Shown piece by piece: positions 1 through 64,000 of a stretch of DNA of 64,000 bases (position 1 is its first letter; each line of letters starts with the position of its first letter). Made by a program: the position numbers and the translations under genes. The DNA is taken from assembly GCA_005885555.1 (NCBI GenBank), contig VAWN01000023.1, forward strand, positions 241,662 to 305,661, given 5' to 3'. Under the pieces are notes generated by a model. The model did no database searches and was not told the origin of the DNA. It was given only the letters and a program-made list of their open reading frames with translations. The stretch is from Actinomycetota bacterium (lineage in GTDB: Bacteria > Actinomycetota > Actinomycetes > Mycobacteriales > Micromonosporaceae).

Positions 1-68
1 AGCGTCGCGGCCCCCGCGACCATGCCCCGTATCGCGGTGCCCGCGACCATGCCCCGCATCCGCACCAT
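1..68 (-). CDS. N-terminal fragment of an unidentified gene, cut by the window edge
   Basis: An open frame begins at an ATG at position 68 and runs leftwards to the edge without a stop (22 codons). A GGAGG sequence in the 3' end of the upstream transglutaminase-like gene gives it a ribosome binding site, and only two bases separate it from that gene's stop, so it would be the next gene of the same operon. The visible peptide contains RGMVAG twice, nine codons apart, from a direct DNA repeat. No function can be assigned; the repeat could also mean that this is not coding. Confidence 0.4.
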   Translation of the reverse strand, partial: MVRMRGMVAGTAIRGMVAGAAT

Positions 69-70
69 CC

Positions 71-2386
71 TCAGCCCTCCTGGAGCTCCTTCAGCGCGCC
101 ACGCAGGCGGCGCCGGTCGCGCCAGGCGTACACCAGCGGGCGGGGGTCGAACAGCGCCCGCAGCGCGCGCAGCATGCCACGCGAGCGGCGCAGGTCGCGG
201 CGGAACTGGGTGGACAGGTCCCAGGCGTCGCGGACGTTGTCCTCCAGCGGTTCACCGGGGTAGAAGACCGCCGCGGTGACTATCGGGGCGAGTACCGCGA
301 CCGACCGGGCCGGCTCGCCGAGCTGCTCCTCGGCGTGCGCGGCGGCCTCGACCGCGGTCAGCGATCTGGGTACCGGGATGCCGCGCTCGACGAGCCGGTC
401 GGTCACCTCCCGCCAGGCGCCGACGATGCGGTCGTTGCCGCTGCCCAGGCGGCGACGGTACCGGCGGCGCACCTTCTCGATCACGATGCCGAGCAGCGTC
501 AGCAGGATCACCACGACCAGTACCCCGGCGCCGATCAGCGAGCCGGCGAGCACCTTCGCACCGGTACCCGGACCGCTGGACAGGGTCGGGTCCACCTTCG
601 CTGGCTGGGCCTCCGGCAGCTGCGGGTCCCCGGGCTTGTCCGGCGTGGTGGTCTCGGTCTTCTTGTCCGGCGTGGCGGTGGCGCGGTGCGTGGTGTCGGT
701 CGGGTCGAAGCTCACCCAGCCGTACCGGGCCAGGTTCACCTCCGCCCACGCGTGCGCGTCGGCGGTCGTCACCCGGTACGTGTCGCCCTGCTTGGCCTCG
801 GAGCGCAGCAGGTACCCGACCGCGACCCGGGTCGGGAAGCCCTGCGCCCGGGCCAGGACCGCGAACGCCGACGCGAACTGCTCGGCGTAACCGATCCGGT
901 CCTGCGCGTTGGCGCCGAACAGCCGGCGCAGCGCGTCGTAGGAGTGGCCGGGCCGGGCCTGCAGGCTGTACGGCAGCGTGCGCAGGTACTTCTCGATCGC
1001 GACCAGCTTGGCGAACGGCGCGCTGGCCTGCGCGGTCAGCCTGGTGGCCTCCTGCTCCAGTTCCGGCGGCAGGCCGGGTGGCAGCTGGGTGTCCTTGCCG
1101 GCCGACCCGCTGAGGTTGGGTACCGCCGAAGGCAGATCCGCGTCGCGTACCGGTACCTCGCCGACCACGTCGTAGGAGATGCCCTGCAGGTCCGCCCCGG
1201 GGCCGACGAGGACGCCGGAGGACGCGCTGAACCCCAGGCCGGTCGCGTCGATCTTCACCGGCCAGCCGAGCACCGGCAGGTACGGGCCGGTCAGGTTGCC
1301 CACCTGGACGTGGGCCGTGACGCGCCGCGGGTGTTCGAGGTTCGGGTCGGGCGGCAGGGTGTGCCCGGCTAGGAGGAAGCTGTCGTCGGCGGTCCACAGG
1401 GAACCGTTGTAGTTGTCCAGCGCCGCGGTGCGTACCCGGTCCAGCGGCTGCCCGCCGTCGTCGGTGATCCGGATGGTGAACAGCTCCTGGGCCGGCGTCT
1501 CCTTCAGCTGGCCCTTGAGGCCGACCAGCGGGCTGAGCATGTCCGACACGTCGTACCGCTGCGGGGTCACGGTACGCGGGTCGAACCGTTGCGTACCGGC
1601 GGCCACCGGTACCACCTGGGCGCCGCCCACCCCGACGGCGGTGACCAGCAGGGCGACCGGGATGCCGAAGGCGATCCGGCCGACCAGCCGGCGCTTGGCC
1701 GGTTCCGGCGCGGCCACGACCTCCTCGTCCGGGTCGCGCGCCACCAGCGCCGTCTCCAACCGGCTGACCCGCACCACCACCAGCATCAGGCTCACCACGA
1801 GGAACGCCGCCGTGACCACCGCGCCGGCCGCCGGCCGGGCCGCGGTGAACAGCAGCCCGATCACCAGCGCCAGCAGGGTCGGCAGCACCGGCGCAAGGAT
1901 CGCCCGGGTGCGCAGCGACAGCGTGGTGGACACGAACGCGGCGACCCAGGTGATGAGCACCGGCGTGATGAGCAGGTCCTGGGTGACATCGGCGGGCAGC
2001 CCGACGCTGAGCATGCGGGCCCAGCCGTGCAGCAGGCCGGTGCCCAGGTCGGTCGCCGTCTGCACGGTCGGCACGCCGTGGTCGAGGGTGTGCCGGTACA
2101 CCAGCGTGACGGCGAGCACGACGAAGCCCAGCACGGCCACCAGCAGCGTGCTGGTCAGCCGCCAGCGGCGCACCGCGCTCAGCACCGCCAGCAGCGCCGC
2201 GCCGGCGGCCGCGGTCATCAGCGGCAGCAGGTACTCGCGGCTGGTGAAGAAGCCGTTGTACAGCACGCCGGTGGTGGCCGCCGCCATCGTGGCGAACAGC
2301 ACCTCCAGGTAGGCCAGCGGGCCGGTCGGCGGCCGCTGTTGTACGGTCTCGGTCTGCTGCCGTTCCTTGTGCCGTCCCCGCTTCAT
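71..2386 (-). CDS. Transglutaminase-like membrane protein (TgpA type), catalytic Cys replaced by Ala
   Basis: About 771 residues. Roughly seven hydrophobic segments lie in the N-terminal 280 residues, followed by an extracytoplasmic part with a transglutaminase-like core (about 480-560), another membrane segment near 610-640 and a cytoplasmic C-terminal tail. The His/Asp parts of the core are seen as DAHAWAEVN and GWVSFDPTD. Where the family normally has GYCEQFA, this protein has GYAEQFA: the codon at 884-886 encodes Ala501, so the expected nucleophile is absent. The ATG at 2386 overlaps the DUF58 stop by four bases (ATGA), indicating translational coupling; a longer frame upstream is only a shadow of DUF58. 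Such proteins occur with MoxR and DUF58 partners in an envelope-linked operon; the exact role is unknown. Confidence 0.9.
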
Positions 2387-3528
2387 CGCCGTACCAGTTG
2401 GTTCCAGGCCGCGGCGAACTCCGCGCCGCTGCGGACGTTGACAGAAATGACGCCGCGCAGGGCGGCCGGCGGGCCGGCGAACCGTTCGGCGAACTGGATC
2501 AGGCTCACCATCAGGAACCGGTTGCGCACCGCCGGCAGCACCGACAGCATGTTCTGATCCGGCTGCCCGGTGACGATGCCCAGGGAAACACCCTCGTCCA
2601 TCGGTACCATCGACGGCAGCGCGGCCAGGCCCGGATCCTCGTCGGAGCGCTCCACCACGGCGAGCAGGTCCAGCAGCGCGGCGCTGCCGTCCCGGCCGCG
2701 GTCGACGGCCGAGCTGCCCCCGCCGGTGGTGTGCAACTCCAGCGGGAAGCCGCCCTCGACGGCGGCCACGCACAGCGACGCGGCGGCGCTGACCGCGTCC
2801 TCGAAGGACTTCTCCGAGTACGGCGCGGAACTGGTGTCCAGCACGACCATCAGGCGCGGCTCGTTGGGTACCACGTTGTGCCGCACCATGAACTTCTCCA
2901 GGCGGGCCGTGGACTTCCAGTGGATGAGGCGCCAGTCGTCGCCGTACTCGTAGTCGCGCAGGCTGTGGAACGCCACGCCGCCCCGGGGTGCGCTGCTGGA
3001 CGTCGGGCCGTCCATGTCACGGGTCTGCCCGGTGGGTACCGGCTCGACCGGGTGGATCCGCGGGTGCACGTACAGCGTCGACCAGGTGGCGTACTCCTTG
3101 CCGACCCGCATCAGCCGCAGCGGGTCGCTGTGCCCGATGGTCAGCGGGCCGACCTGGAAGATGCCGCGCCGCTTGGTCGGCAACGGGTACGTGGTCTGGT
3201 GGCTCTCCCCGGCCGCGAGGCTGGGGATCGGGATCGTCAGCCGCCGCCCGGTGACCGCCTCCGCGGCCATGATCGGCGGGCTGCGCCGCTTGGCCTCGTT
3301 GGTGACCGTGATGACGCCCATCGCCGACTCGCCGACCGCGACCCGGTGCGGCCGGACCTCGCGCAGCGCACTGACGTCCGGCCGGGCGAGCATCCACAGC
3401 GCGGCGACGATCAGCGCGGCGAGGCAGGCGAACCCGAGCGCGGCCAGCTCCGGGTAGTCGGCGAGCCACGCCGCCCCGAGCAGGACGAGGGCGCAGCCAG
3501 CGACGACCACGCCTGACCTGGTGAGCAT
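2383..3528 (-). CDS. DUF58 domain protein
   Basis: 381 residues. Two hydrophobic segments at the N terminus (about 8-50) are followed by a DUF58 domain with the hallmark [19 protein letters not shown] near residue 190. A von Willebrand A-like fold follows ([19 protein letters not shown]). DUF58 proteins are partners of MoxR AAA+ ATPases. The gene sits between moxR (7 bp upstream) and the transglutaminase-like gene (four-base overlap), the standard MoxR-DUF58-TgpA order. Function is inferred from family and context only. Confidence 0.92.
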
Positions 3529-3535
3529 CCGTTCC

Positions 3536-4516
3536 TCACACCCGGACCGGATCCTGCGGTACCGGCACCGCGGCCATGATGTTGTCGACGATCGCGTGCG
3601 TCGTGTACCCCTGGATGGCCGCCTCCGGAGTGAGCAGCAGCCGGTGGGCGAGCACCGGCCGGGCCATCGCCTTGACGTCGTCGGCGGTCACGAACGGCCG
3701 GCCCTCGAAGGCCGCGCACGCCTGCGCGGCGACCGCCAGCGCGTTGCTGGCCCGGGGGCTGGCACCCAGGCGTAGCTGGGCGACGGTACGGGTGGCGCCG
3801 GTGATGGTCACGATGAAGCTCTGCAACGCCGGCGCCATGTACACGGCCCGGGTGACGTCGATCATCCGGACCAGCTCCTCGACCGTCATCACCGGGTGCA
3901 GCTGCTCCGGCAACCGGCGGGCGATGGCGTCGGCGACGATGCGCATCTCGTGCTCGGCGCTGGGGTACCCGATCCGCAGCAGCATCATGAACCGGTCGAG
4001 CTGCGCCTCGGGCAGCGTGTACGTGCCCTGGTGGTCGATCGGGTTCTGGGTGGCGACGACGAAGTTGGGCCGGGGCAGCTGGTACGTCACGCCGTCCATG
4101 GTCACCTGGTGCTCGGCCATCACCTCCAGCAGCGCCGACTGCGTCTTGGGCGAGGCCCGGTTGATCTCGTCGCCGAGCACGATGTGCGCGAACACCGGTC
4201 CCTCGCGGAACTTGAACTGCCGTGCCGCCGCGTCGTAGATCTGCACCCCCACCACGTCGCTGGGCAGCAGGTCCGGCGTGAACTGGATCCGCCGCATCGA
4301 CCCGTTGATCGAGTGGGAGAGGGCCTTGGCCAGCGAGGTCTTGGCGACCCCGGGTACGTCCTCGATGAGGATGTGGCCCTCCGCGAGCAGGCAGATGACC
4401 GCGTCGCGGACCACCTGCGTCTTACCGTGGATGAAGTGCTCCACGTTGTTGACCAGATCGGCGCAGCGTCGCTGCACCCAGGCCGTCTGATCCGCCAAAC
4501 TGGCGTCGAACGACAT
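3536..4516 (-). CDS. MoxR-family AAA+ ATPase
   Basis: 326 residues from the ATG at 4516, chosen because AGGGGGAG stands just ahead of it; a longer frame to 4585 lacks this and adds an atypical leader. Walker A is GVAKTSLAK (about residue 60). Walker B with the MoxR signature [12 protein letters not shown] follows near 115, and the C-terminal AAA lid domain is present. MoxR proteins act as chaperone-like ATPases that mature or insert metal or envelope complexes with DUF58/VWA partners. It is the first gene of a three- or four-gene minus-strand operon and is divergent from the Hsp70-like gene at 4643. Confidence 0.95.
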
Positions 4517-4642
4517 TGCTCCCCCTGCGCCTGTATCCCCCCGCGCCCCTGAAGTCGGCGGCATTAGGCTAGCGGGCGCTGGCAACTCCGGCTACGGGGC
4601 ATTGACCACAGTTGTTCGTACGTTCGGGTGTGGGGGTGGTTG

Positions 4643-7102
4643 GTGCCGTTTTCGCTCGGTGTCGACATCGGCAGCACGTACACCGCCGCCGCGCTGTGGC
4701 GCGACGGTTCGGTGCAGAGCGTGCCGCTGGGCAACCGGTCAAATGCGGTGCCATCAGTGCTTTTCATGCGGGAGGACGGCACCTTGCTGGTCGGCGAGGC
4801 GGCCACCCGGCGCGCCGTCGTGGAACCCGACCGGCAGGCCCGCGACTTCAAGCGTCGGATGGGCGACGAAGTACCCATCCTGCTCGGCGACGAGCACCGG
4901 ATGTCCGCCCAGGAGCTGACCGGGCACCTGCTGCGCTGGGTCATCGACACGGTGGCCGAACGGGAGGGGGAGCGGCCCGGGCACCTGGTGCTGACCCACC
5001 CGGCCGAGTGGGGCGACTACCGCCGCGACCTGCTCGTCGAGGCGGCCGCCACGGCCGGGCTGCCCGACGTCGGCCTGCTGCCCGAGCCGGTCGCGGCCGC
5101 CGCCTGGTACGCGGCGCAGGACCGGGTGGCGCCCGGCGCGCTGGTCGGCGTCTACGACCTGGGCGGCGGTACCTTCGACGCCTCGGTGGTCCGCAAGACC
5201 GAGACCGGGTTCGAGGTGTACGGCGAGCCGGGCGGCGACGAGACGATCGGCGGGCTGAACTTCGACCACACGCTGCTGCGGTACGTGGCGGCCGCGGCCG
5301 GCGTGGACCTCGCCGCGCTGGACGACACCGACCCGGCGACCGCGGCGGGGCTGGCGCAGTTCCGCGATGCCGTGGTGGACGCGAAGGAGGCGCTGTCCGC
5401 CGACACCGAGGCGACCATTCCGGTACTGCTGCCCGGGCTCGCCCGGCACGTGACGCTGAGCCGGCCGCAGCTGGAGACGCTGATCCGGCCGCAGATCCTC
5501 AGCACCGTCCAGCTCTTTGCGCAGATCGTGAACCGGGCCGGCGCGGAGCCGAGCGCGCTGCACGGGGTCCTGCTCGTCGGCGGGTCCAGCCGGATCCCGC
5601 TGGTGTCGCAGCTGCTGCGTACCGAGCTCGGCGCGCGGGTCGCCGTCGACGCGCACCCGAAGTACGCGGTCAGCCTCGGGGCCGCGATCACCGCCGCGCC
5701 GCACGTGGCCCCCGTCGCACCGCCGGTGACGCCACCGGTTCCGCAGCCGCCGCCGACGACCACGCCGGACTGGGACGCGCCGACGGTACCGTTGCCGAAG
5801 ATCCCGGTGCCGTCGTTCGACACGGCCGCCACGATGGAGCTGCGACCGGTACCCCCGGCGCCGGAGGCGGTCGACGCGCCGACCGTGGTGCACCCGGTGA
5901 ACCTGGCGCTGACCGGGTTGACCGCGCCGACCGACGTGACGGTGACCGTCCCCCGCCGGCCCTACATCCCGCAGCCCCGGGTGACCGCGCGGGACGAGCC
6001 GGTCGTGGTCCGCACCGGTACCGCCGGCGGCGGCTACTGGGGTCGCGGCGCGACCACCGCGGTGGTCGGCGTCGTCGCGGTGGTGGCGGTGATCGCGCTG
6101 ATCGCCGCGATCGCCCTGCACCGCGGATCGCCCGGGTCGCCCCCGCAGTCACCGCCACCGAGGTCCGCCACCCCGAGCGTCGGCCCGACCCTGCCGGTCG
6201 CCCAGGCGACCGGCGCCCTGGTGACCGACCCGCAGGGTGTCGACGTCATGCGCGCCGCGGCCCTGCTGCCCTCGGGCGAGCTGGTGGCGGTCGGCTACGC
6301 CGGCAACCAGCAGCCGCGCGGGTGGGTGCGCAAGGGCGCCGCCTGGCGGTACATCGCCCCGCCGGGCACCACGGGTCTGATGCTCGACGTGGCGGTTTCC
6401 GGCGGCCGGCTGGTCGCGGTCGGCTCCTCCGGTACCGGCGACAACCAGCGACCGGCGGTGTGGACCTCGACCAACGGCGAGTCGTGGAAGGCGGTACCGC
6501 TGTCGGCCGACCTGCAGTCGGACAAGCTCACCGGGCTGACCGCGGTCGTACCGGCCAGGGGCGGCGGATTCCTGGCCGCCGGCATCGACACGAAGACCGA
6601 CAGGGCCGGCGACGTCGCGCTGTTCCACTCCGGCGACGGCACCCAGTGGCAGCGGGTGAAGGCGACCGGCCTGGACGGCAGCGGCCCGCAGGAGGTCAGG
6701 AAGATCGCGCTCGGGCCCGACGGGTACGTCGCGGTGGGCGCCGACCTGAACGGCGCGGTACTCGGGCCGGCCGTCTGGACCTCGCCGGACGGGCAGCAGT
6801 GGCAGCTGTCGCCGGACCACCCGCCCGGCTCGCCCGACCTGTTGGCGATCGCGCGGCAGGCGGACGGTTCGATGCTCGTCTGCGGCTCGGTCAGCTCCGC
6901 GGACAACCCGGCGGCCGGCTGCTGGGTACAGCGGGGCAGCGACTGGAAGGCGGTGAGCGTGGCGGCGGCGCAGGGTTCGCCGAGCGCGCTGTACATCTAC
7001 GGCCTGGTACCGACGCCGGGCGGGATGGTCGCGGTAGGGCTCGGGCGCTCCGGTACCGCCACCGACGCGGCCGTGTGGACCCTCGCGCTACCGCCGTCGT
7101 AG
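4643..7102 (+). CDS. Hsp70-like ATPase with transmembrane anchor and C-terminal Asp-box-like repeats
   Basis: About 819 residues. An actin-fold Hsp70/DnaK-type nucleotide-binding domain occupies roughly 1-350: GVDIGSTYT (phosphate 1), YDLGGGTFDASVV (phosphate 2) and LLVGGSSRIPLV (adenosine). No substrate-binding domain follows. Instead there is a Pro-rich linker, one hydrophobic helix at about 471-493, and a region of about 300 residues with repeated units resembling Asp-boxes (AVWTSTNGESW, ALFHSGDGTQW, AVWTSPDGQQW, CWVQRGSDW), suggestive of a beta-propeller outside the cell. The GTG at 4643 has GGGGGTGG just upstream; a GTG at 4628 is an alternative. It is convergent with the GTPase genes (3 bp gap). 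The role is not known; a cytosolic ATPase transmitting to an external sensor is inference. Confidence 0.85.
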   Translation: MPFSLGVDIGSTYTAAALWRDGSVQSVPLGNRSNAVPSVLFMREDGTLLVGEAATRRAVVEPDRQARDFKRRMGDEVPILLGDEHRMSAQELTGHLLRWVIDTVAEREGERPGHLVLTHPAEWGDYRRDLLVEAAATAGLPDVGLLPEPVAAAAWYAAQDRVAPGALVGVYDLGGGTFDASVVRKTETGFEVYGEPGGDETIGGLNFDHTLLRYVAAAAGVDLAALDDTDPATAAGLAQFRDAVVDAKEALSADTEATIPVLLPGLARHVTLSRPQLETLIRPQILSTVQLFAQIVNRAGAEPSALHGVLLVGGSSRIPLVSQLLRTELGARVAVDAHPKYAVSLGAAITAAPHVAPVAPPVTPPVPQPPPTTTPDWDAPTVPLPKIPVPSFDTAATMELRPVPPAPEAVDAPTVVHPVNLALTGLTAPTDVTVTVPRRPYIPQPRVTARDEPVVVRTGTAGGGYWGRGATTAVVGVVAVVAVIALIAAIALHRGSPGSPPQSPPPRSATPSVGPTLPVAQATGALVTDPQGVDVMRAAALLPSGELVAVGYAGNQQPRGWVRKGAAWRYIAPPGTTGLMLDVAVSGGRLVAVGSSGTGDNQRPAVWTSTNGESWKAVPLSADLQSDKLTGLTAVVPARGGGFLAAGIDTKTDRAGDVALFHSGDGTQWQRVKATGLDGSGPQEVRKIALGPDGYVAVGADLNGAVLGPAVWTSPDGQQWQLSPDHPPGSPDLLAIARQADGSMLVCGSVSSADNPAAGCWVQRGSDWKAVSVAAAQGSPSALYIYGLVPTPGGMVAVGLGRSGTATDAAVWTLALPPS

Positions 7103-7105
7103 CGG

Positions 7106-8617
7106 CTATTCCGGTGGCGGGGCGACGCGTACCGTGGCGCGGGCCGGGGGCAGCGTGGCGGCCAGCCCTTCGCAGGTACGCATCAGTACCTCGGCCGCCC
7201 GCACCAGTACCGGCTCGGACAGCGGACTGTGCGCCACCCGCCGCCAGTACCCGTGCGACGCGGCGATCGCCGCCCGTACCTCGGCGTCGGGTGCCTCGGG
7301 TGGCAGGCCCAGCCGGGTACCCACCGCCGAGCCCTCGCCGCCGAGCAGCCGGTCCATGTGCGCCAGCTGGTCGGGCGCGGCCGGTACCAGGCCGGTGCGC
7401 AGCTCGGTCAGCAGCCGGATCTCGGCCAGCTCGTGGGCGCTGACCCGCAGCCGCTCCACCTGCTGGCGCAGCCAGGGCGCGGCGTCGATGGGGTCGGCCC
7501 GGGTGACCGCGTCGATCGCCCGCAGCGCGCTGTCGGCCTTGAGCACGTCGCGCCGCTCGGCGAACTGGGTGAGCAGCAGCCGGCGCAGTTCCGGCAGGCC
7601 GCTGCGCCGGGTGAGCAGCGCGACGAGATCGCCGCGCCGGGCGGCCGCACCCCGTTGGCGTAGCGCGTCGAGGGACAGCCGCAGCCCGTACATGCCCAGC
7701 ACCCGGACCAGCCGGTGCCGCCGGTCGGCCGGTACCGGTACCGACGGCGCCGCGACGAACCGGTCCGCGGACAGCAGCATCGGCGCGGTCGTCTCGGCGG
7801 GCAGCCCGGCCAGCCGCATCAGGTCGGCGAACTCCTCCGGGCGCAGCGTCGCGCCGGCCTCGCCGAGCAGACCCGACACCGGCAGCACGGTCTGCACCAG
7901 GCTGCGCAGCCGGGGATCGTCGCGGTACCGGGTGGCGATGCGCTGCGCCTGCTCGATCGCGTCGGGGCCGCCGCCGCCCACCTCGTCGGAGCGCGACAGG
8001 ACGCCGACCGCGTTGACCGGGGTGGAGTGGCTGAACTGCGCGTCGGACAGCACCTCAAGGAAGTCCACGTCGGTGGCGTGCAGCTGGCGCAGCAGGTACA
8101 CCACCGCGTCGACGCCGTCCGGGTCGGCGGCCCGGTCGGTGTCCCCGGCGAGGAACTCCTGCGCCTGCCGGGCCACCGACTCCGACAGCGACCCCATGCC
8201 CGGCGTGTCGACCAGGGTCATCCGGGTCAGCCAGGAGCTGGGTATCTCGACGCGCAGCTCGTTCAGGTCGTCGGCGCGCAGGTCGCCGAGGTCCAGTACG
8301 AGCGCGGTGCCGCGCGGCTCCAGGCGCAGCGGCCGGGGCTCGGCGTCGCGCGGATGGGCGCTGGCCGACGGGTGCTCGCCGTGCGTGTACCAGGTCACCA
8401 CGCGGGTGCACTCGCCCGCGTCGGTCGCCGCGACCCGCTGCCCGACCAGGGCGTTGAGCAACGTCGACTTGCCGGCCTTGACCCGGCCGGCGATCGCCAC
8501 CCGCAGCGGCTCGTCCATGTGCCGGGTGACGGCGAGCAGGCGGCGCTCGGCCGGGCGGCCCCGGTACGCGGTGACGGCCTCGGCGAGCAGCGCACGTGCC
8601 CGGTCGGCGAAGGTCAT
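7106..8617 (-). CDS. Dynamin-like GTPase, first of a pair
   Basis: 503 residues. The G domain has P-loop AGRVKAGKSTLLN (about residue 40), a switch region with DTPGMGSLSE near 135, and LSRSDEV as a likely G4-like segment near 205. The rest is mostly alpha-helical. No clear membrane helix is seen. Its ATG overlaps the stop of the upstream GTPase by four bases (ATGA at 8614-8617), so the two are coupled and probably act as a hetero-oligomeric bacterial dynamin-like pair. In actinomycetes such pairs are known to help membrane fission at sporulation septa (DynA/DynB); equivalence here is inference. Confidence 0.85.
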   Translation of the reverse strand: MTFADRARALLAEAVTAYRGRPAERRLLAVTRHMDEPLRVAIAGRVKAGKSTLLNALVGQRVAATDAGECTRVVTWYTHGEHPSASAHPRDAEPRPLRLEPRGTALVLDLGDLRADDLNELRVEIPSSWLTRMTLVDTPGMGSLSESVARQAQEFLAGDTDRAADPDGVDAVVYLLRQLHATDVDFLEVLSDAQFSHSTPVNAVGVLSRSDEVGGGGPDAIEQAQRIATRYRDDPRLRSLVQTVLPVSGLLGEAGATLRPEEFADLMRLAGLPAETTAPMLLSADRFVAAPSVPVPADRRHRLVRVLGMYGLRLSLDALRQRGAAARRGDLVALLTRRSGLPELRRLLLTQFAERRDVLKADSALRAIDAVTRADPIDAAPWLRQQVERLRVSAHELAEIRLLTELRTGLVPAAPDQLAHMDRLLGGEGSAVGTRLGLPPEAPDAEVRAAIAASHGYWRRVAHSPLSEPVLVRAAEVLMRTCEGLAATLPPARATVRVAPPPE

Positions 8618-10437
8618 CGCGGCCGCACGCCCCGCACCCGACCGGCCTCGTCCAGCAGGGTGGTCACCCGGGCCAGGTCGGTGGCGGTCTGGCTGGCCCG
8701 CTGCTGCGCGCTGGACCGGTCGGCGTGCACCGCCCGTACCGTGGCGGCGTGCTCGGCCTGCGCGGTCATCGCCAGTTCGGTGGCCCGGTCCAGGTAGTAG
8801 TCGCGGATCTGGGCCCGGTTGTGCCGCAGGATGTTCTGCACCGCGCGGTTGGCGTCGACCCGGGCCTGGTTCAGGTACCCGGCGACGCTGCGCAACGCCT
8901 CGGTGCGGGCCGCCTCGACCCGGGCGGTCTTGAACCCGTGTACCGCCTTCACCGCGAACACCGTGCCCAGCGCGGCGGTGATCGGCAGCACCACGAGGAA
9001 CCCGGGGTGCAGCGTGGCGACCACCAGCGTGGTGACCACCGAGCTGCTCAGCGACCAGCCGCGCGCCGCGTGCATGCCGAGTTCGAGCTTGCCCGGGCCG
9101 CGGATGCTGAGCTGGTCCAGGCGCAGGCCGTCGCCGGCGGTCGGCCGCTGGTACCCGCCGCCGGTCAGCTGGCCGATCATCGCGACCTCGCCATCGAAGA
9201 GCCGGCCGACCTCCTCGACGACATCGTTGATCAGTTTCATCATCTGCGTGTGCGCGTCGGTGAGCTCCTCGTTGGTGCGCTGGTACAGCCAGGGCACGAT
9301 CTCGGCCCACTCCCGCGCCGGGTCGCCGGCCTTGATCCGGTCACTGGCCTCCTGTTCCAGGCGGCGCATGCGGGCCTGCAGGTCCTCGTCGGCCCTGGAC
9401 TGCACGTCGGCGAACCGGTCGTTGATCACGTGCTGCCAGCGCGCGTCGGGGGTACGCAGCCCCGTGGCGCGCTCCCGGGCCTGGTCCAGGCGCTGCAGGG
9501 TGGCGGCCTGCTCCTCGGGCCGGGTCAGCGCGGCGTGCTCGACGTCGAGGGTACCGGCGACCTGGGCGAGCGAGCTCTGCACCGCCTCCGCCGCCCGCGT
9601 CGACGACACCGCCTCGCGCTGCGCGGCCAGCTGCGCCCGCAGCCGGTTGACCAGGGCGGGGAACCCGGACTCCGCGTTGAGCGGCTGGTCACCGGACTGC
9701 AGGGCGGTGTCGCGCAGTACCGACGACACGGGCAGGATGTCGACGGTGAGCCCGGCCCGGCGCAGGTGCCCCTTGTTGATCTCCAGGATCCGCTGCCATT
9801 CCGGGTAGAAATCCACCTTGGTCAGCACGCACAGCAGCCGCGGGCAGATCTCGGCGGCCCGGCGCAGCAGCTCGACCTCGGCCGCGGTGTACTCCTGCGA
9901 CGCGTCGGACACCACCAGTACCGCGTCGGCCAGCGACATCGCCCGCATCGTCGAGGCCGCCGCCGCGGCCGCGAAGCCGCCGCCGATCCCCGGCGTGTCG
10001 ATCAGTACCAGGCCGCCGCGCAGCAGCTCCCGCGGCAGCGCCACCTCGACCGACTCCAGCCGGGCCTCCTCGCCGATCGCGCCCTCGGTGGCGTACCGCG
10101 CCGCCTGTGCCGGGTCGATCGTGCGACGCTGCCCGCTGTCGAGTACCACTTCGGCGGCCGGCGCCGGACCGTACCGGATGATCGTCGGTACCGCGGTGAA
10201 CGCCACCGCGTCGGTGCCGCACACCGGTACCCCGAGCAGCGCGTTGACCAGCGCGCTCTTGCCCTTCTTGAACTCGCCCGCGACGAGCACGTGCCAGGCG
10301 CCCGAGGTGACCTGGTCGCGTTGCGCGGTCAGCCGCCCGGCCAGGTCCTGCCGCCCCAGCCGGTTGGTCTCTGTGATCGCCTGATCGAGCAGCTGCAGGA
10401 TCTGGTCACTGCCGATGACCGTGCCCGGAAAGCTCAA
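8614..10437 (-). CDS. Dynamin-like GTPase with membrane segments, second of the pair
   Basis: 607 residues. P-loop AGEFKKGKSALVN lies near residue 52 and switch DTPGIGGGFA near 145, with LTKVDFYPEW as the G4 (xKxD) segment near 210. A long helical region follows, and a hydrophobic stretch at about 465-510 (TTLVVATLHPGFLVVLPIT) suggests membrane insertion. A TTG start at 10437 is chosen: GGGGGA lies two bases upstream, no ATG suits, and the codon overlaps the upstream stop as TTGA. It is therefore coupled on both sides, to a cell-wall hydrolase gene and to the other GTPase. Confidence 0.85.
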   Translation of the reverse strand: MSFPGTVIGSDQILQLLDQAITETNRLGRQDLAGRLTAQRDQVTSGAWHVLVAGEFKKGKSALVNALLGVPVCGTDAVAFTAVPTIIRYGPAPAAEVVLDSGQRRTIDPAQAARYATEGAIGEEARLESVEVALPRELLRGGLVLIDTPGIGGGFAAAAAASTMRAMSLADAVLVVSDASQEYTAAEVELLRRAAEICPRLLCVLTKVDFYPEWQRILEINKGHLRRAGLTVDILPVSSVLRDTALQSGDQPLNAESGFPALVNRLRAQLAAQREAVSSTRAAEAVQSSLAQVAGTLDVEHAALTRPEEQAATLQRLDQARERATGLRTPDARWQHVINDRFADVQSRADEDLQARMRRLEQEASDRIKAGDPAREWAEIVPWLYQRTNEELTDAHTQMMKLINDVVEEVGRLFDGEVAMIGQLTGGGYQRPTAGDGLRLDQLSIRGPGKLELGMHAARGWSLSSSVVTTLVVATLHPGFLVVLPITAALGTVFAVKAVHGFKTARVEAARTEALRSVAGYLNQARVDANRAVQNILRHNRAQIRDYYLDRATELAMTAQAEHAATVRAVHADRSSAQQRASQTATDLARVTTLLDEAGRVRGVRPR

Positions 10438-12110
10438 TGTCCCCCGCCGTGGCCGTGGTCGTGGTACCAGCTGCCGTCGTCGACCGGCGGCGGCCCGCCG
10501 GGCAGGTTGGTCGCCTGCTCCAGGGAGTCGTCCAGTCCGTCGCCGTTCGCGTCGACCAGCGTGAAGTACAGCGGCTCGTGGGCCGGCGGCGGGGCGTGCA
10601 CGTCGGCGTGCGGATCCGGCGCCGGGGTGCCGTGCGGGCCGGACGGCGGCGGCGCGCCGCCGCCGGGGTGCCCGCTGTCGAACTGGTCCGGGTCGAACGC
10701 GAGCTGGTCGCTGAAATGGTTGCCGGAGCCGCCGGGAACGCCGGCACCGGCCGCGGCGGCGAAGTCGCCGAACGTCGCCGGGCCGACCTGCACGCCCGCG
10801 CCGGACGGGGCGGCGTCGACGACGTGCACGCCGCCGCCGGGATCGGCCGCCGGTACCGGCGCGGTCCCCCACCCGGCCACCGCGTGCGCCGTGTCCGACC
10901 AGGTGGCAGCGGCGGCGCCCGCCGCGTCCACCGTCGTCAGGTCCAGCGGCCCGCTCGCGCCCGCATGGTCGGAGATCCCCGGGATCACCGCGGCGTACTG
11001 GAACCGCTTGGTCGTCGCGTCGAAGCTGCCCACCCCGTACTGGCTACCCAGCGCCTCGATCGTCTTGCCGTCGCCGAGACTGATCGCCACGTGCTGGTGT
11101 ACCGGCGCGGGCCCGCCGTTGGGATCGGAGTTGAACGAGAACAGCAGCGCACCCGGCGTGTGGATCGCCTGGTCGACCGGGATCACCATGCCCCGGTCGT
11201 GCAGGAACTTGTACTGGTCCCACGCGTTGCGCGGCAGGTCCACCCCGGCCCGGTGCGCGGACCATTCGACCAGCATCGAGCAGTCGAACGCCTTCGGGTC
11301 CGGGTCGTCGAGCCGGTCCATGATCCCGAAGATGTACTGGTCGTGGTTCTGCGCCAGCGCCGACGACAGGAACGTGTGCAGGTGATCGCCGCCGCCGGGG
11401 GTGCCGGGCGTGCCGGGGGCGCCGCCGGTGCCGGTCGCGGCGGTGGTGACCGCGGTGGCGCCGGCCGTCGACATTGTCCCATCGGCCGGGACGCCGCCCG
11501 GGGTCGCGGGATCGAGCGGGATGCCGTACTCGGTGCCCGGGATGCTGTCCAGCGGGATGCCGTACTCGGAACCGGCGATGTGCACGCCACCCGGGCCGGT
11601 GCCACCGGTACCGAGCGCGGCCGCCGGGCCGTGGCCGACGTTGACCGCGTCGCTGCCCTCGGTCGTGGCCGGCGCCGCACCGCGGCCGGACGGGTCACCG
11701 GGCGACAGCGGATGGCCGTAGCCGGCGGTGCCGGTCCAGACGCCGTGGTTGCGGCCGTCGCCGTAGGCCGCCGCGGCCGCCTGGGCCTCGTCCTTGAACC
11801 GCAGGTACCGTGCCGAAAGCCCGCCGTGCGTCGTGGTCCACGGCGACACGTCGGTGCCCCCGTGCGAGGCGATGAACGCCGCCTGCGCGTTCTGTGCCGG
11901 ATCGTACAGGTTGAACCGGGCCGCCAGGTCCGGATGCGCGAGCGCGTTGATCTGCCACAGCCCCTGGCTGTCCTCACCATGCGTGGCGTGCGAACGGCTG
12001 TCGCCGCCGGACTCCGCCATGGCGATGGCGGTCATGGTGGTGGCCTGGTCCGGCGAGAAGCCGGCCTGGCGGGCGTAGGCGTAGATCTGCTCAGCCGTGA
12101 ACCGCGGCAT
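10434..12110 (-). CDS. Cell-wall hydrolase with lysozyme/SLT-like and NlpC/P60-like domains
   Basis: 558 residues. The first 110 residues look like a soluble lytic transglycosylase-type domain (AIAMAESGGDSRS, then GLWQINALAHPDL). A low-complexity linker contains EYGIPLD twice. An NlpC/P60-like peptidase region follows, with FDCSMLVEWSAHRAG (Cys near 277) and HQHVAISLGDGKTIEA (His near 340). The Gly/Pro-rich C terminus contains a DANGDGLDD calcium-binding-like loop near 522. No signal peptide is evident, so export would need another route. It is the first gene of a coupled unit with the two dynamin-like GTPases. The start has no strong ribosome binding site, so it is uncertain by a few codons. 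Confidence 0.75.
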   Translation of the reverse strand: MPRFTAEQIYAYARQAGFSPDQATTMTAIAMAESGGDSRSHATHGEDSQGLWQINALAHPDLAARFNLYDPAQNAQAAFIASHGGTDVSPWTTTHGGLSARYLRFKDEAQAAAAAYGDGRNHGVWTGTAGYGHPLSPGDPSGRGAAPATTEGSDAVNVGHGPAAALGTGGTGPGGVHIAGSEYGIPLDSIPGTEYGIPLDPATPGGVPADGTMSTAGATAVTTAATGTGGAPGTPGTPGGGDHLHTFLSSALAQNHDQYIFGIMDRLDDPDPKAFDCSMLVEWSAHRAGVDLPRNAWDQYKFLHDRGMVIPVDQAIHTPGALLFSFNSDPNGGPAPVHQHVAISLGDGKTIEALGSQYGVGSFDATTKRFQYAAVIPGISDHAGASGPLDLTTVDAAGAAAATWSDTAHAVAGWGTAPVPAADPGGGVHVVDAAPSGAGVQVGPATFGDFAAAAGAGVPGGSGNHFSDQLAFDPDQFDSGHPGGGAPPPSGPHGTPAPDPHADVHAPPPAHEPLYFTLVDANGDGLDDSLEQATNLPGGPPPVDDGSWYHDHGHGGGH

Positions 12111-12152
12111 GCAGACACTGTAGAGCGGTGTCGCACGATTGCGGAGTCTTGG

Positions 12153-14096
12153 TTGAATCGGTCCGTGCATCCGCCGTGGCAGGTACTCGCCGACACGCTC
12201 CTGGAGCGGGAGGCCCTCGTGTGCCGCCTGGGCGACGGCATGCTGCCGCACGACTTCGCCGGCCTCTACGTCGGCGGCGAGGAGGTCGACCGGATCCTGC
12301 GCGGGCTGCCCGGCCTCGGCGGCGCGACGGTGGACAAGGTACGGCCGCTGCTGGACAGCCTCGCGCCCGCGGTCGCGGCGGCCCGGGAGGCGTTTGTCGG
12401 ATCGCTGACCGGGCCGGAACCGTTCGCCCGCATGGCCCGCCGGGCCGGGCTGGCGCCGGCCGAGGCCGAGGTGCTCGCCGTGCTCGCCGCGGTCGAGCTG
12501 TCCCCGCAGCGGATGCGGCTGCTGGCCTACGTGCAGGACAACGTCGCGCTGCCCCGGCCGACCCTCGCGACGCTCGGCCGGATGTTCGCCGCTGACGACG
12601 GGCATCCCGGCGAGCGGGCCGTGGCACCCGGGGCCGCGCTGCGCCGCGCCGAACTCGTCGAGGTCGGTGCCGACGGACCGTGGGCGACCCGGATGTGCGC
12701 GCCGGCGCCGCGGGTGTCCTGGGCGCTGCGCGGCGACGACTCCGCCGATCCGGGGCTGCCGCCGGGTGCCCGCCGGGTCGCCGGCCCGGCTGCGCCGGAC
12801 CCGCCGCACCTGCTGCTGGTCACCGGCGCCGACGCCGCGAGCCGGCTACGCGTCGTCACCGGGGGTACCCTCATCAGCCCGCTTCCGGCGACGCCCGGCG
12901 AATGGGCGGCGCTGGTACGGGAGGCGACGCTGGCCGGTCTGGTCGTCGTGCTCGAACTCGACCAGCCGCTGCCCCCGGCCGCCCGCGAACGCATCGCCGC
13001 GACCCGGCACCTGACCTGGGTACTCAGCGCCGACAAGGAACTGCCGCTGGACACCCTGCCCGACCGGCCGTGGTCGGAGGAGCGGCTGGACTCCGGTACC
13101 GCCGAAGCCGACGACTGGCAGGGTGCGCTGGGCATCCCGCCCGATCCCGGGTACCGGCTGACCAGAAGCCAGCTGGGCCTGGTGGCCGCAGCCGCCGGCG
13201 GCGATCCGGGGCGACTGCCCGACGCGGTCCGCCGGCTGGCCGGCGGCCACCTGGACGCCCTCGCGGTCCGGGTGCGTCCCCGGCGCGGCTGGGTCGACCT
13301 GGTGCTGCCGCCCGACCAGACCGCGCAGCTGCGCGAGCTGGCCGCCCGGTACCGCGGCCGGGACATCGTCTACGACCGGTGGGGCTTCCCGCCGCTGCCG
13401 TCCACCGGCGTGGTGGCGCTGTTCTCCGGCCCGTCCGGCACCGGAAAGACGCTGGCCGCCGAGGTGATCGCCGGCGATCTCGGCCTGGACCTGTACAAGG
13501 TCGACCTGTCCTCGGTGGTCAGCAAGTACATCGGGGAGACCGAGAAGAACCTGGAACGCATCTTCAGCGCGGCCGCCTCCGGTGACCTGGTGCTGTTCTT
13601 CGACGAGGCCGACGCGCTGTTCGGCAAGCGGTCGGAGGTCAGCGACGCGCACGACCGGTACGCCAACATCGAGGTGGCATACCTGTTGCAGCGCCTGGAG
13701 GCGTACCCCGGCATCGTCGTCATGGCGACCAACCTGCAGGGCAACATCGACCAGGCGTTCGTGCGCCGGATCTCGGTGTCGGTGGACTTCGAGCCGCCCG
13801 ACGAGCCGCAGCGCCGGCTGATCTGGGCCGGCGCGTTCCCGCCCGGTGCGCCGGTCGCCGGGCTGGACCTGGACTTCCTGGCCCGCCAGTTCAAGGTGAC
13901 CGGTGGCATCATTCACAACGCAGCCCTGGGTGCGGCGTTCCGCGCGGCCGACGAGGGCGGTCCGGTCACCATGGAGCGGGTCGCCTTCGCCCTGAAGCGG
14001 GAGTTCCAGAAGCTCGGCCGGCTGCGCACCGAGTCCGAGTTCGAGCGGTACTTCGATCTGGTGAACGGAGTCGACGATGTTGCACCTGCTCGATGA
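12153..14096 (+). CDS. AAA+ ATPase of the contractile-injection-system type
   Basis: About 647 residues. A poorly conserved helical N-terminal region of about 400 residues precedes a CDC48-like AAA+ module: Walker A GPSGTGKT near 426, Walker B LFFDEADALFG near 484, and sensor and arginine-finger segments MATNLQGNIDQAFVRRIS. This architecture is usual in ATPases encoded with extracellular contractile injection systems (eCIS), and the next gene is the classic DUF4255 neighbour, overlapping by 20 bases. A TTG at 12153 follows GGAG by six bases; GTG at 12165 is the alternative. It is divergent from the cell-wall hydrolase. No other eCIS component is visible. Confidence 0.8.
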   Translation: MNRSVHPPWQVLADTLLEREALVCRLGDGMLPHDFAGLYVGGEEVDRILRGLPGLGGATVDKVRPLLDSLAPAVAAAREAFVGSLTGPEPFARMARRAGLAPAEAEVLAVLAAVELSPQRMRLLAYVQDNVALPRPTLATLGRMFAADDGHPGERAVAPGAALRRAELVEVGADGPWATRMCAPAPRVSWALRGDDSADPGLPPGARRVAGPAAPDPPHLLLVTGADAASRLRVVTGGTLISPLPATPGEWAALVREATLAGLVVVLELDQPLPPAARERIAATRHLTWVLSADKELPLDTLPDRPWSEERLDSGTAEADDWQGALGIPPDPGYRLTRSQLGLVAAAAGGDPGRLPDAVRRLAGGHLDALAVRVRPRRGWVDLVLPPDQTAQLRELAARYRGRDIVYDRWGFPPLPSTGVVALFSGPSGTGKTLAAEVIAGDLGLDLYKVDLSSVVSKYIGETEKNLERIFSAAASGDLVLFFDEADALFGKRSEVSDAHDRYANIEVAYLLQRLEAYPGIVVMATNLQGNIDQAFVRRISVSVDFEPPDEPQRRLIWAGAFPPGAPVAGLDLDFLARQFKVTGGIIHNAALGAAFRAADEGGPVTMERVAFALKREFQKLGRLRTESEFERYFDLVNGVDDVAPAR

Positions 14097-14853
14097 GTCG
14101 CTCGAAGTGTTCCTGCGGGCGACGGTACCGCTGGGCAAGCGCGAGGTGGACGTGTCCTTCGCGGCGCCCGACCGGGACTGGGCGGCGCGGGTGTCCCGCC
14201 CGACCGTGAACCTGTACCTGTGGGACGTGCGGCGCAACCTCGACGAGCGCGATGGCGGCATGGAGACCGTGGTCGGCGACGACGGCCGGCCGCTGCGCCG
14301 TCCGCCACTGCCCCGGGTGGATTGCCGGTACCTGGTGACCGCGTGGACCTCCGAGGTGCAGGACGAGCACTCCCTGCTCGGTCACACGCTGGCCGCGTTG
14401 CTGCTGCACAACACGATCGAGGAACGGTACCTGCAGGGCTCGTTCGCGCAGGTGCGGCCGATCCCGACGATCGAGGTGGCCGCCGGGGACGGGCGGGACA
14501 ACTCCGACTTCTGGTCGGCGCTGGGCGGGCAGCTCAAGCCCGGGCTGGACGTGGTGGTCACCGCGACCGTCGACGCCGCGCTGCTGGTGGCGGCCGGCCC
14601 GCCGGTCGACCGGTACACGATCCGGGCGCGGCGCACCGGCGACGAGGCGCCGATCAGCGAGCGGTCGTTCATCGGCGGCCGGTCGGCGTCCTCGGACGAG
14701 GGCGATCTCGTGGTGACCCGGCGTGGTTCCGGCCGGGTCGGCGCCGACGGCGCGTTCCTGGTACCGGCCGAGCCGGGCGACCAGGTGTCCGTCGACGGCG
14801 CGGTCCGTGGCCGGGTACCCGACAGCGGCCCGATCGACCTGCCGGGGCAATGA
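14077..14853 (+). CDS. DUF4255 (Pvc16-type N-terminal domain) protein
   Basis: 258 residues. The N-terminal about 180 residues match the DUF4255 pattern: MLHLLDESLEVFLRATVPLG, RPTVNLYLWDVRRNLDERD, CRYLVTAWTSEVQDEHSLLG. Known members are terminal cap or sheath-associated proteins of eCIS. A C-terminal part of about 80 residues is more variable and may be a small beta domain. It overlaps the AAA+ gene by 20 bases, so both are made together. Without tube, sheath or baseplate genes in the window it is either a satellite of a system elsewhere, a remnant, or repurposed. Confidence 0.85.
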   Translation: MLHLLDESLEVFLRATVPLGKREVDVSFAAPDRDWAARVSRPTVNLYLWDVRRNLDERDGGMETVVGDDGRPLRRPPLPRVDCRYLVTAWTSEVQDEHSLLGHTLAALLLHNTIEERYLQGSFAQVRPIPTIEVAAGDGRDNSDFWSALGGQLKPGLDVVVTATVDAALLVAAGPPVDRYTIRARRTGDEAPISERSFIGGRSASSDEGDLVVTRRGSGRVGADGAFLVPAEPGDQVSVDGAVRGRVPDSGPIDLPGQ

Positions 14854-14904
14854 GCGGGCTCCGGTCGCGGCGGTGGCGAACGGCGTTCGACTAAGCTGGG
14901 ACGC

Positions 14905-15633
14905 GTGACGACACCTGCTCCGCCCTGGCAACGCGCGGCCCGGTCGCGGCCGGCGAAGCCGCCACTGACCCGGCCGGCGAAGCCGCCACTGAGCCGGCAG
15001 GCGGTCGTCGAGGCGGCCATGACGGTGCTGACCGCCGAAGGGCTGCCCGCGATGAGCATGCGGCGGGTGGCGCAGGAGCTGCGCACCGGGCCGGCGTCGC
15101 TGTACGCGCACGTGAGCAACCGGTACGAGCTGGAGGACCTGGTCTACGACCGGATCGTCGGGGAGGTCCCGCTGCCCGAGCCGGACCCGGCCCGCTGGCA
15201 GGAGCAGCTCACGCAGCTGATGCGCGACACGCTGGCGGCGTTCGCGCGGTACCCCGGGGCGGCCCGGCTGACCCTGGCCCGGGTGCCGTTCACGCCGAAC
15301 TCGCTGGTGTACCTCGAAGTCATGCTCGCCCTGCTGCGCGCCGGCCGGCTGTCCGACCGCACCGCGTCGTTCGGCATCGACCTGCTGTCGCTGTACGTGT
15401 CGGCGACCGGCATCGAGGACACCATCCACCTGGAGCAGGGGCCGACCGAGGAGGCGGTGGGGGAGCGGTTCGCCCGGATGCGCGGGTACCTGCAGTCGTT
15501 GCCCGCCGACCGGTTCCCCAACGTCGTGTCGATGGCCGGTCCGCTGCTGGCCGGCGGCGGTGACGACCGGTTCGAGTTCGGGCTGGACATCCTGGTCCGG
15601 GGACTCGCCGCCACGGTGACCCAGGCGCGGTGA
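14905..15633 (+). CDS. TetR-family transcriptional regulator
   Basis: 242 residues. The N-terminal helix-turn-helix is seen in SMRRVAQELRTGPASLYAHV, followed by a helical ligand domain of the TetR C-terminal type. A GTG at 14905 is preceded by a GGGAC-type site. The first 30 residues hold a tandem duplication (RPAKPPLTRPAKPPLS) before the HTH, giving an unusual basic Pro-rich tail. The ligand is unknown. Its likely targets are itself or the flanking hydrolase gene; this is inference from position only. Confidence 0.9.
   Translation: MTTPAPPWQRAARSRPAKPPLTRPAKPPLSRQAVVEAAMTVLTAEGLPAMSMRRVAQELRTGPASLYAHVSNRYELEDLVYDRIVGEVPLPEPDPARWQEQLTQLMRDTLAAFARYPGAARLTLARVPFTPNSLVYLEVMLALLRAGRLSDRTASFGIDLLSLYVSATGIEDTIHLEQGPTEEAVGERFARMRGYLQSLPADRFPNVVSMAGPLLAGGGDDRFEFGLDILVRGLAATVTQAR
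14947..14994 (+). repeat. 24-bp in-frame tandem duplication in the TetR gene
   Basis: Two adjacent 24-base copies differ by one base near the end and encode RPAKPPL(T/S) twice. Because the unit is a multiple of three the reading frame is kept. It probably reflects recent slippage. Confidence 0.9.
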
Positions 15634-15668
15634 CCCGGGGCGCGGTGACCCGGGCGCGGTGACCCGGG
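15625..15668. repeat. Three tandem copies of a 14-15 bp unit spanning the TetR stop codon
   Basis: Copies of GCGCGGTGACCCGGG start at 15625 and 15640, and a 14-base copy starts at 15655. The first contains the TGA stop of the TetR gene, so the stop region has been triplicated. A further partial copy follows. Confidence 0.85.
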
Positions 15669-15734
15669 CGCCGTGATGTAGCAGACCCGTTCGGCCCTAC
15701 CACCTCGGTCGATATCCCCCGCAGACTGGATAGC

Positions 15735-17432
15735 GTGGCGGCCATCGATCTCCCCGGGCGGCCGGTGCCCGGTGTCGGGTATCGAACCGTCGCGCGCGGC
15801 TGGGTCTGGGTACGCCGCCAGCGGCCGCTGAGCTTTCCCGGTGCCGTACTCGGGGTCGGCTTCCTGTGCATGTCGCTGACCCCGTCGCTGCTGCCCCGTA
15901 CCTGGTTGATCCAAGGGCTGGTCAGCGGGTTCTCCACCGCCACCGGGTACGGCATCGGGGTACTGGCCGGGTGGACCTTCGGCAAGCTGACCCGTACCCG
16001 GGCGGGAGAGCGGCTGCGGCGGGCCGGGTGGCGGGTACTCGCGCTGATCACCCTGCCGTCCGTGGCGATCCTGCTGTACCAGGGTTCGCGCTGGCAACGC
16101 GACCTGTACCAGCTGATGGGCGAACGGGCGCCGACCCGGCAGGGGTACCTGCGGGTGATCGTGGCGACCGTCGTCGTGTTCGCCGGCGCGCTGGCCATCG
16201 CCCGCGCGCTGCGGTCGGCCGGGCGCGCGGTCGGCCGGTACCTGGGTCGCTGGATCCCGCGCCCCGCGGCCCGCGCCGTCGGCGGCGCGCTGGTCGCGCT
16301 GATGTCCCTCGGCCTGCTGAACACGGCGGTCTACGACCCGGCGATGTCGGTGGTGCTGTCCAGTTCGGAGTCGGTCAACGACCGGATGAGTCCGCGCGTC
16401 ACGCAACCGACCAGCCCGACCCGGTCGGGCGGTCCACAGTCGGCGGTGAGCTGGGCCTCGCTCGGCCTGGAGGGGCGCGCGTTCGTCTCCGGCGGCCCGA
16501 CGACGGCGCAGTTGCGGGCGTTCAACCACGCGGCGCCCATCCCGCCGATCCGCGTCTACGCCGGCCGGGACTCGGCGCCCGACGTCAACGCGGCGGCCGC
16601 TCTCGCGGTCCGCGAGTTGTGGCGTACCGGGGCGTTCTCCCGCAAGGTGGTCTGCGTGATCACCACGACGGGTACCGGCTGGGTCGACCCGCGGGCCGCG
16701 ACGTCGCTGGAGTACCTGTACAACGGCGACACCGCGCTGGTCGCCATCCAGTACTCGGTGCTGCCGAGCTGGCTGTCGTTCGCGGTGGAGCGGGACAAGG
16801 CGGTGAAGGCCGGCCGCGAGCTGTTCAGCCAGGTGTACGCGGCGTGGGCGACCCTGCCGGCGGCGAGCCGTCCGAAGCTGGTGATGTTCGGGGAGAGCCT
16901 CGGCTCGCTCGGCGGCGAGGCGGCCTTCGACGGGCTCGGCGACCTGCTGAACCGGGTCGACGGCGTGGTGTGGGCCGGCCCGACCGAGGCCAACCCGCTG
17001 TGGTCGCTGCTGGTCGCCGCCCGCGACGCCGGTAGCACCCAGGCGCATCCGGTGTACCAGCGGGGCACCACGGTCCGGTTCGCGACTTCGGCCGCCGACC
17101 TCGCCACCGCGCCGGGTGCCGCACCGCCCAAGGTCGTGTACCTCGAACACGGTTCCGATCCGATCGTCTGGTGGACGCCGGATCTGCTCGTCAAGCGGCC
17201 GGACTGGCTGCACGACTCGCGCGGCAGCGACGTCCTGCCCGCGATGCGGTGGTACCCGTTCGTGACGTTCTGGCAGGTCACCGCGGATCTGCTGTTCGCC
17301 ACGGACGCCCCGTACGGGCACGGGCACCGGTACGGCGGGGAGCTCGCCACGGCGTGGGCGGCGATCCTGCGGCCGGCCGGGTGGACGGCGCGCGACACCG
17401 CCCGGCTCAGCGCGCTGATCGACGCGAGCTGA
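15735..17432 (+). CDS. Alpha/beta-hydrolase family membrane protein (PF10081/PF15420 type)
   Basis: 565 residues. Four or five hydrophobic segments in the first 210 residues (such as GAVLGVGFLCMSLTPSLLPR) are followed by a hydrolase-like domain with nucleophile-elbow motif FGESLGSLGGEAAF near 390 and conserved HGSDPIVWW near 475. This architecture is the actinobacterial alpha/beta-hydrolase family with an N-terminal membrane domain; substrates are unknown. The GTG start at 15735 fits the beginning of the conserved sequence. It stands alone between the TetR and CPBP genes. Confidence 0.85.
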   Translation: MAAIDLPGRPVPGVGYRTVARGWVWVRRQRPLSFPGAVLGVGFLCMSLTPSLLPRTWLIQGLVSGFSTATGYGIGVLAGWTFGKLTRTRAGERLRRAGWRVLALITLPSVAILLYQGSRWQRDLYQLMGERAPTRQGYLRVIVATVVVFAGALAIARALRSAGRAVGRYLGRWIPRPAARAVGGALVALMSLGLLNTAVYDPAMSVVLSSSESVNDRMSPRVTQPTSPTRSGGPQSAVSWASLGLEGRAFVSGGPTTAQLRAFNHAAPIPPIRVYAGRDSAPDVNAAAALAVRELWRTGAFSRKVVCVITTTGTGWVDPRAATSLEYLYNGDTALVAIQYSVLPSWLSFAVERDKAVKAGRELFSQVYAAWATLPAASRPKLVMFGESLGSLGGEAAFDGLGDLLNRVDGVVWAGPTEANPLWSLLVAARDAGSTQAHPVYQRGTTVRFATSAADLATAPGAAPPKVVYLEHGSDPIVWWTPDLLVKRPDWLHDSRGSDVLPAMRWYPFVTFWQVTADLLFATDAPYGHGHRYGGELATAWAAILRPAGWTARDTARLSALIDAS

Positions 17433-17492
17433 CCGGCGCGGTCGGTGGCCCGACGTGCGACCCGTGCACCGGCGTCGTAGGCTGTGCGGACG

Positions 17493-18248
17493 ATGGCACC
17501 GACCAGCGCGCAGCCCGCGCCCGCATTCCGCAGAGTTACCGGAAACGCCCGCTTCGCGGTGACCATCGTTGTCATCCTCGCCGTGCTGACCGCGGTCAAC
17601 GTGCTGCTCAAGTTCGGGCCGCCGCACCTGGGCCTGGTACTCGGGCCGGCGGTCGCGCTGGTGCTGGTACTGCTGGCCCGCCGGCACGGGCTGACCTGGG
17701 ACCACCTCGGCATGTCCCGCCGGACGCTGCGCCGGGGCACCGCCTGGGCGGCCGCGGCGGTCGGTGCCGTCGGCGCGGTGTACCTGCTCGGCGCGCTGCT
17801 GCCGCTGACCCGCGCCGCGTTCCTCGACGTGCGGTACCACCTGCAGCTGGGCGCCGCGCTGCTGGTCGCGCTCGTGGTCGTGCCGTTCGGCACGGTACTG
17901 CTCGAAGAGGTCGCCTTCCGCGGCGTGCTGCTCGGCCTGTGGCACCGGCACCGCGGCCCGGGTTCGGCGAAGCTGTTCTCGTCGGGCCTGTTCGGCCTCT
18001 GGCACGTGCTGCCGTCGCTGCGGCTGTCCCGGGCGAACCAGGCGGTCGCCGGGGTGTTCGGTGCCGGTACCGCCGGCCAGTGGTTCGCCGTCCTCGGCGC
18101 GGTCGGCTTCACGGCGCTGGCCGGACTGCTGCTGTGCGAACTGCGCCGCCGCAGCGGAAGCCTGCTCGCCGCGGCCGGGCTGCACTGGGCGACCAACGCG
18201 CTCGGCGTGGTACTGGCGGCAACGGTGTGGGCGGTGCGCACCGCATGA
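17493..18248 (+). CDS. CPBP-family intramembrane metalloprotease
   Basis: 251 residues, about eight hydrophobic segments. The Abi/CaaX-protease motifs are present: EEVAFRG (motif 1), FGLWHV (motif 2) and LHWATNALG (motif 3 His/Asn). Family members cleave prenylated or membrane-bound proteins or act in peptide self-immunity; the substrate here is unknown. ATG at 17493 is preferred over a GTG nine bases upstream. It overlaps the following lipoprotein gene by four bases (ATGA). Confidence 0.9.
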   Translation: MAPTSAQPAPAFRRVTGNARFAVTIVVILAVLTAVNVLLKFGPPHLGLVLGPAVALVLVLLARRHGLTWDHLGMSRRTLRRGTAWAAAAVGAVGAVYLLGALLPLTRAAFLDVRYHLQLGAALLVALVVVPFGTVLLEEVAFRGVLLGLWHRHRGPGSAKLFSSGLFGLWHVLPSLRLSRANQAVAGVFGAGTAGQWFAVLGAVGFTALAGLLLCELRRRSGSLLAAAGLHWATNALGVVLAATVWAVRTA

Positions 18249-18583
18249 AGCGCGCCGCCGCCGTCCTCGCCGCTGCGATCCTCGCCGCCCTCGTCCTGCT
18301 GGCCGGGTGCACGGTCGGCACGCCGTCGGGTACCCCCAGCGGAGCGGCCAGCACCACCGCGGCGGCGCTGGCCACGGTGCCGGACGTCGTCGGGCACAAC
18401 GCCGACGTGGCGCTGGACGAGTTGAAGCGGGCCGGGTTCACCAACATCGACCTGGGTACCGTCGACGGCCACAAGTTCGTCGCGCTGCCGCAGAACTGGA
18501 CGGTGAAGACGCAGTCGGCGAAGGCGGGGCAGCGGCTGCCCAAGGACACGAAGATCGTGCTGGGCTGCGCCCGCAACAGTTGA
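18245..18583 (+). CDS. Small lipoprotein with one PASTA-like domain
   Basis: 112 residues. A signal peptide ends in the lipobox LLAGC (Cys near 23). After a short Ser/Thr/Ala-rich linker comes a single PASTA-like unit (VPDVVGHNADVALDELKRAG through TKIVLGC). PASTA domains in penicillin-binding proteins and Ser/Thr kinases recognise cell-wall fragments or beta-lactams; a free lipoprotein version would sit on the outer face of the membrane. It is coupled to the CPBP protease gene by an ATGA overlap, so the two may act together (inference). Confidence 0.85.
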   Translation: MKRAAAVLAAAILAALVLLAGCTVGTPSGTPSGAASTTAAALATVPDVVGHNADVALDELKRAGFTNIDLGTVDGHKFVALPQNWTVKTQSAKAGQRLPKDTKIVLGCARNS

Positions 18584-18624
18584 CCGGGCAGCGCCGGCCG
18601 GCCGGTGGCGGCTACTGTCGATCG

Positions 18625-19443
18625 ATGCGTGGTGCCCGTACGGCCGTCCTCGTCGCGCTGATCTCGTTGGCCATGCTCGCCGGCTGCGGACCGGCCCGGC
18701 CGGCGGCGCATGCCACGGCTCCCTCGGCCACGCCGCCAGCTCCTGCACCGGCGCCATCGGTGACCTCCCCGGTTCCGTCGGCGGCGGCCGCGCCGACTTC
18801 GCCGTCCGGGTCCAGCCTGCCGGCTTCGCCGTCCGGGTCCAGCCCCCCGGTGCCCAGGCCGTCCGCGTCGCCGCGGCCCGATCTGCTGCGGCCCGGTGCC
18901 AGCGGACCCGAGGTCCTCGCGGTGCAGCAGCGGCTGGCCGGCCTCGGGTACTGGCTGGGTACCCCGGACGGGCGGTACGGGTCGGCGACCGTGCACGCGC
19001 TGACCGCGTTCCAGAAGCTCGCCGGGCTCGACCGGGACGGCGTGCTGGGGCCGGACACCAAGCGGGTACTGGCCGGAGCGCAGCGGCCGAAGCCACGCAG
19101 CACCGGCGGCACGCTGATCGAGGTGAGCCTGGCCCGGCAGGTGGTGTTCCTGGTCCGCGACGGGCGCACCGAATGGGTACTGGACGCGAGCACCGGGCGG
19201 GTCGCGGGTACCACGCCGACCGGGCGGTACACGGTGTTCCGGCAGGTCGACGGGTACGACCCGGGGCCGCTCGGGGTGCTGTACCGGCCGAAGTACTTCA
19301 CCGGCGGGGTGGCCGTGCACGGGTTCCCCGACGTGCCGCCGTTCCCCGCCTCGCACGGCTGCGTCCGGGTCACCAACCAGGCGATGGACTGGCTCTGGTC
19401 GAGCGGCCGGCTGCCCATCGGCATGCCGGTCTGGGTGTACTGA
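18625..19443 (+). CDS. L,D-transpeptidase lipoprotein with peptidoglycan-binding domain
   Basis: 272 residues. Lipobox LAGC occurs near residue 18-21, followed by a long Pro/Ser/Ala linker containing a repeated SPSGSS unit. A PG_binding_1 domain (LRPGASGPEVLAVQQRLAGL) covers about 90-150. The YkuD/L,D-transpeptidase domain is C-terminal, with catalytic SHGCVRVTN near 250. It would form 3-3 cross-links or attach proteins to peptidoglycan. ATG at 18625; it stands 41 bp after the PASTA lipoprotein and may be in the same operon. Confidence 0.93.
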   Translation: MRGARTAVLVALISLAMLAGCGPARPAAHATAPSATPPAPAPAPSVTSPVPSAAAAPTSPSGSSLPASPSGSSPPVPRPSASPRPDLLRPGASGPEVLAVQQRLAGLGYWLGTPDGRYGSATVHALTAFQKLAGLDRDGVLGPDTKRVLAGAQRPKPRSTGGTLIEVSLARQVVFLVRDGRTEWVLDASTGRVAGTTPTGRYTVFRQVDGYDPGPLGVLYRPKYFTGGVAVHGFPDVPPFPASHGCVRVTNQAMDWLWSSGRLPIGMPVWVY

Positions 19444-19457
19444 CCAGAAATCTGCTA

Positions 19458-19474
19458 TTGCAAATCACCGGCAA
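19458..19474 (+). promoter_or_regulatory. Candidate Nur (nickel uptake regulator) box
   Basis: TTGCAAATCACCGGCAA matches the published Streptomyces Nur box pattern tTGCaa-N5-ttGCAA at 10 of 12 fixed positions. It sits 17 bp before the start of a nickel/cobalt transporter gene, in the only AT-rich patch nearby. Ni-bound Nur would repress uptake there. The consensus is from memory of the literature; function is inferred. Confidence 0.55.
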
Positions 19475-19491
19475 AAACATACGATTGCCGG

Positions 19492-20610
19492 GTGACGACG
19501 ACCGAGCGTACCCGCGGTACCCGGCTGACCGGCCAGGAATGGAGCCGGTTGGGCGGGATGGCCGGCTTCATCGCGCTGCTGCACGTGGTCGGGTTCGGCA
19601 TCCTGATCCTGTTCGTCGTGCCCGGCCACTACCGGGTCGGCACGGGCCTGTTCGGTCTGGGCACCGGGATCACCGCGTACACGCTCGGCGCGCGGCACGC
19701 GTTCGACGCCGACCACATCGCGGCCATCGACAACACCACCCGCAAGCTGATGGCCGAGGGCCGGCGCCCGCTGTCGGTGGGCTTCTGGTTCTCGCTCGGC
19801 CACTCGTCGATCGTGGTCGTGCTGACCCTGCTGCTGGCGCTGGGGCTGCGCGCGGTGGGTACCGAACTGGCCGACGAGTCCTCGCCGCTGCACCAGTACG
19901 GCGGGCTGGTCGGCACGCTGGTCTCCGGTGCCTTCCTCTACCTGCTGGGCATCATCAACCTGGTGATCCTCGTCGGCATCGTCAAGGTGTTCCGCAACAT
20001 GCGCCGCGGCGAGTTCGACGAGCAGTCGCTGGAGGAGCAGCTCAACAAGCGCGGGTTCATGAACCGCATCCTCGGCCCGGCCCTGCGCGCGATCCGCCGG
20101 CCCTGGCAGATCTACCCGGTCGGCGTGCTGTTCGGCCTGGGCTTCGACACGGTCACCGAGATCACCCTGCTGGTGCTGGCCGGGACGAGCGTGGCGGCCG
20201 GGCTGCCGTGGTACGCGATCATGTGCCTGCCGATCCTGTTCGCCGCCGGCATGTCGTTGCTGGACACCATCGACGGCTCGTTCATGAACTTCGCCTACGG
20301 CTGGGCGTTCGCCAAGCCGGTCCGCAAGGTGTACTACAACATCACCATCACCGGGCTGTCGGTGGCCGTGGCGCTGCTCATCGGTACCGTCGAACTGTTG
20401 TCGATCCTGGCCGGCAAGCTGGGGCTGACCGGCGGCTTCTGGGCGTGGCTCGCGACGCTGGACCTCAACACGCTCGGCTTCGCGATCGTCGGGCTGTTCG
20501 TCGTGGTGTGGCTGGTCGCGCTCGCGGTCTGGCGGTTCGGGCACATCGAGCAGCGGTGGAGCACCGGCGTGCGGCCGGGCGAGCCCGCCGCGCCGACGCC
20601 CGCCGACTGA
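19492..20610 (+). CDS. NiCoT-family nickel/cobalt transporter
   Basis: 372 residues with about eight membrane segments. The family signature HAFDADHIAAIDNTTRK is present near residue 66, and the second signature LGFDTVTEITLLVLAG near 217. Such permeases take up Ni2+ and/or Co2+. The GTG at 19492 directly follows the candidate Nur box. A [NiFe] hydrogenase operon begins about 5 kb downstream and would need nickel, so nickel is the more likely substrate (inference). Confidence 0.93.
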   Translation: MTTTERTRGTRLTGQEWSRLGGMAGFIALLHVVGFGILILFVVPGHYRVGTGLFGLGTGITAYTLGARHAFDADHIAAIDNTTRKLMAEGRRPLSVGFWFSLGHSSIVVVLTLLLALGLRAVGTELADESSPLHQYGGLVGTLVSGAFLYLLGIINLVILVGIVKVFRNMRRGEFDEQSLEEQLNKRGFMNRILGPALRAIRRPWQIYPVGVLFGLGFDTVTEITLLVLAGTSVAAGLPWYAIMCLPILFAAGMSLLDTIDGSFMNFAYGWAFAKPVRKVYYNITITGLSVAVALLIGTVELLSILAGKLGLTGGFWAWLATLDLNTLGFAIVGLFVVVWLVALAVWRFGHIEQRWSTGVRPGEPAAPTPAD

Positions 20611-20619
20611 CCGGCCGGG

Positions 20620-21021
20620 TCAGGACCGGGCGGCGGTGCGCAACGCGTCGCGCCACCACCAGCCGGCGGCCGCGACGGCGACGCCCATGCCGAGCATCAC
20701 CGCCTGCAGCGCCATCCGCGGCCCGATGACCGCGAGCTGCACGAGGATCCAGCCGACGAGCAGCGCTCCGGCGGCCATCGCGGCACCGGCCGCCCGGCGG
20801 CTGCCCAGCAGCGCGAGGGCGGCGGCGCCGAGCATCGGTACCGCGACGACGGCCAACAGCGCGACGCCGGGCAGTACCCACCCGTGGACAGGCAGCGGGT
20901 CGAGGTACTCCGACGGCAGGTGCCAGGCGTCGGTGACGAGCATCGCCGCGCCGTACACCGCGCCGATACCGGTGAACAGTTCGAGCGCGGCGAGGACGGT
21001 ACGCGGGACGAGGGCTTTCAT
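20620..21021 (-). CDS. Small four-helix membrane protein of unknown function
   Basis: 133 residues with four hydrophobic segments (VLAALELFTGIGAVYGAAM, GVALLAVVAVPMLGAAALAL, GAALLVGWILVQL, and a last one near 110). Its ATG overlaps the stop of the phytoene-synthase-like gene by four bases (ATGA), so it is the last gene of that unit. No known family recognised. Confidence 0.75.
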   Translation of the reverse strand: MKALVPRTVLAALELFTGIGAVYGAAMLVTDAWHLPSEYLDPLPVHGWVLPGVALLAVVAVPMLGAAALALLGSRRAAGAAMAAGALLVGWILVQLAVIGPRMALQAVMLGMGVAVAAAGWWWRDALRTAARS

Positions 21022-21890
21022 GGCGTCACCCGTCGCGGGATGAGGACGGCGGTTGCCGCGACCGCGAGGCGCCGCCGGTTCGGTACCGTGGCCCGCCGGC
21101 CGAACACGTCGTACCCGGCCCGCACCACCTCGTCGAGGATCGCGCCGTAGAGCCGGTACGCGGTGCGGATGCAGGCCCGCGAGCGGGCGTCGAGCAGCGG
21201 GATGCCCGGCGCGGCGAGCCGGTAGTGCTCCCGGGCGCGGTCCACCTCCAGCGCGACGAGCCGGCGTACCGCCGGGGTGGCCTGCCTGGCGCGCAGGTCC
21301 GCCGGCGCCACCCCGCACTCGGCGAGGTCCTTGAGCGGCAGGTAGATCCGGCCGCGGTCGGCGTCCTCACCGACGTCGCGGATGAAGTTGGTGAGCTGGA
21401 AGGCGAAACCGAGCTGGCGGGCCGGTTCCCGGGCGGCGGCCGGGTCGCGGGCGCCGAGGATCGGCAGCATCATCGTGCCGATCGCGGCCGCCGAGCCTTC
21501 CATGTACTCCAGCAGGTCGTCGTACGTGGCGTACTCCCGGACGGTGAGGTCCATCGCCATCGACCGCAGGAACGTGGCGAGGTCGGCGACGTCGAGGTGG
21601 AACAGCCGGACCGTGTCCACCACGGCCGGCAGGGCCGGATCGCTGACCGGTACCCCGGAAAGGGCCGCGGTGAACCGGTCGCCGAATCCGCGCAGCCGGG
21701 CCGCGCGTACCGCCTCCGGCGTGGCGTCCAGCGCGTCGACCAGTTCGTCGGCGTACCGCGTGAAGCCGTAGAGCGCGTGCACGTGCCGCCGCTTCCACCT
21801 CGGCAGCAGGCGGGTGGCGAGGTAGTAGGTGCGGCCGTACTCGCGGTGCAGGACGCGGCAGTACTCGTACGAGGCGTCGAGGGTCACCAT
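21018..21890 (-). CDS. Squalene/phytoene synthase family protein
   Basis: 290 residues. The two Asp-rich prenyl-diphosphate-binding motifs are DELVD (about 53) and NFIRDVGEDADRGR (about 170). YCRVLHREYGRTYYLA at the N terminus fits the family. It would join two C15 or C20 diphosphates head to head (squalene or phytoene). The ATG at 21890 has an excellent GGAGGA site. No desaturase or GGPP synthase gene is nearby, so squalene/hopanoid versus carotenoid cannot be decided. It follows an ABC exporter, 11 bp away, on the same strand. Confidence 0.88.
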   Translation of the reverse strand: MVTLDASYEYCRVLHREYGRTYYLATRLLPRWKRRHVHALYGFTRYADELVDALDATPEAVRAARLRGFGDRFTAALSGVPVSDPALPAVVDTVRLFHLDVADLATFLRSMAMDLTVREYATYDDLLEYMEGSAAAIGTMMLPILGARDPAAAREPARQLGFAFQLTNFIRDVGEDADRGRIYLPLKDLAECGVAPADLRARQATPAVRRLVALEVDRAREHYRLAAPGIPLLDARSRACIRTAYRLYGAILDEVVRAGYDVFGRRATVPNRRRLAVAATAVLIPRRVTP

Positions 21891-21901
21891 GGCGTCCTCC
21901 T

Positions 21902-22681
21902 TCAGGATGCGGGTTCGCGGTTGCGGGCGCGCACGGTCGCCAGTACCAGCAGGCCGGCGGTTGCCGCGAGGGACACCGCGACCGCGGGCAGGTACCCGGT
22001 CACCGTCGCGCCGGTGAGCAGTCCGGCGGGGGAGCGCACCAGGTTCGTCGGCAGCCACCGCACGACCACGTGGACGGCACCGGCGAGCGGCAGCACGACC
22101 AGCAGCACGACGACGGCGGTACCGATGGTGGCGAGCGTGCTGCGGCCGACCGTGGCGGTGGCGGCCACCACGGCCACCGCGAACGCGAGGAACACCAGCT
22201 CGTAGCCGGCGCCGACCAGCATCCGGCCGGCCGGCAGCGGACCGAGCACGAGGCGGGTCTCCAGCCAGGCGGCTGCGGTACCGGCGAGGTAGGCCACGGC
22301 GGCGACCGCGGTACCGGCGACGAACCGCGGCCAGATCAGCGCGAACGGCCCCGGTGCCCAGGTGCGGTAGAACGTGGCGAGGCCGCGGCGCGCGTCGTAG
22401 GACAGCCCGCCGGCCACCACGACGACGAGCACGAGCAGGCCGGTCTGGCTGCTCTGGCTGACGAAGTTGACGATGCCGTCGACCGCCTTCGGCGGCGGCG
22501 CGACGATCTGCACGCCGGAGGAACCGAGCTTGGCCAGCTGGGTCAGGTACCTGGCCAGCAGCGGCGCGGTGAAGCCGAAGAACAGGTACACCAGTGCCAG
22601 CACGAGACCGCGCGGGGAGCGGGTCATCCGCAGCCACTCCAGCCGCCAGGGGTTCATCCGCTCACGCGGGGCTGCCGGCAT
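21902..22681 (-). CDS. ABC-2-type transporter permease
   Basis: 259 residues, about six hydrophobic segments (GLVLALVYLFFGFTAPLLA, TGLLVLVVVVAGGL, and more), no catalytic motifs. ATG at 22681 is chosen because GGAGGTG stands seven bases before it, inside the 3' end of the ATPase gene. It overlaps the ATPase gene by 20 bases and surely forms the exporter with it. The cargo is unknown. Confidence 0.85.
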   Translation of the reverse strand: MPAAPRERMNPWRLEWLRMTRSPRGLVLALVYLFFGFTAPLLARYLTQLAKLGSSGVQIVAPPPKAVDGIVNFVSQSSQTGLLVLVVVVAGGLSYDARRGLATFYRTWAPGPFALIWPRFVAGTAVAAVAYLAGTAAAWLETRLVLGPLPAGRMLVGAGYELVFLAFAVAVVAATATVGRSTLATIGTAVVVLLVVLPLAGAVHVVVRWLPTNLVRSPAGLLTGATVTGYLPAVAVSLAATAGLLVLATVRARNREPAS

Positions 22682-23891
22682 GGCGCACCTCCGTCGCGGT
22701 CAGCGCGAGGAACGCGGCTTCCAGGTCGGCGGCGAGCGGCTCGCAGGAGATGAGCCGGGCGTGGCAGGCGGCGAGCACCTCGGGGATGCCCTGCTCGCCG
22801 TGCGCCACGGTATCGGCGTCGACCCGGATGCGTTGTCCGTCAAGGGCTTCCGCCCGCCGCGTCCACGGCTGCGCGCGCAGTGCCCGGACCACGTCGGCGA
22901 CCGGACTGTTCAACCGCAGCACCCAGCGCGGGTCGAGGTACTCATCGATGAGCGCGCCGGTGGCGCCCTGGTAGCTGAGCCGGCCGGCGCGCAGCACGCC
23001 GACCTGGTCGGCCACCCGCTGCACGTCGGCGAGGATGTGGCTGGAGAACACGACGGTACGGCGACCGCGCATCGCGGCCACCAGGTCGAGGATCTCGGCG
23101 CGCCCGGCCGGGTCCAGCGCGGAGGTCGGCTCGTCGAGCAGCAGCACCCGAGGGTCGCCGATCAGCGCTGCGGCCAGGCCCAGCCGCTGGGTCATGCCGC
23201 GGGAGAACCCACCGACCCGGCGGTCGGCCTGCTCGTCGAGCCCGACCGTGTACAGCGTGCGCAGTACCGCATCGGCGGCCAGGTCCGGGGCGACGTAGTG
23301 GCGGGCGAGGTCGACGACCTCGAAGGCGGTCAGCCACGGCTCGAACCCCGGAACGTCGGGGCACACCGCGATCCGGTTCCGCGACGCTCCAATGTGGACG
23401 GTGCCGCGGTCGGCGCGGCGCAGTCCGGTGAGGATCGACAGCAGCGTCGTCTTGCCGGCGCCGTTCGGGCCGACCAGACCGTAGACGCAGCCGTGCGGTA
23501 CCCGCAGGTCGACGTCGAACAGGCCGGCACCGCCGCCGTAGTCGCGGGTGAGGCCGTCGGTGCGCACGACGACCGCGCCGGACCGCGCCGCAACCGGGGC
23601 CGGGGCCGCGGCTGGGGCCGGGCTCGTCGGCGCCGACGACGGCGCAGCCGGCGCCGGCCGACCCGGTGCCGGTGCGGGCGTGGTCGCCCGCTGGGTGCGG
23701 GACAGCACCAGGTACACCACCGCACCCCACGGGGTCACCACGAGGATCAGCGGTACCCAGGCCCACTTCGGCAGGTACGGTGCGCGCGGGCGACGGACCA
23801 GGTCGACGAGGCAGTACCCGACGAGGGCAAGGGTGAGCAGCGCCAGCGGAAGCAGGGCCGGGAGAAGTCGCCCCACGTCGGTCCGGGCCAT
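22662..23891 (-). CDS. ABC transporter ATPase with N-terminal PLDc_N-like membrane domain
   Basis: 409 residues from the ATG at 23891, preceded by GGAGGAG. The first 65 residues form two membrane helices like the PLDc_N domain (LPKWAWVPLILVVTPWGAVVYLVLSR). After a Pro/Ala linker comes a full ABC ATPase: Walker A GPNGAGKTTLL, signature FSRGMTQRLGL, Walker B VLLLDEPTSALDPAG. Together with the next gene it forms an ABC-2 exporter. The fused membrane domain is unusual for an ATPase subunit. Confidence 0.9.
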   Translation of the reverse strand: MARTDVGRLLPALLPLALLTLALVGYCLVDLVRRPRAPYLPKWAWVPLILVVTPWGAVVYLVLSRTQRATTPAPAPGRPAPAAPSSAPTSPAPAAAPAPVAARSGAVVVRTDGLTRDYGGGAGLFDVDLRVPHGCVYGLVGPNGAGKTTLLSILTGLRRADRGTVHIGASRNRIAVCPDVPGFEPWLTAFEVVDLARHYVAPDLAADAVLRTLYTVGLDEQADRRVGGFSRGMTQRLGLAAALIGDPRVLLLDEPTSALDPAGRAEILDLVAAMRGRRTVVFSSHILADVQRVADQVGVLRAGRLSYQGATGALIDEYLDPRWVLRLNSPVADVVRALRAQPWTRRAEALDGQRIRVDADTVAHGEQGIPEVLAACHARLISCEPLAADLEAAFLALTATEVRHAGSPA

Positions 23892-23911
23892 GCTCACTCC
23901 TCCGGAGTCGA

Positions 23912-23972
23912 GCAAGGCACCCGTCGGCGGACCGCGGGCGGTTCGCCCGTCCCCATCGGTCGGGTGCCTTGC
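23912..23972 (-). terminator. Long hairpin between the DUF4389 and ABC-ATPase genes
   Basis: Perfect 12-base arms (GCAAGGCACCCG at 23912-23923 and its complement at 23961-23972) enclose a second small hairpin (GGGCG/CGCCC). It lies after the DUF4389 gene and 20 bases before the ABC-ATPase start on the same strand. It may end transcription of the former, or be a leader structure of the latter. No U-tract is evident. Confidence 0.6.
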
Positions 23973-24005
23973 GCGTCCCAGTCTTGCCGTTGCGGCGTAA
24001 CGGGT

Positions 24006-24758
24006 TCAGGTCCGGAGGTCCCGCGCTAGGCGGCCGTTGGTCCTGTCGTCGGTGCCGGCGCCGGCTGCGGCGGTACCGGACCGGGCTCGCCCACCTCCTG
24101 ACCGCCCATGTCCAACCGGAACGGCGGGTACCGGTCGGTCATCAGCGACGCGTAGGCGGCCACCCACCCACCGGTCCATGCCGAGGATGAAGTCGTACAG
24201 CGACTGCGGGTACCGTCCGGTGAACAGCAGCACGACCACCGCGACGAGCGTCAGCAACCCGATCAGGCCGACCCCGGTCCAGCCGACGTTGTTGTTGTGG
24301 GTCTGGTAGGCCACCGCGGCACCGCCGCCGGCGAAGATGCCGACGATGATGTAGTGCGGGATGGCCAGCAGCCACCACTTGACCAGTACCAGACCGCGGG
24401 ACAGCCGCTCGGGGTAGTCCACGCTCAGGTGCGCCGGATAGTCCGGCACCTCGGCGAGCGTGAACGGCGGGTACCGGTCGGTGCCGTACGCGCCCGACGA
24501 GTAGTACGCCACCCGCCAGTACCACCGCATCACCCCGACGTTGAACTCGAAGATGCCCCGCGGGTACCGCGCCGTGAACAGGATGGCGAAGAACGCCACC
24601 ACGGTCAGCACCGCGAACGCGATCCACAGGAAGAACAGGATGATCGCGTGCGGGATGATCAGGAGCCACTTCACCAGCCACAGCCAGCGCGACAGGCCCG
24701 GATCGAGGGTGGCCTCGATGCGTGCCGGGTACCGTTCGTTCGACACCATTGCCACCAT
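24006..24758 (-). CDS. DUF4389 membrane protein with a C-terminal frameshift
   Basis: As read, 250 residues. Two related halves, each with a basic segment and membrane helices ([39 protein letters not shown]), match the DUF4389 family. The first half ends with [10 protein letters not shown]. In the second half the matching segment [14 protein letters not shown] exists only in another frame: CACC is present three times at 24161-24172, where two copies would keep the frame. In the restored frame the protein would end at 24026 after a Pro/Ala tail; as read, it ends in an Arg/Gly-rich stretch without homology. It is divergent from the GAPDH-hydrogenase operon, with a DosR-like box in between. Confidence 0.75.
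24161..24172. repeat. (CACC)3 slippage tract at the DUF4389 frameshift
   Basis: Three tandem CACC units. Removing one restores the reading frame into the conserved family ending ([17 protein letters not shown]). A tetranucleotide of this kind can change length by slippage; a sequencing error is also possible. Confidence 0.75.
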
Positions 24759-24819
24759 CCCCTTCCTCGGAAACTGGGGTGTCCCGGCTGACGGTAGGTG
24801 CCGTTGGGCCGATTGGGAC

Positions 24820-24833
24820 GGGGCGAAGGTCCC
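24820..24833. promoter_or_regulatory. DosR-like 14-bp palindrome upstream of the GAPDH-hydrogenase operon
   Basis: GGGGCGAAGGTCCC, whose complement GGGACCTTCGCCCC aligns base for base with the core of the M. tuberculosis DosR box (GGGACTWWAGTCCC). It lies 62 bp before the DUF4389 gene and 187 bp before GAPDH. The same 14-mer with one change recurs at 33510 and 41321. Confidence 0.6.
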
Positions 24834-24870
24834 GACCTGCTGGACGCGTTCGGGCGGTCACCCTGGCGCC

Positions 24871-24907
24871 GCGCGCGCCGGAGCGCGCGCTGCGCGCGCC
24901 GGAGCGC
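24871..24907. repeat. 21-bp tandem repeat of GC-only sequence
   Basis: GCGCGCGCCGGAGCGC occurs at 24871 and again at 24892. It lies in the leader region between the DosR-like box and GAPDH and could fold into stable structures. No function assigned. Confidence 0.8.
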
Positions 24908-25019
24908 GGCCTGAGATCCGCCGCGGCGGGCCGAACGGCCCGCGGTCGCGGGGACCTGGGCTCTGCCCGGTGCCGGGCCGGTCGACGAGGCTCGGAGGTG
25001 ACGAGTGAGGAGTGCCGTG

Positions 25020-26033
25020 ATGACGTACCGGGTGGCGATCAACGGGTTCGGCCGGATCGGCCGGGACTTCCTGCGCTGTGTGCTGGAGCGGGGCCTGCTG
25101 GGTCGGGGCCTCGACGTGGTCGGCATCAACGACCTGTGGGACGCGGCGACGCTGGCGCATCTGCTGGAGTTCGACTCGACGTTCGGGCCGCTGCGGTGGG
25201 ACGTGTCGCACGACGACGGCGGGTTCACCGTTGGCGGGCACCGGATTCCGGTGACCGGCCTGCGCGACCCGGCCACTCTCGGGTGGGGCGAGCTGAGCGT
25301 GGACCTGGTCATCGAGGCGACCGGCAAGCTGCGCGGCCGCGACGACGCGGCGGCGCACCTGAAGGCCGGAGCGAAGCGGGTACTCATCAGCGCGCCGGGC
25401 AAGAACGTGGACGCGACGCTGGTGGTCGGCGTGAACGAGGACATCTACGACCCGGTGCGGCACGAGATCCTGTCGGCCGCGTCGTGCACCACGAACTGTG
25501 CCGCGCCGATGGTGGCCGTGCTGCAGCACGCCTTCGGCATCGAGAACGGGTACCTGACCACGGTGCACGCGTACACCAACGACCAGGTGCTGCTGGACAC
25601 GCCGCACAAGGACCTGCGGCGGGCCCGGTCGGGTGCGGTGAACATCATCCCGACCAGTACCGGTGCGGCCAGGGCGATCGGGCTGGTCCTGCCGCAGGTG
25701 GCCGGCCGGCTCGACGGGGTGGCGCTGCGGGTACCGGTGGAGAACGGTTCGCTGTCCGACCTGACCTGCCAGCTCGCCACGCCGGTCACCGCGGCGGAGG
25801 TCAACGAGGTGTTCCTCGCCGCCTCGCGGGAACGGCTGGACGGGATCCTGCGCTACACCACCAAGCCGATCGTGTCGCGGGACGTGGTCGGCGACCCGGC
25901 CTCGTGCATCTTCGACGCCAGCCTGACCCAGGCCAGTGGCACGCTGGTGAAGGTGGTCGGCTGGTACGACAACGAATGGGGGTACACCAACCGGCTGGTC
26001 GACCTCGCGATGCTGTTCGCCGAGCTGGGTTGA
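25020..26033 (+). CDS. gap: Glyceraldehyde-3-phosphate dehydrogenase, type I
   Basis: 337 residues. N-terminal NAD-binding fold (VAINGFGRIGRDFLR), catalytic SCTTNCAAP with Cys near 155, and C-terminal GWYDNEWGYTNRL. It oxidises glyceraldehyde-3-phosphate to 1,3-bisphosphoglycerate with NAD+. ATG at 25020 (GAGGAG eight bases upstream) is preferred over GTG at 25005, which also has a good site. Its stop is two bases from the hydrogenase beta-subunit start, so it leads the hydrogenase operon instead of the usual gap-pgk-tpi unit. This suggests that NADH from glycolysis is disposed of through the hydrogenase. Confidence 0.95.
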   Translation: MTYRVAINGFGRIGRDFLRCVLERGLLGRGLDVVGINDLWDAATLAHLLEFDSTFGPLRWDVSHDDGGFTVGGHRIPVTGLRDPATLGWGELSVDLVIEATGKLRGRDDAAAHLKAGAKRVLISAPGKNVDATLVVGVNEDIYDPVRHEILSAASCTTNCAAPMVAVLQHAFGIENGYLTTVHAYTNDQVLLDTPHKDLRRARSGAVNIIPTSTGAARAIGLVLPQVAGRLDGVALRVPVENGSLSDLTCQLATPVTAAEVNEVFLAASRERLDGILRYTTKPIVSRDVVGDPASCIFDASLTQASGTLVKVVGWYDNEWGYTNRLVDLAMLFAELG

Positions 26034-26035
26034 CC

Positions 26036-27133
26036 GTGTCGACGTTGCTGCGGTCGCTGGGCCCGCTGGTGCGGGCGCTGCACGGCCAGGGGTACCGGGT
26101 CGTCGGGCCGACCGTGCGGGACGGCGCGATCGTGCTCGCCGAGCTCGACCGCGCCGACGCGTTGCCGTACGGCTGGGGCGTCGAGGCCGCACCGGGACGG
26201 TACCGCCTGCACCGGCGTGCCGACGCGGCCGCCTTCGGTCACGCGGCCGGACCGCAGTCGTGGAAGGCGTTCCTGCATCCGCCGCGCAGTCCACAGTGGA
26301 CAGCCGACCGCACGGCCGACGGGTTCACCGTCACCGAGGCGCCGCCGGATTCGACGCGGTACGCGTTCCTCGGGGTACGCGGATGCGACCTGCGCGCGAT
26401 CGCGGTCCAGGACCGGGTGCTCGGCGGGGCGGACGGCGGGTACGCGCGGCGGCGCCGGGAACTGTTCATCGTCGCCGTCTCCTGTACCGAGCCGGCCGAC
26501 ACGTGCTTCTGCGCCTCGACGGGATGCGGGCCGGCCGCGGGGCCCGGGTACGACCTGGGGCTGACCGAACTCGTCGACGGCGACCGGGTGCGGTACCTCG
26601 TCGAGGTGGGAACGCCCGCGGGGCTTGAGTTGCTCACGCAGCTGCCCACCGAGCCGGCGCCGGTCGATCTCGTCGAGGAGGCGGCGGCCGCGGTCGCCGC
26701 CGCCGCAACGAAGATGAGCCGCGCACTGCCCGAGGGTGACCTGCGCGACCTGCTCGCCGGCAGCCACGACGCGGCGCGCTGGGACGACGTGGCGGCGCGC
26801 TGCCTGTCCTGCGGCAACTGCACGATGGTCTGCCCCACCTGCTTCTGCACCACCGTCGAGGACGTGACCGACGTGGCGGGCGAGCACGCGGAACGCTGGC
26901 TGCGCTGGGACTCCTGCTTCGACCTGGACTTCTCGTACCTGCACGGCGGCCCGGTGCGCACGTCCACCCGCAGCCGGTACCGGCAGTGGCTGACCCACAA
27001 GCTCGGCACCTGGCACGACCAGTTCGGCGAGTCCGGGTGCGTCGGCTGCGGGCGGTGCATCGCCTGGTGCCCGGTCGGCATCGACATCACCGAAGAAACG
27101 CGAGCACTCGTCACCGAGGCCGAGGAGGCGTGA
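26036..27133 (+). CDS. hyhB: Group 3b [NiFe] hydrogenase beta subunit (iron-sulfur, HyhB-like)
   Basis: 365 residues. The N-terminal half includes FLGVRGCDLRAIAVQDRVLG and CTEPADTCFC, typical of the sulfhydrogenase beta/sulfite reductase A family. The C terminus has two ferredoxin-type cluster motifs, CLSCGNCTMVCPTCFC and CVGCGRCIAWCPVGID. It carries electrons between the gamma (flavin) and delta (small) subunits. GTG at 26036 is the only start fitting the gap after GAPDH. It overlaps the next gene by one base (TGATG). Confidence 0.93.
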   Translation: MSTLLRSLGPLVRALHGQGYRVVGPTVRDGAIVLAELDRADALPYGWGVEAAPGRYRLHRRADAAAFGHAAGPQSWKAFLHPPRSPQWTADRTADGFTVTEAPPDSTRYAFLGVRGCDLRAIAVQDRVLGGADGGYARRRRELFIVAVSCTEPADTCFCASTGCGPAAGPGYDLGLTELVDGDRVRYLVEVGTPAGLELLTQLPTEPAPVDLVEEAAAAVAAAATKMSRALPEGDLRDLLAGSHDAARWDDVAARCLSCGNCTMVCPTCFCTTVEDVTDVAGEHAERWLRWDSCFDLDFSYLHGGPVRTSTRSRYRQWLTHKLGTWHDQFGESGCVGCGRCIAWCPVGIDITEETRALVTEAEEA

Positions 27134-27594
27134 TGGAAGCCACGTACGAGCTGCTGTCCAGCCAGCCGTTCCTGGCCGGGCTCACCCCGGCCCAGCTGGA
27201 CAAGCTGTCCTACTGGACGCGCAAGTCGACGTTCCATGCCGGTACCCGGCTGTTCGAGGAGGGCCAGCGGGCGGACCGGTTCTGGCTGCTGCGCGAGGGC
27301 CACGTCACCCTCGACACGCACGTACCCGGGCAGGGTACCCAGATCGTGGAGACGCTCGGGCCGCACGCGGTGCTCGGCTGGTCGTGGCTGTTCCCGCCGT
27401 ACCGCTGGCACTTCTCGGCCAGCGCCGTGGAGACCACGCTCGCGGTGGAGCTGGACGGGCCGGGCGTGCGCGACCTGTGCGCCCGCGACCACGAGCTCGG
27501 GTACGAGCTGATGCGCCGCTTCGTCGAGGTTGTGGTGCAACGGATGCAGGCCACCCGGGTACGCCTGCTGGACCTGTACCGAATGCCGTCATGA
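27133..27594 (+). CDS. Cyclic-nucleotide-binding-domain protein of the hydrogenase operon
   Basis: 153 residues: one cNMP-binding beta-roll (FEEGQRADRFWLLREGHVTL, FSASAVETTLAVEL) and a C-terminal helix, without the DNA-binding domain of Crp. Similar small proteins occur inside group 3b hydrogenase operons of mycobacteria. It may sense a nucleotide or regulate the complex; the role is unproven. It starts in the beta-subunit stop (TGATG) and ends overlapping the gamma subunit start (ATGA), so it is expressed in step with the complex. Confidence 0.88.
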   Translation: MEATYELLSSQPFLAGLTPAQLDKLSYWTRKSTFHAGTRLFEEGQRADRFWLLREGHVTLDTHVPGQGTQIVETLGPHAVLGWSWLFPPYRWHFSASAVETTLAVELDGPGVRDLCARDHELGYELMRRFVEVVVQRMQATRVRLLDLYRMPS

Positions 27595-28388
27595 CCCCGT
27601 TGCGGTACCGGGTGCGGCGCCGCCTCACCGAGACCGCCGACACGGTGACGCTCGTGCTCGACCCGGTCGACGAGCCGATCGTGGCGCCGCTGCCCGGCCA
27701 GTTCACGATGATGTACGCGTTCGGCGTCGGCGAGGTGCCGATCTCGGTCAGCGGCCACGCCGACGGCGGCATCGTGCACACCGTCCGCGCGGTCGGTGCG
27801 GTGTCCCGTGCGGTGGCCGGCGCCCGCACCGGCGACGTGCTCGGCATCCGCGGCCCGTTCGGCACCGACTGGGGGGTACCGCCCGGTGGCGACCTCGTCG
27901 TGCTGGCCGGCGGGATCGGCCTGGCGCCGCTGCGGCCGGTGATCCGCCAGGCGGTCGCGCGGCGCGCGCGGTTCGGCACCGTCGCCGTGCTCATCGGCGC
28001 GCGCACCCCGGCGGACCTGCTGTACCCGCACGAGTACGCGACCTGGCGCGCCGCGGGGCTCGACGTGCGGGTGACCGTCGACCGCGCCGACATGAGCTGG
28101 ACCGGCCACGTCGGCGTGGTCACCACCGTGCTCGGCGCGCTGCCGGTCGACCCGGCGGCGACGACCGCGTTCGTGTGCGGTCCCGAGGTGATGATGCGCT
28201 TCGCCGCCCGCGCGCTGGTCGACCGCGGCGTGCCACCGGCCGCGGTACGGGTGTCGCTGGAACGCAACATGCGCTGCGGCGTCGGGCTGTGCGGGCACTG
28301 CCAGCTCGGGCCGCTGCTGGTCTGCCGGGACGGCCCGGTGGTCGGTTGGGACCGGGCCGCGCCGCTGCTGGCCGTGAAGGAGCTCTAG
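27591..28388 (+). CDS. hyhG: Group 3b hydrogenase gamma subunit (FAD/NAD(P) reductase, HyhG-like)
   Basis: 265 residues. A ferredoxin-NADP reductase-like FAD domain (PLPGQFTMMYAFGVGEVPIS), an NAD(P) domain (VVLAGGIGLAPLRPVI, TAFVCGPEVMMRFAARAL) and a C-terminal [2Fe-2S] motif NMRCGVGLCGHCQLGPLLVC. It exchanges electrons with NAD(P)H. The ATG overlaps the previous stop (ATGA); the following gene begins at the next base. Confidence 0.94.
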   Translation: MTPLRYRVRRRLTETADTVTLVLDPVDEPIVAPLPGQFTMMYAFGVGEVPISVSGHADGGIVHTVRAVGAVSRAVAGARTGDVLGIRGPFGTDWGVPPGGDLVVLAGGIGLAPLRPVIRQAVARRARFGTVAVLIGARTPADLLYPHEYATWRAAGLDVRVTVDRADMSWTGHVGVVTTVLGALPVDPAATTAFVCGPEVMMRFAARALVDRGVPPAAVRVSLERNMRCGVGLCGHCQLGPLLVCRDGPVVGWDRAAPLLAVKEL

Positions 28389-29156
28389 ATGGGTACCGCG
28401 CCGACGCTGGCCGTGTGGAAGTTCGCCTCCTGCGACGGGTGCCAGCTCTCGTTGCTGGACTGCGAGGACGAGCTGCTCGCCATCGCCGGCCGGATCCGCA
28501 TCGCGCACTTCCCGGAGGCGTCGCGCGCGACGGTCGAGGGACCGTACGACGTGTCCCTTGTGGAGGGTTCGGTCACCACGCCCGGCGACGTCGCGCGCAT
28601 CCACCGGATCCGGGAGCAGTCCCGGCTGCTGGTCGCGATCGGCGCCTGCGCGACCGCGGGCGGCATCCAGGCGCTGCGCAACTTCGCCGACGCCGATCAG
28701 TTCCGGTCGGTGGTGTACGCCCGGCCGGAGTATCTGTCCACATTGGACACCTCGACGCCGGCCTCCGCCCACGTACCCGTCGACCTCGAACTGCACGGCT
28801 GCCCGATCGACCGGCGGCAGCTGGTGGACACGCTCACCGCGCTGCTCGCCGGCCGAAAGCCCGACCTGCCCGGGCACAGCGTGTGCTTCGAGTGCAAGGC
28901 GCGCGGCACGACGTGCATCACGGTGGCGCGCGGCGTACCGTGCCTGGGGCCGGTCACCCGGGCCGGCTGCGGGGCGCTGTGCCCGGCGTACGGGCGCGGC
29001 TGCTTCGGCTGCTTCGGCCCGGCCGCGGTGACCAACACCCCGGCACTGGTGGACCGCCTCCGCGAGCTGGACATGACGGAGACCGACATCGGGCGCGTCT
29101 TCCGCACCTTCAACGTGCTCGCTTTCGCAGGGGGCGGCGATGACCCATCGCAGTGA
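28389..29156 (+). CDS. hyhS: Group 3b hydrogenase delta subunit (small subunit, HyhS-like)
   Basis: 255 residues. The proximal cluster motif [14 protein letters not shown] is at the N terminus; [15 protein letters not shown] and [12 protein letters not shown] follow. Further cysteines for clusters lie in [29 protein letters not shown]. No twin-arginine signal is present, as expected for a cytoplasmic group 3 enzyme. It transfers electrons between the Ni-Fe site and the beta/gamma subunits. Its 3' end overlaps the large-subunit gene by 17 bases. Confidence 0.94.
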
Positions 29157-30444
29157 CCGGTCGCTGAGTGTCGCCGGGCTCGCCCGGGTCGAGGGCGAGG
29201 GCGCCATGCACGTGCGGGTCGACGGCGCCACGGTGACCGACGTGCGACTGGAGATCTACGAGCCGCCCCGGTTCTTCGAGGCGCTGCTGGTCGGCCGCGG
29301 GTACACCGAGGTACCCGACATCACCGCCCGGGTGTGCGGGATCTGCCCGGTGGCGTACCAGATGTCGGCGTGCGCCGCGGTCGAGGACGCCTGTCAGTCC
29401 ACTGTGGACGGTACCCTCGCCGACCTGCGCCGGCTGCTGTACTGCGGCGAATGGATCGAGAGCCACGCGCTGCACATCTACCTGCTGCACGCGCCGGACT
29501 TCCTCGGGTACCCGGGCGCGGTGGAGCTGGCCCGCGATCACCGGCCGGTCGTCGAGCGCGGCCTTTCGATCAAGAAGGCGGGCAACGAACTGCTGACCCT
29601 GCTCGGCGGCCGGGCGATCCATCCGGTCAACGTGAAGGTCGGCGGGTTCTACCGGGTACCGGCGCGCGAGGAACTGCGGCGCCTCGTCACGCCGCTGCGC
29701 CGGGCGCGCGACGACGCACTGTCCACTGTGGAGTGGGTGGCCGGCTTCGAGTACCCGGACTTCGCGCACGACCACGAACTGCTGGCGCTGGTGGAGCCGG
29801 GACGGTACGCGATCGAGACGGGTACCCCGACGACCGACCGGGGGCTGACGTTCGCGGTACGGGCGTTCGAGGAGCACGTCATCGAGGAGCAGGTGCCGCA
29901 CTCCACCGCGCTGCACGCCACGCTGGCCGGGCGGGGGCGGTACCTGACCGGGCCGACCGCGCGGTACACGCTGAACCACCGGTGGCTGTCGCCGCTGGCG
30001 CGGGAGGCGGCGCGGTCGGCCGGCCTCGGTACCGGCTGCCGCAACCCGTTCCGCAGCATCGTGGTACGGGCGGTGGAGCTGGTCTACGCGTGCGACGAGG
30101 CGCTGCGGCTCATCGACGGGTACGAGCCACCGGCCGCGGCCGCGGTCGAGGTACCGCCCCGGGCCGGGGTCGGGTACGGGGCCACCGAGGCGCCGCGCGG
30201 CGTGCTTTTCCACCGGTACCGGCTGGCCGCCGACGGTACCGTCGACAGCGCCCGCATCGTCCCGCCGACCGCGCAGAACCAGGCGTGCATCGAGGACGAC
30301 CTGCGCCGCTTCGTCGCTGCCCGGCTGGATTTGAGCGACGAGCGGCTGACCTACGAGTGCGAGCAGGCGATCCGCAACTACGACCCGTGCATCTCCTGCG
30401 CCACCCACTTCCTCGACCTGCACGTGGCGCGGACCGTCCAATGA
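29140..30444 (+). CDS. hyhL: Group 3b [NiFe] hydrogenase alpha (large) subunit (HyhL-like)
   Basis: 434 residues. Ni ligands come from the N-terminal RVCGICP and the C-terminal DPCISC pair. After that pair, CATH is followed by an 11-residue tail ([11 protein letters not shown]), the usual extension removed by the maturation protease after the His (423). The protein carries the Ni-Fe(CN)2CO site and would reversibly interconvert H2 with NAD(P)H-linked electrons. It overlaps both neighbours, and the protease follows immediately. Confidence 0.96.
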
Positions 30445-30896
30445 GGACGGTCGTGATCGGGGTCGGCAACCCGTACCGCCGCGACGACGGGGTCGGCTCG
30501 GCCGTCGCCGAGCTGCTGCGGGACCTGCCCGGCGTCGAGGTCGCGCAGAGCCTGGGGGAGACCACCGACCTGATGGAGCTGTGGGACGGCGCGGACCTGG
30601 CGATCCTGGTCGACGCGATCCTCGTCGACGCGGTCCGGACCGGTCCCGCCCGGCCCGGCCGCATCCACCGGCTCAGCGTGCCGGCCGCGGGCTGCGGTGC
30701 GGCCAGCACGCACGGGCCGGGCCTGGGCGAGGCGGTGGAGCTGGCCCGGGTACTGGACCGGCTGCCCGCGCGGCTGGTGCTGTACGCCGTCGAGGTCACC
30801 GACGTCGGCCACGGGCGCGGCCTGTCGCTGCCGGTGGCCGCGGCGTCGCGGCGGCTGGCCGAGCGGATCAGAGCGGAGGTGTCCTGGTGTGCCTGA
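30441..30896 (+). CDS. Hydrogenase maturation protease (HycI/HyaD family)
   Basis: 151 residues. Begins VIGVGNPYRRDDGVGSAVAE, the family signature, with later metal-site residues (VDAIL around 55, STHGPGLGEAVEL around 90). It removes the C-terminal extension of the large subunit after Ni insertion. There is a small internal duplication (VDAILVDAV). It overlaps the large-subunit stop by four bases (ATGA). Confidence 0.93.
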   Translation: MRTVVIGVGNPYRRDDGVGSAVAELLRDLPGVEVAQSLGETTDLMELWDGADLAILVDAILVDAVRTGPARPGRIHRLSVPAAGCGAASTHGPGLGEAVELARVLDRLPARLVLYAVEVTDVGHGRGLSLPVAAASRRLAERIRAEVSWCA

Positions 30897-31102
30897 GCAT
30901 CCCGCGCCGGGTTGTCGCGATCGGCGCGGACGACACCGCAGTGGTCGACGCGTCGGGCCGGGCGCAGCCGGTGGCCCTGTTCGGCGTCGCGGCGGACGTG
31001 GGGGACTGGCTGCTGGTGCACTCCGGGATCGCGCTGGCCCGCCTCGACCCCGCCGAGGCCGAGATCCGGCTACGCCTCGTCGACCGTGCGGTCGGCGGGT
31101 AG
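30887..31102 (+). CDS. hypC: HypC/HupF-family hydrogenase assembly chaperone
   Basis: 71 residues starting with GTG as (M)CLSIPRRVV, the family's essential N-terminal Cys2. GGAGG precedes it by seven bases. HypC carries the Fe(CN)2CO unit to the large subunit. It overlaps the protease gene by ten bases and is the last gene of the operon; no hypA, B, D, E or F is present here, so they must be elsewhere in the genome. Its 3' end overlaps the convergent nitroreductase gene by 33 bases. Confidence 0.92.
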   Translation: MCLSIPRRVVAIGADDTAVVDASGRAQPVALFGVAADVGDWLLVHSGIALARLDPAEAEIRLRLVDRAVGG

Positions 31103-32080
31103 GCGCGGGGTCGCCAGCGGGCCACGCTCGCGCGGGTCGGTCAGGCCCAGCCGTAGCACGAGGTACGGCCAGGTGGTGCTGCCGAGCAGGTCGCGAAGGG
31201 CGCGGCGGGTCACGGGTACCTCGATGACCGAACTGACCGGGACCACCGACACGCCGAGCTCGCCCGCGGTCAGCCACAGCGCGGACAGCGCCTGGCCCGC
31301 GGCCAGCCAGCCCGCCGGCCGGTCCTCCTCGCCGCACAGCACCGCGTACACCGGCTCCCCGCCCGGCTCGTCGCCGACCGGAAGCGTGCCGCGGCGGCCG
31401 AAGTCGCGCTCGGGCACCGGGTTGCGCACCGGGCGCTCGGGCAGGTTCACGTCCGGCACGCCGGTGCCCGACGTGCCCGGGTCGCCGGTCCACCGGCGCA
31501 GCTCGGCGCGCCAGGCCTCGTCCGCCTGCTGGGCCTCGGTGGCCGCGGCGGCGAGCTCCGCGACCGCGGCGACCCGGTCGCGGGTGAGGTAGCGCAGGAC
31601 CGCGCCGTGCGGGCGGGCCGCGTTCGCGAGCGCCTGCATGGTCGTCTCGTCCATGCGGTCGGGGGAGACCGGCCGGCGGTCGGTGCGGCGCAACGCGGTC
31701 GCGTCGTACATGCGGATGTCCGCGCTGGTGATCGGGGCGTTGCCGGACACCGTGACCCGGGCCAGCAGGTCCGGCCGGGCCGGGTCGGGCAGCGGTACCA
31801 CCGCGGGCCGCAACCCTTGCGCCGCAAGCGCGACGAGCGCGTGGTGCAGCGCCGTGCCGCAGCTGACCGTCAGCATCCGCCCGACCGGGTCGGCGACCCG
31901 CAGCTGCCGGTCGCGGTCGGCCCACAGTTCCAGCGCGCCGTCGGCGACGTGCCAGCGCCACGGCTGCGTGTTGTGCACCGACGGCGCGTCGCCGGCCATC
32001 GCCGCGGCGTGCCGCAGCGCCTCGTCGATCTCGCGCGCGGTGCGGCGCGCGACGCCGGCCGGGATCCGGGCGCTTGCCAT
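31070..32080 (-). CDS. Acg-type nitroreductase family protein (copy 1)
   Basis: 336 residues. The N-terminal SVHNTQPWRWHV and the later RRTDRRPVSPD, RDFGRRG and GQALSALWLTAGELG segments match the Acg (Rv2032) branch of the nitroreductase fold seen in DosR regulons. Acg-type proteins bind FMN but may sequester it instead of reducing nitro compounds. The ATG at 32080 overlaps the stop of the USP gene upstream by one base (TGATG), so it is the last gene of a USP-USP-nitroreductase operon. Confidence 0.9.
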   Translation of the reverse strand: MASARIPAGVARRTAREIDEALRHAAAMAGDAPSVHNTQPWRWHVADGALELWADRDRQLRVADPVGRMLTVSCGTALHHALVALAAQGLRPAVVPLPDPARPDLLARVTVSGNAPITSADIRMYDATALRRTDRRPVSPDRMDETTMQALANAARPHGAVLRYLTRDRVAAVAELAAAATEAQQADEAWRAELRRWTGDPGTSGTGVPDVNLPERPVRNPVPERDFGRRGTLPVGDEPGGEPVYAVLCGEEDRPAGWLAAGQALSALWLTAGELGVSVVPVSSVIEVPVTRRALRDLLGSTTWPYLVLRLGLTDPRERGPLATPRLPADRTVDEA

Positions 32081-32556
32081 CACGACTCCCTCTGAGCGGG
32101 TTGCCGGGTCAGCCGCCCGGTCGCCACACCGGCCGGGCGCAGCTCGGGCAGGACGACGACCGGGCAGCTGGCGACGCCGACGCACTCGCCGGCGGTGGTG
32201 CCGTGCGCGGCCGGGAACAGCCGGGCGTACCCGTGGCTGCCCAACACCAGCAGGTCCGCGCCGCGGGCGCTTTCCAGCAGTACCGGACCGGGCCGGCCGT
32301 ACTCCGCGACGCTGTGCACCGGTACCGCGGGCTCGGTGTCGTGCGCCTCGCGGACGGCGGCGCGCAACAGGCGCAGCGCCCGCAACCGTTCGGCGTCGAG
32401 GTCGGCGTCGGTCGGCCGGTCGAAGTCCTCGGCGTGCCACGCGGCCACCGCGGTGACCACGCCACAGTGCGCGGCCGCCTCCCGTACCGCCCAGCGCAGC
32501 GCCCGCCCGCCGGCCTCGGTGCCGTCGACGCCGACCACCACCCGGTAGGCCCTCAT
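32080..32556 (-). CDS. Universal stress protein, single domain
   Basis: 158 residues. UspA fold with N-terminal VVVGVDGTEAGGRALRWAV and the ATP-binding signature LVLGSHGYARLFPAAHGTTA near 110. In actinobacteria, such USPs are DosR-regulon members that adjust metabolism in hypoxia. Coupled at both ends: ATGA overlap with the tandem USP upstream and TGATG with the nitroreductase downstream. Confidence 0.93.
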   Translation of the reverse strand: MRAYRVVVGVDGTEAGGRALRWAVREAAAHCGVVTAVAAWHAEDFDRPTDADLDAERLRALRLLRAAVREAHDTEPAVPVHSVAEYGRPGPVLLESARGADLLVLGSHGYARLFPAAHGTTAGECVGVASCPVVVLPELRPAGVATGRLTRQPAQRES

Positions 32557-33428
32557 GACACCTCCAGCCGCGCGTGCACCACGGCGACGGGCCGGTGCGC
32601 ATGGCGGACCAGCCCGTCGCTGACCGAGCCGAGCAGCAGGCCGGCGAAGCCGCCCCGGCCCCGCGGCCCGACCACGACCAGGCCGGCGTCGCGGCTGTGC
32701 GACACCAGCGTCTGCAACGGGTTGTGCGTCGGCACGGCGCGCCGCTCGACGGTCACGTCCGGGTACTTCTCCGACCAGCCGGCGAGCTGCTCGGCGAGGT
32801 ACCGGTCGGCGTCCGCCTGCCCCTCGACGTCGGGTGGCCCGTCGGCGTGCCGGCGCCGGGCCGGCCAGGCATAGATCGCCGTCAACCGGTTGCCGAACCC
32901 GTCGGCGGCTTCGAAGGCGAACTCCAGCGCGGCCGTCGCGCCCGCCGAGCCGTCCACCCCGACGACGACGCCGGTACCCGAGCCGGCGCCCGGGTCGGCG
33001 TGCACGACGATGACCGGAGCGAAGGCGTGCGCGGCGACCTGCGCGCCGACCGAACCGGCGAGCATGCCGCGGATCCCGCCCAGTCCCCGCGAGCCGACCA
33101 CGACCAGCGAGGCGGTCAGCGACTCGTCGATGAGCACCGCGGCCGGGTACCCGTCGGTGACCGCCGTGGTGACGGTCAGCCCGGGGTACCGCCCCCATAG
33201 CCGGTCGGCCCGCTCGCGCAGCACCGCCCGCAGTTCCCGGGCGGGTGCCGCCGCCTCGAAGGCGACGAGGGTACCGGTCGAGTACGCCGCCGGCGGCGCG
33301 TACCCGTGCACCAGGCGCAGCGGCCGGTGTCGCCGGACCGCCTCACCCGCCGCGAGTTCGGCCGCCGCCCACGAGTGCGGCGAACCGTCGACCCCGGCCA
33401 CCACCGGGGCGTGCTGCAGACCGGTCAT
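32553..33428 (-). CDS. Universal stress protein, tandem-domain
   Basis: 291 residues with two UspA domains. Domain 1 (1-145) ends with VVVGSRGLGGIRGMLAGSVG; domain 2 (150-291) begins VVVGVDGSAGATAALEFAF and has VVVGPRGRGGFAGLLLGSVS. Both G-X2-G-X9-G(S/T) ATP motifs are intact. It is the first gene of the minus-strand operon and is divergent from the CBS-BON gene, with a DosR-like palindrome between them. Confidence 0.94.
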   Translation of the reverse strand: MTGLQHAPVVAGVDGSPHSWAAAELAAGEAVRRHRPLRLVHGYAPPAAYSTGTLVAFEAAAPARELRAVLRERADRLWGRYPGLTVTTAVTDGYPAAVLIDESLTASLVVVGSRGLGGIRGMLAGSVGAQVAAHAFAPVIVVHADPGAGSGTGVVVGVDGSAGATAALEFAFEAADGFGNRLTAIYAWPARRRHADGPPDVEGQADADRYLAEQLAGWSEKYPDVTVERRAVPTHNPLQTLVSHSRDAGLVVVGPRGRGGFAGLLLGSVSDGLVRHAHRPVAVVHARLEVS

Positions 33429-33509
33429 GGTGCCCTCCGTTCGTCATCGGCGCCTCCAGCATCGGCGGCCCGGGTGGCGACCGGCCAGGGTCGGTGCGAC
33501 CGGCCGGCC

Positions 33510-33523
33510 GGGACCTTCGGCCC
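33510..33523. promoter_or_regulatory. DosR-like 14-bp palindrome
   Basis: GGGACCTTCGGCCC, matching the DosR core GGGACTWWAGTCCC at 11 of 14 positions. It lies in the 191-bp divergent region between a tandem USP gene and a CBS-BON gene, 82 bp from the former. The identical 14-mer is at 41321. Confidence 0.65.
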
Positions 33524-33570
33524 GGGACCAAGGCAGGGCCCGGGCCGGGCGCGCAAAGTCCCGCCGCGCA

Positions 33571-33588
33571 GGGCCGACCGGATCTGGG
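33571..33588 (+). promoter_or_regulatory. Promoter element shared with the second CBS-BON gene
   Basis: GGGCCGACCGGATCTGGG lies 49 bases before the CBS-BON ATG. The paralogous gene at 47986 has the same element with one change, again 49 bases before its start. It probably marks the core promoter or 5' leader. Confidence 0.5.
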
Positions 33589-33619
33589 GTACCGCCGCCC
33601 GGTGCGTTCCCATGGACGG

Positions 33620-34291
33620 ATGAAGCGCTGGCAGGTCGGCGACGTGATGACCCGGGGCGTGGTGAGCGTCCCTCCCACGGCCGGGTACCAGGAGATCGCG
33701 GACCTGCTGGTCCACCGGTCGATCAGTGCCGTACCGGTCGTCGACGGGAGCCGGCACGTGCTCGGTGTCGTCTCGGAGGCCGATCTGCTGGCGAAGCTGG
33801 AGTACGCCGACCGGGTGCCCCGGCACGCGCTGGCGGCCCGCCGGATGCGCGGCGGCCGGCGCCGGGCGGCCGGGGACACCGCCGCCGAGCTGATGACCGC
33901 GCCGGCCGTCGCGATCGCCGCGACCGCGACGGTCACCCGGGCCGCCCGGCTGATGGACGCCGCCCGGGTCAAGCGGATGCCGGTCATCGACGAGCGCGGC
34001 CGGCTGATCGGCATCCTGTCGCGCCGCGACCTGGTCCGCATGTACACCCGGCCGGACGCCGACATCGGCGCCGCCGTCACCGACGGCGTCCTCCGTCCAC
34101 TGTGGATAGACCGGCGCCACGTGCGCGTCGCGGTCCGGGCCGGCATCGTCACGCTGACCGGGCGCGTGGACCGGCGCAGCGTCGCCGACATCCTGGTCGC
34201 GTTCAGCCGCGCCACCCCGGGCGTGGTGGACGTCGTCGACGAACTGGAGTGCGACGTGGACGACACGTGCCGGGAGCTCAGCCCGCGATGA
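33620..34291 (+). CDS. CBS-pair plus BON domain protein (copy 1)
   Basis: 223 residues. Two CBS motifs (about 8-62 and 88-145: VGDVMTRGVVSVPPTAGY; ELMTAPAVAIAATATV) form a Bateman module, followed by a C-terminal BON domain (VRVAVRAGIVTLTGRVDRR). The CBS pair resembles Hrp1 (Rv2626c) of the DosR regulon; the BON domain may bind phospholipid or membrane. The ATG at 33620 follows GGACGG. Its 3' end overlaps the convergent nitroreductase by 14 bases. It is about 70% identical by eye to the gene at 47986. Confidence 0.93.
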   Translation: MKRWQVGDVMTRGVVSVPPTAGYQEIADLLVHRSISAVPVVDGSRHVLGVVSEADLLAKLEYADRVPRHALAARRMRGGRRRAAGDTAAELMTAPAVAIAATATVTRAARLMDAARVKRMPVIDERGRLIGILSRRDLVRMYTRPDADIGAAVTDGVLRPLWIDRRHVRVAVRAGIVTLTGRVDRRSVADILVAFSRATPGVVDVVDELECDVDDTCRELSPR

Positions 34292-35234
34292 CCACGGCGA
34301 CCGGCCGGCGCGGGGTGGGGAAGCCGGGCCGGCCGTACCCGATGCGCAGCACCATCTGCGGGCTGCCGAGCCGGCCCAGGCCGCGGCGCAGCCGTTCGCG
34401 CGCCGCCGGTACCTCGATGGGCTGGGACAGCATCGACACCGCGAGCCGGTGCTCGGTCGCGGTGAGCAGCACCCGTTGCAGCGCCTGGCCGGCGACGAGC
34501 TGGTCGAGGATCGTGTCGCCGGCGGTGCCGAGCACGGCCACCAGCGGGTCGGTCTCGTAGTCCCGGCCGGGTGCCCGGGTCGGGCCGCCGAAGTCGCGCA
34601 TCGCCAGCAGGTCCTGCGGTTCCGGGCTGGGGCCGCCGGCCTCGACGGGTACCCCGTCGGGTGCGCTGCTGCGCCGGCTCCACTCCTGCAGCTCGCGGCG
34701 GTAGGCCGGGTCGCGGATCAGGTTCGTGTCGGCGGCCCGGACCACCTCGGCCACCACGGCGAGCGGTCCGCGCCCGATGAGCAGGTCCAGCCAGGCGCCC
34801 TCGGTGCGGGCCGCGTCGACGAGGTGGCGGCGCACCTGCGCGGGTACCGGCTCGGCGTTGAACGGCTGGCGGTTGCTGTGCCGCAGCGGAATGGCGGCGT
34901 ACAGCTCCTTCTCCGCGGGCGACGGTGGGTGCGGCTCGCCGGGCGTCAGCCGGGCCAGCAGCTGCGGATCGTCCGGGTCGGGACGCAGCCGCACCTGCGT
35001 GGGATGGCCGGCGACCGCGAACGCCAGCCGCGCGTTGAATGCCGCCGCCCCGCAGGCCAGGCGCTGCGCCCAGCCGTGCGGGTCGGCCGCCGGCAGCTGC
35101 CGGCTCGGATCCGCCAGTACCTCCATCGCGCCATCGCGCATCCGGAAGCGCCACGGCTGCGTGTTGTGCAGCGATGGCGCCCGGATAGCGGCCTCGACGG
35201 CGGCGAGGAACAGCGGATCGGCGCTCTCGGTCAC
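34278..35234 (-). CDS. Acg-type nitroreductase family protein (copy 2)
   Basis: 318 residues. SLHNTQPWRFRM at the N terminus, LRHSNRQPFNAEPVP near 125, and GQALQRVLLTATEHRLAVSML near 255. The GTG at 35234 overlaps the stop of copy 3 by four bases (GTGA), so both are made from one transcript. Sequence is more distant from copy 1 than from copy 4. Confidence 0.88.
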   Translation of the reverse strand: MTESADPLFLAAVEAAIRAPSLHNTQPWRFRMRDGAMEVLADPSRQLPAADPHGWAQRLACGAAAFNARLAFAVAGHPTQVRLRPDPDDPQLLARLTPGEPHPPSPAEKELYAAIPLRHSNRQPFNAEPVPAQVRRHLVDAARTEGAWLDLLIGRGPLAVVAEVVRAADTNLIRDPAYRRELQEWSRRSSAPDGVPVEAGGPSPEPQDLLAMRDFGGPTRAPGRDYETDPLVAVLGTAGDTILDQLVAGQALQRVLLTATEHRLAVSMLSQPIEVPAARERLRRGLGRLGSPQMVLRIGYGRPGFPTPRRPVAVVIAG

Positions 35235-36229
35235 GTCCCATTCACTTCGATCGTCTGCTCGGCCGGCAGCCGCGGCGTGTGCGGCGGTCCGGCGTGGTCG
35301 GGGTCGGCACGGCCCAGGCGCAGCACCAGGTACGGCTCGCCGAGGCCGGACAGCAGCCGGATCAGGATCGGGCGGGTCGCCGGTACCTCGACGGTCGCCG
35401 ACAGCGGCAGTACCGAGATGCCGTGCTCGGTGGCGGTCAGCCAGCCGGCCGACAGCGCCTGGCCGGCGCGTACCCAGTTCTCCCGGCTGTCCTGGTCGCC
35501 GTACAGGATGGCGAACGTGGCGCCGCGGTCGTGCCCGGCGCTGACCGAAAGGGTGCCGGGGTGGCCGAAGTCGCGGCCCGGTACCGTCGTCTGCGGCGGC
35601 TGCGCCGGGATGGCGGTGTCCGGGATGCCGGCGCCCTCCGGCCGGGTACCGCCGGTCCAGTACGCCAGCTCCGCCTGCCACGCCTCGTCGGCGGCTTCGG
35701 CCTGCTGCGCGCGGGACACCGCGGACGCGAGGTCCAGCACCTGGTCCGGCCGCAGGATGTGCAGCCGCGCGCCCTCCGCGTCGACCGCCCGCAGCACCGC
35801 CTCCAGCTCGGCCGGGCCCAGCGGGGTACCGGTCACCGGCCGGCGGTCGGTGTGCCGCACCCGGATCGTCTGCACCAGCCGTACCGCGTCGGCGGTCACC
35901 GGTACCGTCTCGGCCAGCCGCAGCCGCGCGAGCCACGCCGGATCGGCGGGATCGGGCAGCAGCGTCACCTCGACCCGCCGGCCCTCGGCGGCCAGCGCGG
36001 TGCGCGCGTGGTGCAGCGCCGCCCCGCAGCTGAGCAGCGCCAGCCGCCCCTCCGGGTCGGTGACGGCCAGCTGCCGGCTGTGCACGGCGAAGAGGTTGAG
36101 CACGCCGTCGTGCACCCGCCAGCGCCACGGCTGGCTGTTGTGGATGGACGGCGCATACCCGGCGAGGGCTGCCGCATTGGCCAGCAGTCCGGTCGTCGTC
36201 TCCACGGCGGGCGTCTCCTTCATCGACAT
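35231..36229 (-). CDS. Acg-type nitroreductase family protein (copy 3)
   Basis: 332 residues. SIHNSQPWRWRV, RHTDRRPVTGTPLG, RDFGHPGTLSV and GQALSAGWLTATEHGISVLPL are present; it resembles copy 1 closely in layout. Start ATG at 36229 is chosen by comparison with the paralogues; ATG at 36223 is possible. It is divergent from the response regulator gene at 36338, with a DosR-like palindrome between the two. Confidence 0.88.
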   Translation of the reverse strand: MSMKETPAVETTTGLLANAAALAGYAPSIHNSQPWRWRVHDGVLNLFAVHSRQLAVTDPEGRLALLSCGAALHHARTALAAEGRRVEVTLLPDPADPAWLARLRLAETVPVTADAVRLVQTIRVRHTDRRPVTGTPLGPAELEAVLRAVDAEGARLHILRPDQVLDLASAVSRAQQAEAADEAWQAELAYWTGGTRPEGAGIPDTAIPAQPPQTTVPGRDFGHPGTLSVSAGHDRGATFAILYGDQDSRENWVRAGQALSAGWLTATEHGISVLPLSATVEVPATRPILIRLLSGLGEPYLVLRLGRADPDHAGPPHTPRLPAEQTIEVNGT

Positions 36230-36266
36230 GCGCTTCACACTGCGCCCGCCGTCGCCGCCGCGGGCA

Positions 36267-36280
36267 GGGCCACAGGTCCC
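36267..36280. promoter_or_regulatory. DosR-like palindrome before the response regulator gene
   Basis: GGGCCACAGGTCCC fits GGGNC-N4-GNCCC. It lies in the 108-bp divergent region between nitroreductase copy 3 and the DosR/DevR-like gene, 58 bp before the latter, which would allow autoregulation as in mycobacteria. Confidence 0.5.
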
Positions 36281-36337
36281 GTCCGGTCGGGACTCTGAGA
36301 CGCTGCGCGGACCCGCCCGGGCAGGTACAAAGGACAG

Positions 36338-36976
36338 GTGATCCGTGTCTTTCTGCTCGACGACCACGAGGTGGTCCGCCGGGGGCTGGCCGATCTGCTG
36401 CAGGCCGAGGGCGACATCGAGGTGGTCGGCGAGTCCGGGTCCGCGGTCGAGGCCACCCACCGGGTACCCGCACTGCGGCCGCACGTGGCGATCCTGGACG
36501 CCCGGCTGCCCGACGGCAACGGCATCGACGTGTGTCGCGACGTGCGCGCGGTCGACCCGTCCATCAAGGGGCTGATCCTCACCTCGTACGAGGACGACGA
36601 GGCGCTGTTCGCCGCGATCATGGCCGGCGCGTCCGGATACGTGCTCAAGCAGATCCGCGGCACCGACCTGGTCGACGCGGTACGGCGGGTGGCGGCCGGG
36701 CAGTCGCTGCTGGACCCGGCGGTGACCGCGCGGGTACTGGAACGCATCCGCACCGGTATCGAGGAGCCCAGGGAGCTCAAGTCGCTGACCGACCAGGAGC
36801 GGCGGATCCTGGAGTACATCGCCGAAGGGCTGACCAACCACGAGATCGCCCAGCGGATGTACCTGGCCGACAAGACCGTCAAGAACTACGTGTCCAGCGT
36901 GCTGGCCAAGCTCGGCCTGGAGCGGCGCACCCAGGCCGCGGTACTGGCGACCCGGCTACTCGGTGGCGGCCGGTAG
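36338..36976 (+). CDS. devR: DosR/DevR-type LuxR-family response regulator
   Basis: 212 residues. The receiver (1-120) has the acidic pair D8/D9, phospho-acceptor D54 in AILDARLPDGNG and K104 in GYVLKQIRG. The LuxR domain (about 147-210) carries LTDQERRILEYIAEGLTNHE and DKTVKNYVSSVLAKLGLERR, placing K179, K182 and N183 at the same numbers as the DNA-contact residues of M. tuberculosis DosR (as I recall them). It should switch on the surrounding hypoxia genes after phosphorylation by the kinase at 45258. The GTG at 36338 follows AAAGGAC. Confidence 0.95.
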   Translation: MIRVFLLDDHEVVRRGLADLLQAEGDIEVVGESGSAVEATHRVPALRPHVAILDARLPDGNGIDVCRDVRAVDPSIKGLILTSYEDDEALFAAIMAGASGYVLKQIRGTDLVDAVRRVAAGQSLLDPAVTARVLERIRTGIEEPRELKSLTDQERRILEYIAEGLTNHEIAQRMYLADKTVKNYVSSVLAKLGLERRTQAAVLATRLLGGGR

Positions 36977-37921
36977 CCCGGTCCGGTCCACCACGTCGTC
37001 CAGCGGCCGGCGCGGCGACGGCACACCGGCCGGCCCGTACCCGATCCGCAGCACCACCTGCGGGTAGGCGCTGACGTCGCGGTCGGTCATCAGCAGGCGC
37101 AGCCGGGGTAACTCCAGCGGCTGGCTCAGCGGCGTGGTGGCCAGGCCCTGCACGGTCGCGGTGAGCAGCACCCGTTCCAGCGCCTGACCGGCGCGCAGCC
37201 ACTGCTGCGGGGTGTCCCCGGCGGTGGACAGCACCACGAGCGTCGGATGGGCCTCGAAGTGCGCGCCACGCCTGGGTTCCGTGCGCCGGGTGAGGCCGAA
37301 GTCGCGCAGCGGCAACGTCTCCAGCGCGTCCCACGGCCCGAAGGCGGCCTGCGGTACCCCGTCCGCCCGGCCCGGGTCGGCCGACGTCCATTCGGTCAGC
37401 TCGGCGAGGTACCCGGGATGGCGGCGCAGCATCCGCTCCGCCGACCGGGCGAGCCCCAGCAACTGGTCGCGACCGAGGTCGTCGGCGACGGCGAGGGTGG
37501 CGCCCTCCAGCCGCGCGGCGGCGGACAGTTCGGCGAGGACCTCGGCCGGAACCAGTACCCGGTCGAACGGTCGACGGCTGGTCCGGCGGTGCGGGATCGC
37601 GTCCGCGAGGGCCCGTACCGCCGGGTCCGCGTCGACCGGCGGCCCGAACCGCACCGCGGCCACGAGGTCCGGTTCGCCCGGGTCGGGCAGCAGCCGGGTG
37701 ACCGGCATCCGGCCGTGTGACAGGATCGCCAGCCGGAGGTTGAGCAGTGCCGCGCCCAGGCTGATGAAAAGCTCCCGGCCGCGCGGGTCCACCACGCCGA
37801 GCTTGCGGGTGCGGTCGGCGTACAGGTCGACGCCGCCGGGCCGCAGCACGAACCGCCACGGCTGGCTGTTGTGGATCGACGGGGCCGCCACCGCCGCGCG
37901 CAGGCAGGCCTCCAGGTCCAT
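36956..37921 (-). CDS. Acg-type nitroreductase family protein (copy 4)
   Basis: 321 residues. SIHNSQPWRFVLRPGG at the N terminus, HRRTSRRPFDRVLVP, LPLRDFGLTRR and GQALERVLLTATVQGLATTPLSQP. It follows the phosphoketolase gene by 17 bp on the same strand, so it probably shares its transcript. The 3' end overlaps the convergent response regulator gene by 21 bases. Confidence 0.88.
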   Translation of the reverse strand: MDLEACLRAAVAAPSIHNSQPWRFVLRPGGVDLYADRTRKLGVVDPRGRELFISLGAALLNLRLAILSHGRMPVTRLLPDPGEPDLVAAVRFGPPVDADPAVRALADAIPHRRTSRRPFDRVLVPAEVLAELSAAARLEGATLAVADDLGRDQLLGLARSAERMLRRHPGYLAELTEWTSADPGRADGVPQAAFGPWDALETLPLRDFGLTRRTEPRRGAHFEAHPTLVVLSTAGDTPQQWLRAGQALERVLLTATVQGLATTPLSQPLELPRLRLLMTDRDVSAYPQVVLRIGYGPAGVPSPRRPLDDVVDRTGLPAATE

Positions 37922-37938
37922 CGCGTCCTCCTTCCCGG

Positions 37939-40302
37939 TCAGGCCGGCCGGCGCCACGACCAGTCGCGCACCTCGGGCAGGTCCTCGCCGGTGCGCCGGA
38001 CGTACATCCGGTGCTCGAACCGCTTGTCCACCATGCGTTCCCGGACCGTGGCCGCCCGGCGGGCCAGGCCCGGTACCCGGTCGATGACGTCCATCACGAG
38101 GTGGTACCGGTCCATGTCGTTGAGCACCAGCATGTCGAACGGCGTCGTCGTGGTGCCCTCCTCCTTGTACCCGCGCACGTGGATGTTGCGGTGGTTGGTG
38201 CGCCGGTACGTCAGCCGGTGGATCAGCCACGGGTACCCGTGGTAGGCGAAGAGGACCGGCCGGTCGGTGGTGAAGATGGCGTCGAACTCCGGATCGGGCA
38301 GCCCGTGCGGATGCTCGCTGTCCGGCTGCAGCCGCATCAGGTCCACCACGTTGACCACGCGGACGCGAAGCTCCGGCAGGTACCGGCGCAGCAGGTCGGT
38401 CGCCGCCAGTACCTCCATCGTCGGGACGTCCCCGGCGGCGGCCAGTACCACGTCCGGCTCGCCGTTGTCGTTGCCGGCCCAGTCCCAGATACCGAGCCCG
38501 CGCGCGCAGTGCAGCGCCGCGGCGTCGATGTCCAGCAGCGTCGGCGCCGGTTGCTTGCCGGCCACGATGACGTTGATGTAGTTGCGGCTGCGCAGGCAGT
38601 GGTCCGCCACGGACAGCAGGGTGTTCGCGTCCGGCGGCAGGTACACCCGGACGACCTCGGCCCGCTTGTTCATCACGTGGTCGATGAAGCCGGGATCCTG
38701 GTGCGAGAAGCCGTTGTGGTCCTGCCGCCACACGTGCGAGGTCAGCAGGTAGTTCAGCGACGGTACCGGCTTGCGCCACGGCAGCGTGCGGATCACCTTG
38801 AGCCACTTGGCGTGCTGGTTGACCATCGAGTCGACGATGTGCACGAACGCCTCGTAGCAGGAGAACAGGCCGTGCCGCCCGGTCAGCAGATACCCCTCCA
38901 GCCAGCCCTGGCAGGTGTGCTCGGACAGGATCTCCATGACCCGGCCGCGCGGCCCGAGGTGAATGTCCACATCGGACACTGCGGCCCGCCACACCTTGTC
39001 GGTGACGTCGAGCACCGCGCCGAGCCGGTTGGACTCGGTCTCGTCCGGGCCGACCAGCCGGAAGTTGCGGTACCGGTCGTTGGCCGTCACGACGTCGCGC
39101 AGCCAGCCGCCCAGCACCCGGGTCGCCTCGGCGGTGTCGCCGGCCTTGACGCCGTACTCGCGGAAGTCGGGCAGCTCCAGGTCGCGCGGGTGGGCTCCGC
39201 CGTTGGTGTGCGGGTTCGCGCCCATCCGCAGGTCTCCGGTGGGCAGCCAGTCCACAATGGACGGTACCGGTGCGCCGTCCTCGTCGAACAGCTCCGCCGG
39301 CCGGTACGCGAGCATCCACTCGCGCAGCGCGGCCAGGTGCGCGGCGTCGCCCCGCGCCGCCGACAGCGGTACCTGGTGCGCCCGCCACGTCCCTTCGACC
39401 GGTACCCCGTCGACCTCCTTCGGTCCGGTCCAGCCCTTCGGCGTGCGCAGCACGATGACCGGCCACTGTGGACGGTCGGTGGCGCCGTCCTCGCGGGCCG
39501 CACGCTGGATCGAGGTGATCCGGTCGAACACGGTGTCCAATGTGGACGCGAGCAGCTGGTGCACCGCCGCCGGATCGCTGCCCTCGACCAGATACGGCTC
39601 GTACCCGTACCCGCGCAGCAGCGCGTCCAGCTCGTCGTCACCGATGCGCGACAGCACCGTCGGGTTCGCGATCTTGTACCCGTTGAGGTGCAGGACCGGC
39701 AGCACCGCGCCGTCACCGACCGGGTCGAGGAACTTGTTGGAGTGCCACGACGCGGCCAGCGGCCCGGTCTCCGCCTCACCGTCGCCGACCACGCAGACCG
39801 CGACGAGGTCTGGGTTGTCCAGTACCGCACCGTAGGCGTGCGACAGCGAGTACCCAAGCTCCCCGCCCTCGTGGATCGAGCCGGGCGTCTCGGGTGCGAC
39901 ATGCGACGGTATCCCGCCGGGGAAGGAGAACTGGGTGAACAGCCGCGCCATGCCGGTCGCGTCCCGCGACACCCGCGGGTACACCTCGGAGTAGGTGCCC
40001 TCCAGCCAGACGTTGGCGACCAGCCCCGGACCGCCGTGCCCCGGCCCGGTCACGTAGATGACCTGCTGGCCGCGGGCGGCGATGACGCGGTTGAGGTGGG
40101 CGTAGATGATGTTGAGGCCGGGCGTGGTGCCCCAGTGCCCGAGCAGCCGCGGCTTGACGTGTTCGGGCAGCAGCGGGTCGCGCAGCAGCGGGTTGCCCAT
40201 CAGGTAGATCTGGCCGACGGACAGGTAGTTGGCCGCGCGCCAGTAGGCGTCGATGCGGGACAGTTCCCCGGCGCGCAGCGGCGCACCCTGGACGACGTGC
40301 AT
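37939..40302 (-). CDS. xfp: Phosphoketolase (xylulose-5-phosphate/fructose-6-phosphate)
   Basis: 787 residues, the normal family length. Thiamine-diphosphate enzyme motifs: [50 protein letters not shown] (split here only for description), [19 protein letters not shown] and the C-terminal [15 protein letters not shown]. It splits xylulose-5-P or fructose-6-P with phosphate to acetyl-phosphate, which acetate kinase (1 kb away) converts to acetate and ATP. Its ATG shares one base with the stop of the Ddn-like gene (TGATG). Confidence 0.96.
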
Positions 40303-40730
40303 CAGGCTCCTTCGGACAGGTCGATGACGAGCAGGCGGTCGGTGGGGTGCGGAGCCAGCCCGTGCCGTTTCACGTACCCCTGGACATTGTCGGCGTATCC
40401 CTCGTCGCCGGGCCGCAGAATCCGCGCAACGCCGTCGCGGAGCACGCCGGCCCGGCGCACCGTCACCGGCCGCGCGTGGCGGAAGTTGCGCCACCACGTC
40501 TTGTCCGGCGCGTCACCGACGAGCACCAGGAGCCGCCCGTCGGTCCTGGCGTACATGACCGGCAGCGCATACCGCCGGCCGGACCGGCGACCGTGGTACC
40601 GCAGCTCGCACAGTCCCGGGTCGAGCAGCGCGTGCAGCGGCGAGCGCAGCACCGCGAGGACGCACCAGTTGGCCAGCCGGCGGTGGCGCCGTACCGCAGG
40701 CGGGGGAACGGTGACATGCCGGACGGTCAT
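40302..40730 (-). CDS. Ddn-type F420-dependent nitroreductase family protein
   Basis: 142 residues. The split-barrel fold typical of deazaflavin (F420)-dependent nitroreductases is seen: [40 protein letters not shown], and [18 protein letters not shown]. The family uses reduced F420 on quinones or other acceptors; members are DosR-regulon linked in mycobacteria. ATG at 40730 fits the family start. It precedes the phosphoketolase with a one-base overlap. Confidence 0.87.
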
Positions 40731-40749
40731 CGGGTACCTCTCAGTGGTG

Positions 40750-41235
40750 TCAGTAGGTGGCGGTGGTGATCGGTACGGCGGTGATCGGTACGGCGGGTTC
40801 GGCCGGTGGCCTGACCGGGTGCGGCACCGGTACCACGACAACCGGGCACACCGCGGCGCGGATGCACTGCTCGGCGACCGACCCGACGACGGCGTGGAAC
40901 AGCCGGCCGTGCCCGTGGCTGCCCAGGACGAGCAGGTCGGCGTCGGTCGCGGCGCCGGTGAGCACCTCGGCGGCGGGGCCGGCGGCCACCTCGGCGGCGA
41001 CGGCGACGTCCGGGTACCCGCGGCGCGCGACGGCGATCGCCTGGTCCAGCGCCTGCCGGGCGACGTCCTCGCGGTCGGCCCGCACCTCGGCGCCGAACTG
41101 CGGCGGCGTCAACGCCCACGCGATGATGGCCTGCACGGTGCCGCCGCGGCGCTGTGCCTCGGCCACCGCCCAGGTCAGCGCGCGCTGGCCGCCTTCGGAC
41201 CCGTCGACGCCCACGACGATGCGGTAGGTCTGCAT
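40750..41235 (-). CDS. Universal stress protein, single domain
   Basis: 161 residues. IVVGVDGSEGGQRALTWAVAEA at the N terminus and LVLGSHGHGRLFHAVVGSVA for the ATP site. The C-terminal AVPITAVPITTATY comes from a 15-bp tandem duplication around 40758-40790. It heads the operon USP - Ddn - phosphoketolase - nitroreductase and is divergent from acetate kinase across a DosR-like palindrome. Confidence 0.92.
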   Translation of the reverse strand: MQTYRIVVGVDGSEGGQRALTWAVAEAQRRGGTVQAIIAWALTPPQFGAEVRADREDVARQALDQAIAVARRGYPDVAVAAEVAAGPAAEVLTGAATDADLLVLGSHGHGRLFHAVVGSVAEQCIRAAVCPVVVVPVPHPVRPPAEPAVPITAVPITTATY

Positions 41236-41320
41236 GACGGTTCCCTCCTCGACTTGTGGTCTGCGTCCAGCCTCGGCGCGGCGGCCCGGACCGGGTAGGG
41301 CCGCAAGCTCGGGCGCGGCC

Positions 41321-41334
41321 GGGACCTTCGGCCC
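41321..41334. promoter_or_regulatory. DosR-like 14-bp palindrome upstream of acetate kinase
   Basis: GGGACCTTCGGCCC, identical to the site at 33510. It is 21 bp before the acetate kinase start and 86 bp before the divergent USP start. Such proximity to ackA suggests that it mainly serves the USP-phosphoketolase operon, or that ackA is made from an upstream-overlapping promoter. Confidence 0.65.
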
Positions 41335-41354
41335 GGGTCACTAGGGTGGTCCGG

Positions 41355-42461
41355 GTGGCGGACATCCTGGTTCTCAACGCGGGTTCGTCGTCGCTGAAGT
41401 GGCGGCTGTTCCGGTCCGGCGAGCCGGCCGACGGCGGCATCGTCGAGCGCATCGGGGAACCCTCCGGCGCGGTCGCCGACCACGGCGCGGCGGTGCACCA
41501 GGTCCTCGACCGGCTCGGCGGCGTCGACGCGGTCGGGCACCGGATCGTGCACGGCGGCACCCGGTTCCAGGCGCCGGTCGTCGTCGACGACGAGGTGCTG
41601 TCCGCGATCCGCGCGCTGTCCGAACTCGCCCCGCTGCACAACCCGGTCGGGGTGGCCGGCATCGAGGCGGCCCGGCACGCCATTCCGGGGGTACCGCAGG
41701 TCGCCGTCTTCGACACCGCATACCACGCGACGCTGCCGGAGGCGGCCGCCACCTATGCGCTGGACCGCGAGGTGGCGCAGCGGTACGGCATCCGCCGGTA
41801 CGGGTTCCACGGCATCTCGGTCGGCTGGGTGGCCGCCGGTACCGCCGCGTTGCTGGGCCGGCCGCTCGCCGAGCTGAACCTGGTCGTGCTGCACCTCGGC
41901 AACGGTGCCAGCGCGACCGCCGTGGCCGGTGGGCGCAGCGTGGACACGTCGATGGGCCTGACCCCGCTTGAGGGCCTGGTCATGGGTACCCGCACCGGCG
42001 ACCTCGACCCGGCCGTCGCCTTCCACCTCGGCCGGGCCGGCCTCGACCTCGCCGGCATCGAGGACGTGTACCTGCACCGGTCCGGCCTCGCCGGCCTGTG
42101 CGCGGACAACGACATGCGCCGGGTCATCGACCGTTGCTCGGCCGGCGACCCGGCCGCGCGGCTCGCCCTCGACGTGTACTGCCACCGCATCCGCAAGTAC
42201 GTCGGCGCCTACCACGCGGTACTCGGCCGGCTCGACGCGATCACGTTCACCGCCGGGGTCGGCGAGCACAGCGCCGTGGTACGGGCCCGGTGCCTGGCCG
42301 GCCTGGAACCGCTGGGCATCGCCGTCGATCGCGCTCGCAACGAGGCCGGCGACCCGGCCCGGATCGTCTCGCCGGACGGCAGCCGGGTCGCGGTCTGCGT
42401 GGTACCCACCGACGAGGAACGCGCCATCGCCGACGAGGTCGCCCGCCTCCTGCGCGCCTAG
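41355..42461 (+). CDS. ackA: Acetate kinase
   Basis: 368 residues. ILVLNAGSSSLKWRLF at the N terminus, catalytic FDTAYHATLPEAA, RRYGFHGISVGWV, VVLHLGNGASATAV, and FTAGVGEHSAVVR. It makes ATP and acetate from acetyl-phosphate. No phosphotransacetylase gene is adjacent, so acetyl-phosphate most likely comes from the nearby phosphoketolase. GTG at 41355 is chosen over the in-frame GTG at 41346 by match to the family N terminus. Confidence 0.95.
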   Translation: MADILVLNAGSSSLKWRLFRSGEPADGGIVERIGEPSGAVADHGAAVHQVLDRLGGVDAVGHRIVHGGTRFQAPVVVDDEVLSAIRALSELAPLHNPVGVAGIEAARHAIPGVPQVAVFDTAYHATLPEAAATYALDREVAQRYGIRRYGFHGISVGWVAAGTAALLGRPLAELNLVVLHLGNGASATAVAGGRSVDTSMGLTPLEGLVMGTRTGDLDPAVAFHLGRAGLDLAGIEDVYLHRSGLAGLCADNDMRRVIDRCSAGDPAARLALDVYCHRIRKYVGAYHAVLGRLDAITFTAGVGEHSAVVRARCLAGLEPLGIAVDRARNEAGDPARIVSPDGSRVAVCVVPTDEERAIADEVARLLRA

Positions 42462-42502
42462 CCTGCGCGGCCGGCCCGGCTCGGCCCGGCCGCCGAGCCG
42501 GG

Positions 42503-42548
42503 ATCTTGGACGCGAGCACCCCCTGCAAGGGGTAGTCGCGTCCAAGAT
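42503..42548. terminator. Bidirectional hairpin terminator between convergent genes
   Basis: Thirteen-base perfect arms (42503-42515 and 42536-42548, ATCTTGGACGCGA and its complement) enclose a second five-base stem CCCCT/AGGGG. It lies 41 bp after acetate kinase and 41 bp after the acyl-CoA synthetase stop, so it can end both convergent transcripts. Confidence 0.85.
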
Positions 42549-42588
42549 TCAGGTACCCAAGCGCCCGCTTCGCCGACTGGCCGCGCGA

Positions 42589-45201
42589 CTAGGTGACCGG
42601 CTCGTGCAGTTCCCGTACCCACGGGTCCGGTTCGTCGGCGACCGGGGCGAGCCGCAGCTTCACGTCCACCGCGACCACCCCGTCCGGCCCGGCGAGTACC
42701 GGATTCAGGTCCAGCTCGGCGACCTCGGGCAGCTCCTCGGCGAGGCGACCCAGCCGCAGCACCAGATCCTCGACCGCGGCCGTGTCGACCGCCGGCCCGC
42801 CGCGGTACCCGGTCAGCAGCGGCGCGCCGCGCAGCGAGCGCCACATGCCGGCCGCGTCGCGGTCGGTGAGCGGGAGCAGGTGCAGTGCCCGGTCGGCGAA
42901 CAGGTCGGTGTTGACCCCGCCGAACCCGAGCATCACGAGCGAGCCGAACAGCGCGTCGTGCACCACGCCGGCGGCGAGCTCGACGCCGCGGACCTGGCGC
43001 TGTACCAGTACCGCCGGCGTCCCGGTCGCGGCCGCTACGGAGGTGTAGGCAGCGGCGACCGCGACGGAGTCGGTAAGGCCCAGCCGTACCGCGCCCAGCT
43101 CCGTCTTGTGCACCAACGTGGGATCGGCGGCCTTCACCACCGCCGGGTACCCGAGCGCGTCCGCGGCCGCCACCGCGTCGGCGGCGCTGCGGGCGACCCG
43201 GCCGGCCGCGACCGGGATACCGAAGCGGCGCAACAGGTTCGCCGCGACGTCGGGCGGTTGCCATCCGCCGCCGTCGCGCAGCGCCTCGTGCACGGTCGCG
43301 CGGGCGGCGGCCTCGTCGACGCCGGGCAGCACCGGTACCCTCCCCAGCGGCTGAGCCCGCCACGACGCGTACCGGGCGGCGTGCCCGAGCGCGGCGACGG
43401 CCTGTTCCGGCAGCGCGTAGACCGGCGCGCCGCCCAGCGTGTGCGGCGGTTCCGGCACCCCGAGCAGGACCACGGCGAACGGCAGCGGCGAGCGCGTCGC
43501 GGCAGCGGCGATCGCGGCGAGGACACCGGGCACGTTGTTGGCGACCGTGGCCGCGAACACCACCAGTACCGCGTCGACCCCGCCACTGTCCACAATGGAC
43601 GCCAGGGCGGCGCGCACCGCCTCCGGGGTGGCGGCGGCGCCAAGGTCCACCGGAGTCGCCGGTACCATCAGCTCCGCCGCGTCCGCGGCGTCCGCGGCGA
43701 GCACGTTGACGCCACCCGCATTGCCCACGATCGCGATGCGCCGCCCGGCCGGCAGCGGCTGTTCCACCAGCAGCCGCGCGGTGTCCAGCAGTTCGCCCAG
43801 CCCCGCGCAGCGGATGACGCCGGCCTGGGCGAACAGCGCGTCCACGGTCGCGTCGGGGGCGGCCGCGGCGGCGGTGTGCGAGGCGCCGGCCCGCGCGCCG
43901 GTGGCGGTGCGACCGCCCTTGACCGCCAGGACCGGCTTGCGCCGGCCGATCGCCCGCGCGATGCGCGCGAAGCGGCGCGGGTTGCCGACCGACTCCAGGT
44001 ACAGCGCGACGGCCCTGGTGTGCGGGTCGTCGTACCAGTAGGACAGCAGGTCGTTGCCGGACACGTCGGCCTTGTTGCCGAGCGAGACGAACGAGGACAG
44101 GCCGACCCCGGTGCGCGCGGCGTGGTCGAGGATGGTGATACCGACCGCGCCCGACTGCGAGGCCACCGCGAGCCCGCCGGACGGTGGCGTGATGGCCGCG
44201 AAGGTCGCCTGCATCCGCACGGCCGGGTCGGTGTTGAGCACGCCGAGGCAGTTCGGCCCGACGAGCCGGATGCCGTACCGGCGCGCGGTGCGCACGATCC
44301 GCGCCTGCTCGGCCCGCCCCGCGCGGCCGTCCTCGGCGAGCCCGGCGGACAGCACCACGGCCGCCCGGATCCCGGCCCGGCCGCAGTCCTCGACGGCATC
44401 GTTGACGGCCCCGGCCGGTACCGCGACGACGGCCAGGTCGACCGGCCGGCGGATGGCGGCCGCCGACGGGTACGCGGCCCGGCCGGCGACCTTGGCGGCG
44501 TGCGGGTTGACCGGGTACACCGGCCCGGTGAACCCGCCGTCGACGAGCCCGCGCAGCACCGCACGGCCGATGCCGCCCGGGTCCCGGCCGGCCCCGATGA
44601 CCGCGATGGCGTGCGGGGCGAGCAGCGGCGTCAACGAGTGCCGCTCGGCGGTGCGGTTGCGCGCCTCCAGCGCCGGGTTGTCCGCGTCGCCGGTCGGCAC
44701 GTGCACCTCCAGCACGCCGGAGTCCGGCTGTACCCGCAGCGCCGGCCCCAGGTCGCGGGCCACCTGAAGCATCGGGTTGTTGCCGACCAGTATGTCGCCG
44801 ACGAGGTCGTCGATGCCGTGGTGGCGACCGGTCGCGGCGAGCTGTTCGAGCAGCAGGGTACCGACGCCGCGACCGTGTGCGGCGTCGTCGACCAGTAGGG
44901 CGAACTCGGCGGTAGCCGGCTCGCGCAGCCGCTCGTACGAGGCCACCCCGACGACCCGGCCGCGCTCCTGTGCCAGTACCGCCACGTGGTCCTCACCCGG
45001 TGGCCGGGTGAGCCGGTCCAGCTCGTCGTCGATGCCGGCCCGCCCGCCGCCGAGGAACCGGCGGTACAGGTTCTCGTCGCTGGTGCGCCGGTACAGCGCG
45101 GCGAGGTCGGTGCGGTCGTCCGGGCCCACCGCGCGGATGCGCACGATGGCGCCGTCGGCGGTCAGGGCGTCGTGGCCGTGGTCGGTGGTGATCGTCTCCA
45201 C
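42589..45201 (-). CDS. GNAT acetyltransferase fused to ADP-forming acyl-CoA synthetase
   Basis: 870 residues. A GNAT domain occupies about 15-165 (FALLVDDAAHGRGVGTLLLE). The CoA-binding domain begins near 195 (AIAVIGAGRDPGGIGRAVLR), succinyl-CoA ligase-like domains follow with the catalytic His in GARAGASHTAAAA near 425, and the ATP-grasp domain is C-terminal (YPAVVKAADPTLVHKTELGAV). It can interconvert acetyl-CoA + ADP + Pi with acetate + ATP, and/or acetylate proteins. In the Pat/Pka type the GNAT domain is usually C-terminal, so the order here is the less common one. GTG start at 45201. It follows the DosS/T-like kinase by 56 bp. Confidence 0.9.
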   Translation of the reverse strand: METITTDHGHDALTADGAIVRIRAVGPDDRTDLAALYRRTSDENLYRRFLGGGRAGIDDELDRLTRPPGEDHVAVLAQERGRVVGVASYERLREPATAEFALLVDDAAHGRGVGTLLLEQLAATGRHHGIDDLVGDILVGNNPMLQVARDLGPALRVQPDSGVLEVHVPTGDADNPALEARNRTAERHSLTPLLAPHAIAVIGAGRDPGGIGRAVLRGLVDGGFTGPVYPVNPHAAKVAGRAAYPSAAAIRRPVDLAVVAVPAGAVNDAVEDCGRAGIRAAVVLSAGLAEDGRAGRAEQARIVRTARRYGIRLVGPNCLGVLNTDPAVRMQATFAAITPPSGGLAVASQSGAVGITILDHAARTGVGLSSFVSLGNKADVSGNDLLSYWYDDPHTRAVALYLESVGNPRRFARIARAIGRRKPVLAVKGGRTATGARAGASHTAAAAAPDATVDALFAQAGVIRCAGLGELLDTARLLVEQPLPAGRRIAIVGNAGGVNVLAADAADAAELMVPATPVDLGAAATPEAVRAALASIVDSGGVDAVLVVFAATVANNVPGVLAAIAAAATRSPLPFAVVLLGVPEPPHTLGGAPVYALPEQAVAALGHAARYASWRAQPLGRVPVLPGVDEAAARATVHEALRDGGGWQPPDVAANLLRRFGIPVAAGRVARSAADAVAAADALGYPAVVKAADPTLVHKTELGAVRLGLTDSVAVAAAYTSVAAATGTPAVLVQRQVRGVELAAGVVHDALFGSLVMLGFGGVNTDLFADRALHLLPLTDRDAAGMWRSLRGAPLLTGYRGGPAVDTAAVEDLVLRLGRLAEELPEVAELDLNPVLAGPDGVVAVDVKLRLAPVADEPDPWVRELHEPVT

Positions 45202-45257
45202 ATGATCAACGGTCCACGTGGGCGGGCCGTCCGGGCAGAGGCGGAGGTCCCGGTGGG

Positions 45258-46970
<1,713 letters not shown>

Positions 46971-46994
46971 CTAGCGGGCCGGGCCGCCGACGGA

Positions 46995-47831
46995 TCAGCG
47001 GTGCACCACGGCGACCGGGCAGTGCGCCTGATGCAGCAGCAGGTGCGTCACCGAACCGACCAGCCAGCCGGGTACCCCGCGGTGGCCGTGCTCGCCCGCG
47101 ACGACGAGCTGGGCCTCGGCGGTCGCCTCGACCAGCGCCGGACCGGGCCGCGAGCGCACCACCCGCCGGTGTACCGCGACGTCCGGGTACTTGGCCGGCC
47201 AGCGGGCCAGCGCCTCGTCCAGTACCCGGGACTCCTCGGCCGCCACCTCGTCCGGCTCGTACACCAGCGGCAGCATGTCACCCGGGCCGGACGAGGCCGG
47301 ACCGGTCCACGCGTGCAGGGCCAGCAGTGGCGCGCCGCGCAGCGAGGCCGCCTCGAAGGCGAAGCCGAGCGCGGCGTCGCCCTGCGCCGTACGGGGTACC
47401 CCGACCAGGACGTACCCGGTGGCGTCCGGCTCGCCGCGGGCGACCAGCACCGGGCAGTGCGCGTGACTGGCGACGCTGCGCGCGACCGAGCCCAGCGTCC
47501 GGCCGGCGAGGCTGTCGTGTCCCCGGTGCCCGACCACCAGCAGCGCGGCCCGCTCGGACTCCTCCACGAGGACGGCCGCGGGGTACCCGGGAACGACCTC
47601 GCTGGTGACCTTCGCCGAGTTCCCGGCGCGCTGCAGCGCCTCCCGCACCGCGCGACGGGCCACCTCGTCGGGCGACGCGACGTCCGCCCAGGCGGGGTGC
47701 GACGTCCAGGTGTTGGCGTAGACGAGCCGGACCGGCCGGTTCCGCAGTCCGGCCTCGCGCACGGCGAGGTCCACCGCACGCAGGCCGGCCGGGGAGCCGT
47801 CGATGCCGACCACGATGGGTGCGGTCATCAT
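46995..47831 (-). CDS. Universal stress protein, tandem-domain
   Basis: 278 residues. Domain 1: PIVVGIDGSPAGLRAVDLAV and LLVVGHRGHDSLAGRTLGSV. Domain 2: VLVGVPRTAQGDAALGFAF and LVVAGEHGHRGVPGWLVGSV. It heads the USP - kinase - acyl-CoA synthetase operon and is divergent from the second CBS-BON gene across a DosR-like palindrome. ATG 47831 follows GGAGG at eight bases; ATG 47828 is possible. Confidence 0.93.
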   Translation of the reverse strand: MMTAPIVVGIDGSPAGLRAVDLAVREAGLRNRPVRLVYANTWTSHPAWADVASPDEVARRAVREALQRAGNSAKVTSEVVPGYPAAVLVEESERAALLVVGHRGHDSLAGRTLGSVARSVASHAHCPVLVARGEPDATGYVLVGVPRTAQGDAALGFAFEAASLRGAPLLALHAWTGPASSGPGDMLPLVYEPDEVAAEESRVLDEALARWPAKYPDVAVHRRVVRSRPGPALVEATAEAQLVVAGEHGHRGVPGWLVGSVTHLLLHQAHCPVAVVHR

Positions 47832-47885
47832 CGCGTCAACCTCCTCGGTCGGTTCCAGCGTCGCCGCGACCGCGCGGCGGCGGCA

Positions 47886-47899
47886 GGGCCGGACGGCCC
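47886..47899. promoter_or_regulatory. DosR-like 14-bp palindrome (divergent USP/CBS-BON promoter, copy 2)
   Basis: GGGCCGGACGGCCC fits GGGNC-N4-GNCCC. It is 55 bp before the tandem USP start and 51 bp before the shared promoter element at 47937. In the paralogous region the box is 61 bp before its element, a difference of one DNA helical turn. Confidence 0.5.
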
Positions 47900-47936
47900 C
47901 TTCCCGGGTACCCCGAGGCGTTGGACCCGCCACGGT

Positions 47937-47954
47937 GGGCCGACCAGATCTGGG
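47937..47954 (+). promoter_or_regulatory. Promoter element shared with the first CBS-BON gene
   Basis: GGGCCGACCAGATCTGGG, one base different from the element at 33571 and at the same distance (49 bases) from the start chosen for the gene. Conservation across otherwise diverged intergenic DNA suggests a functional promoter part. Confidence 0.5.
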
Positions 47955-47985
47955 CGCGCCGTTTCCGGTGCGCTGCCATGGATCC

Positions 47986-48675
47986 ATGATGCGTTGGTAT
48001 GTCGGCGACGTGATGACACGTGACGTGGTGAGCGTGGCGCCGACGGCGGGGTACAAGGAGATCGCGGACCTGATGGTCCGCCGGTCGATCAGCGCGGTAC
48101 CGGTGGTGGACGCGCAACGGCAGGTGCTCGGTGTGGTCTCCGAGGCCGACCTGCTGGCCAAGCTGGAGTACGCCGACCGGGTACCGCGGCACCCGCTGAC
48201 CGCCCGCCGGATGCGCAGCGGGCAGCAGAAGGCCGCCGGGGACACCGCGGCGGAGCTGATGACGAGGCCGGCGGTCACGGTACCGGCGACCGAGACGGTG
48301 ACCGGCGCGGCCCGGTTGATGGACGCGGCGCGGGTCAAGCGGATGCCCGTGGTGGACGACGGCGGCCGGCTGATCGGCATCGTCTCCCGCCGCGACCTGG
48401 TCCGCATGTACACCCGGCCGGACGCGCAGCTGCGTGCCTCGGTCGCGGAGGGTGTGCTCCGGTCGCTGTGGATCGACCCGGCGGCGTTGCACATCACGGT
48501 ACGGGCCGGCATCGTCACGCTCTCCGGTCGGGTGGACCGGCGCAGCCTGGCCGGGATCGTGGTCGCCTTCACCCGGGCGATCCCCGGCGTCGTGGACGTG
48601 GTCGACCAGCTGTCCTGGGAGGTCGACGACGGTACGGACGACAACCGGTACCATCCGGGCTTCGCCCGCAGCTGA
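47986..48675 (+). CDS. CBS-pair plus BON domain protein (copy 2)
   Basis: 229 residues. CBS motifs VGDVMTRDVVSVAPTAGY and ELMTRPAVTVPATETV, then the BON domain (LHITVRAGIVTLSGRVDRRS). A paralogue of the protein at 33620. The start at 47986 keeps the same spacing to the shared promoter element; ATG at 47989 is equally plausible. It is followed after 93 bp by the kinase-like gene on the same strand. Confidence 0.93.
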   Translation: MMRWYVGDVMTRDVVSVAPTAGYKEIADLMVRRSISAVPVVDAQRQVLGVVSEADLLAKLEYADRVPRHPLTARRMRSGQQKAAGDTAAELMTRPAVTVPATETVTGAARLMDAARVKRMPVVDDGGRLIGIVSRRDLVRMYTRPDAQLRASVAEGVLRSLWIDPAALHITVRAGIVTLSGRVDRRSLAGIVVAFTRAIPGVVDVVDQLSWEVDDGTDDNRYHPGFARS

Positions 48676-48768
48676 CAGGGGGAGTAGGCCCCAGGGGTGG
48701 CGCATGGCAAAATAAGCCCAGGCAGCACAAATACGGCCACGCGCGGCGTCCCGGGAGGTGGCCAGGGG

Positions 48769-50127
48769 ATGCGTCCGATCGACGATGGTCCGGCGCAGCC
48801 GCGCCCCGGGTCCCGCGAGTACACCGAACCGGGCTTCGTCCACGCGGCGCGGCTGGAGCTCGACGAGCTTCTCGAACAGCTCATCAGCAGAGCGCGTGAC
48901 GTGCAGGCCGCCCGGGGCCGGCTGCGCGGGCTGCTGCGCGCCAACCTGGAGGTGGCCCGGGCGGTCGACCTCGACGAGGTGCTGCGGCACATCCTGGAGG
49001 CCGCCCGTACCCTCGTCGACGCGCGGTTCGCCGCGCTCGGCGTGGTGGAGCAGGGCCGGCTGGTGCGGTTCCTGCATGCGGGGATGGACCCGGCGACCGT
49101 TGCCTCGATCGGGTACCTGCCGGACGGCAAGGGCCTGCTCGGCCGGCTCATCGACTACCCGGAACCGCTGCGGCTGCCGGACATCGCCGGGCACCTGTCG
49201 TCGGTGGGGTTCCCTGAGCGGCATCCGCCGATGCGCTCGTTCCTCGGGGTACCCGTCCGGGTGGGGCAGCGGGTCTTCGGCAACCTGTACCTGACCGACA
49301 AGCAGGGCGCCGACGGGTTCAGCCACGACGACGAGGAGCTGGTACTGGCACTGGCCGGGGCGGCCGGCGTGGCGATCTCGCACGCCGCGCTGTTCGCCGA
49401 GGCGCAGCGCCGGCAGGAGTGGCACGCGGCGATGGTCGCGATGACCACCGCGCTGACCGACGAGGAACCCGCGCGGGGGCTGACCCGGATCGCCCAGCAC
49501 GCCCGGGCCGTGTGCACCGCGGCGGGTACCGCGATCTGCATACCCGCCGAGGAGCCCGACCAGCTTCGGGTGGTGGCCACCGAAGGGTGCTGCGAGCCCT
49601 GGCTCGGTGCGCTGCTCCCGGTCGCCGGCTCGGTACCGGGGGAGGCGCTGACCGGACGCCGGCCGGTCGTGGTCACCGACCCGGCCGCCGATCCGGGTAC
49701 CGCCGGGTGGCTCGGCGCGGCGGCCGGGCCGCTGGTGGCGGTACCCCTGGTGAGCGACCTGGCGGTCAGCGGCGTGCTGCTGGTGTGCCGGTACCCCGAC
49801 GGCGGCCCGTTCGACCGGGTGGAGCTGGAGATGCTGACCGCGTTCGGCATCCAGGCGGCGCTGGCCCTGCAGCTGGCCGAGGCCCGCGCGGACAACGACC
49901 GGCTGCGCCTGGTCGAGGAGCGCCAGCACATCGGCGAGGACCTGCAGCGCCGGGTCGTCCAGCGGCTGTTCCGGCTGGGCCTGGAGCTGCAGGGCGTCGC
50001 CGGGCGTACCACCGACGGCCAGGCCCGGGAGACGATCAGCGCCAAGGTCGAGGAGATCGACGCGGTCATCCGCGAGATCCGCGCCGCCGTGTTCTCCCTG
50101 CGCCCCACCGGCGACCAGTCCGGGTAG
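48769..50127 (+). CDS. DosS/DosT-like GAF sensor without phospho-acceptor His or ATPase domain
   Basis: 452 residues. GAF-A (about 65-210) keeps His152 in [16 protein letters not shown], the haem-ligand position. GAF-B follows (about 235-370). The dimerisation helices are recognisable (DLQRRVVQRLFRLGLELQGV), but Gln393 stands where the kinase has its phospho-acceptor His, and the protein stops about 55 residues later with no HATPase domain. The stop is followed by unrelated sequence, so it ends as a clean short protein. It may sense gas and modulate the true kinase by forming mixed dimers, or be a decaying paralogue. ATG at 48769 follows GGGAGG; a longer frame from GTG 48697 is less likely. 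Confidence 0.85.
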   Translation: MRPIDDGPAQPRPGSREYTEPGFVHAARLELDELLEQLISRARDVQAARGRLRGLLRANLEVARAVDLDEVLRHILEAARTLVDARFAALGVVEQGRLVRFLHAGMDPATVASIGYLPDGKGLLGRLIDYPEPLRLPDIAGHLSSVGFPERHPPMRSFLGVPVRVGQRVFGNLYLTDKQGADGFSHDDEELVLALAGAAGVAISHAALFAEAQRRQEWHAAMVAMTTALTDEEPARGLTRIAQHARAVCTAAGTAICIPAEEPDQLRVVATEGCCEPWLGALLPVAGSVPGEALTGRRPVVVTDPAADPGTAGWLGAAAGPLVAVPLVSDLAVSGVLLVCRYPDGGPFDRVELEMLTAFGIQAALALQLAEARADNDRLRLVEERQHIGEDLQRRVVQRLFRLGLELQGVAGRTTDGQARETISAKVEEIDAVIREIRAAVFSLRPTGDQSG

Positions 50128-50209
50128 GGCGCGCGGGTTCGTCCAACGTTCCGCGCCTGCTCATGATCTGTTCCCCTGCGGTTCCGCCGGCGCCCCGAAC
50201 GTATTGCGG

Positions 50210-50624
50210 GTGTCCGACGGACCCCGAGTCAGCGTCGTCATCCCGACCCGCCTGCGCCCGGCGCTGGTACCGCGTGCCGTGTGCAGCGCGCTGGCGCAGG
50301 CCCTGACCGACATCGAGGTCGTCGTCGTCATCGACGGCCCGGACCCGGACACCCGTGAGGTGCTCGCCGCCATCGCCGATCCGCGGCTGCGCATCGTCGA
50401 GCTGGAGCGGTCCGGCGGCGCACCGGCGGCCCGCAACGTCGGGGTGGACCACGCCCGGGCGGCGTGGACGGCGCTGCTCGACGACGACGACGAGTGGCTG
50501 CCGGAGCCCGGTCCTCGACGTCATCTACGGGTTCGTCGGGTTCAAGGTGCCCACGCTGCCGTCCCCGCCCGGACCACCCCCGGCGCTCGCGCCGGTACCC
50601 ACGGCACCCGACGAGCCCGCCTGA
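50210..50624 (+). pseudogene. Glycosyltransferase family 2 remnant
   Basis: From the GTG at 50210 about 95 codons encode the N-terminal part of a GT2 enzyme: VSVVIPTRLRPALVPRAVCS, EVVVVIDGPDPDTREV, GGAPAARNVGVDHARA and the DxD-like LLDDDDEWLPE. Homology then ends abruptly near 50510. The original frame continues as Arg/Ala-rich nonsense; a second frame has a short sensible tail (VLDVIYGFVGFKVPTLPSPP) ending at 50624, perhaps from another gene. I read this as a truncated gene joined to a foreign 3' end by deletion. Confidence 0.6.
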
Positions 50625-50724
50625 CGGTCGCCCGATTCGGCCCGCTGTCGAAATCCCCGGCGGCGGAAGGTTGCGGCGCGGTCACCTGCCGTAGCGTGGC
50701 GCAGGTCCGCGAGAGGAGCGTGCC

Positions 50725-51222
50725 ATGACCGCGTACCAGCCGATCACCGTCCGGCAGCCGGCGCTGTACGACATCGTGGACGATCCGGTCGCCGTGTCCG
50801 GTGTCGGCACCGGGTTCGAGGGCACGTTCGCCGCCCGGGTCCGCGACGCGCAGGGGCACCAGCTCGGGCAGGTGACGATCCACGCGGGCGGCTCGGGGAT
50901 CTGGGGCAACTTCCAGGTCGGCATCGCGCTGTCCGGGGTACCGGGCACCCCGCAGGGCATGCTCGAGGTCTACGAGGTCTCCGCCGCGGGTGCCGGGGAG
51001 GTCAACAAGGTGACCGTCCTCGTGACGTTCGGCCGGGCCCTGCTCAATCCGTACCACGGGTTCCTGGAGCACACCGTCGCGCAGGGGGAGACGCTGTCCG
51101 CGATCGCCGGCCGGTACTACGGCAACGTCAACCTGTGGCCGCGGGTGTTCGAGGCCAACCGGCACATCCTCCTCGACGCGAACCGGATCTTCATCGGTCA
51201 GGTGCTGCGCATCCCGCAGTGA
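50725..51222 (+). CDS. Gmad2-like domain plus LysM protein
   Basis: 165 residues. The first 95 residues look like the Gmad2 immunoglobulin-like domain (PALYDIVDDPVAVSGVGTGF, GNFQVGIALSGVPG, GMLEVYEVSA), and the last 55 are one LysM motif (HTVAQGETLSAIAGRYYGN, through IFIGQVLRIPQ). LysM binds peptidoglycan or chitin. There is no signal peptide, as in LysM proteins of phage tails and contractile injection systems. ATG at 50725 with GAGAGGAG upstream. Its stop abuts the convergent metallophosphoesterase gene. Confidence 0.85.
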   Translation: MTAYQPITVRQPALYDIVDDPVAVSGVGTGFEGTFAARVRDAQGHQLGQVTIHAGGSGIWGNFQVGIALSGVPGTPQGMLEVYEVSAAGAGEVNKVTVLVTFGRALLNPYHGFLEHTVAQGETLSAIAGRYYGNVNLWPRVFEANRHILLDANRIFIGQVLRIPQ

Positions 51223-54158
<2,936 letters not shown>

Positions 54159-54219
54159 CGATCGGCGATGAGCGGTGGCTTGCCAGTTCTGCGTGGTGAC
54201 GCCCCGGTAGCGCCGCCAA

Positions 54220-54633
54220 TCAGGCGAAGTCGGCCTCGGTCATGCCGTCGGCATGGCCGCCCGGCCACTGGACCAGCTCGATCCGGTAGCCGTCCGGGTC
54301 GGTGAGCCAACTGGTCCGCGGCCCGTCCGCGCCGCCGGGAAGCCCGGGCGACTCGGCCACGACCCCCTTGCCGGCGAGGTCGGCGAGGGTCGCGTCCAGC
54401 GACTCGACCTGGACGACGAGGTGGTTGATGCCGGTACCGAGGTCGACCGGCCCCCGCGCCGGGTCGTGGACCAGTTCGATGGTGACGAAGTCGTCGCCCG
54501 GCAGCCGGAGCATCGTCAGGCGGCCGAACGGCGTGCCCTCGACGGTACCGACAACCGCGTAGCCGACGGCGGTGTAGAACCCGAGCGACCGCGCCAGATC
54601 GCTGACCCGCAGGCCGACGTGCAGGGTACGCAT
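54220..54633 (-). CDS. VOC-family (glyoxalase/bleomycin resistance-like) protein
   Basis: 137 residues: two beta-alpha-beta-beta-beta units (HVGLRVSDLARSLGFYTAVG; NHLVVQVESLDATLADL), with DGYRIELVQWPGG at the end carrying the metal-site Glu. Could be a lactoylglutathione-lyase-like or resistance/dioxygenase-type enzyme; not decided. ATG 54633 chosen, with AGGGTGA before it. Confidence 0.9.
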   Translation of the reverse strand: MRTLHVGLRVSDLARSLGFYTAVGYAVVGTVEGTPFGRLTMLRLPGDDFVTIELVHDPARGPVDLGTGINHLVVQVESLDATLADLAGKGVVAESPGLPGGADGPRTSWLTDPDGYRIELVQWPGGHADGMTEADFA

Positions 54634-54749
54634 GACGGTCACCCTAGACGGTCAGCGCATTCAAGGTTTCCTGCAGGTTCGGTGCAGGCCGGGTGGTGAG
54701 GCTTGCCTGGCTGGTGAAGTCAATCAACGAGGCCCAGGGAGGTTCTGGT

Positions 54750-55643
54750 ATGCGTATACGCGTGTTTCGACCCGGCCGCCGGCGGGGTGGGTGTACCGCG
54801 GTCATGGCGGTGTTCGCGTTGTCGGTCGGTACGGTCGTGACCGGTCTTGCGGTCACCGCCGAGCCGGCGTCGGCCAGTCTGGCCGGTGCGGTACTGGCCG
54901 CGCCGGTGACGAGCAACTACGACTCGGTGCAGAGTAAGACGGCGACGGTGACGTGTCCGGCCGGTACCACGGTGGTCGGCCCGGGCGGCGACATTTTCAA
55001 CGGGGGCGGGAAGGTGGCGCTGGAGCAGCTGCTGCCCGATGTCAGCGCCGGCACGGTTCAGGTGACCGCGAAGGAGACCGACGCCAAGGCCGGTGACTGA
55101 AGCGTGACGGCCAGGTCGGTGTGTGCGCCGGCGCCGGCGGGTCTGGTCCGGGTGGGGGTCACCAGTGTGAGCAACTCGTCGAACAAGGCGGTGACGGTCA
55201 ACTGCCCGACCAACAAGACCGCGTTGGGTATCGGGTACGACGTCTTCAACGGCTGGGGTGAGGTTCTGGTCAACCAGGTGGTGCCCAACGGTGGGCCTGG
55301 TGTGGCGTCCACCTCGGTGACGATCAGCGCCTACGAGGACGACGCCTATGCGGCAAGCTGGCAGCTCAAGGGTTACCTCGTCTGTGCCGATCCGATCGCC
55401 GGCCAGCAGGTGATCCGCGGCACGGTGCTCAGCACGTCGGCCGGTCCGGCCGCGGTCAACGCGACCTGCCCCACCGGGCAGACGGCCACCGGGGGCAGCG
55501 CCTCGATCGCGCCGGTCACCTCCGGCATGGAAGGCGAGTACGCGGTCGACAGCGTCCTGCCGTTCGACCTGACCGCCGGAACTTCGGTGCCCGACAACGT
55601 TCAGGCCATCGCCTACCAGGAGGACCCGTACCCCGACTCCTGA
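54750..55643 (+). pseudogene. Secreted repeat protein gene interrupted by an in-frame TGA
   Basis: ATG at 54750 with AGGGAGG upstream. A signal peptide (basic start, hydrophobic stretch, ending EPASASL) leads to a secreted protein with about three related units of about 90 residues: VTCPAGTTVVGPGGDIFNGG, VNCPTNKTALGIGYDVFNGW, NATCPTGQTATGGSASI. At 55098-55100 the frame has TGA, and coding sense continues in the same frame to 55643. The second unit has a Trp at the equivalent place (AYAASWQLKGYLVC against KAGD-stop-SVTARSVC), so TGG to TGA is the likely change. Either a recent nonsense mutation, a sequencing error or readthrough. Confidence 0.75.
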
Positions 55644-55688
55644 TGGCTCACCTCGCAGGTGCTGTGCACCTGACCGACCGTGCACACA

Positions 55689-55720
55689 CAGCTGGGGTGA
55701 CCCACCGGCCACCCCAGCTG
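55689..55720. terminator. Perfect hairpin between convergent genes
   Basis: Arms CAGCTGGGGTG (55689-55699) and its exact complement (55710-55720) with a 10-base loop. It lies between the secreted-protein pseudogene and the convergent LuxR regulator gene and can end transcripts from both sides. Confidence 0.85.
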
Positions 55721-55750
55721 GCGTTCGGGGCGACCGAGAATCTGGCGGCG

Positions 55751-56395
55751 TTACGCGGCGGGCTCCACCGATCCCCGCGTCGCCGGGTGGGTGTCCGAAC
55801 TTCTGCCGATGTGTCCGAGCAGGGCGGCCCGGGTCAGTTCGGCCTTGTTGCCGACCCCGAGCTTGGCGCGGATGCGCTTGACGTATGTGTCGACGGTGTG
55901 CGGGCTGATGCCGAGCCGGGTGGCGATCTGTCCATGGGTCAGGCCGCGTGCGATCTGGCGGAGCACCTGCTCCTCACGCTCGGAGAGGTGATGGCTGAAC
56001 ATGTCGTGACGCTCGACGGCGGGTTCCGGCGCGGGCTCCGGCGCGGTGAAGTACGCCCCGGACGCGATCGCCCGCACAGCCCTGATCATGTGCTCCCCGG
56101 ACTCGCACTTGCTGATCACACCCGATGCTCCCGCTCGCAGGTAGCCGCTGCCGCCGTCGGCCATCTCGTTGTGCAGCACCAGGACCGCCGTGCAGGTGGC
56201 GGTCTCGGTGATGTGCGAGAGGTCGTCCGGCGGGGAGAGGGCGTCGACGTCGATCAGTACCGCATCAGCGAGCCAGGACGGCTGCTGGCTGGGCGAGTGT
56301 CTGATGGCAACTACTTTGATCCCGGCATTGGTGAGCGTGTGCACGAGACCTATTCGGAAGATGGGTGAGCTGACAAGAATATCGGTCCGGATCAT
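55751..56395 (-). CDS. LuxR-family response regulator with atypical receiver
   Basis: 214 residues. The C-terminal LuxR domain is standard ([40 protein letters not shown]). The N-terminal receiver is degenerate: [12 protein letters not shown] replaces the usual DDH acidic pocket, though LIDVDA and the Lys in GVISKCESG remain. It may work without phosphorylation. It borders the biosynthetic genes and is divergent from the SDR gene, so a pathway-specific regulator is plausible (inference). Confidence 0.88.
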
Positions 56396-56719
56396 TCCGC
56401 CCCGCCAATCGTGGTCGTACCGCTATGTCTACGTCAGACCGTGTGATCAACCGGCTAGGGTGCGCCCCCTCTCGCTCGACCGCATGCTCGTACCACCGCT
56501 GGCTCGGTCAGCCAGAGACATTGAAGAGGATTCTTTGATCAACCCGTGCCGACCCTAGCAGCCTGTTTCTGGCGCACACCGGTCCCCGGAAGAGGGGACG
56601 ATGAACAGGTGGGGCGGGGTGTTGACACCCGCCGAGAGTCGCATCAATCGGGGACGTGTCCGGCTGCGACGGGCACCCGAGCATGATCTTAACACGTTAC
56701 CCGGGGACGAGGCAGGTAT
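56396..56719. other. Intergenic region of 324 bp before the biosynthetic genes
   Basis: Less GC-rich than its surroundings. It holds a short inverted repeat (GTCCCC/GGGGAC, 56582-56599) and two widely spaced complementary octamers (GCTAGGGT near 56453 and ACCCTAGC near 56553). Both are possible operator parts for the LuxR regulator. A short open frame starting at ATG 56601 overlaps the SDR in another frame and looks non-coding. Confidence 0.45.
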
Positions 56720-57550
56720 GTGTGTCCACTTAGGACTTCCGGCACGACACCGGCGCAGCGGCTGCGTACCCGCTACCGAGGGGATGGGTTCGTCCTGCGT
56801 GGGGTCGAGCACGACGAGATCGCCGCAGCCGGTCGACGTGGCGGTGGGCCGGCCGGCCGGGTGGCGCTGGTCAGTGGCGGCAACCGCGGTCTCGGCCTGC
56901 GGATCGTGGGTTCGCTCGCCGAACGGGGGATGCGCGTCGTCCTCGGTAGCCGGTCGGTGCGCAACGGCCAGGTCGCGATCGAGCTGTTGGGCGATCTCGC
57001 CGGTCGGGTAGCGGTACGCCAGTTGGACGTCACGGATGCCGCCAGCGTGGCGCGGCTGGCGTCCTGGCTGGACCGGCGGCTCGGCGGCTGCGACGTGCTC
57101 GTGAACAACTGCGCCGTCCTGTTCGACGACGACGGGGACACGGCGGCCAGGGTCGACCCGGACGTCGTGTCGCGCACGCTGCAGACCAACCTGATCGGCA
57201 CGTGGCGGCTCACCCAGGCCATCGTGCCGCTGATGCGGGAGCGGCGGTACGGGCGGATCGTCAACATCTCCAGCGGCCTGGGCAGCCTCACCTCGATGCG
57301 TCAGGGACTGCCGGCATACCGGGTCTCGAAGACCGCGGTCAATGCGCTGACCCGGGTGCTCGCCGACGAGCTGGCCGACGACGGCATCCTGGTCAACGCC
57401 TGCTGCCCGGGTCCGGCGCGTCTCGAGTTGCGGGAGAGTCCGTTGATCGAGGCGTCCGTGTCGGTGGACACGCCGGTGTGGCTGGCCACCCTGCCCGACG
57501 ACGGACCGACCGGCGGTTTCTACCGTGACCGGTCATCCCTGCCGTGGTGA
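56720..57550 (+). CDS. Short-chain dehydrogenase/reductase
   Basis: Up to 276 residues. Cofactor motif VALVSGGNRGLGLRI (TGxxxGxG type), LVNNCAV (NNAG equivalent), catalytic Ser in VNISSGLG and YRVSK. The conserved fold begins only near residue 47, so the start is unclear: GTG at 56720 has a GAGGCAGG-like site, GTG at 56861 would give a minimal SDR. Likely reduces or oxidises a ketone or alcohol of the cluster product. The MppO/VioC-like gene follows by about 60 bases. Confidence 0.85.
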   Translation: MCPLRTSGTTPAQRLRTRYRGDGFVLRGVEHDEIAAAGRRGGGPAGRVALVSGGNRGLGLRIVGSLAERGMRVVLGSRSVRNGQVAIELLGDLAGRVAVRQLDVTDAASVARLASWLDRRLGGCDVLVNNCAVLFDDDGDTAARVDPDVVSRTLQTNLIGTWRLTQAIVPLMRERRYGRIVNISSGLGSLTSMRQGLPAYRVSKTAVNALTRVLADELADDGILVNACCPGPARLELRESPLIEASVSVDTPVWLATLPDDGPTGGFYRDRSSLPW

Positions 57551-57588
57551 CCCAATCTGTCCCTCCTTACGGGGACCGATGGGAAACG

Positions 57589-57609
57589 CCGAAGGTACCT
57601 AACCTTCGG
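57589..57609. promoter_or_regulatory. 8-bp inverted repeat just before the MppO-like gene
   Basis: CCGAAGGT-ACCTA-ACCTTCGG, perfect arms with a five-base spacer, ending three bases before the GTG at 57613. Candidate operator or a small hairpin over the translation start. Confidence 0.5.
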
Positions 57610-57612
57610 ATT

Positions 57613-58656
57613 GTGACCGACAATGCGACGCATCACCTTGCGCTGACGGCCGAGGACAACGCCGTCCTGTCCCCGATGCTCACCGATCTGGCCAAGCGGT
57701 ACGACACCGTGGAGGACAGCGAACTGGCCCGGCGCGCTCCCGTGCTCGCCCGGGCGCTTCCGGTACACCTTCTGGAGTTTCTCGAGGAGTTCCGGATCGG
57801 CGAGCCCGCCGCGCTGTGCGTGATCTCCGGCCTCGCCGTCGACGAGGCCCAGCTGGGGCCGACGCCGACGCACTGGCGGGACAGCCAGTTCGACTCACCG
57901 GCATTCCCCCAGGAGATCTTCTTCCTGCTCTGCGCGTCGGTGCTCGGCGACGTGTTCGGCTGGGGTACCCAGCAGGACGGCCGGATCATGCACGACGTGC
58001 TGCCGATCAGAGGTCATGAGAACTACGAGATCGGTTCGAACAGCCTGCAACCGCTGTCCTGGCACACCGAGGACGCGTTCCATCCCTGCCGGGGCGACTA
58101 CGTCGCGCTGATGTGCCTGAAGAACCCGGACGAGGTGGCGACGATCGTCTGCACGGTGCCCGATCTGGACCTGACGAACGTCGACGTCGACGCGCTGTTC
58201 GAGCCCGAGTTCACCGTCATGCCGGACAACTCGCACCAGCCGCAGAACGCGCGGGAGTCCACCGGCGACGCCGGCGTCGACGCGCTGCGCGCGCGCAGCT
58301 TCCGCCTGATCGAGCTGTGGAACAGCAACCCCGACAAGCGCGCGCTGTTCTTCGGCGACCGGAGCAGCCCGTACCTGTCGCTCGACCCGTACCACATGGA
58401 CCCGACCGGCTGGCCGCAGCGCTCACAGCGGGCGTTCGCCGCGCTCGTCGCCGAGATCGAGGCGAAGATGACGTCGGTGGTCCTGCGTCCGGGCGACTGC
58501 GTGTTCATCGACAACTTCCGGGCGGTGCACGGACGCAAGTCCTTCACGCCCCGGTACGACGGCTCGGACCGCTGGCTGAAGCGGCTGAACATCACCCGCA
58601 ACATCCGGGGCTCCCGCGCCTGGCGCACCGCCCCGGACAGCCGCATCATCCACTGA
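57613..58656 (+). CDS. Fe(II)/2-oxoglutarate oxygenase of the arginine-type beta-hydroxylase family (MppO/VioC-like)
   Basis: 347 residues. Metal and co-substrate residues: His151/Glu153 in LSWHTEDAFHPCRGDY, His306 in FRAVHGRKSF, Arg320 in SDRWLKRLNITRN. These match the VioC/OrfP/MppO family, which hydroxylates the beta carbon of arginine or enduracididine. By remembered sequence, IMHDVLPI, ALMCLKNPD and the DPYHM and SRIIH segments look closer to MppO than to VioC. The GTG at 57613 aligns with the family N terminus; a frame from 57544 adds an extra 23 residues. It is convergent with the MppP-like gene (11-base overlap). Confidence 0.88.
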   Translation: MTDNATHHLALTAEDNAVLSPMLTDLAKRYDTVEDSELARRAPVLARALPVHLLEFLEEFRIGEPAALCVISGLAVDEAQLGPTPTHWRDSQFDSPAFPQEIFFLLCASVLGDVFGWGTQQDGRIMHDVLPIRGHENYEIGSNSLQPLSWHTEDAFHPCRGDYVALMCLKNPDEVATIVCTVPDLDLTNVDVDALFEPEFTVMPDNSHQPQNARESTGDAGVDALRARSFRLIELWNSNPDKRALFFGDRSSPYLSLDPYHMDPTGWPQRSQRAFAALVAEIEAKMTSVVLRPGDCVFIDNFRAVHGRKSFTPRYDGSDRWLKRLNITRNIRGSRAWRTAPDSRIIH

Positions 58657-59806
58657 CCACCGCGGGCGTCCCGCTCGCCGGACCGGCCGCAAGCTCCAGG
58701 TACGACTGGGCGAGCGCGCGAGCGGCCGCGGCGACGACGCCGTGCGGACGGGCGAGGGAGATCCGGATGTACCGCAGCCCGCTGTCCGGGTCGGCCCAGT
58801 GGAACGGCGCGCACGGCAGGACGTGTACCCCGCGGTTGAGCATGTCCTTGTAGAGCAGGTTCGAGTCCGGTCCGTCGGCGGGAAGCTCGACGCGGGCGAC
58901 GCTGATCCGGGACGTGGGGTCGGCCAGCCGCAGGCCGACGCCGGCGAGGGCCTCCTCGACGATGGCGCGGTTACGCTGCACGAGGCCGCGGGCGCGCTCG
59001 TAGCCGCCGTCGACCCAGTCGTGGGCGAGCGCGGTGATGAGCTGGAGCACGACCGGGGACGCGGACAGCAGCGACTCGGAGAAGGCGCGTTCGATCGGCA
59101 GCGTCGTGCGGCTGCTGTAGGCGAGGAAGCCGATTTTGAGCTCGTGGGTCGGCCACAGCTTTCCGGTGTCCTCGATGGTGATCCAGTCGGTACCCGCGGC
59201 GTCCAGGATGGCGTATGTGTCGTACTGGGCCTCGCGCACCTGACCGCGGAAGCTGGCGTCGATGATGACCGTCTGCTGGTGCCGGGCGGCGTGTACGGCG
59301 AGCGAGTGCAGGTGCGCCGCGGGGGTGACCAGCCCGGTGGGGTTGTTCGGGTGGGTGAGCACGACCGCGCTGACCGGTGGCACCGGCCAGTCCTGCGCGA
59401 GCAGCGCCTCCTCGGACATCGGGACCAGGTGCAGCCCGCGGGTGGTGAACAGATCGGCGATGTTGTCGAACGTGGGGTGCAGGACGGCGATGGTCGATCC
59501 GGCGGGTAGCGCACGGGCGACGATGTCGGTGGCGAGGGTGGAGGAGTAGCAGCTGAGGATGCGTCCCGTGCCGACCGGTGCGGTGTGCTGCCCGACAGCG
59601 TGCAGGAACGTGGCGTGCGCCTCGCGTTCGATGTCGGGGAAGGAACGCCGCGACGCCTGCGCGAACATCTCGGGCAGCCGCGCGACGATCGCCGCCTGCT
59701 CCTCGGTGAGGACGAGCCGGGCGTGGCCGTCGGTGAGGTTGAGCCCGCCGTCGATGTCGGTCAGCGCGTTGACTTCCATCGTGGTGAGGTTGGCGACCTT
59801 CGTCAT
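58646..59806 (-). CDS. PLP-dependent L-arginine oxidase family (MppP-like)
   Basis: 386 residues. Fold-type I aminotransferase-like enzyme whose motifs match MppP: GGLNLTDGHARLVLTEEQ, GRILSCYSSTLATDI, LHPTFDNIADLFTTRGLHLV, THPNNPTG, and IEDTGKLWPTHELKIGFLA with the PLP Lys. MppP uses PLP and O2, without other cofactor, to turn L-arginine into 4-hydroxy-2-oxoarginine for enduracididine. The N-terminal segment with a conserved Glu (TMEVNALTD) is also kept. ATG at 59806 has AGGAGG. In the same strand, MbtH lies 245 bp upstream. Confidence 0.87.
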   Translation of the reverse strand: MTKVANLTTMEVNALTDIDGGLNLTDGHARLVLTEEQAAIVARLPEMFAQASRRSFPDIEREAHATFLHAVGQHTAPVGTGRILSCYSSTLATDIVARALPAGSTIAVLHPTFDNIADLFTTRGLHLVPMSEEALLAQDWPVPPVSAVVLTHPNNPTGLVTPAAHLHSLAVHAARHQQTVIIDASFRGQVREAQYDTYAILDAAGTDWITIEDTGKLWPTHELKIGFLAYSSRTTLPIERAFSESLLSASPVVLQLITALAHDWVDGGYERARGLVQRNRAIVEEALAGVGLRLADPTSRISVARVELPADGPDSNLLYKDMLNRGVHVLPCAPFHWADPDSGLRYIRISLARPHGVVAAAARALAQSYLELAAGPASGTPAVVSG

Positions 59807-60051
59807 CGTCGGGTCCTCCTGATGTGACCGCGCAGTGGGCAGCCCCGCCGGGAACTTGCCGCCCGCCGAGAACATTAGGCACTGCGGGACGCCCGGACTT
59901 GTCCCATCAAGAGGGGGCGGATGCGCCGGACGGCACCGCCCCCGCGGATGCGCACGCAGGCCCGCGCTCGGGGCCGCCGCGGGAGACTGCGGGCGGCGAC
60001 GGGCGCAGGCCTGCACAGACGCCGGTACCGGGATTGCTGATGAGGGGGCGG

Positions 60052-60258
60052 TCAGGACGCCATCGCGCGCCGGGCACTGAGCGGGGTGATGTCGGTCCAG
60101 TTCTCCTCGACGTAGTCGAGGCACGCCTGCCGGGTGTCCTCGCCGTGGACCATGCGCCAGCCCGCCGGTACCGCCAACCGGGCCGGCCACAGGGAGTGCT
60201 GCTCCTCGTCGTTCACGAGGACGAGGAAGGTCCCCTCGGGATCATCGAAGATGTTCAT
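60052..60258 (-). CDS. mbtH: MbtH-like protein
   Basis: 68 residues with the family signature: [34 protein letters not shown] in two adjoining motifs. MbtH-like proteins bind and activate NRPS adenylation domains, so at least one NRPS should be encoded nearby, outside the window. A 245-bp gap separates it from the downstream MppP-like gene; nothing else is recognised in that gap. Confidence 0.95.
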
Positions 60259-60374
60259 CGGCGGCTCCTCGCAGTCGACTCGCCGCGACGACCGTACTCA
60301 CTCGCGGCCGGACGGCACCTGTCACGGGTTCGCGCGACACCGGTGTCCCGCACCCGCATTCGATAGTGAGGAGC

Positions 60375-61523
60375 ATGCAGGTCGCGATCGCGAGGCTCGA
60401 GGAGTGGATGCGGCTGTACTACCACAACGTCGACCACGACATCGGCAGCAGCGGCGTGCGCGATGTGACCATCGAGGAACTGCGCACGATCTGCGGCTTC
60501 GAGCTGTCCGAGCTGGACCCGATGGTGTTCCACGACAGCGAGAGCTTCGGCGGCCGGGCGCTGCGGGCGGCGCTGGCCGACCGGTGGACCGGCGGTGACG
60601 TCGGCCGGATGATGGTGACGCACGGCTCCAGCGAGGCGATCTACATCGTCATGCACACGGTGCTCGAACCCGGCGACGAGATCGTCGTCGTCGACCCCGC
60701 GTACCAGCAGCTGTACGACGTCGCCGGCGCGCTCGGCTGCCGGATCGCGCGCTGGGGACTGCGCGGCGACGACGGGTTCGCCGCCGACCTGACGGCGCTG
60801 CGCACGCTCGCGGCGCACCGGCCGCGGATGATCGTCGTCAACTTCCCGCACAACCCCACCGGTATCTCGGTGACCCCGCAGCAGCAGCGCGAGCTGGTCG
60901 CGATCGCCGCCGAGGCGGGCGCCTGGCTGGTGTGGGACCACGCCTTCGGCGAGCTGACCTACTCGGCGGCCCCGCTGCCGCCGCCCGTCTGGTACGACAG
61001 GTGCATCGCGTTCGGGACGTTCTCCAAGAGCTACGGCCTGGCCGGCATCCGGGTCGGCTGGTGCGTGGCGCCGCCCGAGCTGCTCGCGCGGATGGCGGTG
61101 CTGCGCGACTACATCGCCCTGTACGTCTCGCCGGTACTGGAGTTCTTCGCGGAGAAGGCGGTGCGCAACGCCGACCGGATCGTCGCGATGCAGCAGGCGC
61201 ACGCGGCGGGCAACCTGCGGCTGCTGGCGGACTGGGCGGCGCGGATGGGGGACCGGGTGCGGCTGCATCCGCCGGACGGCGGGGTGACCGCGTTCGTGGA
61301 GTTCCCCGGACGCCTCGACGTGACCGGCATGTGCCGCCGGCTCGCCGAGCGCCACCGGGTGCTGCTGGTTCCCGGCGAGTGTTTCGGTGACGACTTCCGC
61401 GGCTTCGCGCGGCTGGGATTCGGTGGTACGACGGCCGAGCTGACCGCAGGGCTGTCCGCGATCGAAGAGGTCCTGCGCGAGGACAGCAGCGTCACCGGTG
61501 GGCGGCTCGCGGCCGGCGCGTGA
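60375..61523 (+). CDS. PLP-dependent aminotransferase family (VioD/OrfR capreomycidine synthase- or MppQ-like)
   Basis: 382 residues. IARLEEWMRLYYHNV and IGSSGVRDVTIEELR at the N terminus, MVTHGSSEAIYIVMHTVL, VVNFPHNPTGISV, and the PLP Lys in FGTFSKSYGLAGIRVGWCV. These match capreomycidine synthase VioD, which cyclises 3-hydroxyarginine, and I recall that MppQ of enduracididine synthesis is of related type. ATG at 60375 follows GAGGAG closely; GTG at 60366 is possible. Convergent with the P450 (32-base overlap). Confidence 0.85.
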   Translation: MQVAIARLEEWMRLYYHNVDHDIGSSGVRDVTIEELRTICGFELSELDPMVFHDSESFGGRALRAALADRWTGGDVGRMMVTHGSSEAIYIVMHTVLEPGDEIVVVDPAYQQLYDVAGALGCRIARWGLRGDDGFAADLTALRTLAAHRPRMIVVNFPHNPTGISVTPQQQRELVAIAAEAGAWLVWDHAFGELTYSAAPLPPPVWYDRCIAFGTFSKSYGLAGIRVGWCVAPPELLARMAVLRDYIALYVSPVLEFFAEKAVRNADRIVAMQQAHAAGNLRLLADWAARMGDRVRLHPPDGGVTAFVEFPGRLDVTGMCRRLAERHRVLLVPGECFGDDFRGFARLGFGGTTAELTAGLSAIEEVLREDSSVTGGRLAAGA

Positions 61524-62709
61524 CGGTGGCCGGCAGCGAGGTGAACCCGCGCTGGTGCGGGGAGTGGACCCACCGCACGTTGGCGGCGTCGATCTCGTAC
61601 CCGGACACGAGCGTACCGATCTCCTCCAGCGCGACCGTGATCTCCAGCTGGGCGAGCGCGGCGCCGGGACAGAAATGTGGCCCGTACCCGAAGCTGAGCA
61701 TCTCGCTCGTGTCCCGGTCGAGGTCGAACCGGTCCGGATCGGCGAACACCCGCCGGTCGCGGTTGCCCGAGGCCGGCAGCAGCGCGACCCGGGCGCCGGC
61801 GGGCACGCGGTTGCCGTGCAGCACGGTGTCCTCGGTGAGCGTGCGCGCCATCATCTGGCTCGGCGAGTCGTAGCGCAGCGCCTCGTTGGCCCAGTCGGCG
61901 GCCCGCCCGTTGAGCCCGGCGCGCTGCACGTCGGGCCGGCGCCACCCGTGGTACAGGGCGATGCCGATCTGTTTGCCGGTCGACTCGTTCGTGGCGCTGA
62001 CCATCAGGAAGAGGAACGCGACCAGCTGCCCGTCGGTCAGCGGTTCACCGTCCACGGTGGCGTCGAGCATGACGGAGATGAGGTCGTCGCGACGCCGCCT
62101 GCGCCGGTCGTTGACCAGGTTCACGTAGTAGACGGCGAGGCGGAACCCGGCGGCGACGGTGGCCGCCGACCTCTTGTCGGTACCGTCCTCGCAGTGGTTC
62201 AGCAGGTCGTTGTCGGCCCGGATCGCGTCCCGGTCGGCCGCGGGAATCCCGATGACCTCGCACATCACGTCGTTCGGCACGGCGGCACCGAAGTCGGCGA
62301 AGTCGAACGTCGGACCGTCCCTCAGCGGCGCCAGCCGGGCGCGGGTCAGCTCCCGTACCCGGGGCTCCATCGTCGCGACCCATCGCGGCTTGAACGTGCC
62401 GCCCATCAGCCGCCGCAGCTTGCCGTGCTCCGGGGGATCCATGGCGAGGAAGAAGCTGGTCTTCGCCGCCGCGGGTCCCCACAGGTCGGGTTCCAGCGAG
62501 ATGCCGTTGCGGCTGGAGAACAGCCGCGGGTCGCGCAGCGCCCAGCGCACGTCGTGGTACCGGGACAACGCCCAGAAGTCACGCGCGTCGTTGCGGTAGA
62601 GCGGGGCGTGCTCGCGCATCCACGCGTACGTCGGATAGGGATCCTCGTGCAGCCGGTAGGAGAACGGGTCGTAGACGGGGTCGCGTTCCGCCCGGTCCGG
62701 GTACCCCAT
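61492..62709 (-). CDS. Cytochrome P450
   Basis: 405 residues. Haem motif FGYGPHFCPGAALAQLE (Cys near 350), ExxR as NEALRYDS, and I-helix MVSATNESTGK, in which Ser/Ala-Thr-Asn replaces the usual AGxET/D-T pattern. A tailoring hydroxylase or cross-linking role is likely. ATG at 62709, with a weak ribosome binding site; divergent from the PKS gene 90 bp away. Confidence 0.92.
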   Translation of the reverse strand: MGYPDRAERDPVYDPFSYRLHEDPYPTYAWMREHAPLYRNDARDFWALSRYHDVRWALRDPRLFSSRNGISLEPDLWGPAAAKTSFFLAMDPPEHGKLRRLMGGTFKPRWVATMEPRVRELTRARLAPLRDGPTFDFADFGAAVPNDVMCEVIGIPAADRDAIRADNDLLNHCEDGTDKRSAATVAAGFRLAVYYVNLVNDRRRRRRDDLISVMLDATVDGEPLTDGQLVAFLFLMVSATNESTGKQIGIALYHGWRRPDVQRAGLNGRAADWANEALRYDSPSQMMARTLTEDTVLHGNRVPAGARVALLPASGNRDRRVFADPDRFDLDRDTSEMLSFGYGPHFCPGAALAQLEITVALEEIGTLVSGYEIDAANVRWVHSPHQRGFTSLPATVTRRPRAAHR

Positions 62710-62799
62710 GAGTGGACCGTACGGGTCGGCGCGGCCCTCGGTGGGTCGCCGGTTCCAGCGACACGACACCTCTGCGACCTGCCCCGTAGCGTCCTGGCC

Positions 62800-64000
62800 A
62801 TGGCCGTCCCGGACGACGGCATCGCCGTCATCGGGGTTGCCGCCAAGGTTCCCGGCGCGCGCGATGTCGAGGAGTACTGGCTCAATCTCGTCCGCGGCCG
62901 GGAGTCGGTGACGGTGCGCGGCGACGAGCAGCCGGACGCCGGGTGCTTCGACGCCGAGTTCTTCGACGCCGAGTTCTTCGGCATGACGCCGCGGCAGGCA
63001 CAGGCGTGCGACCCGCGGCTGCGGCTGTTCCTTGAGGTCGCCCATTCCGCCATCGAGAACGCCGGATACGACCCGGCGGCGCTGCGTGACCGGGTCGGCG
63101 TGTTCGCCTCCGCCGGCCCGCCCGACCTCGCGGCGACGACGGTGTCGGACCGGCTCGGCCTGCGCGGCCCGGGCGGCCCGGTGCTGACCGCGTGTTCGAG
63201 CGCCCTCGTCGCGCTGCACCGGGCCTGGCGGTCGCTGCGTACCGACGCCTGTGACGTGGCGGTGGCCGGCGGCGCCGAGGTGGCGGGCCCGTCGGCCGCC
63301 GACGGTACCGTCCTCGGCAGCGGTGCCTGCGCCGTGCTGGTCAAGCGGCTGGCCGACGCGCTCGCCGACCGCGACCACATCAGCGCGGTGATCCGCGGCG
63401 TCGCCGTGATCCTGGACGCCACCGTACTGGCCGGGCTGCGTCCCGAGGACATCTCCTATGTGGAGGCGCACGGTACCGGTACCGCCCTCGGCGATCCGGT
63501 CGAGGTGGCCGCCCTGACCGAGGCCTACCCGCGCTGCCGCATCGGGTCGGTGCAGGGCAACGTGGGTCACCTCGGCGCGGTCGCCGGGATGGCCGGACTC
63601 GTCAAGGTGGTGCTGTCGCTGGAACGCGAGCAGTTGCCGCCGAGCATCAACTTCACCGCACCCGACCCGCGGCTGAACCTGGCGTCGACGCCGTTGCGGG
63701 TACCGGACCGGCTCACCTCCTGGCCACGCGACCCGTGCCGGCCCCGGCGCGCGGCGGTCGGCGCGATGGGTACCGACGGGTCGAACGTGCACGTCGTCCT
63801 TGAGGAACCGCCGGAACACGATCACGCGACGCACGGGGAGGAGCCGCGGGTCGTGGTGTGGTCCGGCATGACCGGCGACGCCGAACGGGCCGCGCGCGAA
63901 ACGCTCGGACGGTTCTTCACCTCCCGCGGCGAGGCGGTGTTCGCCGACGCGGTGGCGACCCTGCAACACGGACGCGCCGCGCACCGGGTCCGTGCGGCCG
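62800..64000 (+). CDS. Polyketide synthase, ketosynthase domain (cut by the window edge)
   Basis: Open from ATG 62800 to the right edge, 400 codons. KS domain: IAVIGVAAKVPGARDVEEYW, PRQAQACDPRLRLFLE, active Cys132 in LTACSSALVALH, His224 in VEAHGTGTALGD and His257 in GNVGHLGAVAG. The domain is compact: only 92 residues separate Cys and first His (about 135 is usual), and the region before the Cys is also short. The Lys before the second His motif (usually VKSNIGH) is Gln here (VQGNVGH). After the KS a linker of the KS-AT type begins (TLQHGRAAHR). It would extend a polyketide or hybrid chain; a non-canonical or inactive KS is possible. Confidence 0.88.
   Translation, partial: MAVPDDGIAVIGVAAKVPGARDVEEYWLNLVRGRESVTVRGDEQPDAGCFDAEFFDAEFFGMTPRQAQACDPRLRLFLEVAHSAIENAGYDPAALRDRVGVFASAGPPDLAATTVSDRLGLRGPGGPVLTACSSALVALHRAWRSLRTDACDVAVAGGAEVAGPSAADGTVLGSGACAVLVKRLADALADRDHISAVIRGVAVILDATVLAGLRPEDISYVEAHGTGTALGDPVEVAALTEAYPRCRIGSVQGNVGHLGAVAGMAGLVKVVLSLEREQLPPSINFTAPDPRLNLASTPLRVPDRLTSWPRDPCRPRRAAVGAMGTDGSNVHVVLEEPPEHDHATHGEEPRVVVWSGMTGDAERAARETLGRFFTSRGEAVFADAVATLQHGRAAHRVRAA

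Follow-up and report, generated by a model that had tools for sequence, protein, structure and literature searches.

The locus is a 26-kb stretch of 26 genes on a Micromonosporaceae chromosome, within the 64,000-nucleotide stretch of DNA that was analysed as a whole (the window). Pfam and NCBIfam scans confirmed, in both family and position, the DosR, DosS/T, Acg, USP, CBS-BON and metabolic genes listed in a preliminary description of this DNA, and the block is a DosR/OsdR-type island, its genes being related to those under low-oxygen control in mycobacteria and Streptomyces. Its genes and predicted regulatory sites are as follows.

24006..24749, minus strand: DUF4389 membrane protein, probably marking the island's left end (Pfam PF14333; same intergenic region as the 24927 site)
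24927..24942, no strand: predicted OsdR-type site, score 13.9 (matrix scan)
25020..26033, plus strand: type I GAPDH (Pfam; TIGR01534 above cut-off; active-site SCTTN)
26036..27133, plus strand: hydrogenase iron-sulphur (beta) subunit (Fer4_22)
27133..27594, plus strand: cyclic-nucleotide-binding-domain protein within the hydrogenase operon (PF00027)
27591..28388, plus strand: hydrogenase NAD(P)-binding (gamma) subunit (Pfam, NCBIfam)
28389..29156, plus strand: hydrogenase small (delta) subunit (PF01058)
29140..30444, plus strand: [NiFe] hydrogenase large (alpha) subunit, 3b-like (PF00374; CGIC and CISC nickel-site motifs)
30453..30896, plus strand: hydrogenase maturation protease (PF01750)
30887..31102, plus strand: HypC-type chaperone (PF01455)
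31070..32080, minus strand: nitroreductase, Acg-like 1 (PF00881)
32080..32556, minus strand: USP 1, one domain (PF00582)
32553..33428, minus strand: USP 2, two domains (PF00582)
33509..33585, no strand: two predicted OsdR-type sites, at 33509 (score 10.3) and 33570 (11.7) (matrix scan; exact word GGGACCTTCGGCCC)
33620..34291, plus strand: CBS-BON 1 (Pfam)
34278..35234, minus strand: nitroreductase, Acg-like 2 (PF00881)
35231..36229, minus strand: nitroreductase, Acg-like 3, start approximate (PF00881; translation)
36338..36976, plus strand: DosR/OsdR-type response regulator (Pfam; structure match)
36956..37957, minus strand: Acg-type nitroreductase 4 (NCBIfam NF047509, 330 bits, cut-off 199)
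37939..40302, minus strand: phosphoketolase, XFP (Pfam)
40302..40730, minus strand: Ddn-like deazaflavin reductase, borderline (PF04075)
40750..41235, minus strand: USP 3, one domain (PF00582)
41320..41335, no strand: predicted OsdR-type site, score 10.3 (word search and matrix scan)
41346..42461, plus strand: acetate kinase (PF00871)
42589..45201, minus strand: fusion of GNAT and ADP-forming acyl-CoA synthetase (Pfam)
45258..46961, minus strand: complete DosS/T-type haem-GAF sensor kinase, GAF-GAF-HisKA_3-HATPase (Pfam)
46995..47831, minus strand: USP 4, two domains (PF00582)
47885..47900, no strand: predicted OsdR-type site, score 16.2, the top score in the window (matrix scan)
47986..48675, plus strand: CBS-BON 2 (Pfam)
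48769..50127, plus strand: haem-GAF stub with GAF-A, GAF-B and dimerisation hairpin (Pfam; alignments; tree; structure model)

The DUF4389 gene was counted as the twenty-sixth member because it shares a promoter region with the first run and so probably belongs to the block; among relatives, a DUF4389 match adjoins a kinase match on contig 30 of G029. The NCBIfam Acg model was applied to the fourth nitroreductase, the other three being assigned by Pfam, and the four USP genes carry six Usp domains. The name "Ddn-type" for the reductase at 40302 stood by a narrow margin with Pfam (22.2 bits, cut-off 22) and failed with TIGR00026 (34.8, cut-off 46.35). The closest solved structure to the regulator is Mycobacterium tuberculosis DevR (3c3w, E 1.3e-74), and the complete kinase, 9 kb away, retains the haem His, H-box, N-box and G1 box.

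The metabolic genes form a coherent set for which the gene families suggest a fermentative role. The hydrogenase operon encodes alpha, beta, gamma and delta subunits with both nickel-site CxxC pairs kept, as in group 3b; its top NCBIfam models are sulfhydrogenases, at 261 bits far below the equivalog cut-off of 700. Its cyclic-nucleotide-binding-domain gene has counterparts in the corresponding clusters of G018, G040, L087 and L089. In the acyl-CoA synthetase fusion, ASHTAA and LVHKTE align with the SHT and HK motifs of a solved 4-hydroxybutyrate-CoA ligase, which we take to be the catalytic His motifs of the phosphate relay in ADP-forming acyl-CoA synthetases. The N-terminal GNAT domain is found as in the Streptomyces PatA-type acetyltransferase and matches 4nxy (E 7e-17), presumably the PatA GNAT domain. 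We considered that the protein might be a mere acetyltransferase with a dead synthetase half, a reading weakened by the retention of both His motifs.

To locate regulator sites, we derived a scoring matrix from 26 OsdR sites listed in PMC5069765, mostly predictions of that paper itself. At a score of at least 10, five sites fell in the 1,760 intergenic bases of the island, one in the 5,309 intergenic bases beyond it and none in coding sequence. This cut was chosen after the scores were known. Cuts from 6 to 10 were tabulated: all pointed in the same direction, with an excess that is clear only from about 8 upward. At 6 or more the counts were 8 in island intergenic DNA, 12 in intergenic DNA outside and 46 in coding sequence, and at 7 or more the observed count was matched in 10 of 300 simulated sets. 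Predicted OsdR-type sites are concentrated between the island's genes beyond chance. The five strong sites lie in four divergent intergenic regions and head same-strand runs comprising 23 of the 26 genes; the DosR gene, whose own promoter scores 6.3, and two nitroreductase genes have no strong site. Without mismatch, GGGACCTTCGGCCC is present at two places in the 6.7-Mb genome, both inside the island; with up to one mismatch it is present at 18 (3 in the island, 15 elsewhere). Five of these 15 were inspected; two lay between genes and two within long open frames. Of the two intergenic near-matches, one precedes an Rv2632c-like gene and the other separates a tandem USP gene from a trehalose-synthase-like gene. 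The accessible part of PMC5069765 prints AGGGACCTTCGGCCCC for SCO0167 and SCO0216. Two looser searches were set aside: the symmetric box GGGACNNNNGTCCC with two mismatches gave 48 window matches against 113 expected, no excess and uninformative at 73% GC, and the pattern GGGNCNNNNGNCCC matched 273 genome places against 651 for its backward control.

One co-regulated low-oxygen programme, as the preliminary description had proposed, is the best reading of the sites in four divergent intergenic regions and of the grouping of DosR with kinase, nitroreductase and USP genes, which recurs in relatives. A comparison of gene order spoke against the further suggestion that the block moves as a unit: the hydrogenase, GAPDH, phosphoketolase, acetate kinase and GNAT-synthetase genes appear, vanish and reorder between relatives while the DosR/kinase/Acg/USP core recurs, and a single one of the retrieved relatives (G022, contig 116) almost matches the island's gene set. 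This shuffling, together with the genes lacking a strong site, would suit an arrangement in which the genes are mere neighbours and the metabolic ones are separately controlled. We consider that improbable given the site enrichment and the rarity of GGGACCTTCGGCCC genome-wide; moreover, among 8 genomes that carry a hydrogenase and a DosR-type regulator on a shared contig, 7 have the two close together, and the Mycobacterium smegmatis hydrogenase Hyh is listed as dos-regulated in the accessible part of PMC8125079.

Physical clustering, which the preliminary description had contrasted with the scattered genes of mycobacteria, is already known: the accessible part of PMC5069765 describes the Streptomyces coelicolor osdR region as a cluster with eight predicted OsdR sites. 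That osdRK region shares with the island a clustered DosR-type regulator, haem-GAF kinase, USPs, nitroreductase and palindromes of the same words, but it contains nitrate reductase, pyruvate phosphate dikinase and alcohol dehydrogenase, whereas the island has a hydrogenase, phosphoketolase, acetate kinase and a kinase-less sensor, none of them named in that part of the description. The dos regulon of M. smegmatis is likewise similar in its hydrogenase Hyh and Acg, while its description, in the accessible part of PMC8125079, includes neither a kinase-less DosS nor the phosphoketolase found here. Searches of the open PMC literature returned no fitting report of a kinase-less DosS, of DosR in Micromonosporaceae or of phosphoketolase tied to the DosR regulon.

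The under-rated and unusual part of the island is the stub at 48769. The preliminary description rightly listed it as a truncated DosS/T-like protein, GAF-GAF without HATPase, but passed over it without comment. Like DosS and DosT as described in the accessible part of PMC4082495, it has a GAF-A domain with proximal haem His (His152) and distal Tyr (Tyr174), a GAF-B domain and a dimerisation hairpin (helices 350-413 and 417-444 in the structure model); unlike them, it has lost the whole ATPase domain and carries Gln where they have the phospho-acceptor His. It is therefore a relative of DosS and not a DosS kinase. Among the 120 closest listed proteins, the island stub included, every one retains both haem-pocket residues (ligand His and distal Tyr) and ends just past the hairpin. 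The phospho-acceptor His is lost in 98 and kept in 22, the His-Asp pair is kept in 2, and none of 29 scanned members matched an ATPase Pfam family. In a tree from which the hairpin was excluded (86 rows, including 17 of the 120 database proteins, with Streptomyces kinases thinned), 37 stubs formed one side of a 99% branch. Among the named loci in the matches listed (79 read; L133, which gave no readable frame, left out), 10 lacked the ATPase boxes, 8 of them also lacking the His; the distant stubs in the matches listed from the named-genome scan came from Pseudonocardia acidicola and two Actinomycetospora. At E 1e-97 the stub was detected in 1 of 396 genomes of a phylum sample, the island's own, and the strict subset therefore appears largely confined to Micromonosporaceae. 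A paralogue (C80) lies on another contig of the island's genome. A DosR orthologue was present in all 11 stub genomes, compared to 150 of 200 overall, and 5 of 7 stub-DosR pairs on the same contig lay within 25 kb. No DosR match was found within 10 kb of the eight named stub-clade loci among the matches listed. A role as phosphatase was considered less likely; Gln five residues beyond the acceptor position is kept in 60 of the 120 proteins and Asp in 17.

We propose that at low oxygen the complete haem-GAF kinase would phosphorylate DosR, which would bind the palindromes in the four divergent intergenic regions and turn on the USP, Acg and CBS-BON genes, along with the phosphoketolase-acetate kinase route as a supply of ATP and the GAPDH-hydrogenase pair as an outlet for electrons. 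The stub would be a pseudokinase that binds oxygen, joins the full-length kinase in mixed dimers and lowers phosphate flow to DosR, thereby setting the oxygen threshold for switching the island on. We give this sequence-based prediction of a tuned threshold slightly less than an even chance; the stub's role is likely to be tuning the switch rather than throwing it. Against it count the two genomes in which stub and DosR are far apart, the lack of a DosR match near the eight named stub-clade loci among the matches listed, the 22 proteins with the acceptor His, and a hairpin that is less conserved in stubs than in kinases. More tentatively still, in Micromonosporaceae and some Pseudonocardiales the DosR islands may carry an old pseudokinase family serving as oxygen-gated inhibitory subunits of DosS-DosR. 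Its members would have lost the ATPase domain and mostly exchanged His-Asp for basic or neutral residues, while retaining the haem pocket and the dimerisation hairpin. DivL of Caulobacter is, to our knowledge, neither a haem-GAF protein nor a relative of DosS. It is described in the accessible part of PMC12471899 as a pseudokinase modulating CckA, and the stub, as predicted, would resemble it in being a kinase relative that acts through a partner kinase.

A stub homodimer might instead act on DosR directly, its hairpin, with basic residues (most often Arg-His) at the His-Asp positions, docking on the receiver and shielding or holding it in an oxygen-dependent manner, with the kinase untouched. 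The hairpin is kept throughout and Arg-His occupies the His-Asp positions in 47 of the 120 closest listed proteins, but the residue at the acceptor position varies (R, Q, H or G), and we regard this as unlikely, at roughly one chance in five. It is clearly less probable that the stub stores haem or gas, or signals to another partner, leaving DosR unaffected. GAF-A is its most conserved part (mean pairwise identity 64%, versus 62% in kinases), a paralogue exists in the same genome, and stub and DosR lie more than 400 kb apart in 2 of 9 genomes with known positions; against this, island-type genes lie within 10 kb at 7 of the 8 named stub-clade loci among the matches listed, and the dimerisation hairpin is kept, with 44% identity compared to 37% for stub GAF-B and 59% for the kinase hairpin.

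A decaying or frameshifted kinase gene is very improbable. Three further ATPase-less proteins are scattered among kinases in the tree, and dN/dS is high in distant stub pairs (0.46-0.82, values unreliable at that divergence and GC), but close pairs gave 0.28-0.33, the haem residues are invariant, the frames are open in every stub read, and the stubs form one well-supported clade. Moreover, a search of the DNA that follows 18 ATPase-less genes detected no clear ATPase remnant (its two matches, E 0.03 and 0.04, are at chance level), while the same search recovered the domain in all four kinase controls at 1e-25 or better.

Bacterial dormancy is governed by DosR switches, and the way in which they acquire their oxygen threshold is difficult to test; a conserved natural kinase-less haem partner, if the proposed tuning by mixed dimers is true, would offer a direct handle on the oxygen response of DosR. 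Since phosphoketolase, acetate kinase, GAPDH and hydrogenase lie behind the same type of site, fermentative survival of such actinomycetes could be tested at one locus. In a second layer, acetyl phosphate from the island's phosphoketolase may prime DosR, giving a feed-forward loop that runs through metabolism; in vitro, OsdR was phosphorylated by acetyl phosphate (PMC5069765).

Genes of the island, a block of DosR/OsdR type in a genome of 6.7 Mb (197 contigs, GC 73%), were called by codon bias and assigned to families by Pfam/NCBIfam scans. The gene list of the preliminary description was recovered in this way, with the match behind its Ddn-type nitroreductase present but borderline, and the count is 26 genes when the DUF4389 gene is included. 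The genes discussed below are:

36338-36976 (+), DosR, the regulator
37939-40302 (-), phosphoketolase
40302-40730 (-), Ddn-like gene
41346-42461 (+), acetate kinase
42589-45201 (-), GNAT-ACD, a fusion of GNAT and ADP-forming acyl-CoA synthetase
45258-46961 (-), full-length DosS/T-type kinase
48769-50127 (+), stub, a haem-GAF protein without ATPase domain

The DosR-type island is already a known kind, as is a hydrogenase within a dos regulon, Hyh being assigned to that of M. smegmatis in the available text of PMC8125079. Since no report of a kinase-less DosS, or of phosphoketolase in a DosR regulon, was found in the open-access literature searched, we regard the stub family as the new element of the island.

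The stub had been described as truncated and DosS/T-like, and a Pfam scan agreed, identifying GAF-A, GAF-B and a HisKA_3-like hairpin but no HATPase domain. Its GAF-A resembles DosS and DosT in sequence and in fold (rmsd 1.7-2.9). DosS binds haem through His149, discriminates between ligands with the distal Tyr171 and autophosphorylates at His395 (PMC4082495, available text); by alignment, the stub keeps the haem His (His152) and the distal Tyr (Tyr174) and has Gln at the His395 position. The structural model (mean pLDDT 83.7, pTM 0.64) places helices at 350-413 and 417-444, after which the protein ends. A first comparison found the acceptor His and both ATPase boxes lost in 5/5 stubs and the His kept in all 27 other DosS-type proteins, one of which (L033) lacks the ATPase boxes. 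A database search with the stub scored 7,992 proteins, 2,779 of them at E 1e-60 or better. The best 120 of these 2,779, the window's own included, are all 403-506 aa long, retain both haem-pocket residues (His and Tyr) and extend no more than 28 residues past the hairpin, with an ATPase domain listed in none; the acceptor position holds R in 67, Q in 30, H in 22 and G in 1, and the His-Asp pair is intact in two. In a tree built by a quick method from GAF columns only (86 rows, SH-aLRT support, no bootstrap), 37 stubs, five with the His, formed one side of a branch with 99% SH-aLRT. Three ATPase-less DosS-type proteins (L114, L135 and L033), all with the acceptor His, fell outside this clade among kinases and could have arisen by separate truncations or reflect errors in assembly. 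A search downstream of 18 ATPase-less genes gave no clear ATPase remnant, while it recovered 4/4 kinase controls. Across the tree columns, the stub proteins of genomes G134, G138 and G193, from the family of the window's genome, equal those of Pseudosporangium ferrugineum, Dactylosporangium vinaceum (both Micromonosporaceae) and Nucisporomicrobium flavum; on this ground we assign the window to the Micromonosporaceae. The window's own genome carries a second stub (C80:483-1831; 54% identical, without acceptor His or ATPase domain), directly followed by a USP match (C80:1950-2381).

Among 200 family genomes, the strict stub (E 1e-97) occurred in 11 and a DosR orthologue (E 1e-95) in 150, including all 11 stub genomes, a coincidence with a chance of ~4%. 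The place of DosR is listed for nine of the 11: the two genes lie on different contigs in two genomes and on one contig in seven, at distances of 6, 7, 12, 17 and 25 kb in five of them and of >400 kb in two. Island-type genes were found within 10 kb of the stub in 7/8 named stub-clade loci, Pseudonocardia acidicola having none in that range, and a DosR match within 10 kb in 0/8. At the Actinoplanes solisilvae locus (L087), hydrogenase genes are followed by the stub on the same strand.

From these sequence features, we predict that the stub is a pseudokinase that would bind oxygen via haem and use the hairpin to form a mixed dimer with the full-length kinase. In such a dimer of the window's pair, the acceptor His and the ATPase domain would each be present once rather than twice, so that less phosphate should flow to DosR. 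CBS-BON 2 and, 93 bases behind it, the stub are placed under the strongest predicted site (47885), so stub levels may climb as the response develops and feed back on it.

The scoring matrix for sites was derived from Table 1 of PMC5069765, which prints 26 site sequences, most of them predictions and some EMSA-tested in that paper. Five sites scoring at least 10 were found in 1,760 island intergenic bases, compared to one in the 5,309 bases of intergenic DNA elsewhere in the window and none in the window's coding DNA. The observed five was reached in none of 300 Markov simulations of island intergenic DNA at a cut of 9, in one at 8 and in ten at 7. The predicted strong sites occupy four intergenic regions, each between divergent genes, and the site-headed runs take in 23/26 island genes.

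Runs headed by predicted OsdR-type sites. Sites are named by start position; an operon is inferred where genes of one strand follow each other with no gap above 93 bases; numbered genes count from left to right.
24927: leftward, DUF4389; rightward, GAPDH to HypC (8 genes)
33509/33570: USP 2, USP 1, nitroreductase 1; also CBS-BON 1
41320: USP 3, Ddn-like, phosphoketolase, nitroreductase 4; also acetate kinase
47885: USP 4, kinase, GNAT-ACD; also CBS-BON 2, stub

In the region common to DosR and nitroreductases 2 and 3, the best site scores 6.3. The exact word GGGACCTTCGGCCC has two copies in the whole genome, both in the island. Among the one-mismatch copies of the palindrome inspected elsewhere in the genome, one lies directly before an Rv2632c-like gene (C12:7428-7441), one has a tandem USP gene on one side and a trehalose-synthase-like gene on the other (C20:2534-2547), and two are inside open frames. 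The Rv2632c-like gene is, judging by its upstream sequence, likely a further regulon member; in M. tuberculosis, Rv2632c is located close to genes under DosR control.

Phosphoketolase produces acetyl phosphate, which acetate kinase converts to acetate and ATP, while GAPDH yields reduced NAD(P) and the hydrogenase is able to release electrons as H2; we infer that the reactions run in these directions here. In islands fetched from relatives, the expectation that the block moves as one unit was not borne out: a recurrent core of DosR and kinase, nitroreductases and USPs is joined in varying sets and order by phosphoketolase, acetate kinase, GAPDH, GNAT-ACD and hydrogenase. The nearest island (G022, contig 116) shares 92% identity in DosR, 84% in phosphoketolase, 78% in GAPDH, 73% in the kinase, 69% in acetate kinase and 67% in GNAT-ACD, there in two frames. 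The hydrogenase was present in 11/61 genomes. Among the DosR matches listed (55-100% identity), eight of these 11, own included, have one on the hydrogenase contig, within 59 kb in seven (own genome, G018, G025, G040, G043, G054 and G056) and beyond that in G039; the two are on separate contigs in G003, G006 and G034.

The hydrogenase operon also contains a lone cyclic-nucleotide-binding-domain protein (27133-27594), and such a gene likewise occurs in the hydrogenase clusters of G018, G040, L087 and L089. After the stub, a short open frame (50204-50524) resembles the start of a family-2 glycosyltransferase, by eye apparently a fragment. An inverted repeat of 13 bases, ATCTTGGACGCGA ... TCGCGTCCAAGAT (window 42503-42548), lies where acetate kinase and GNAT-ACD converge, between the two genes, and is perhaps a two-way terminator.
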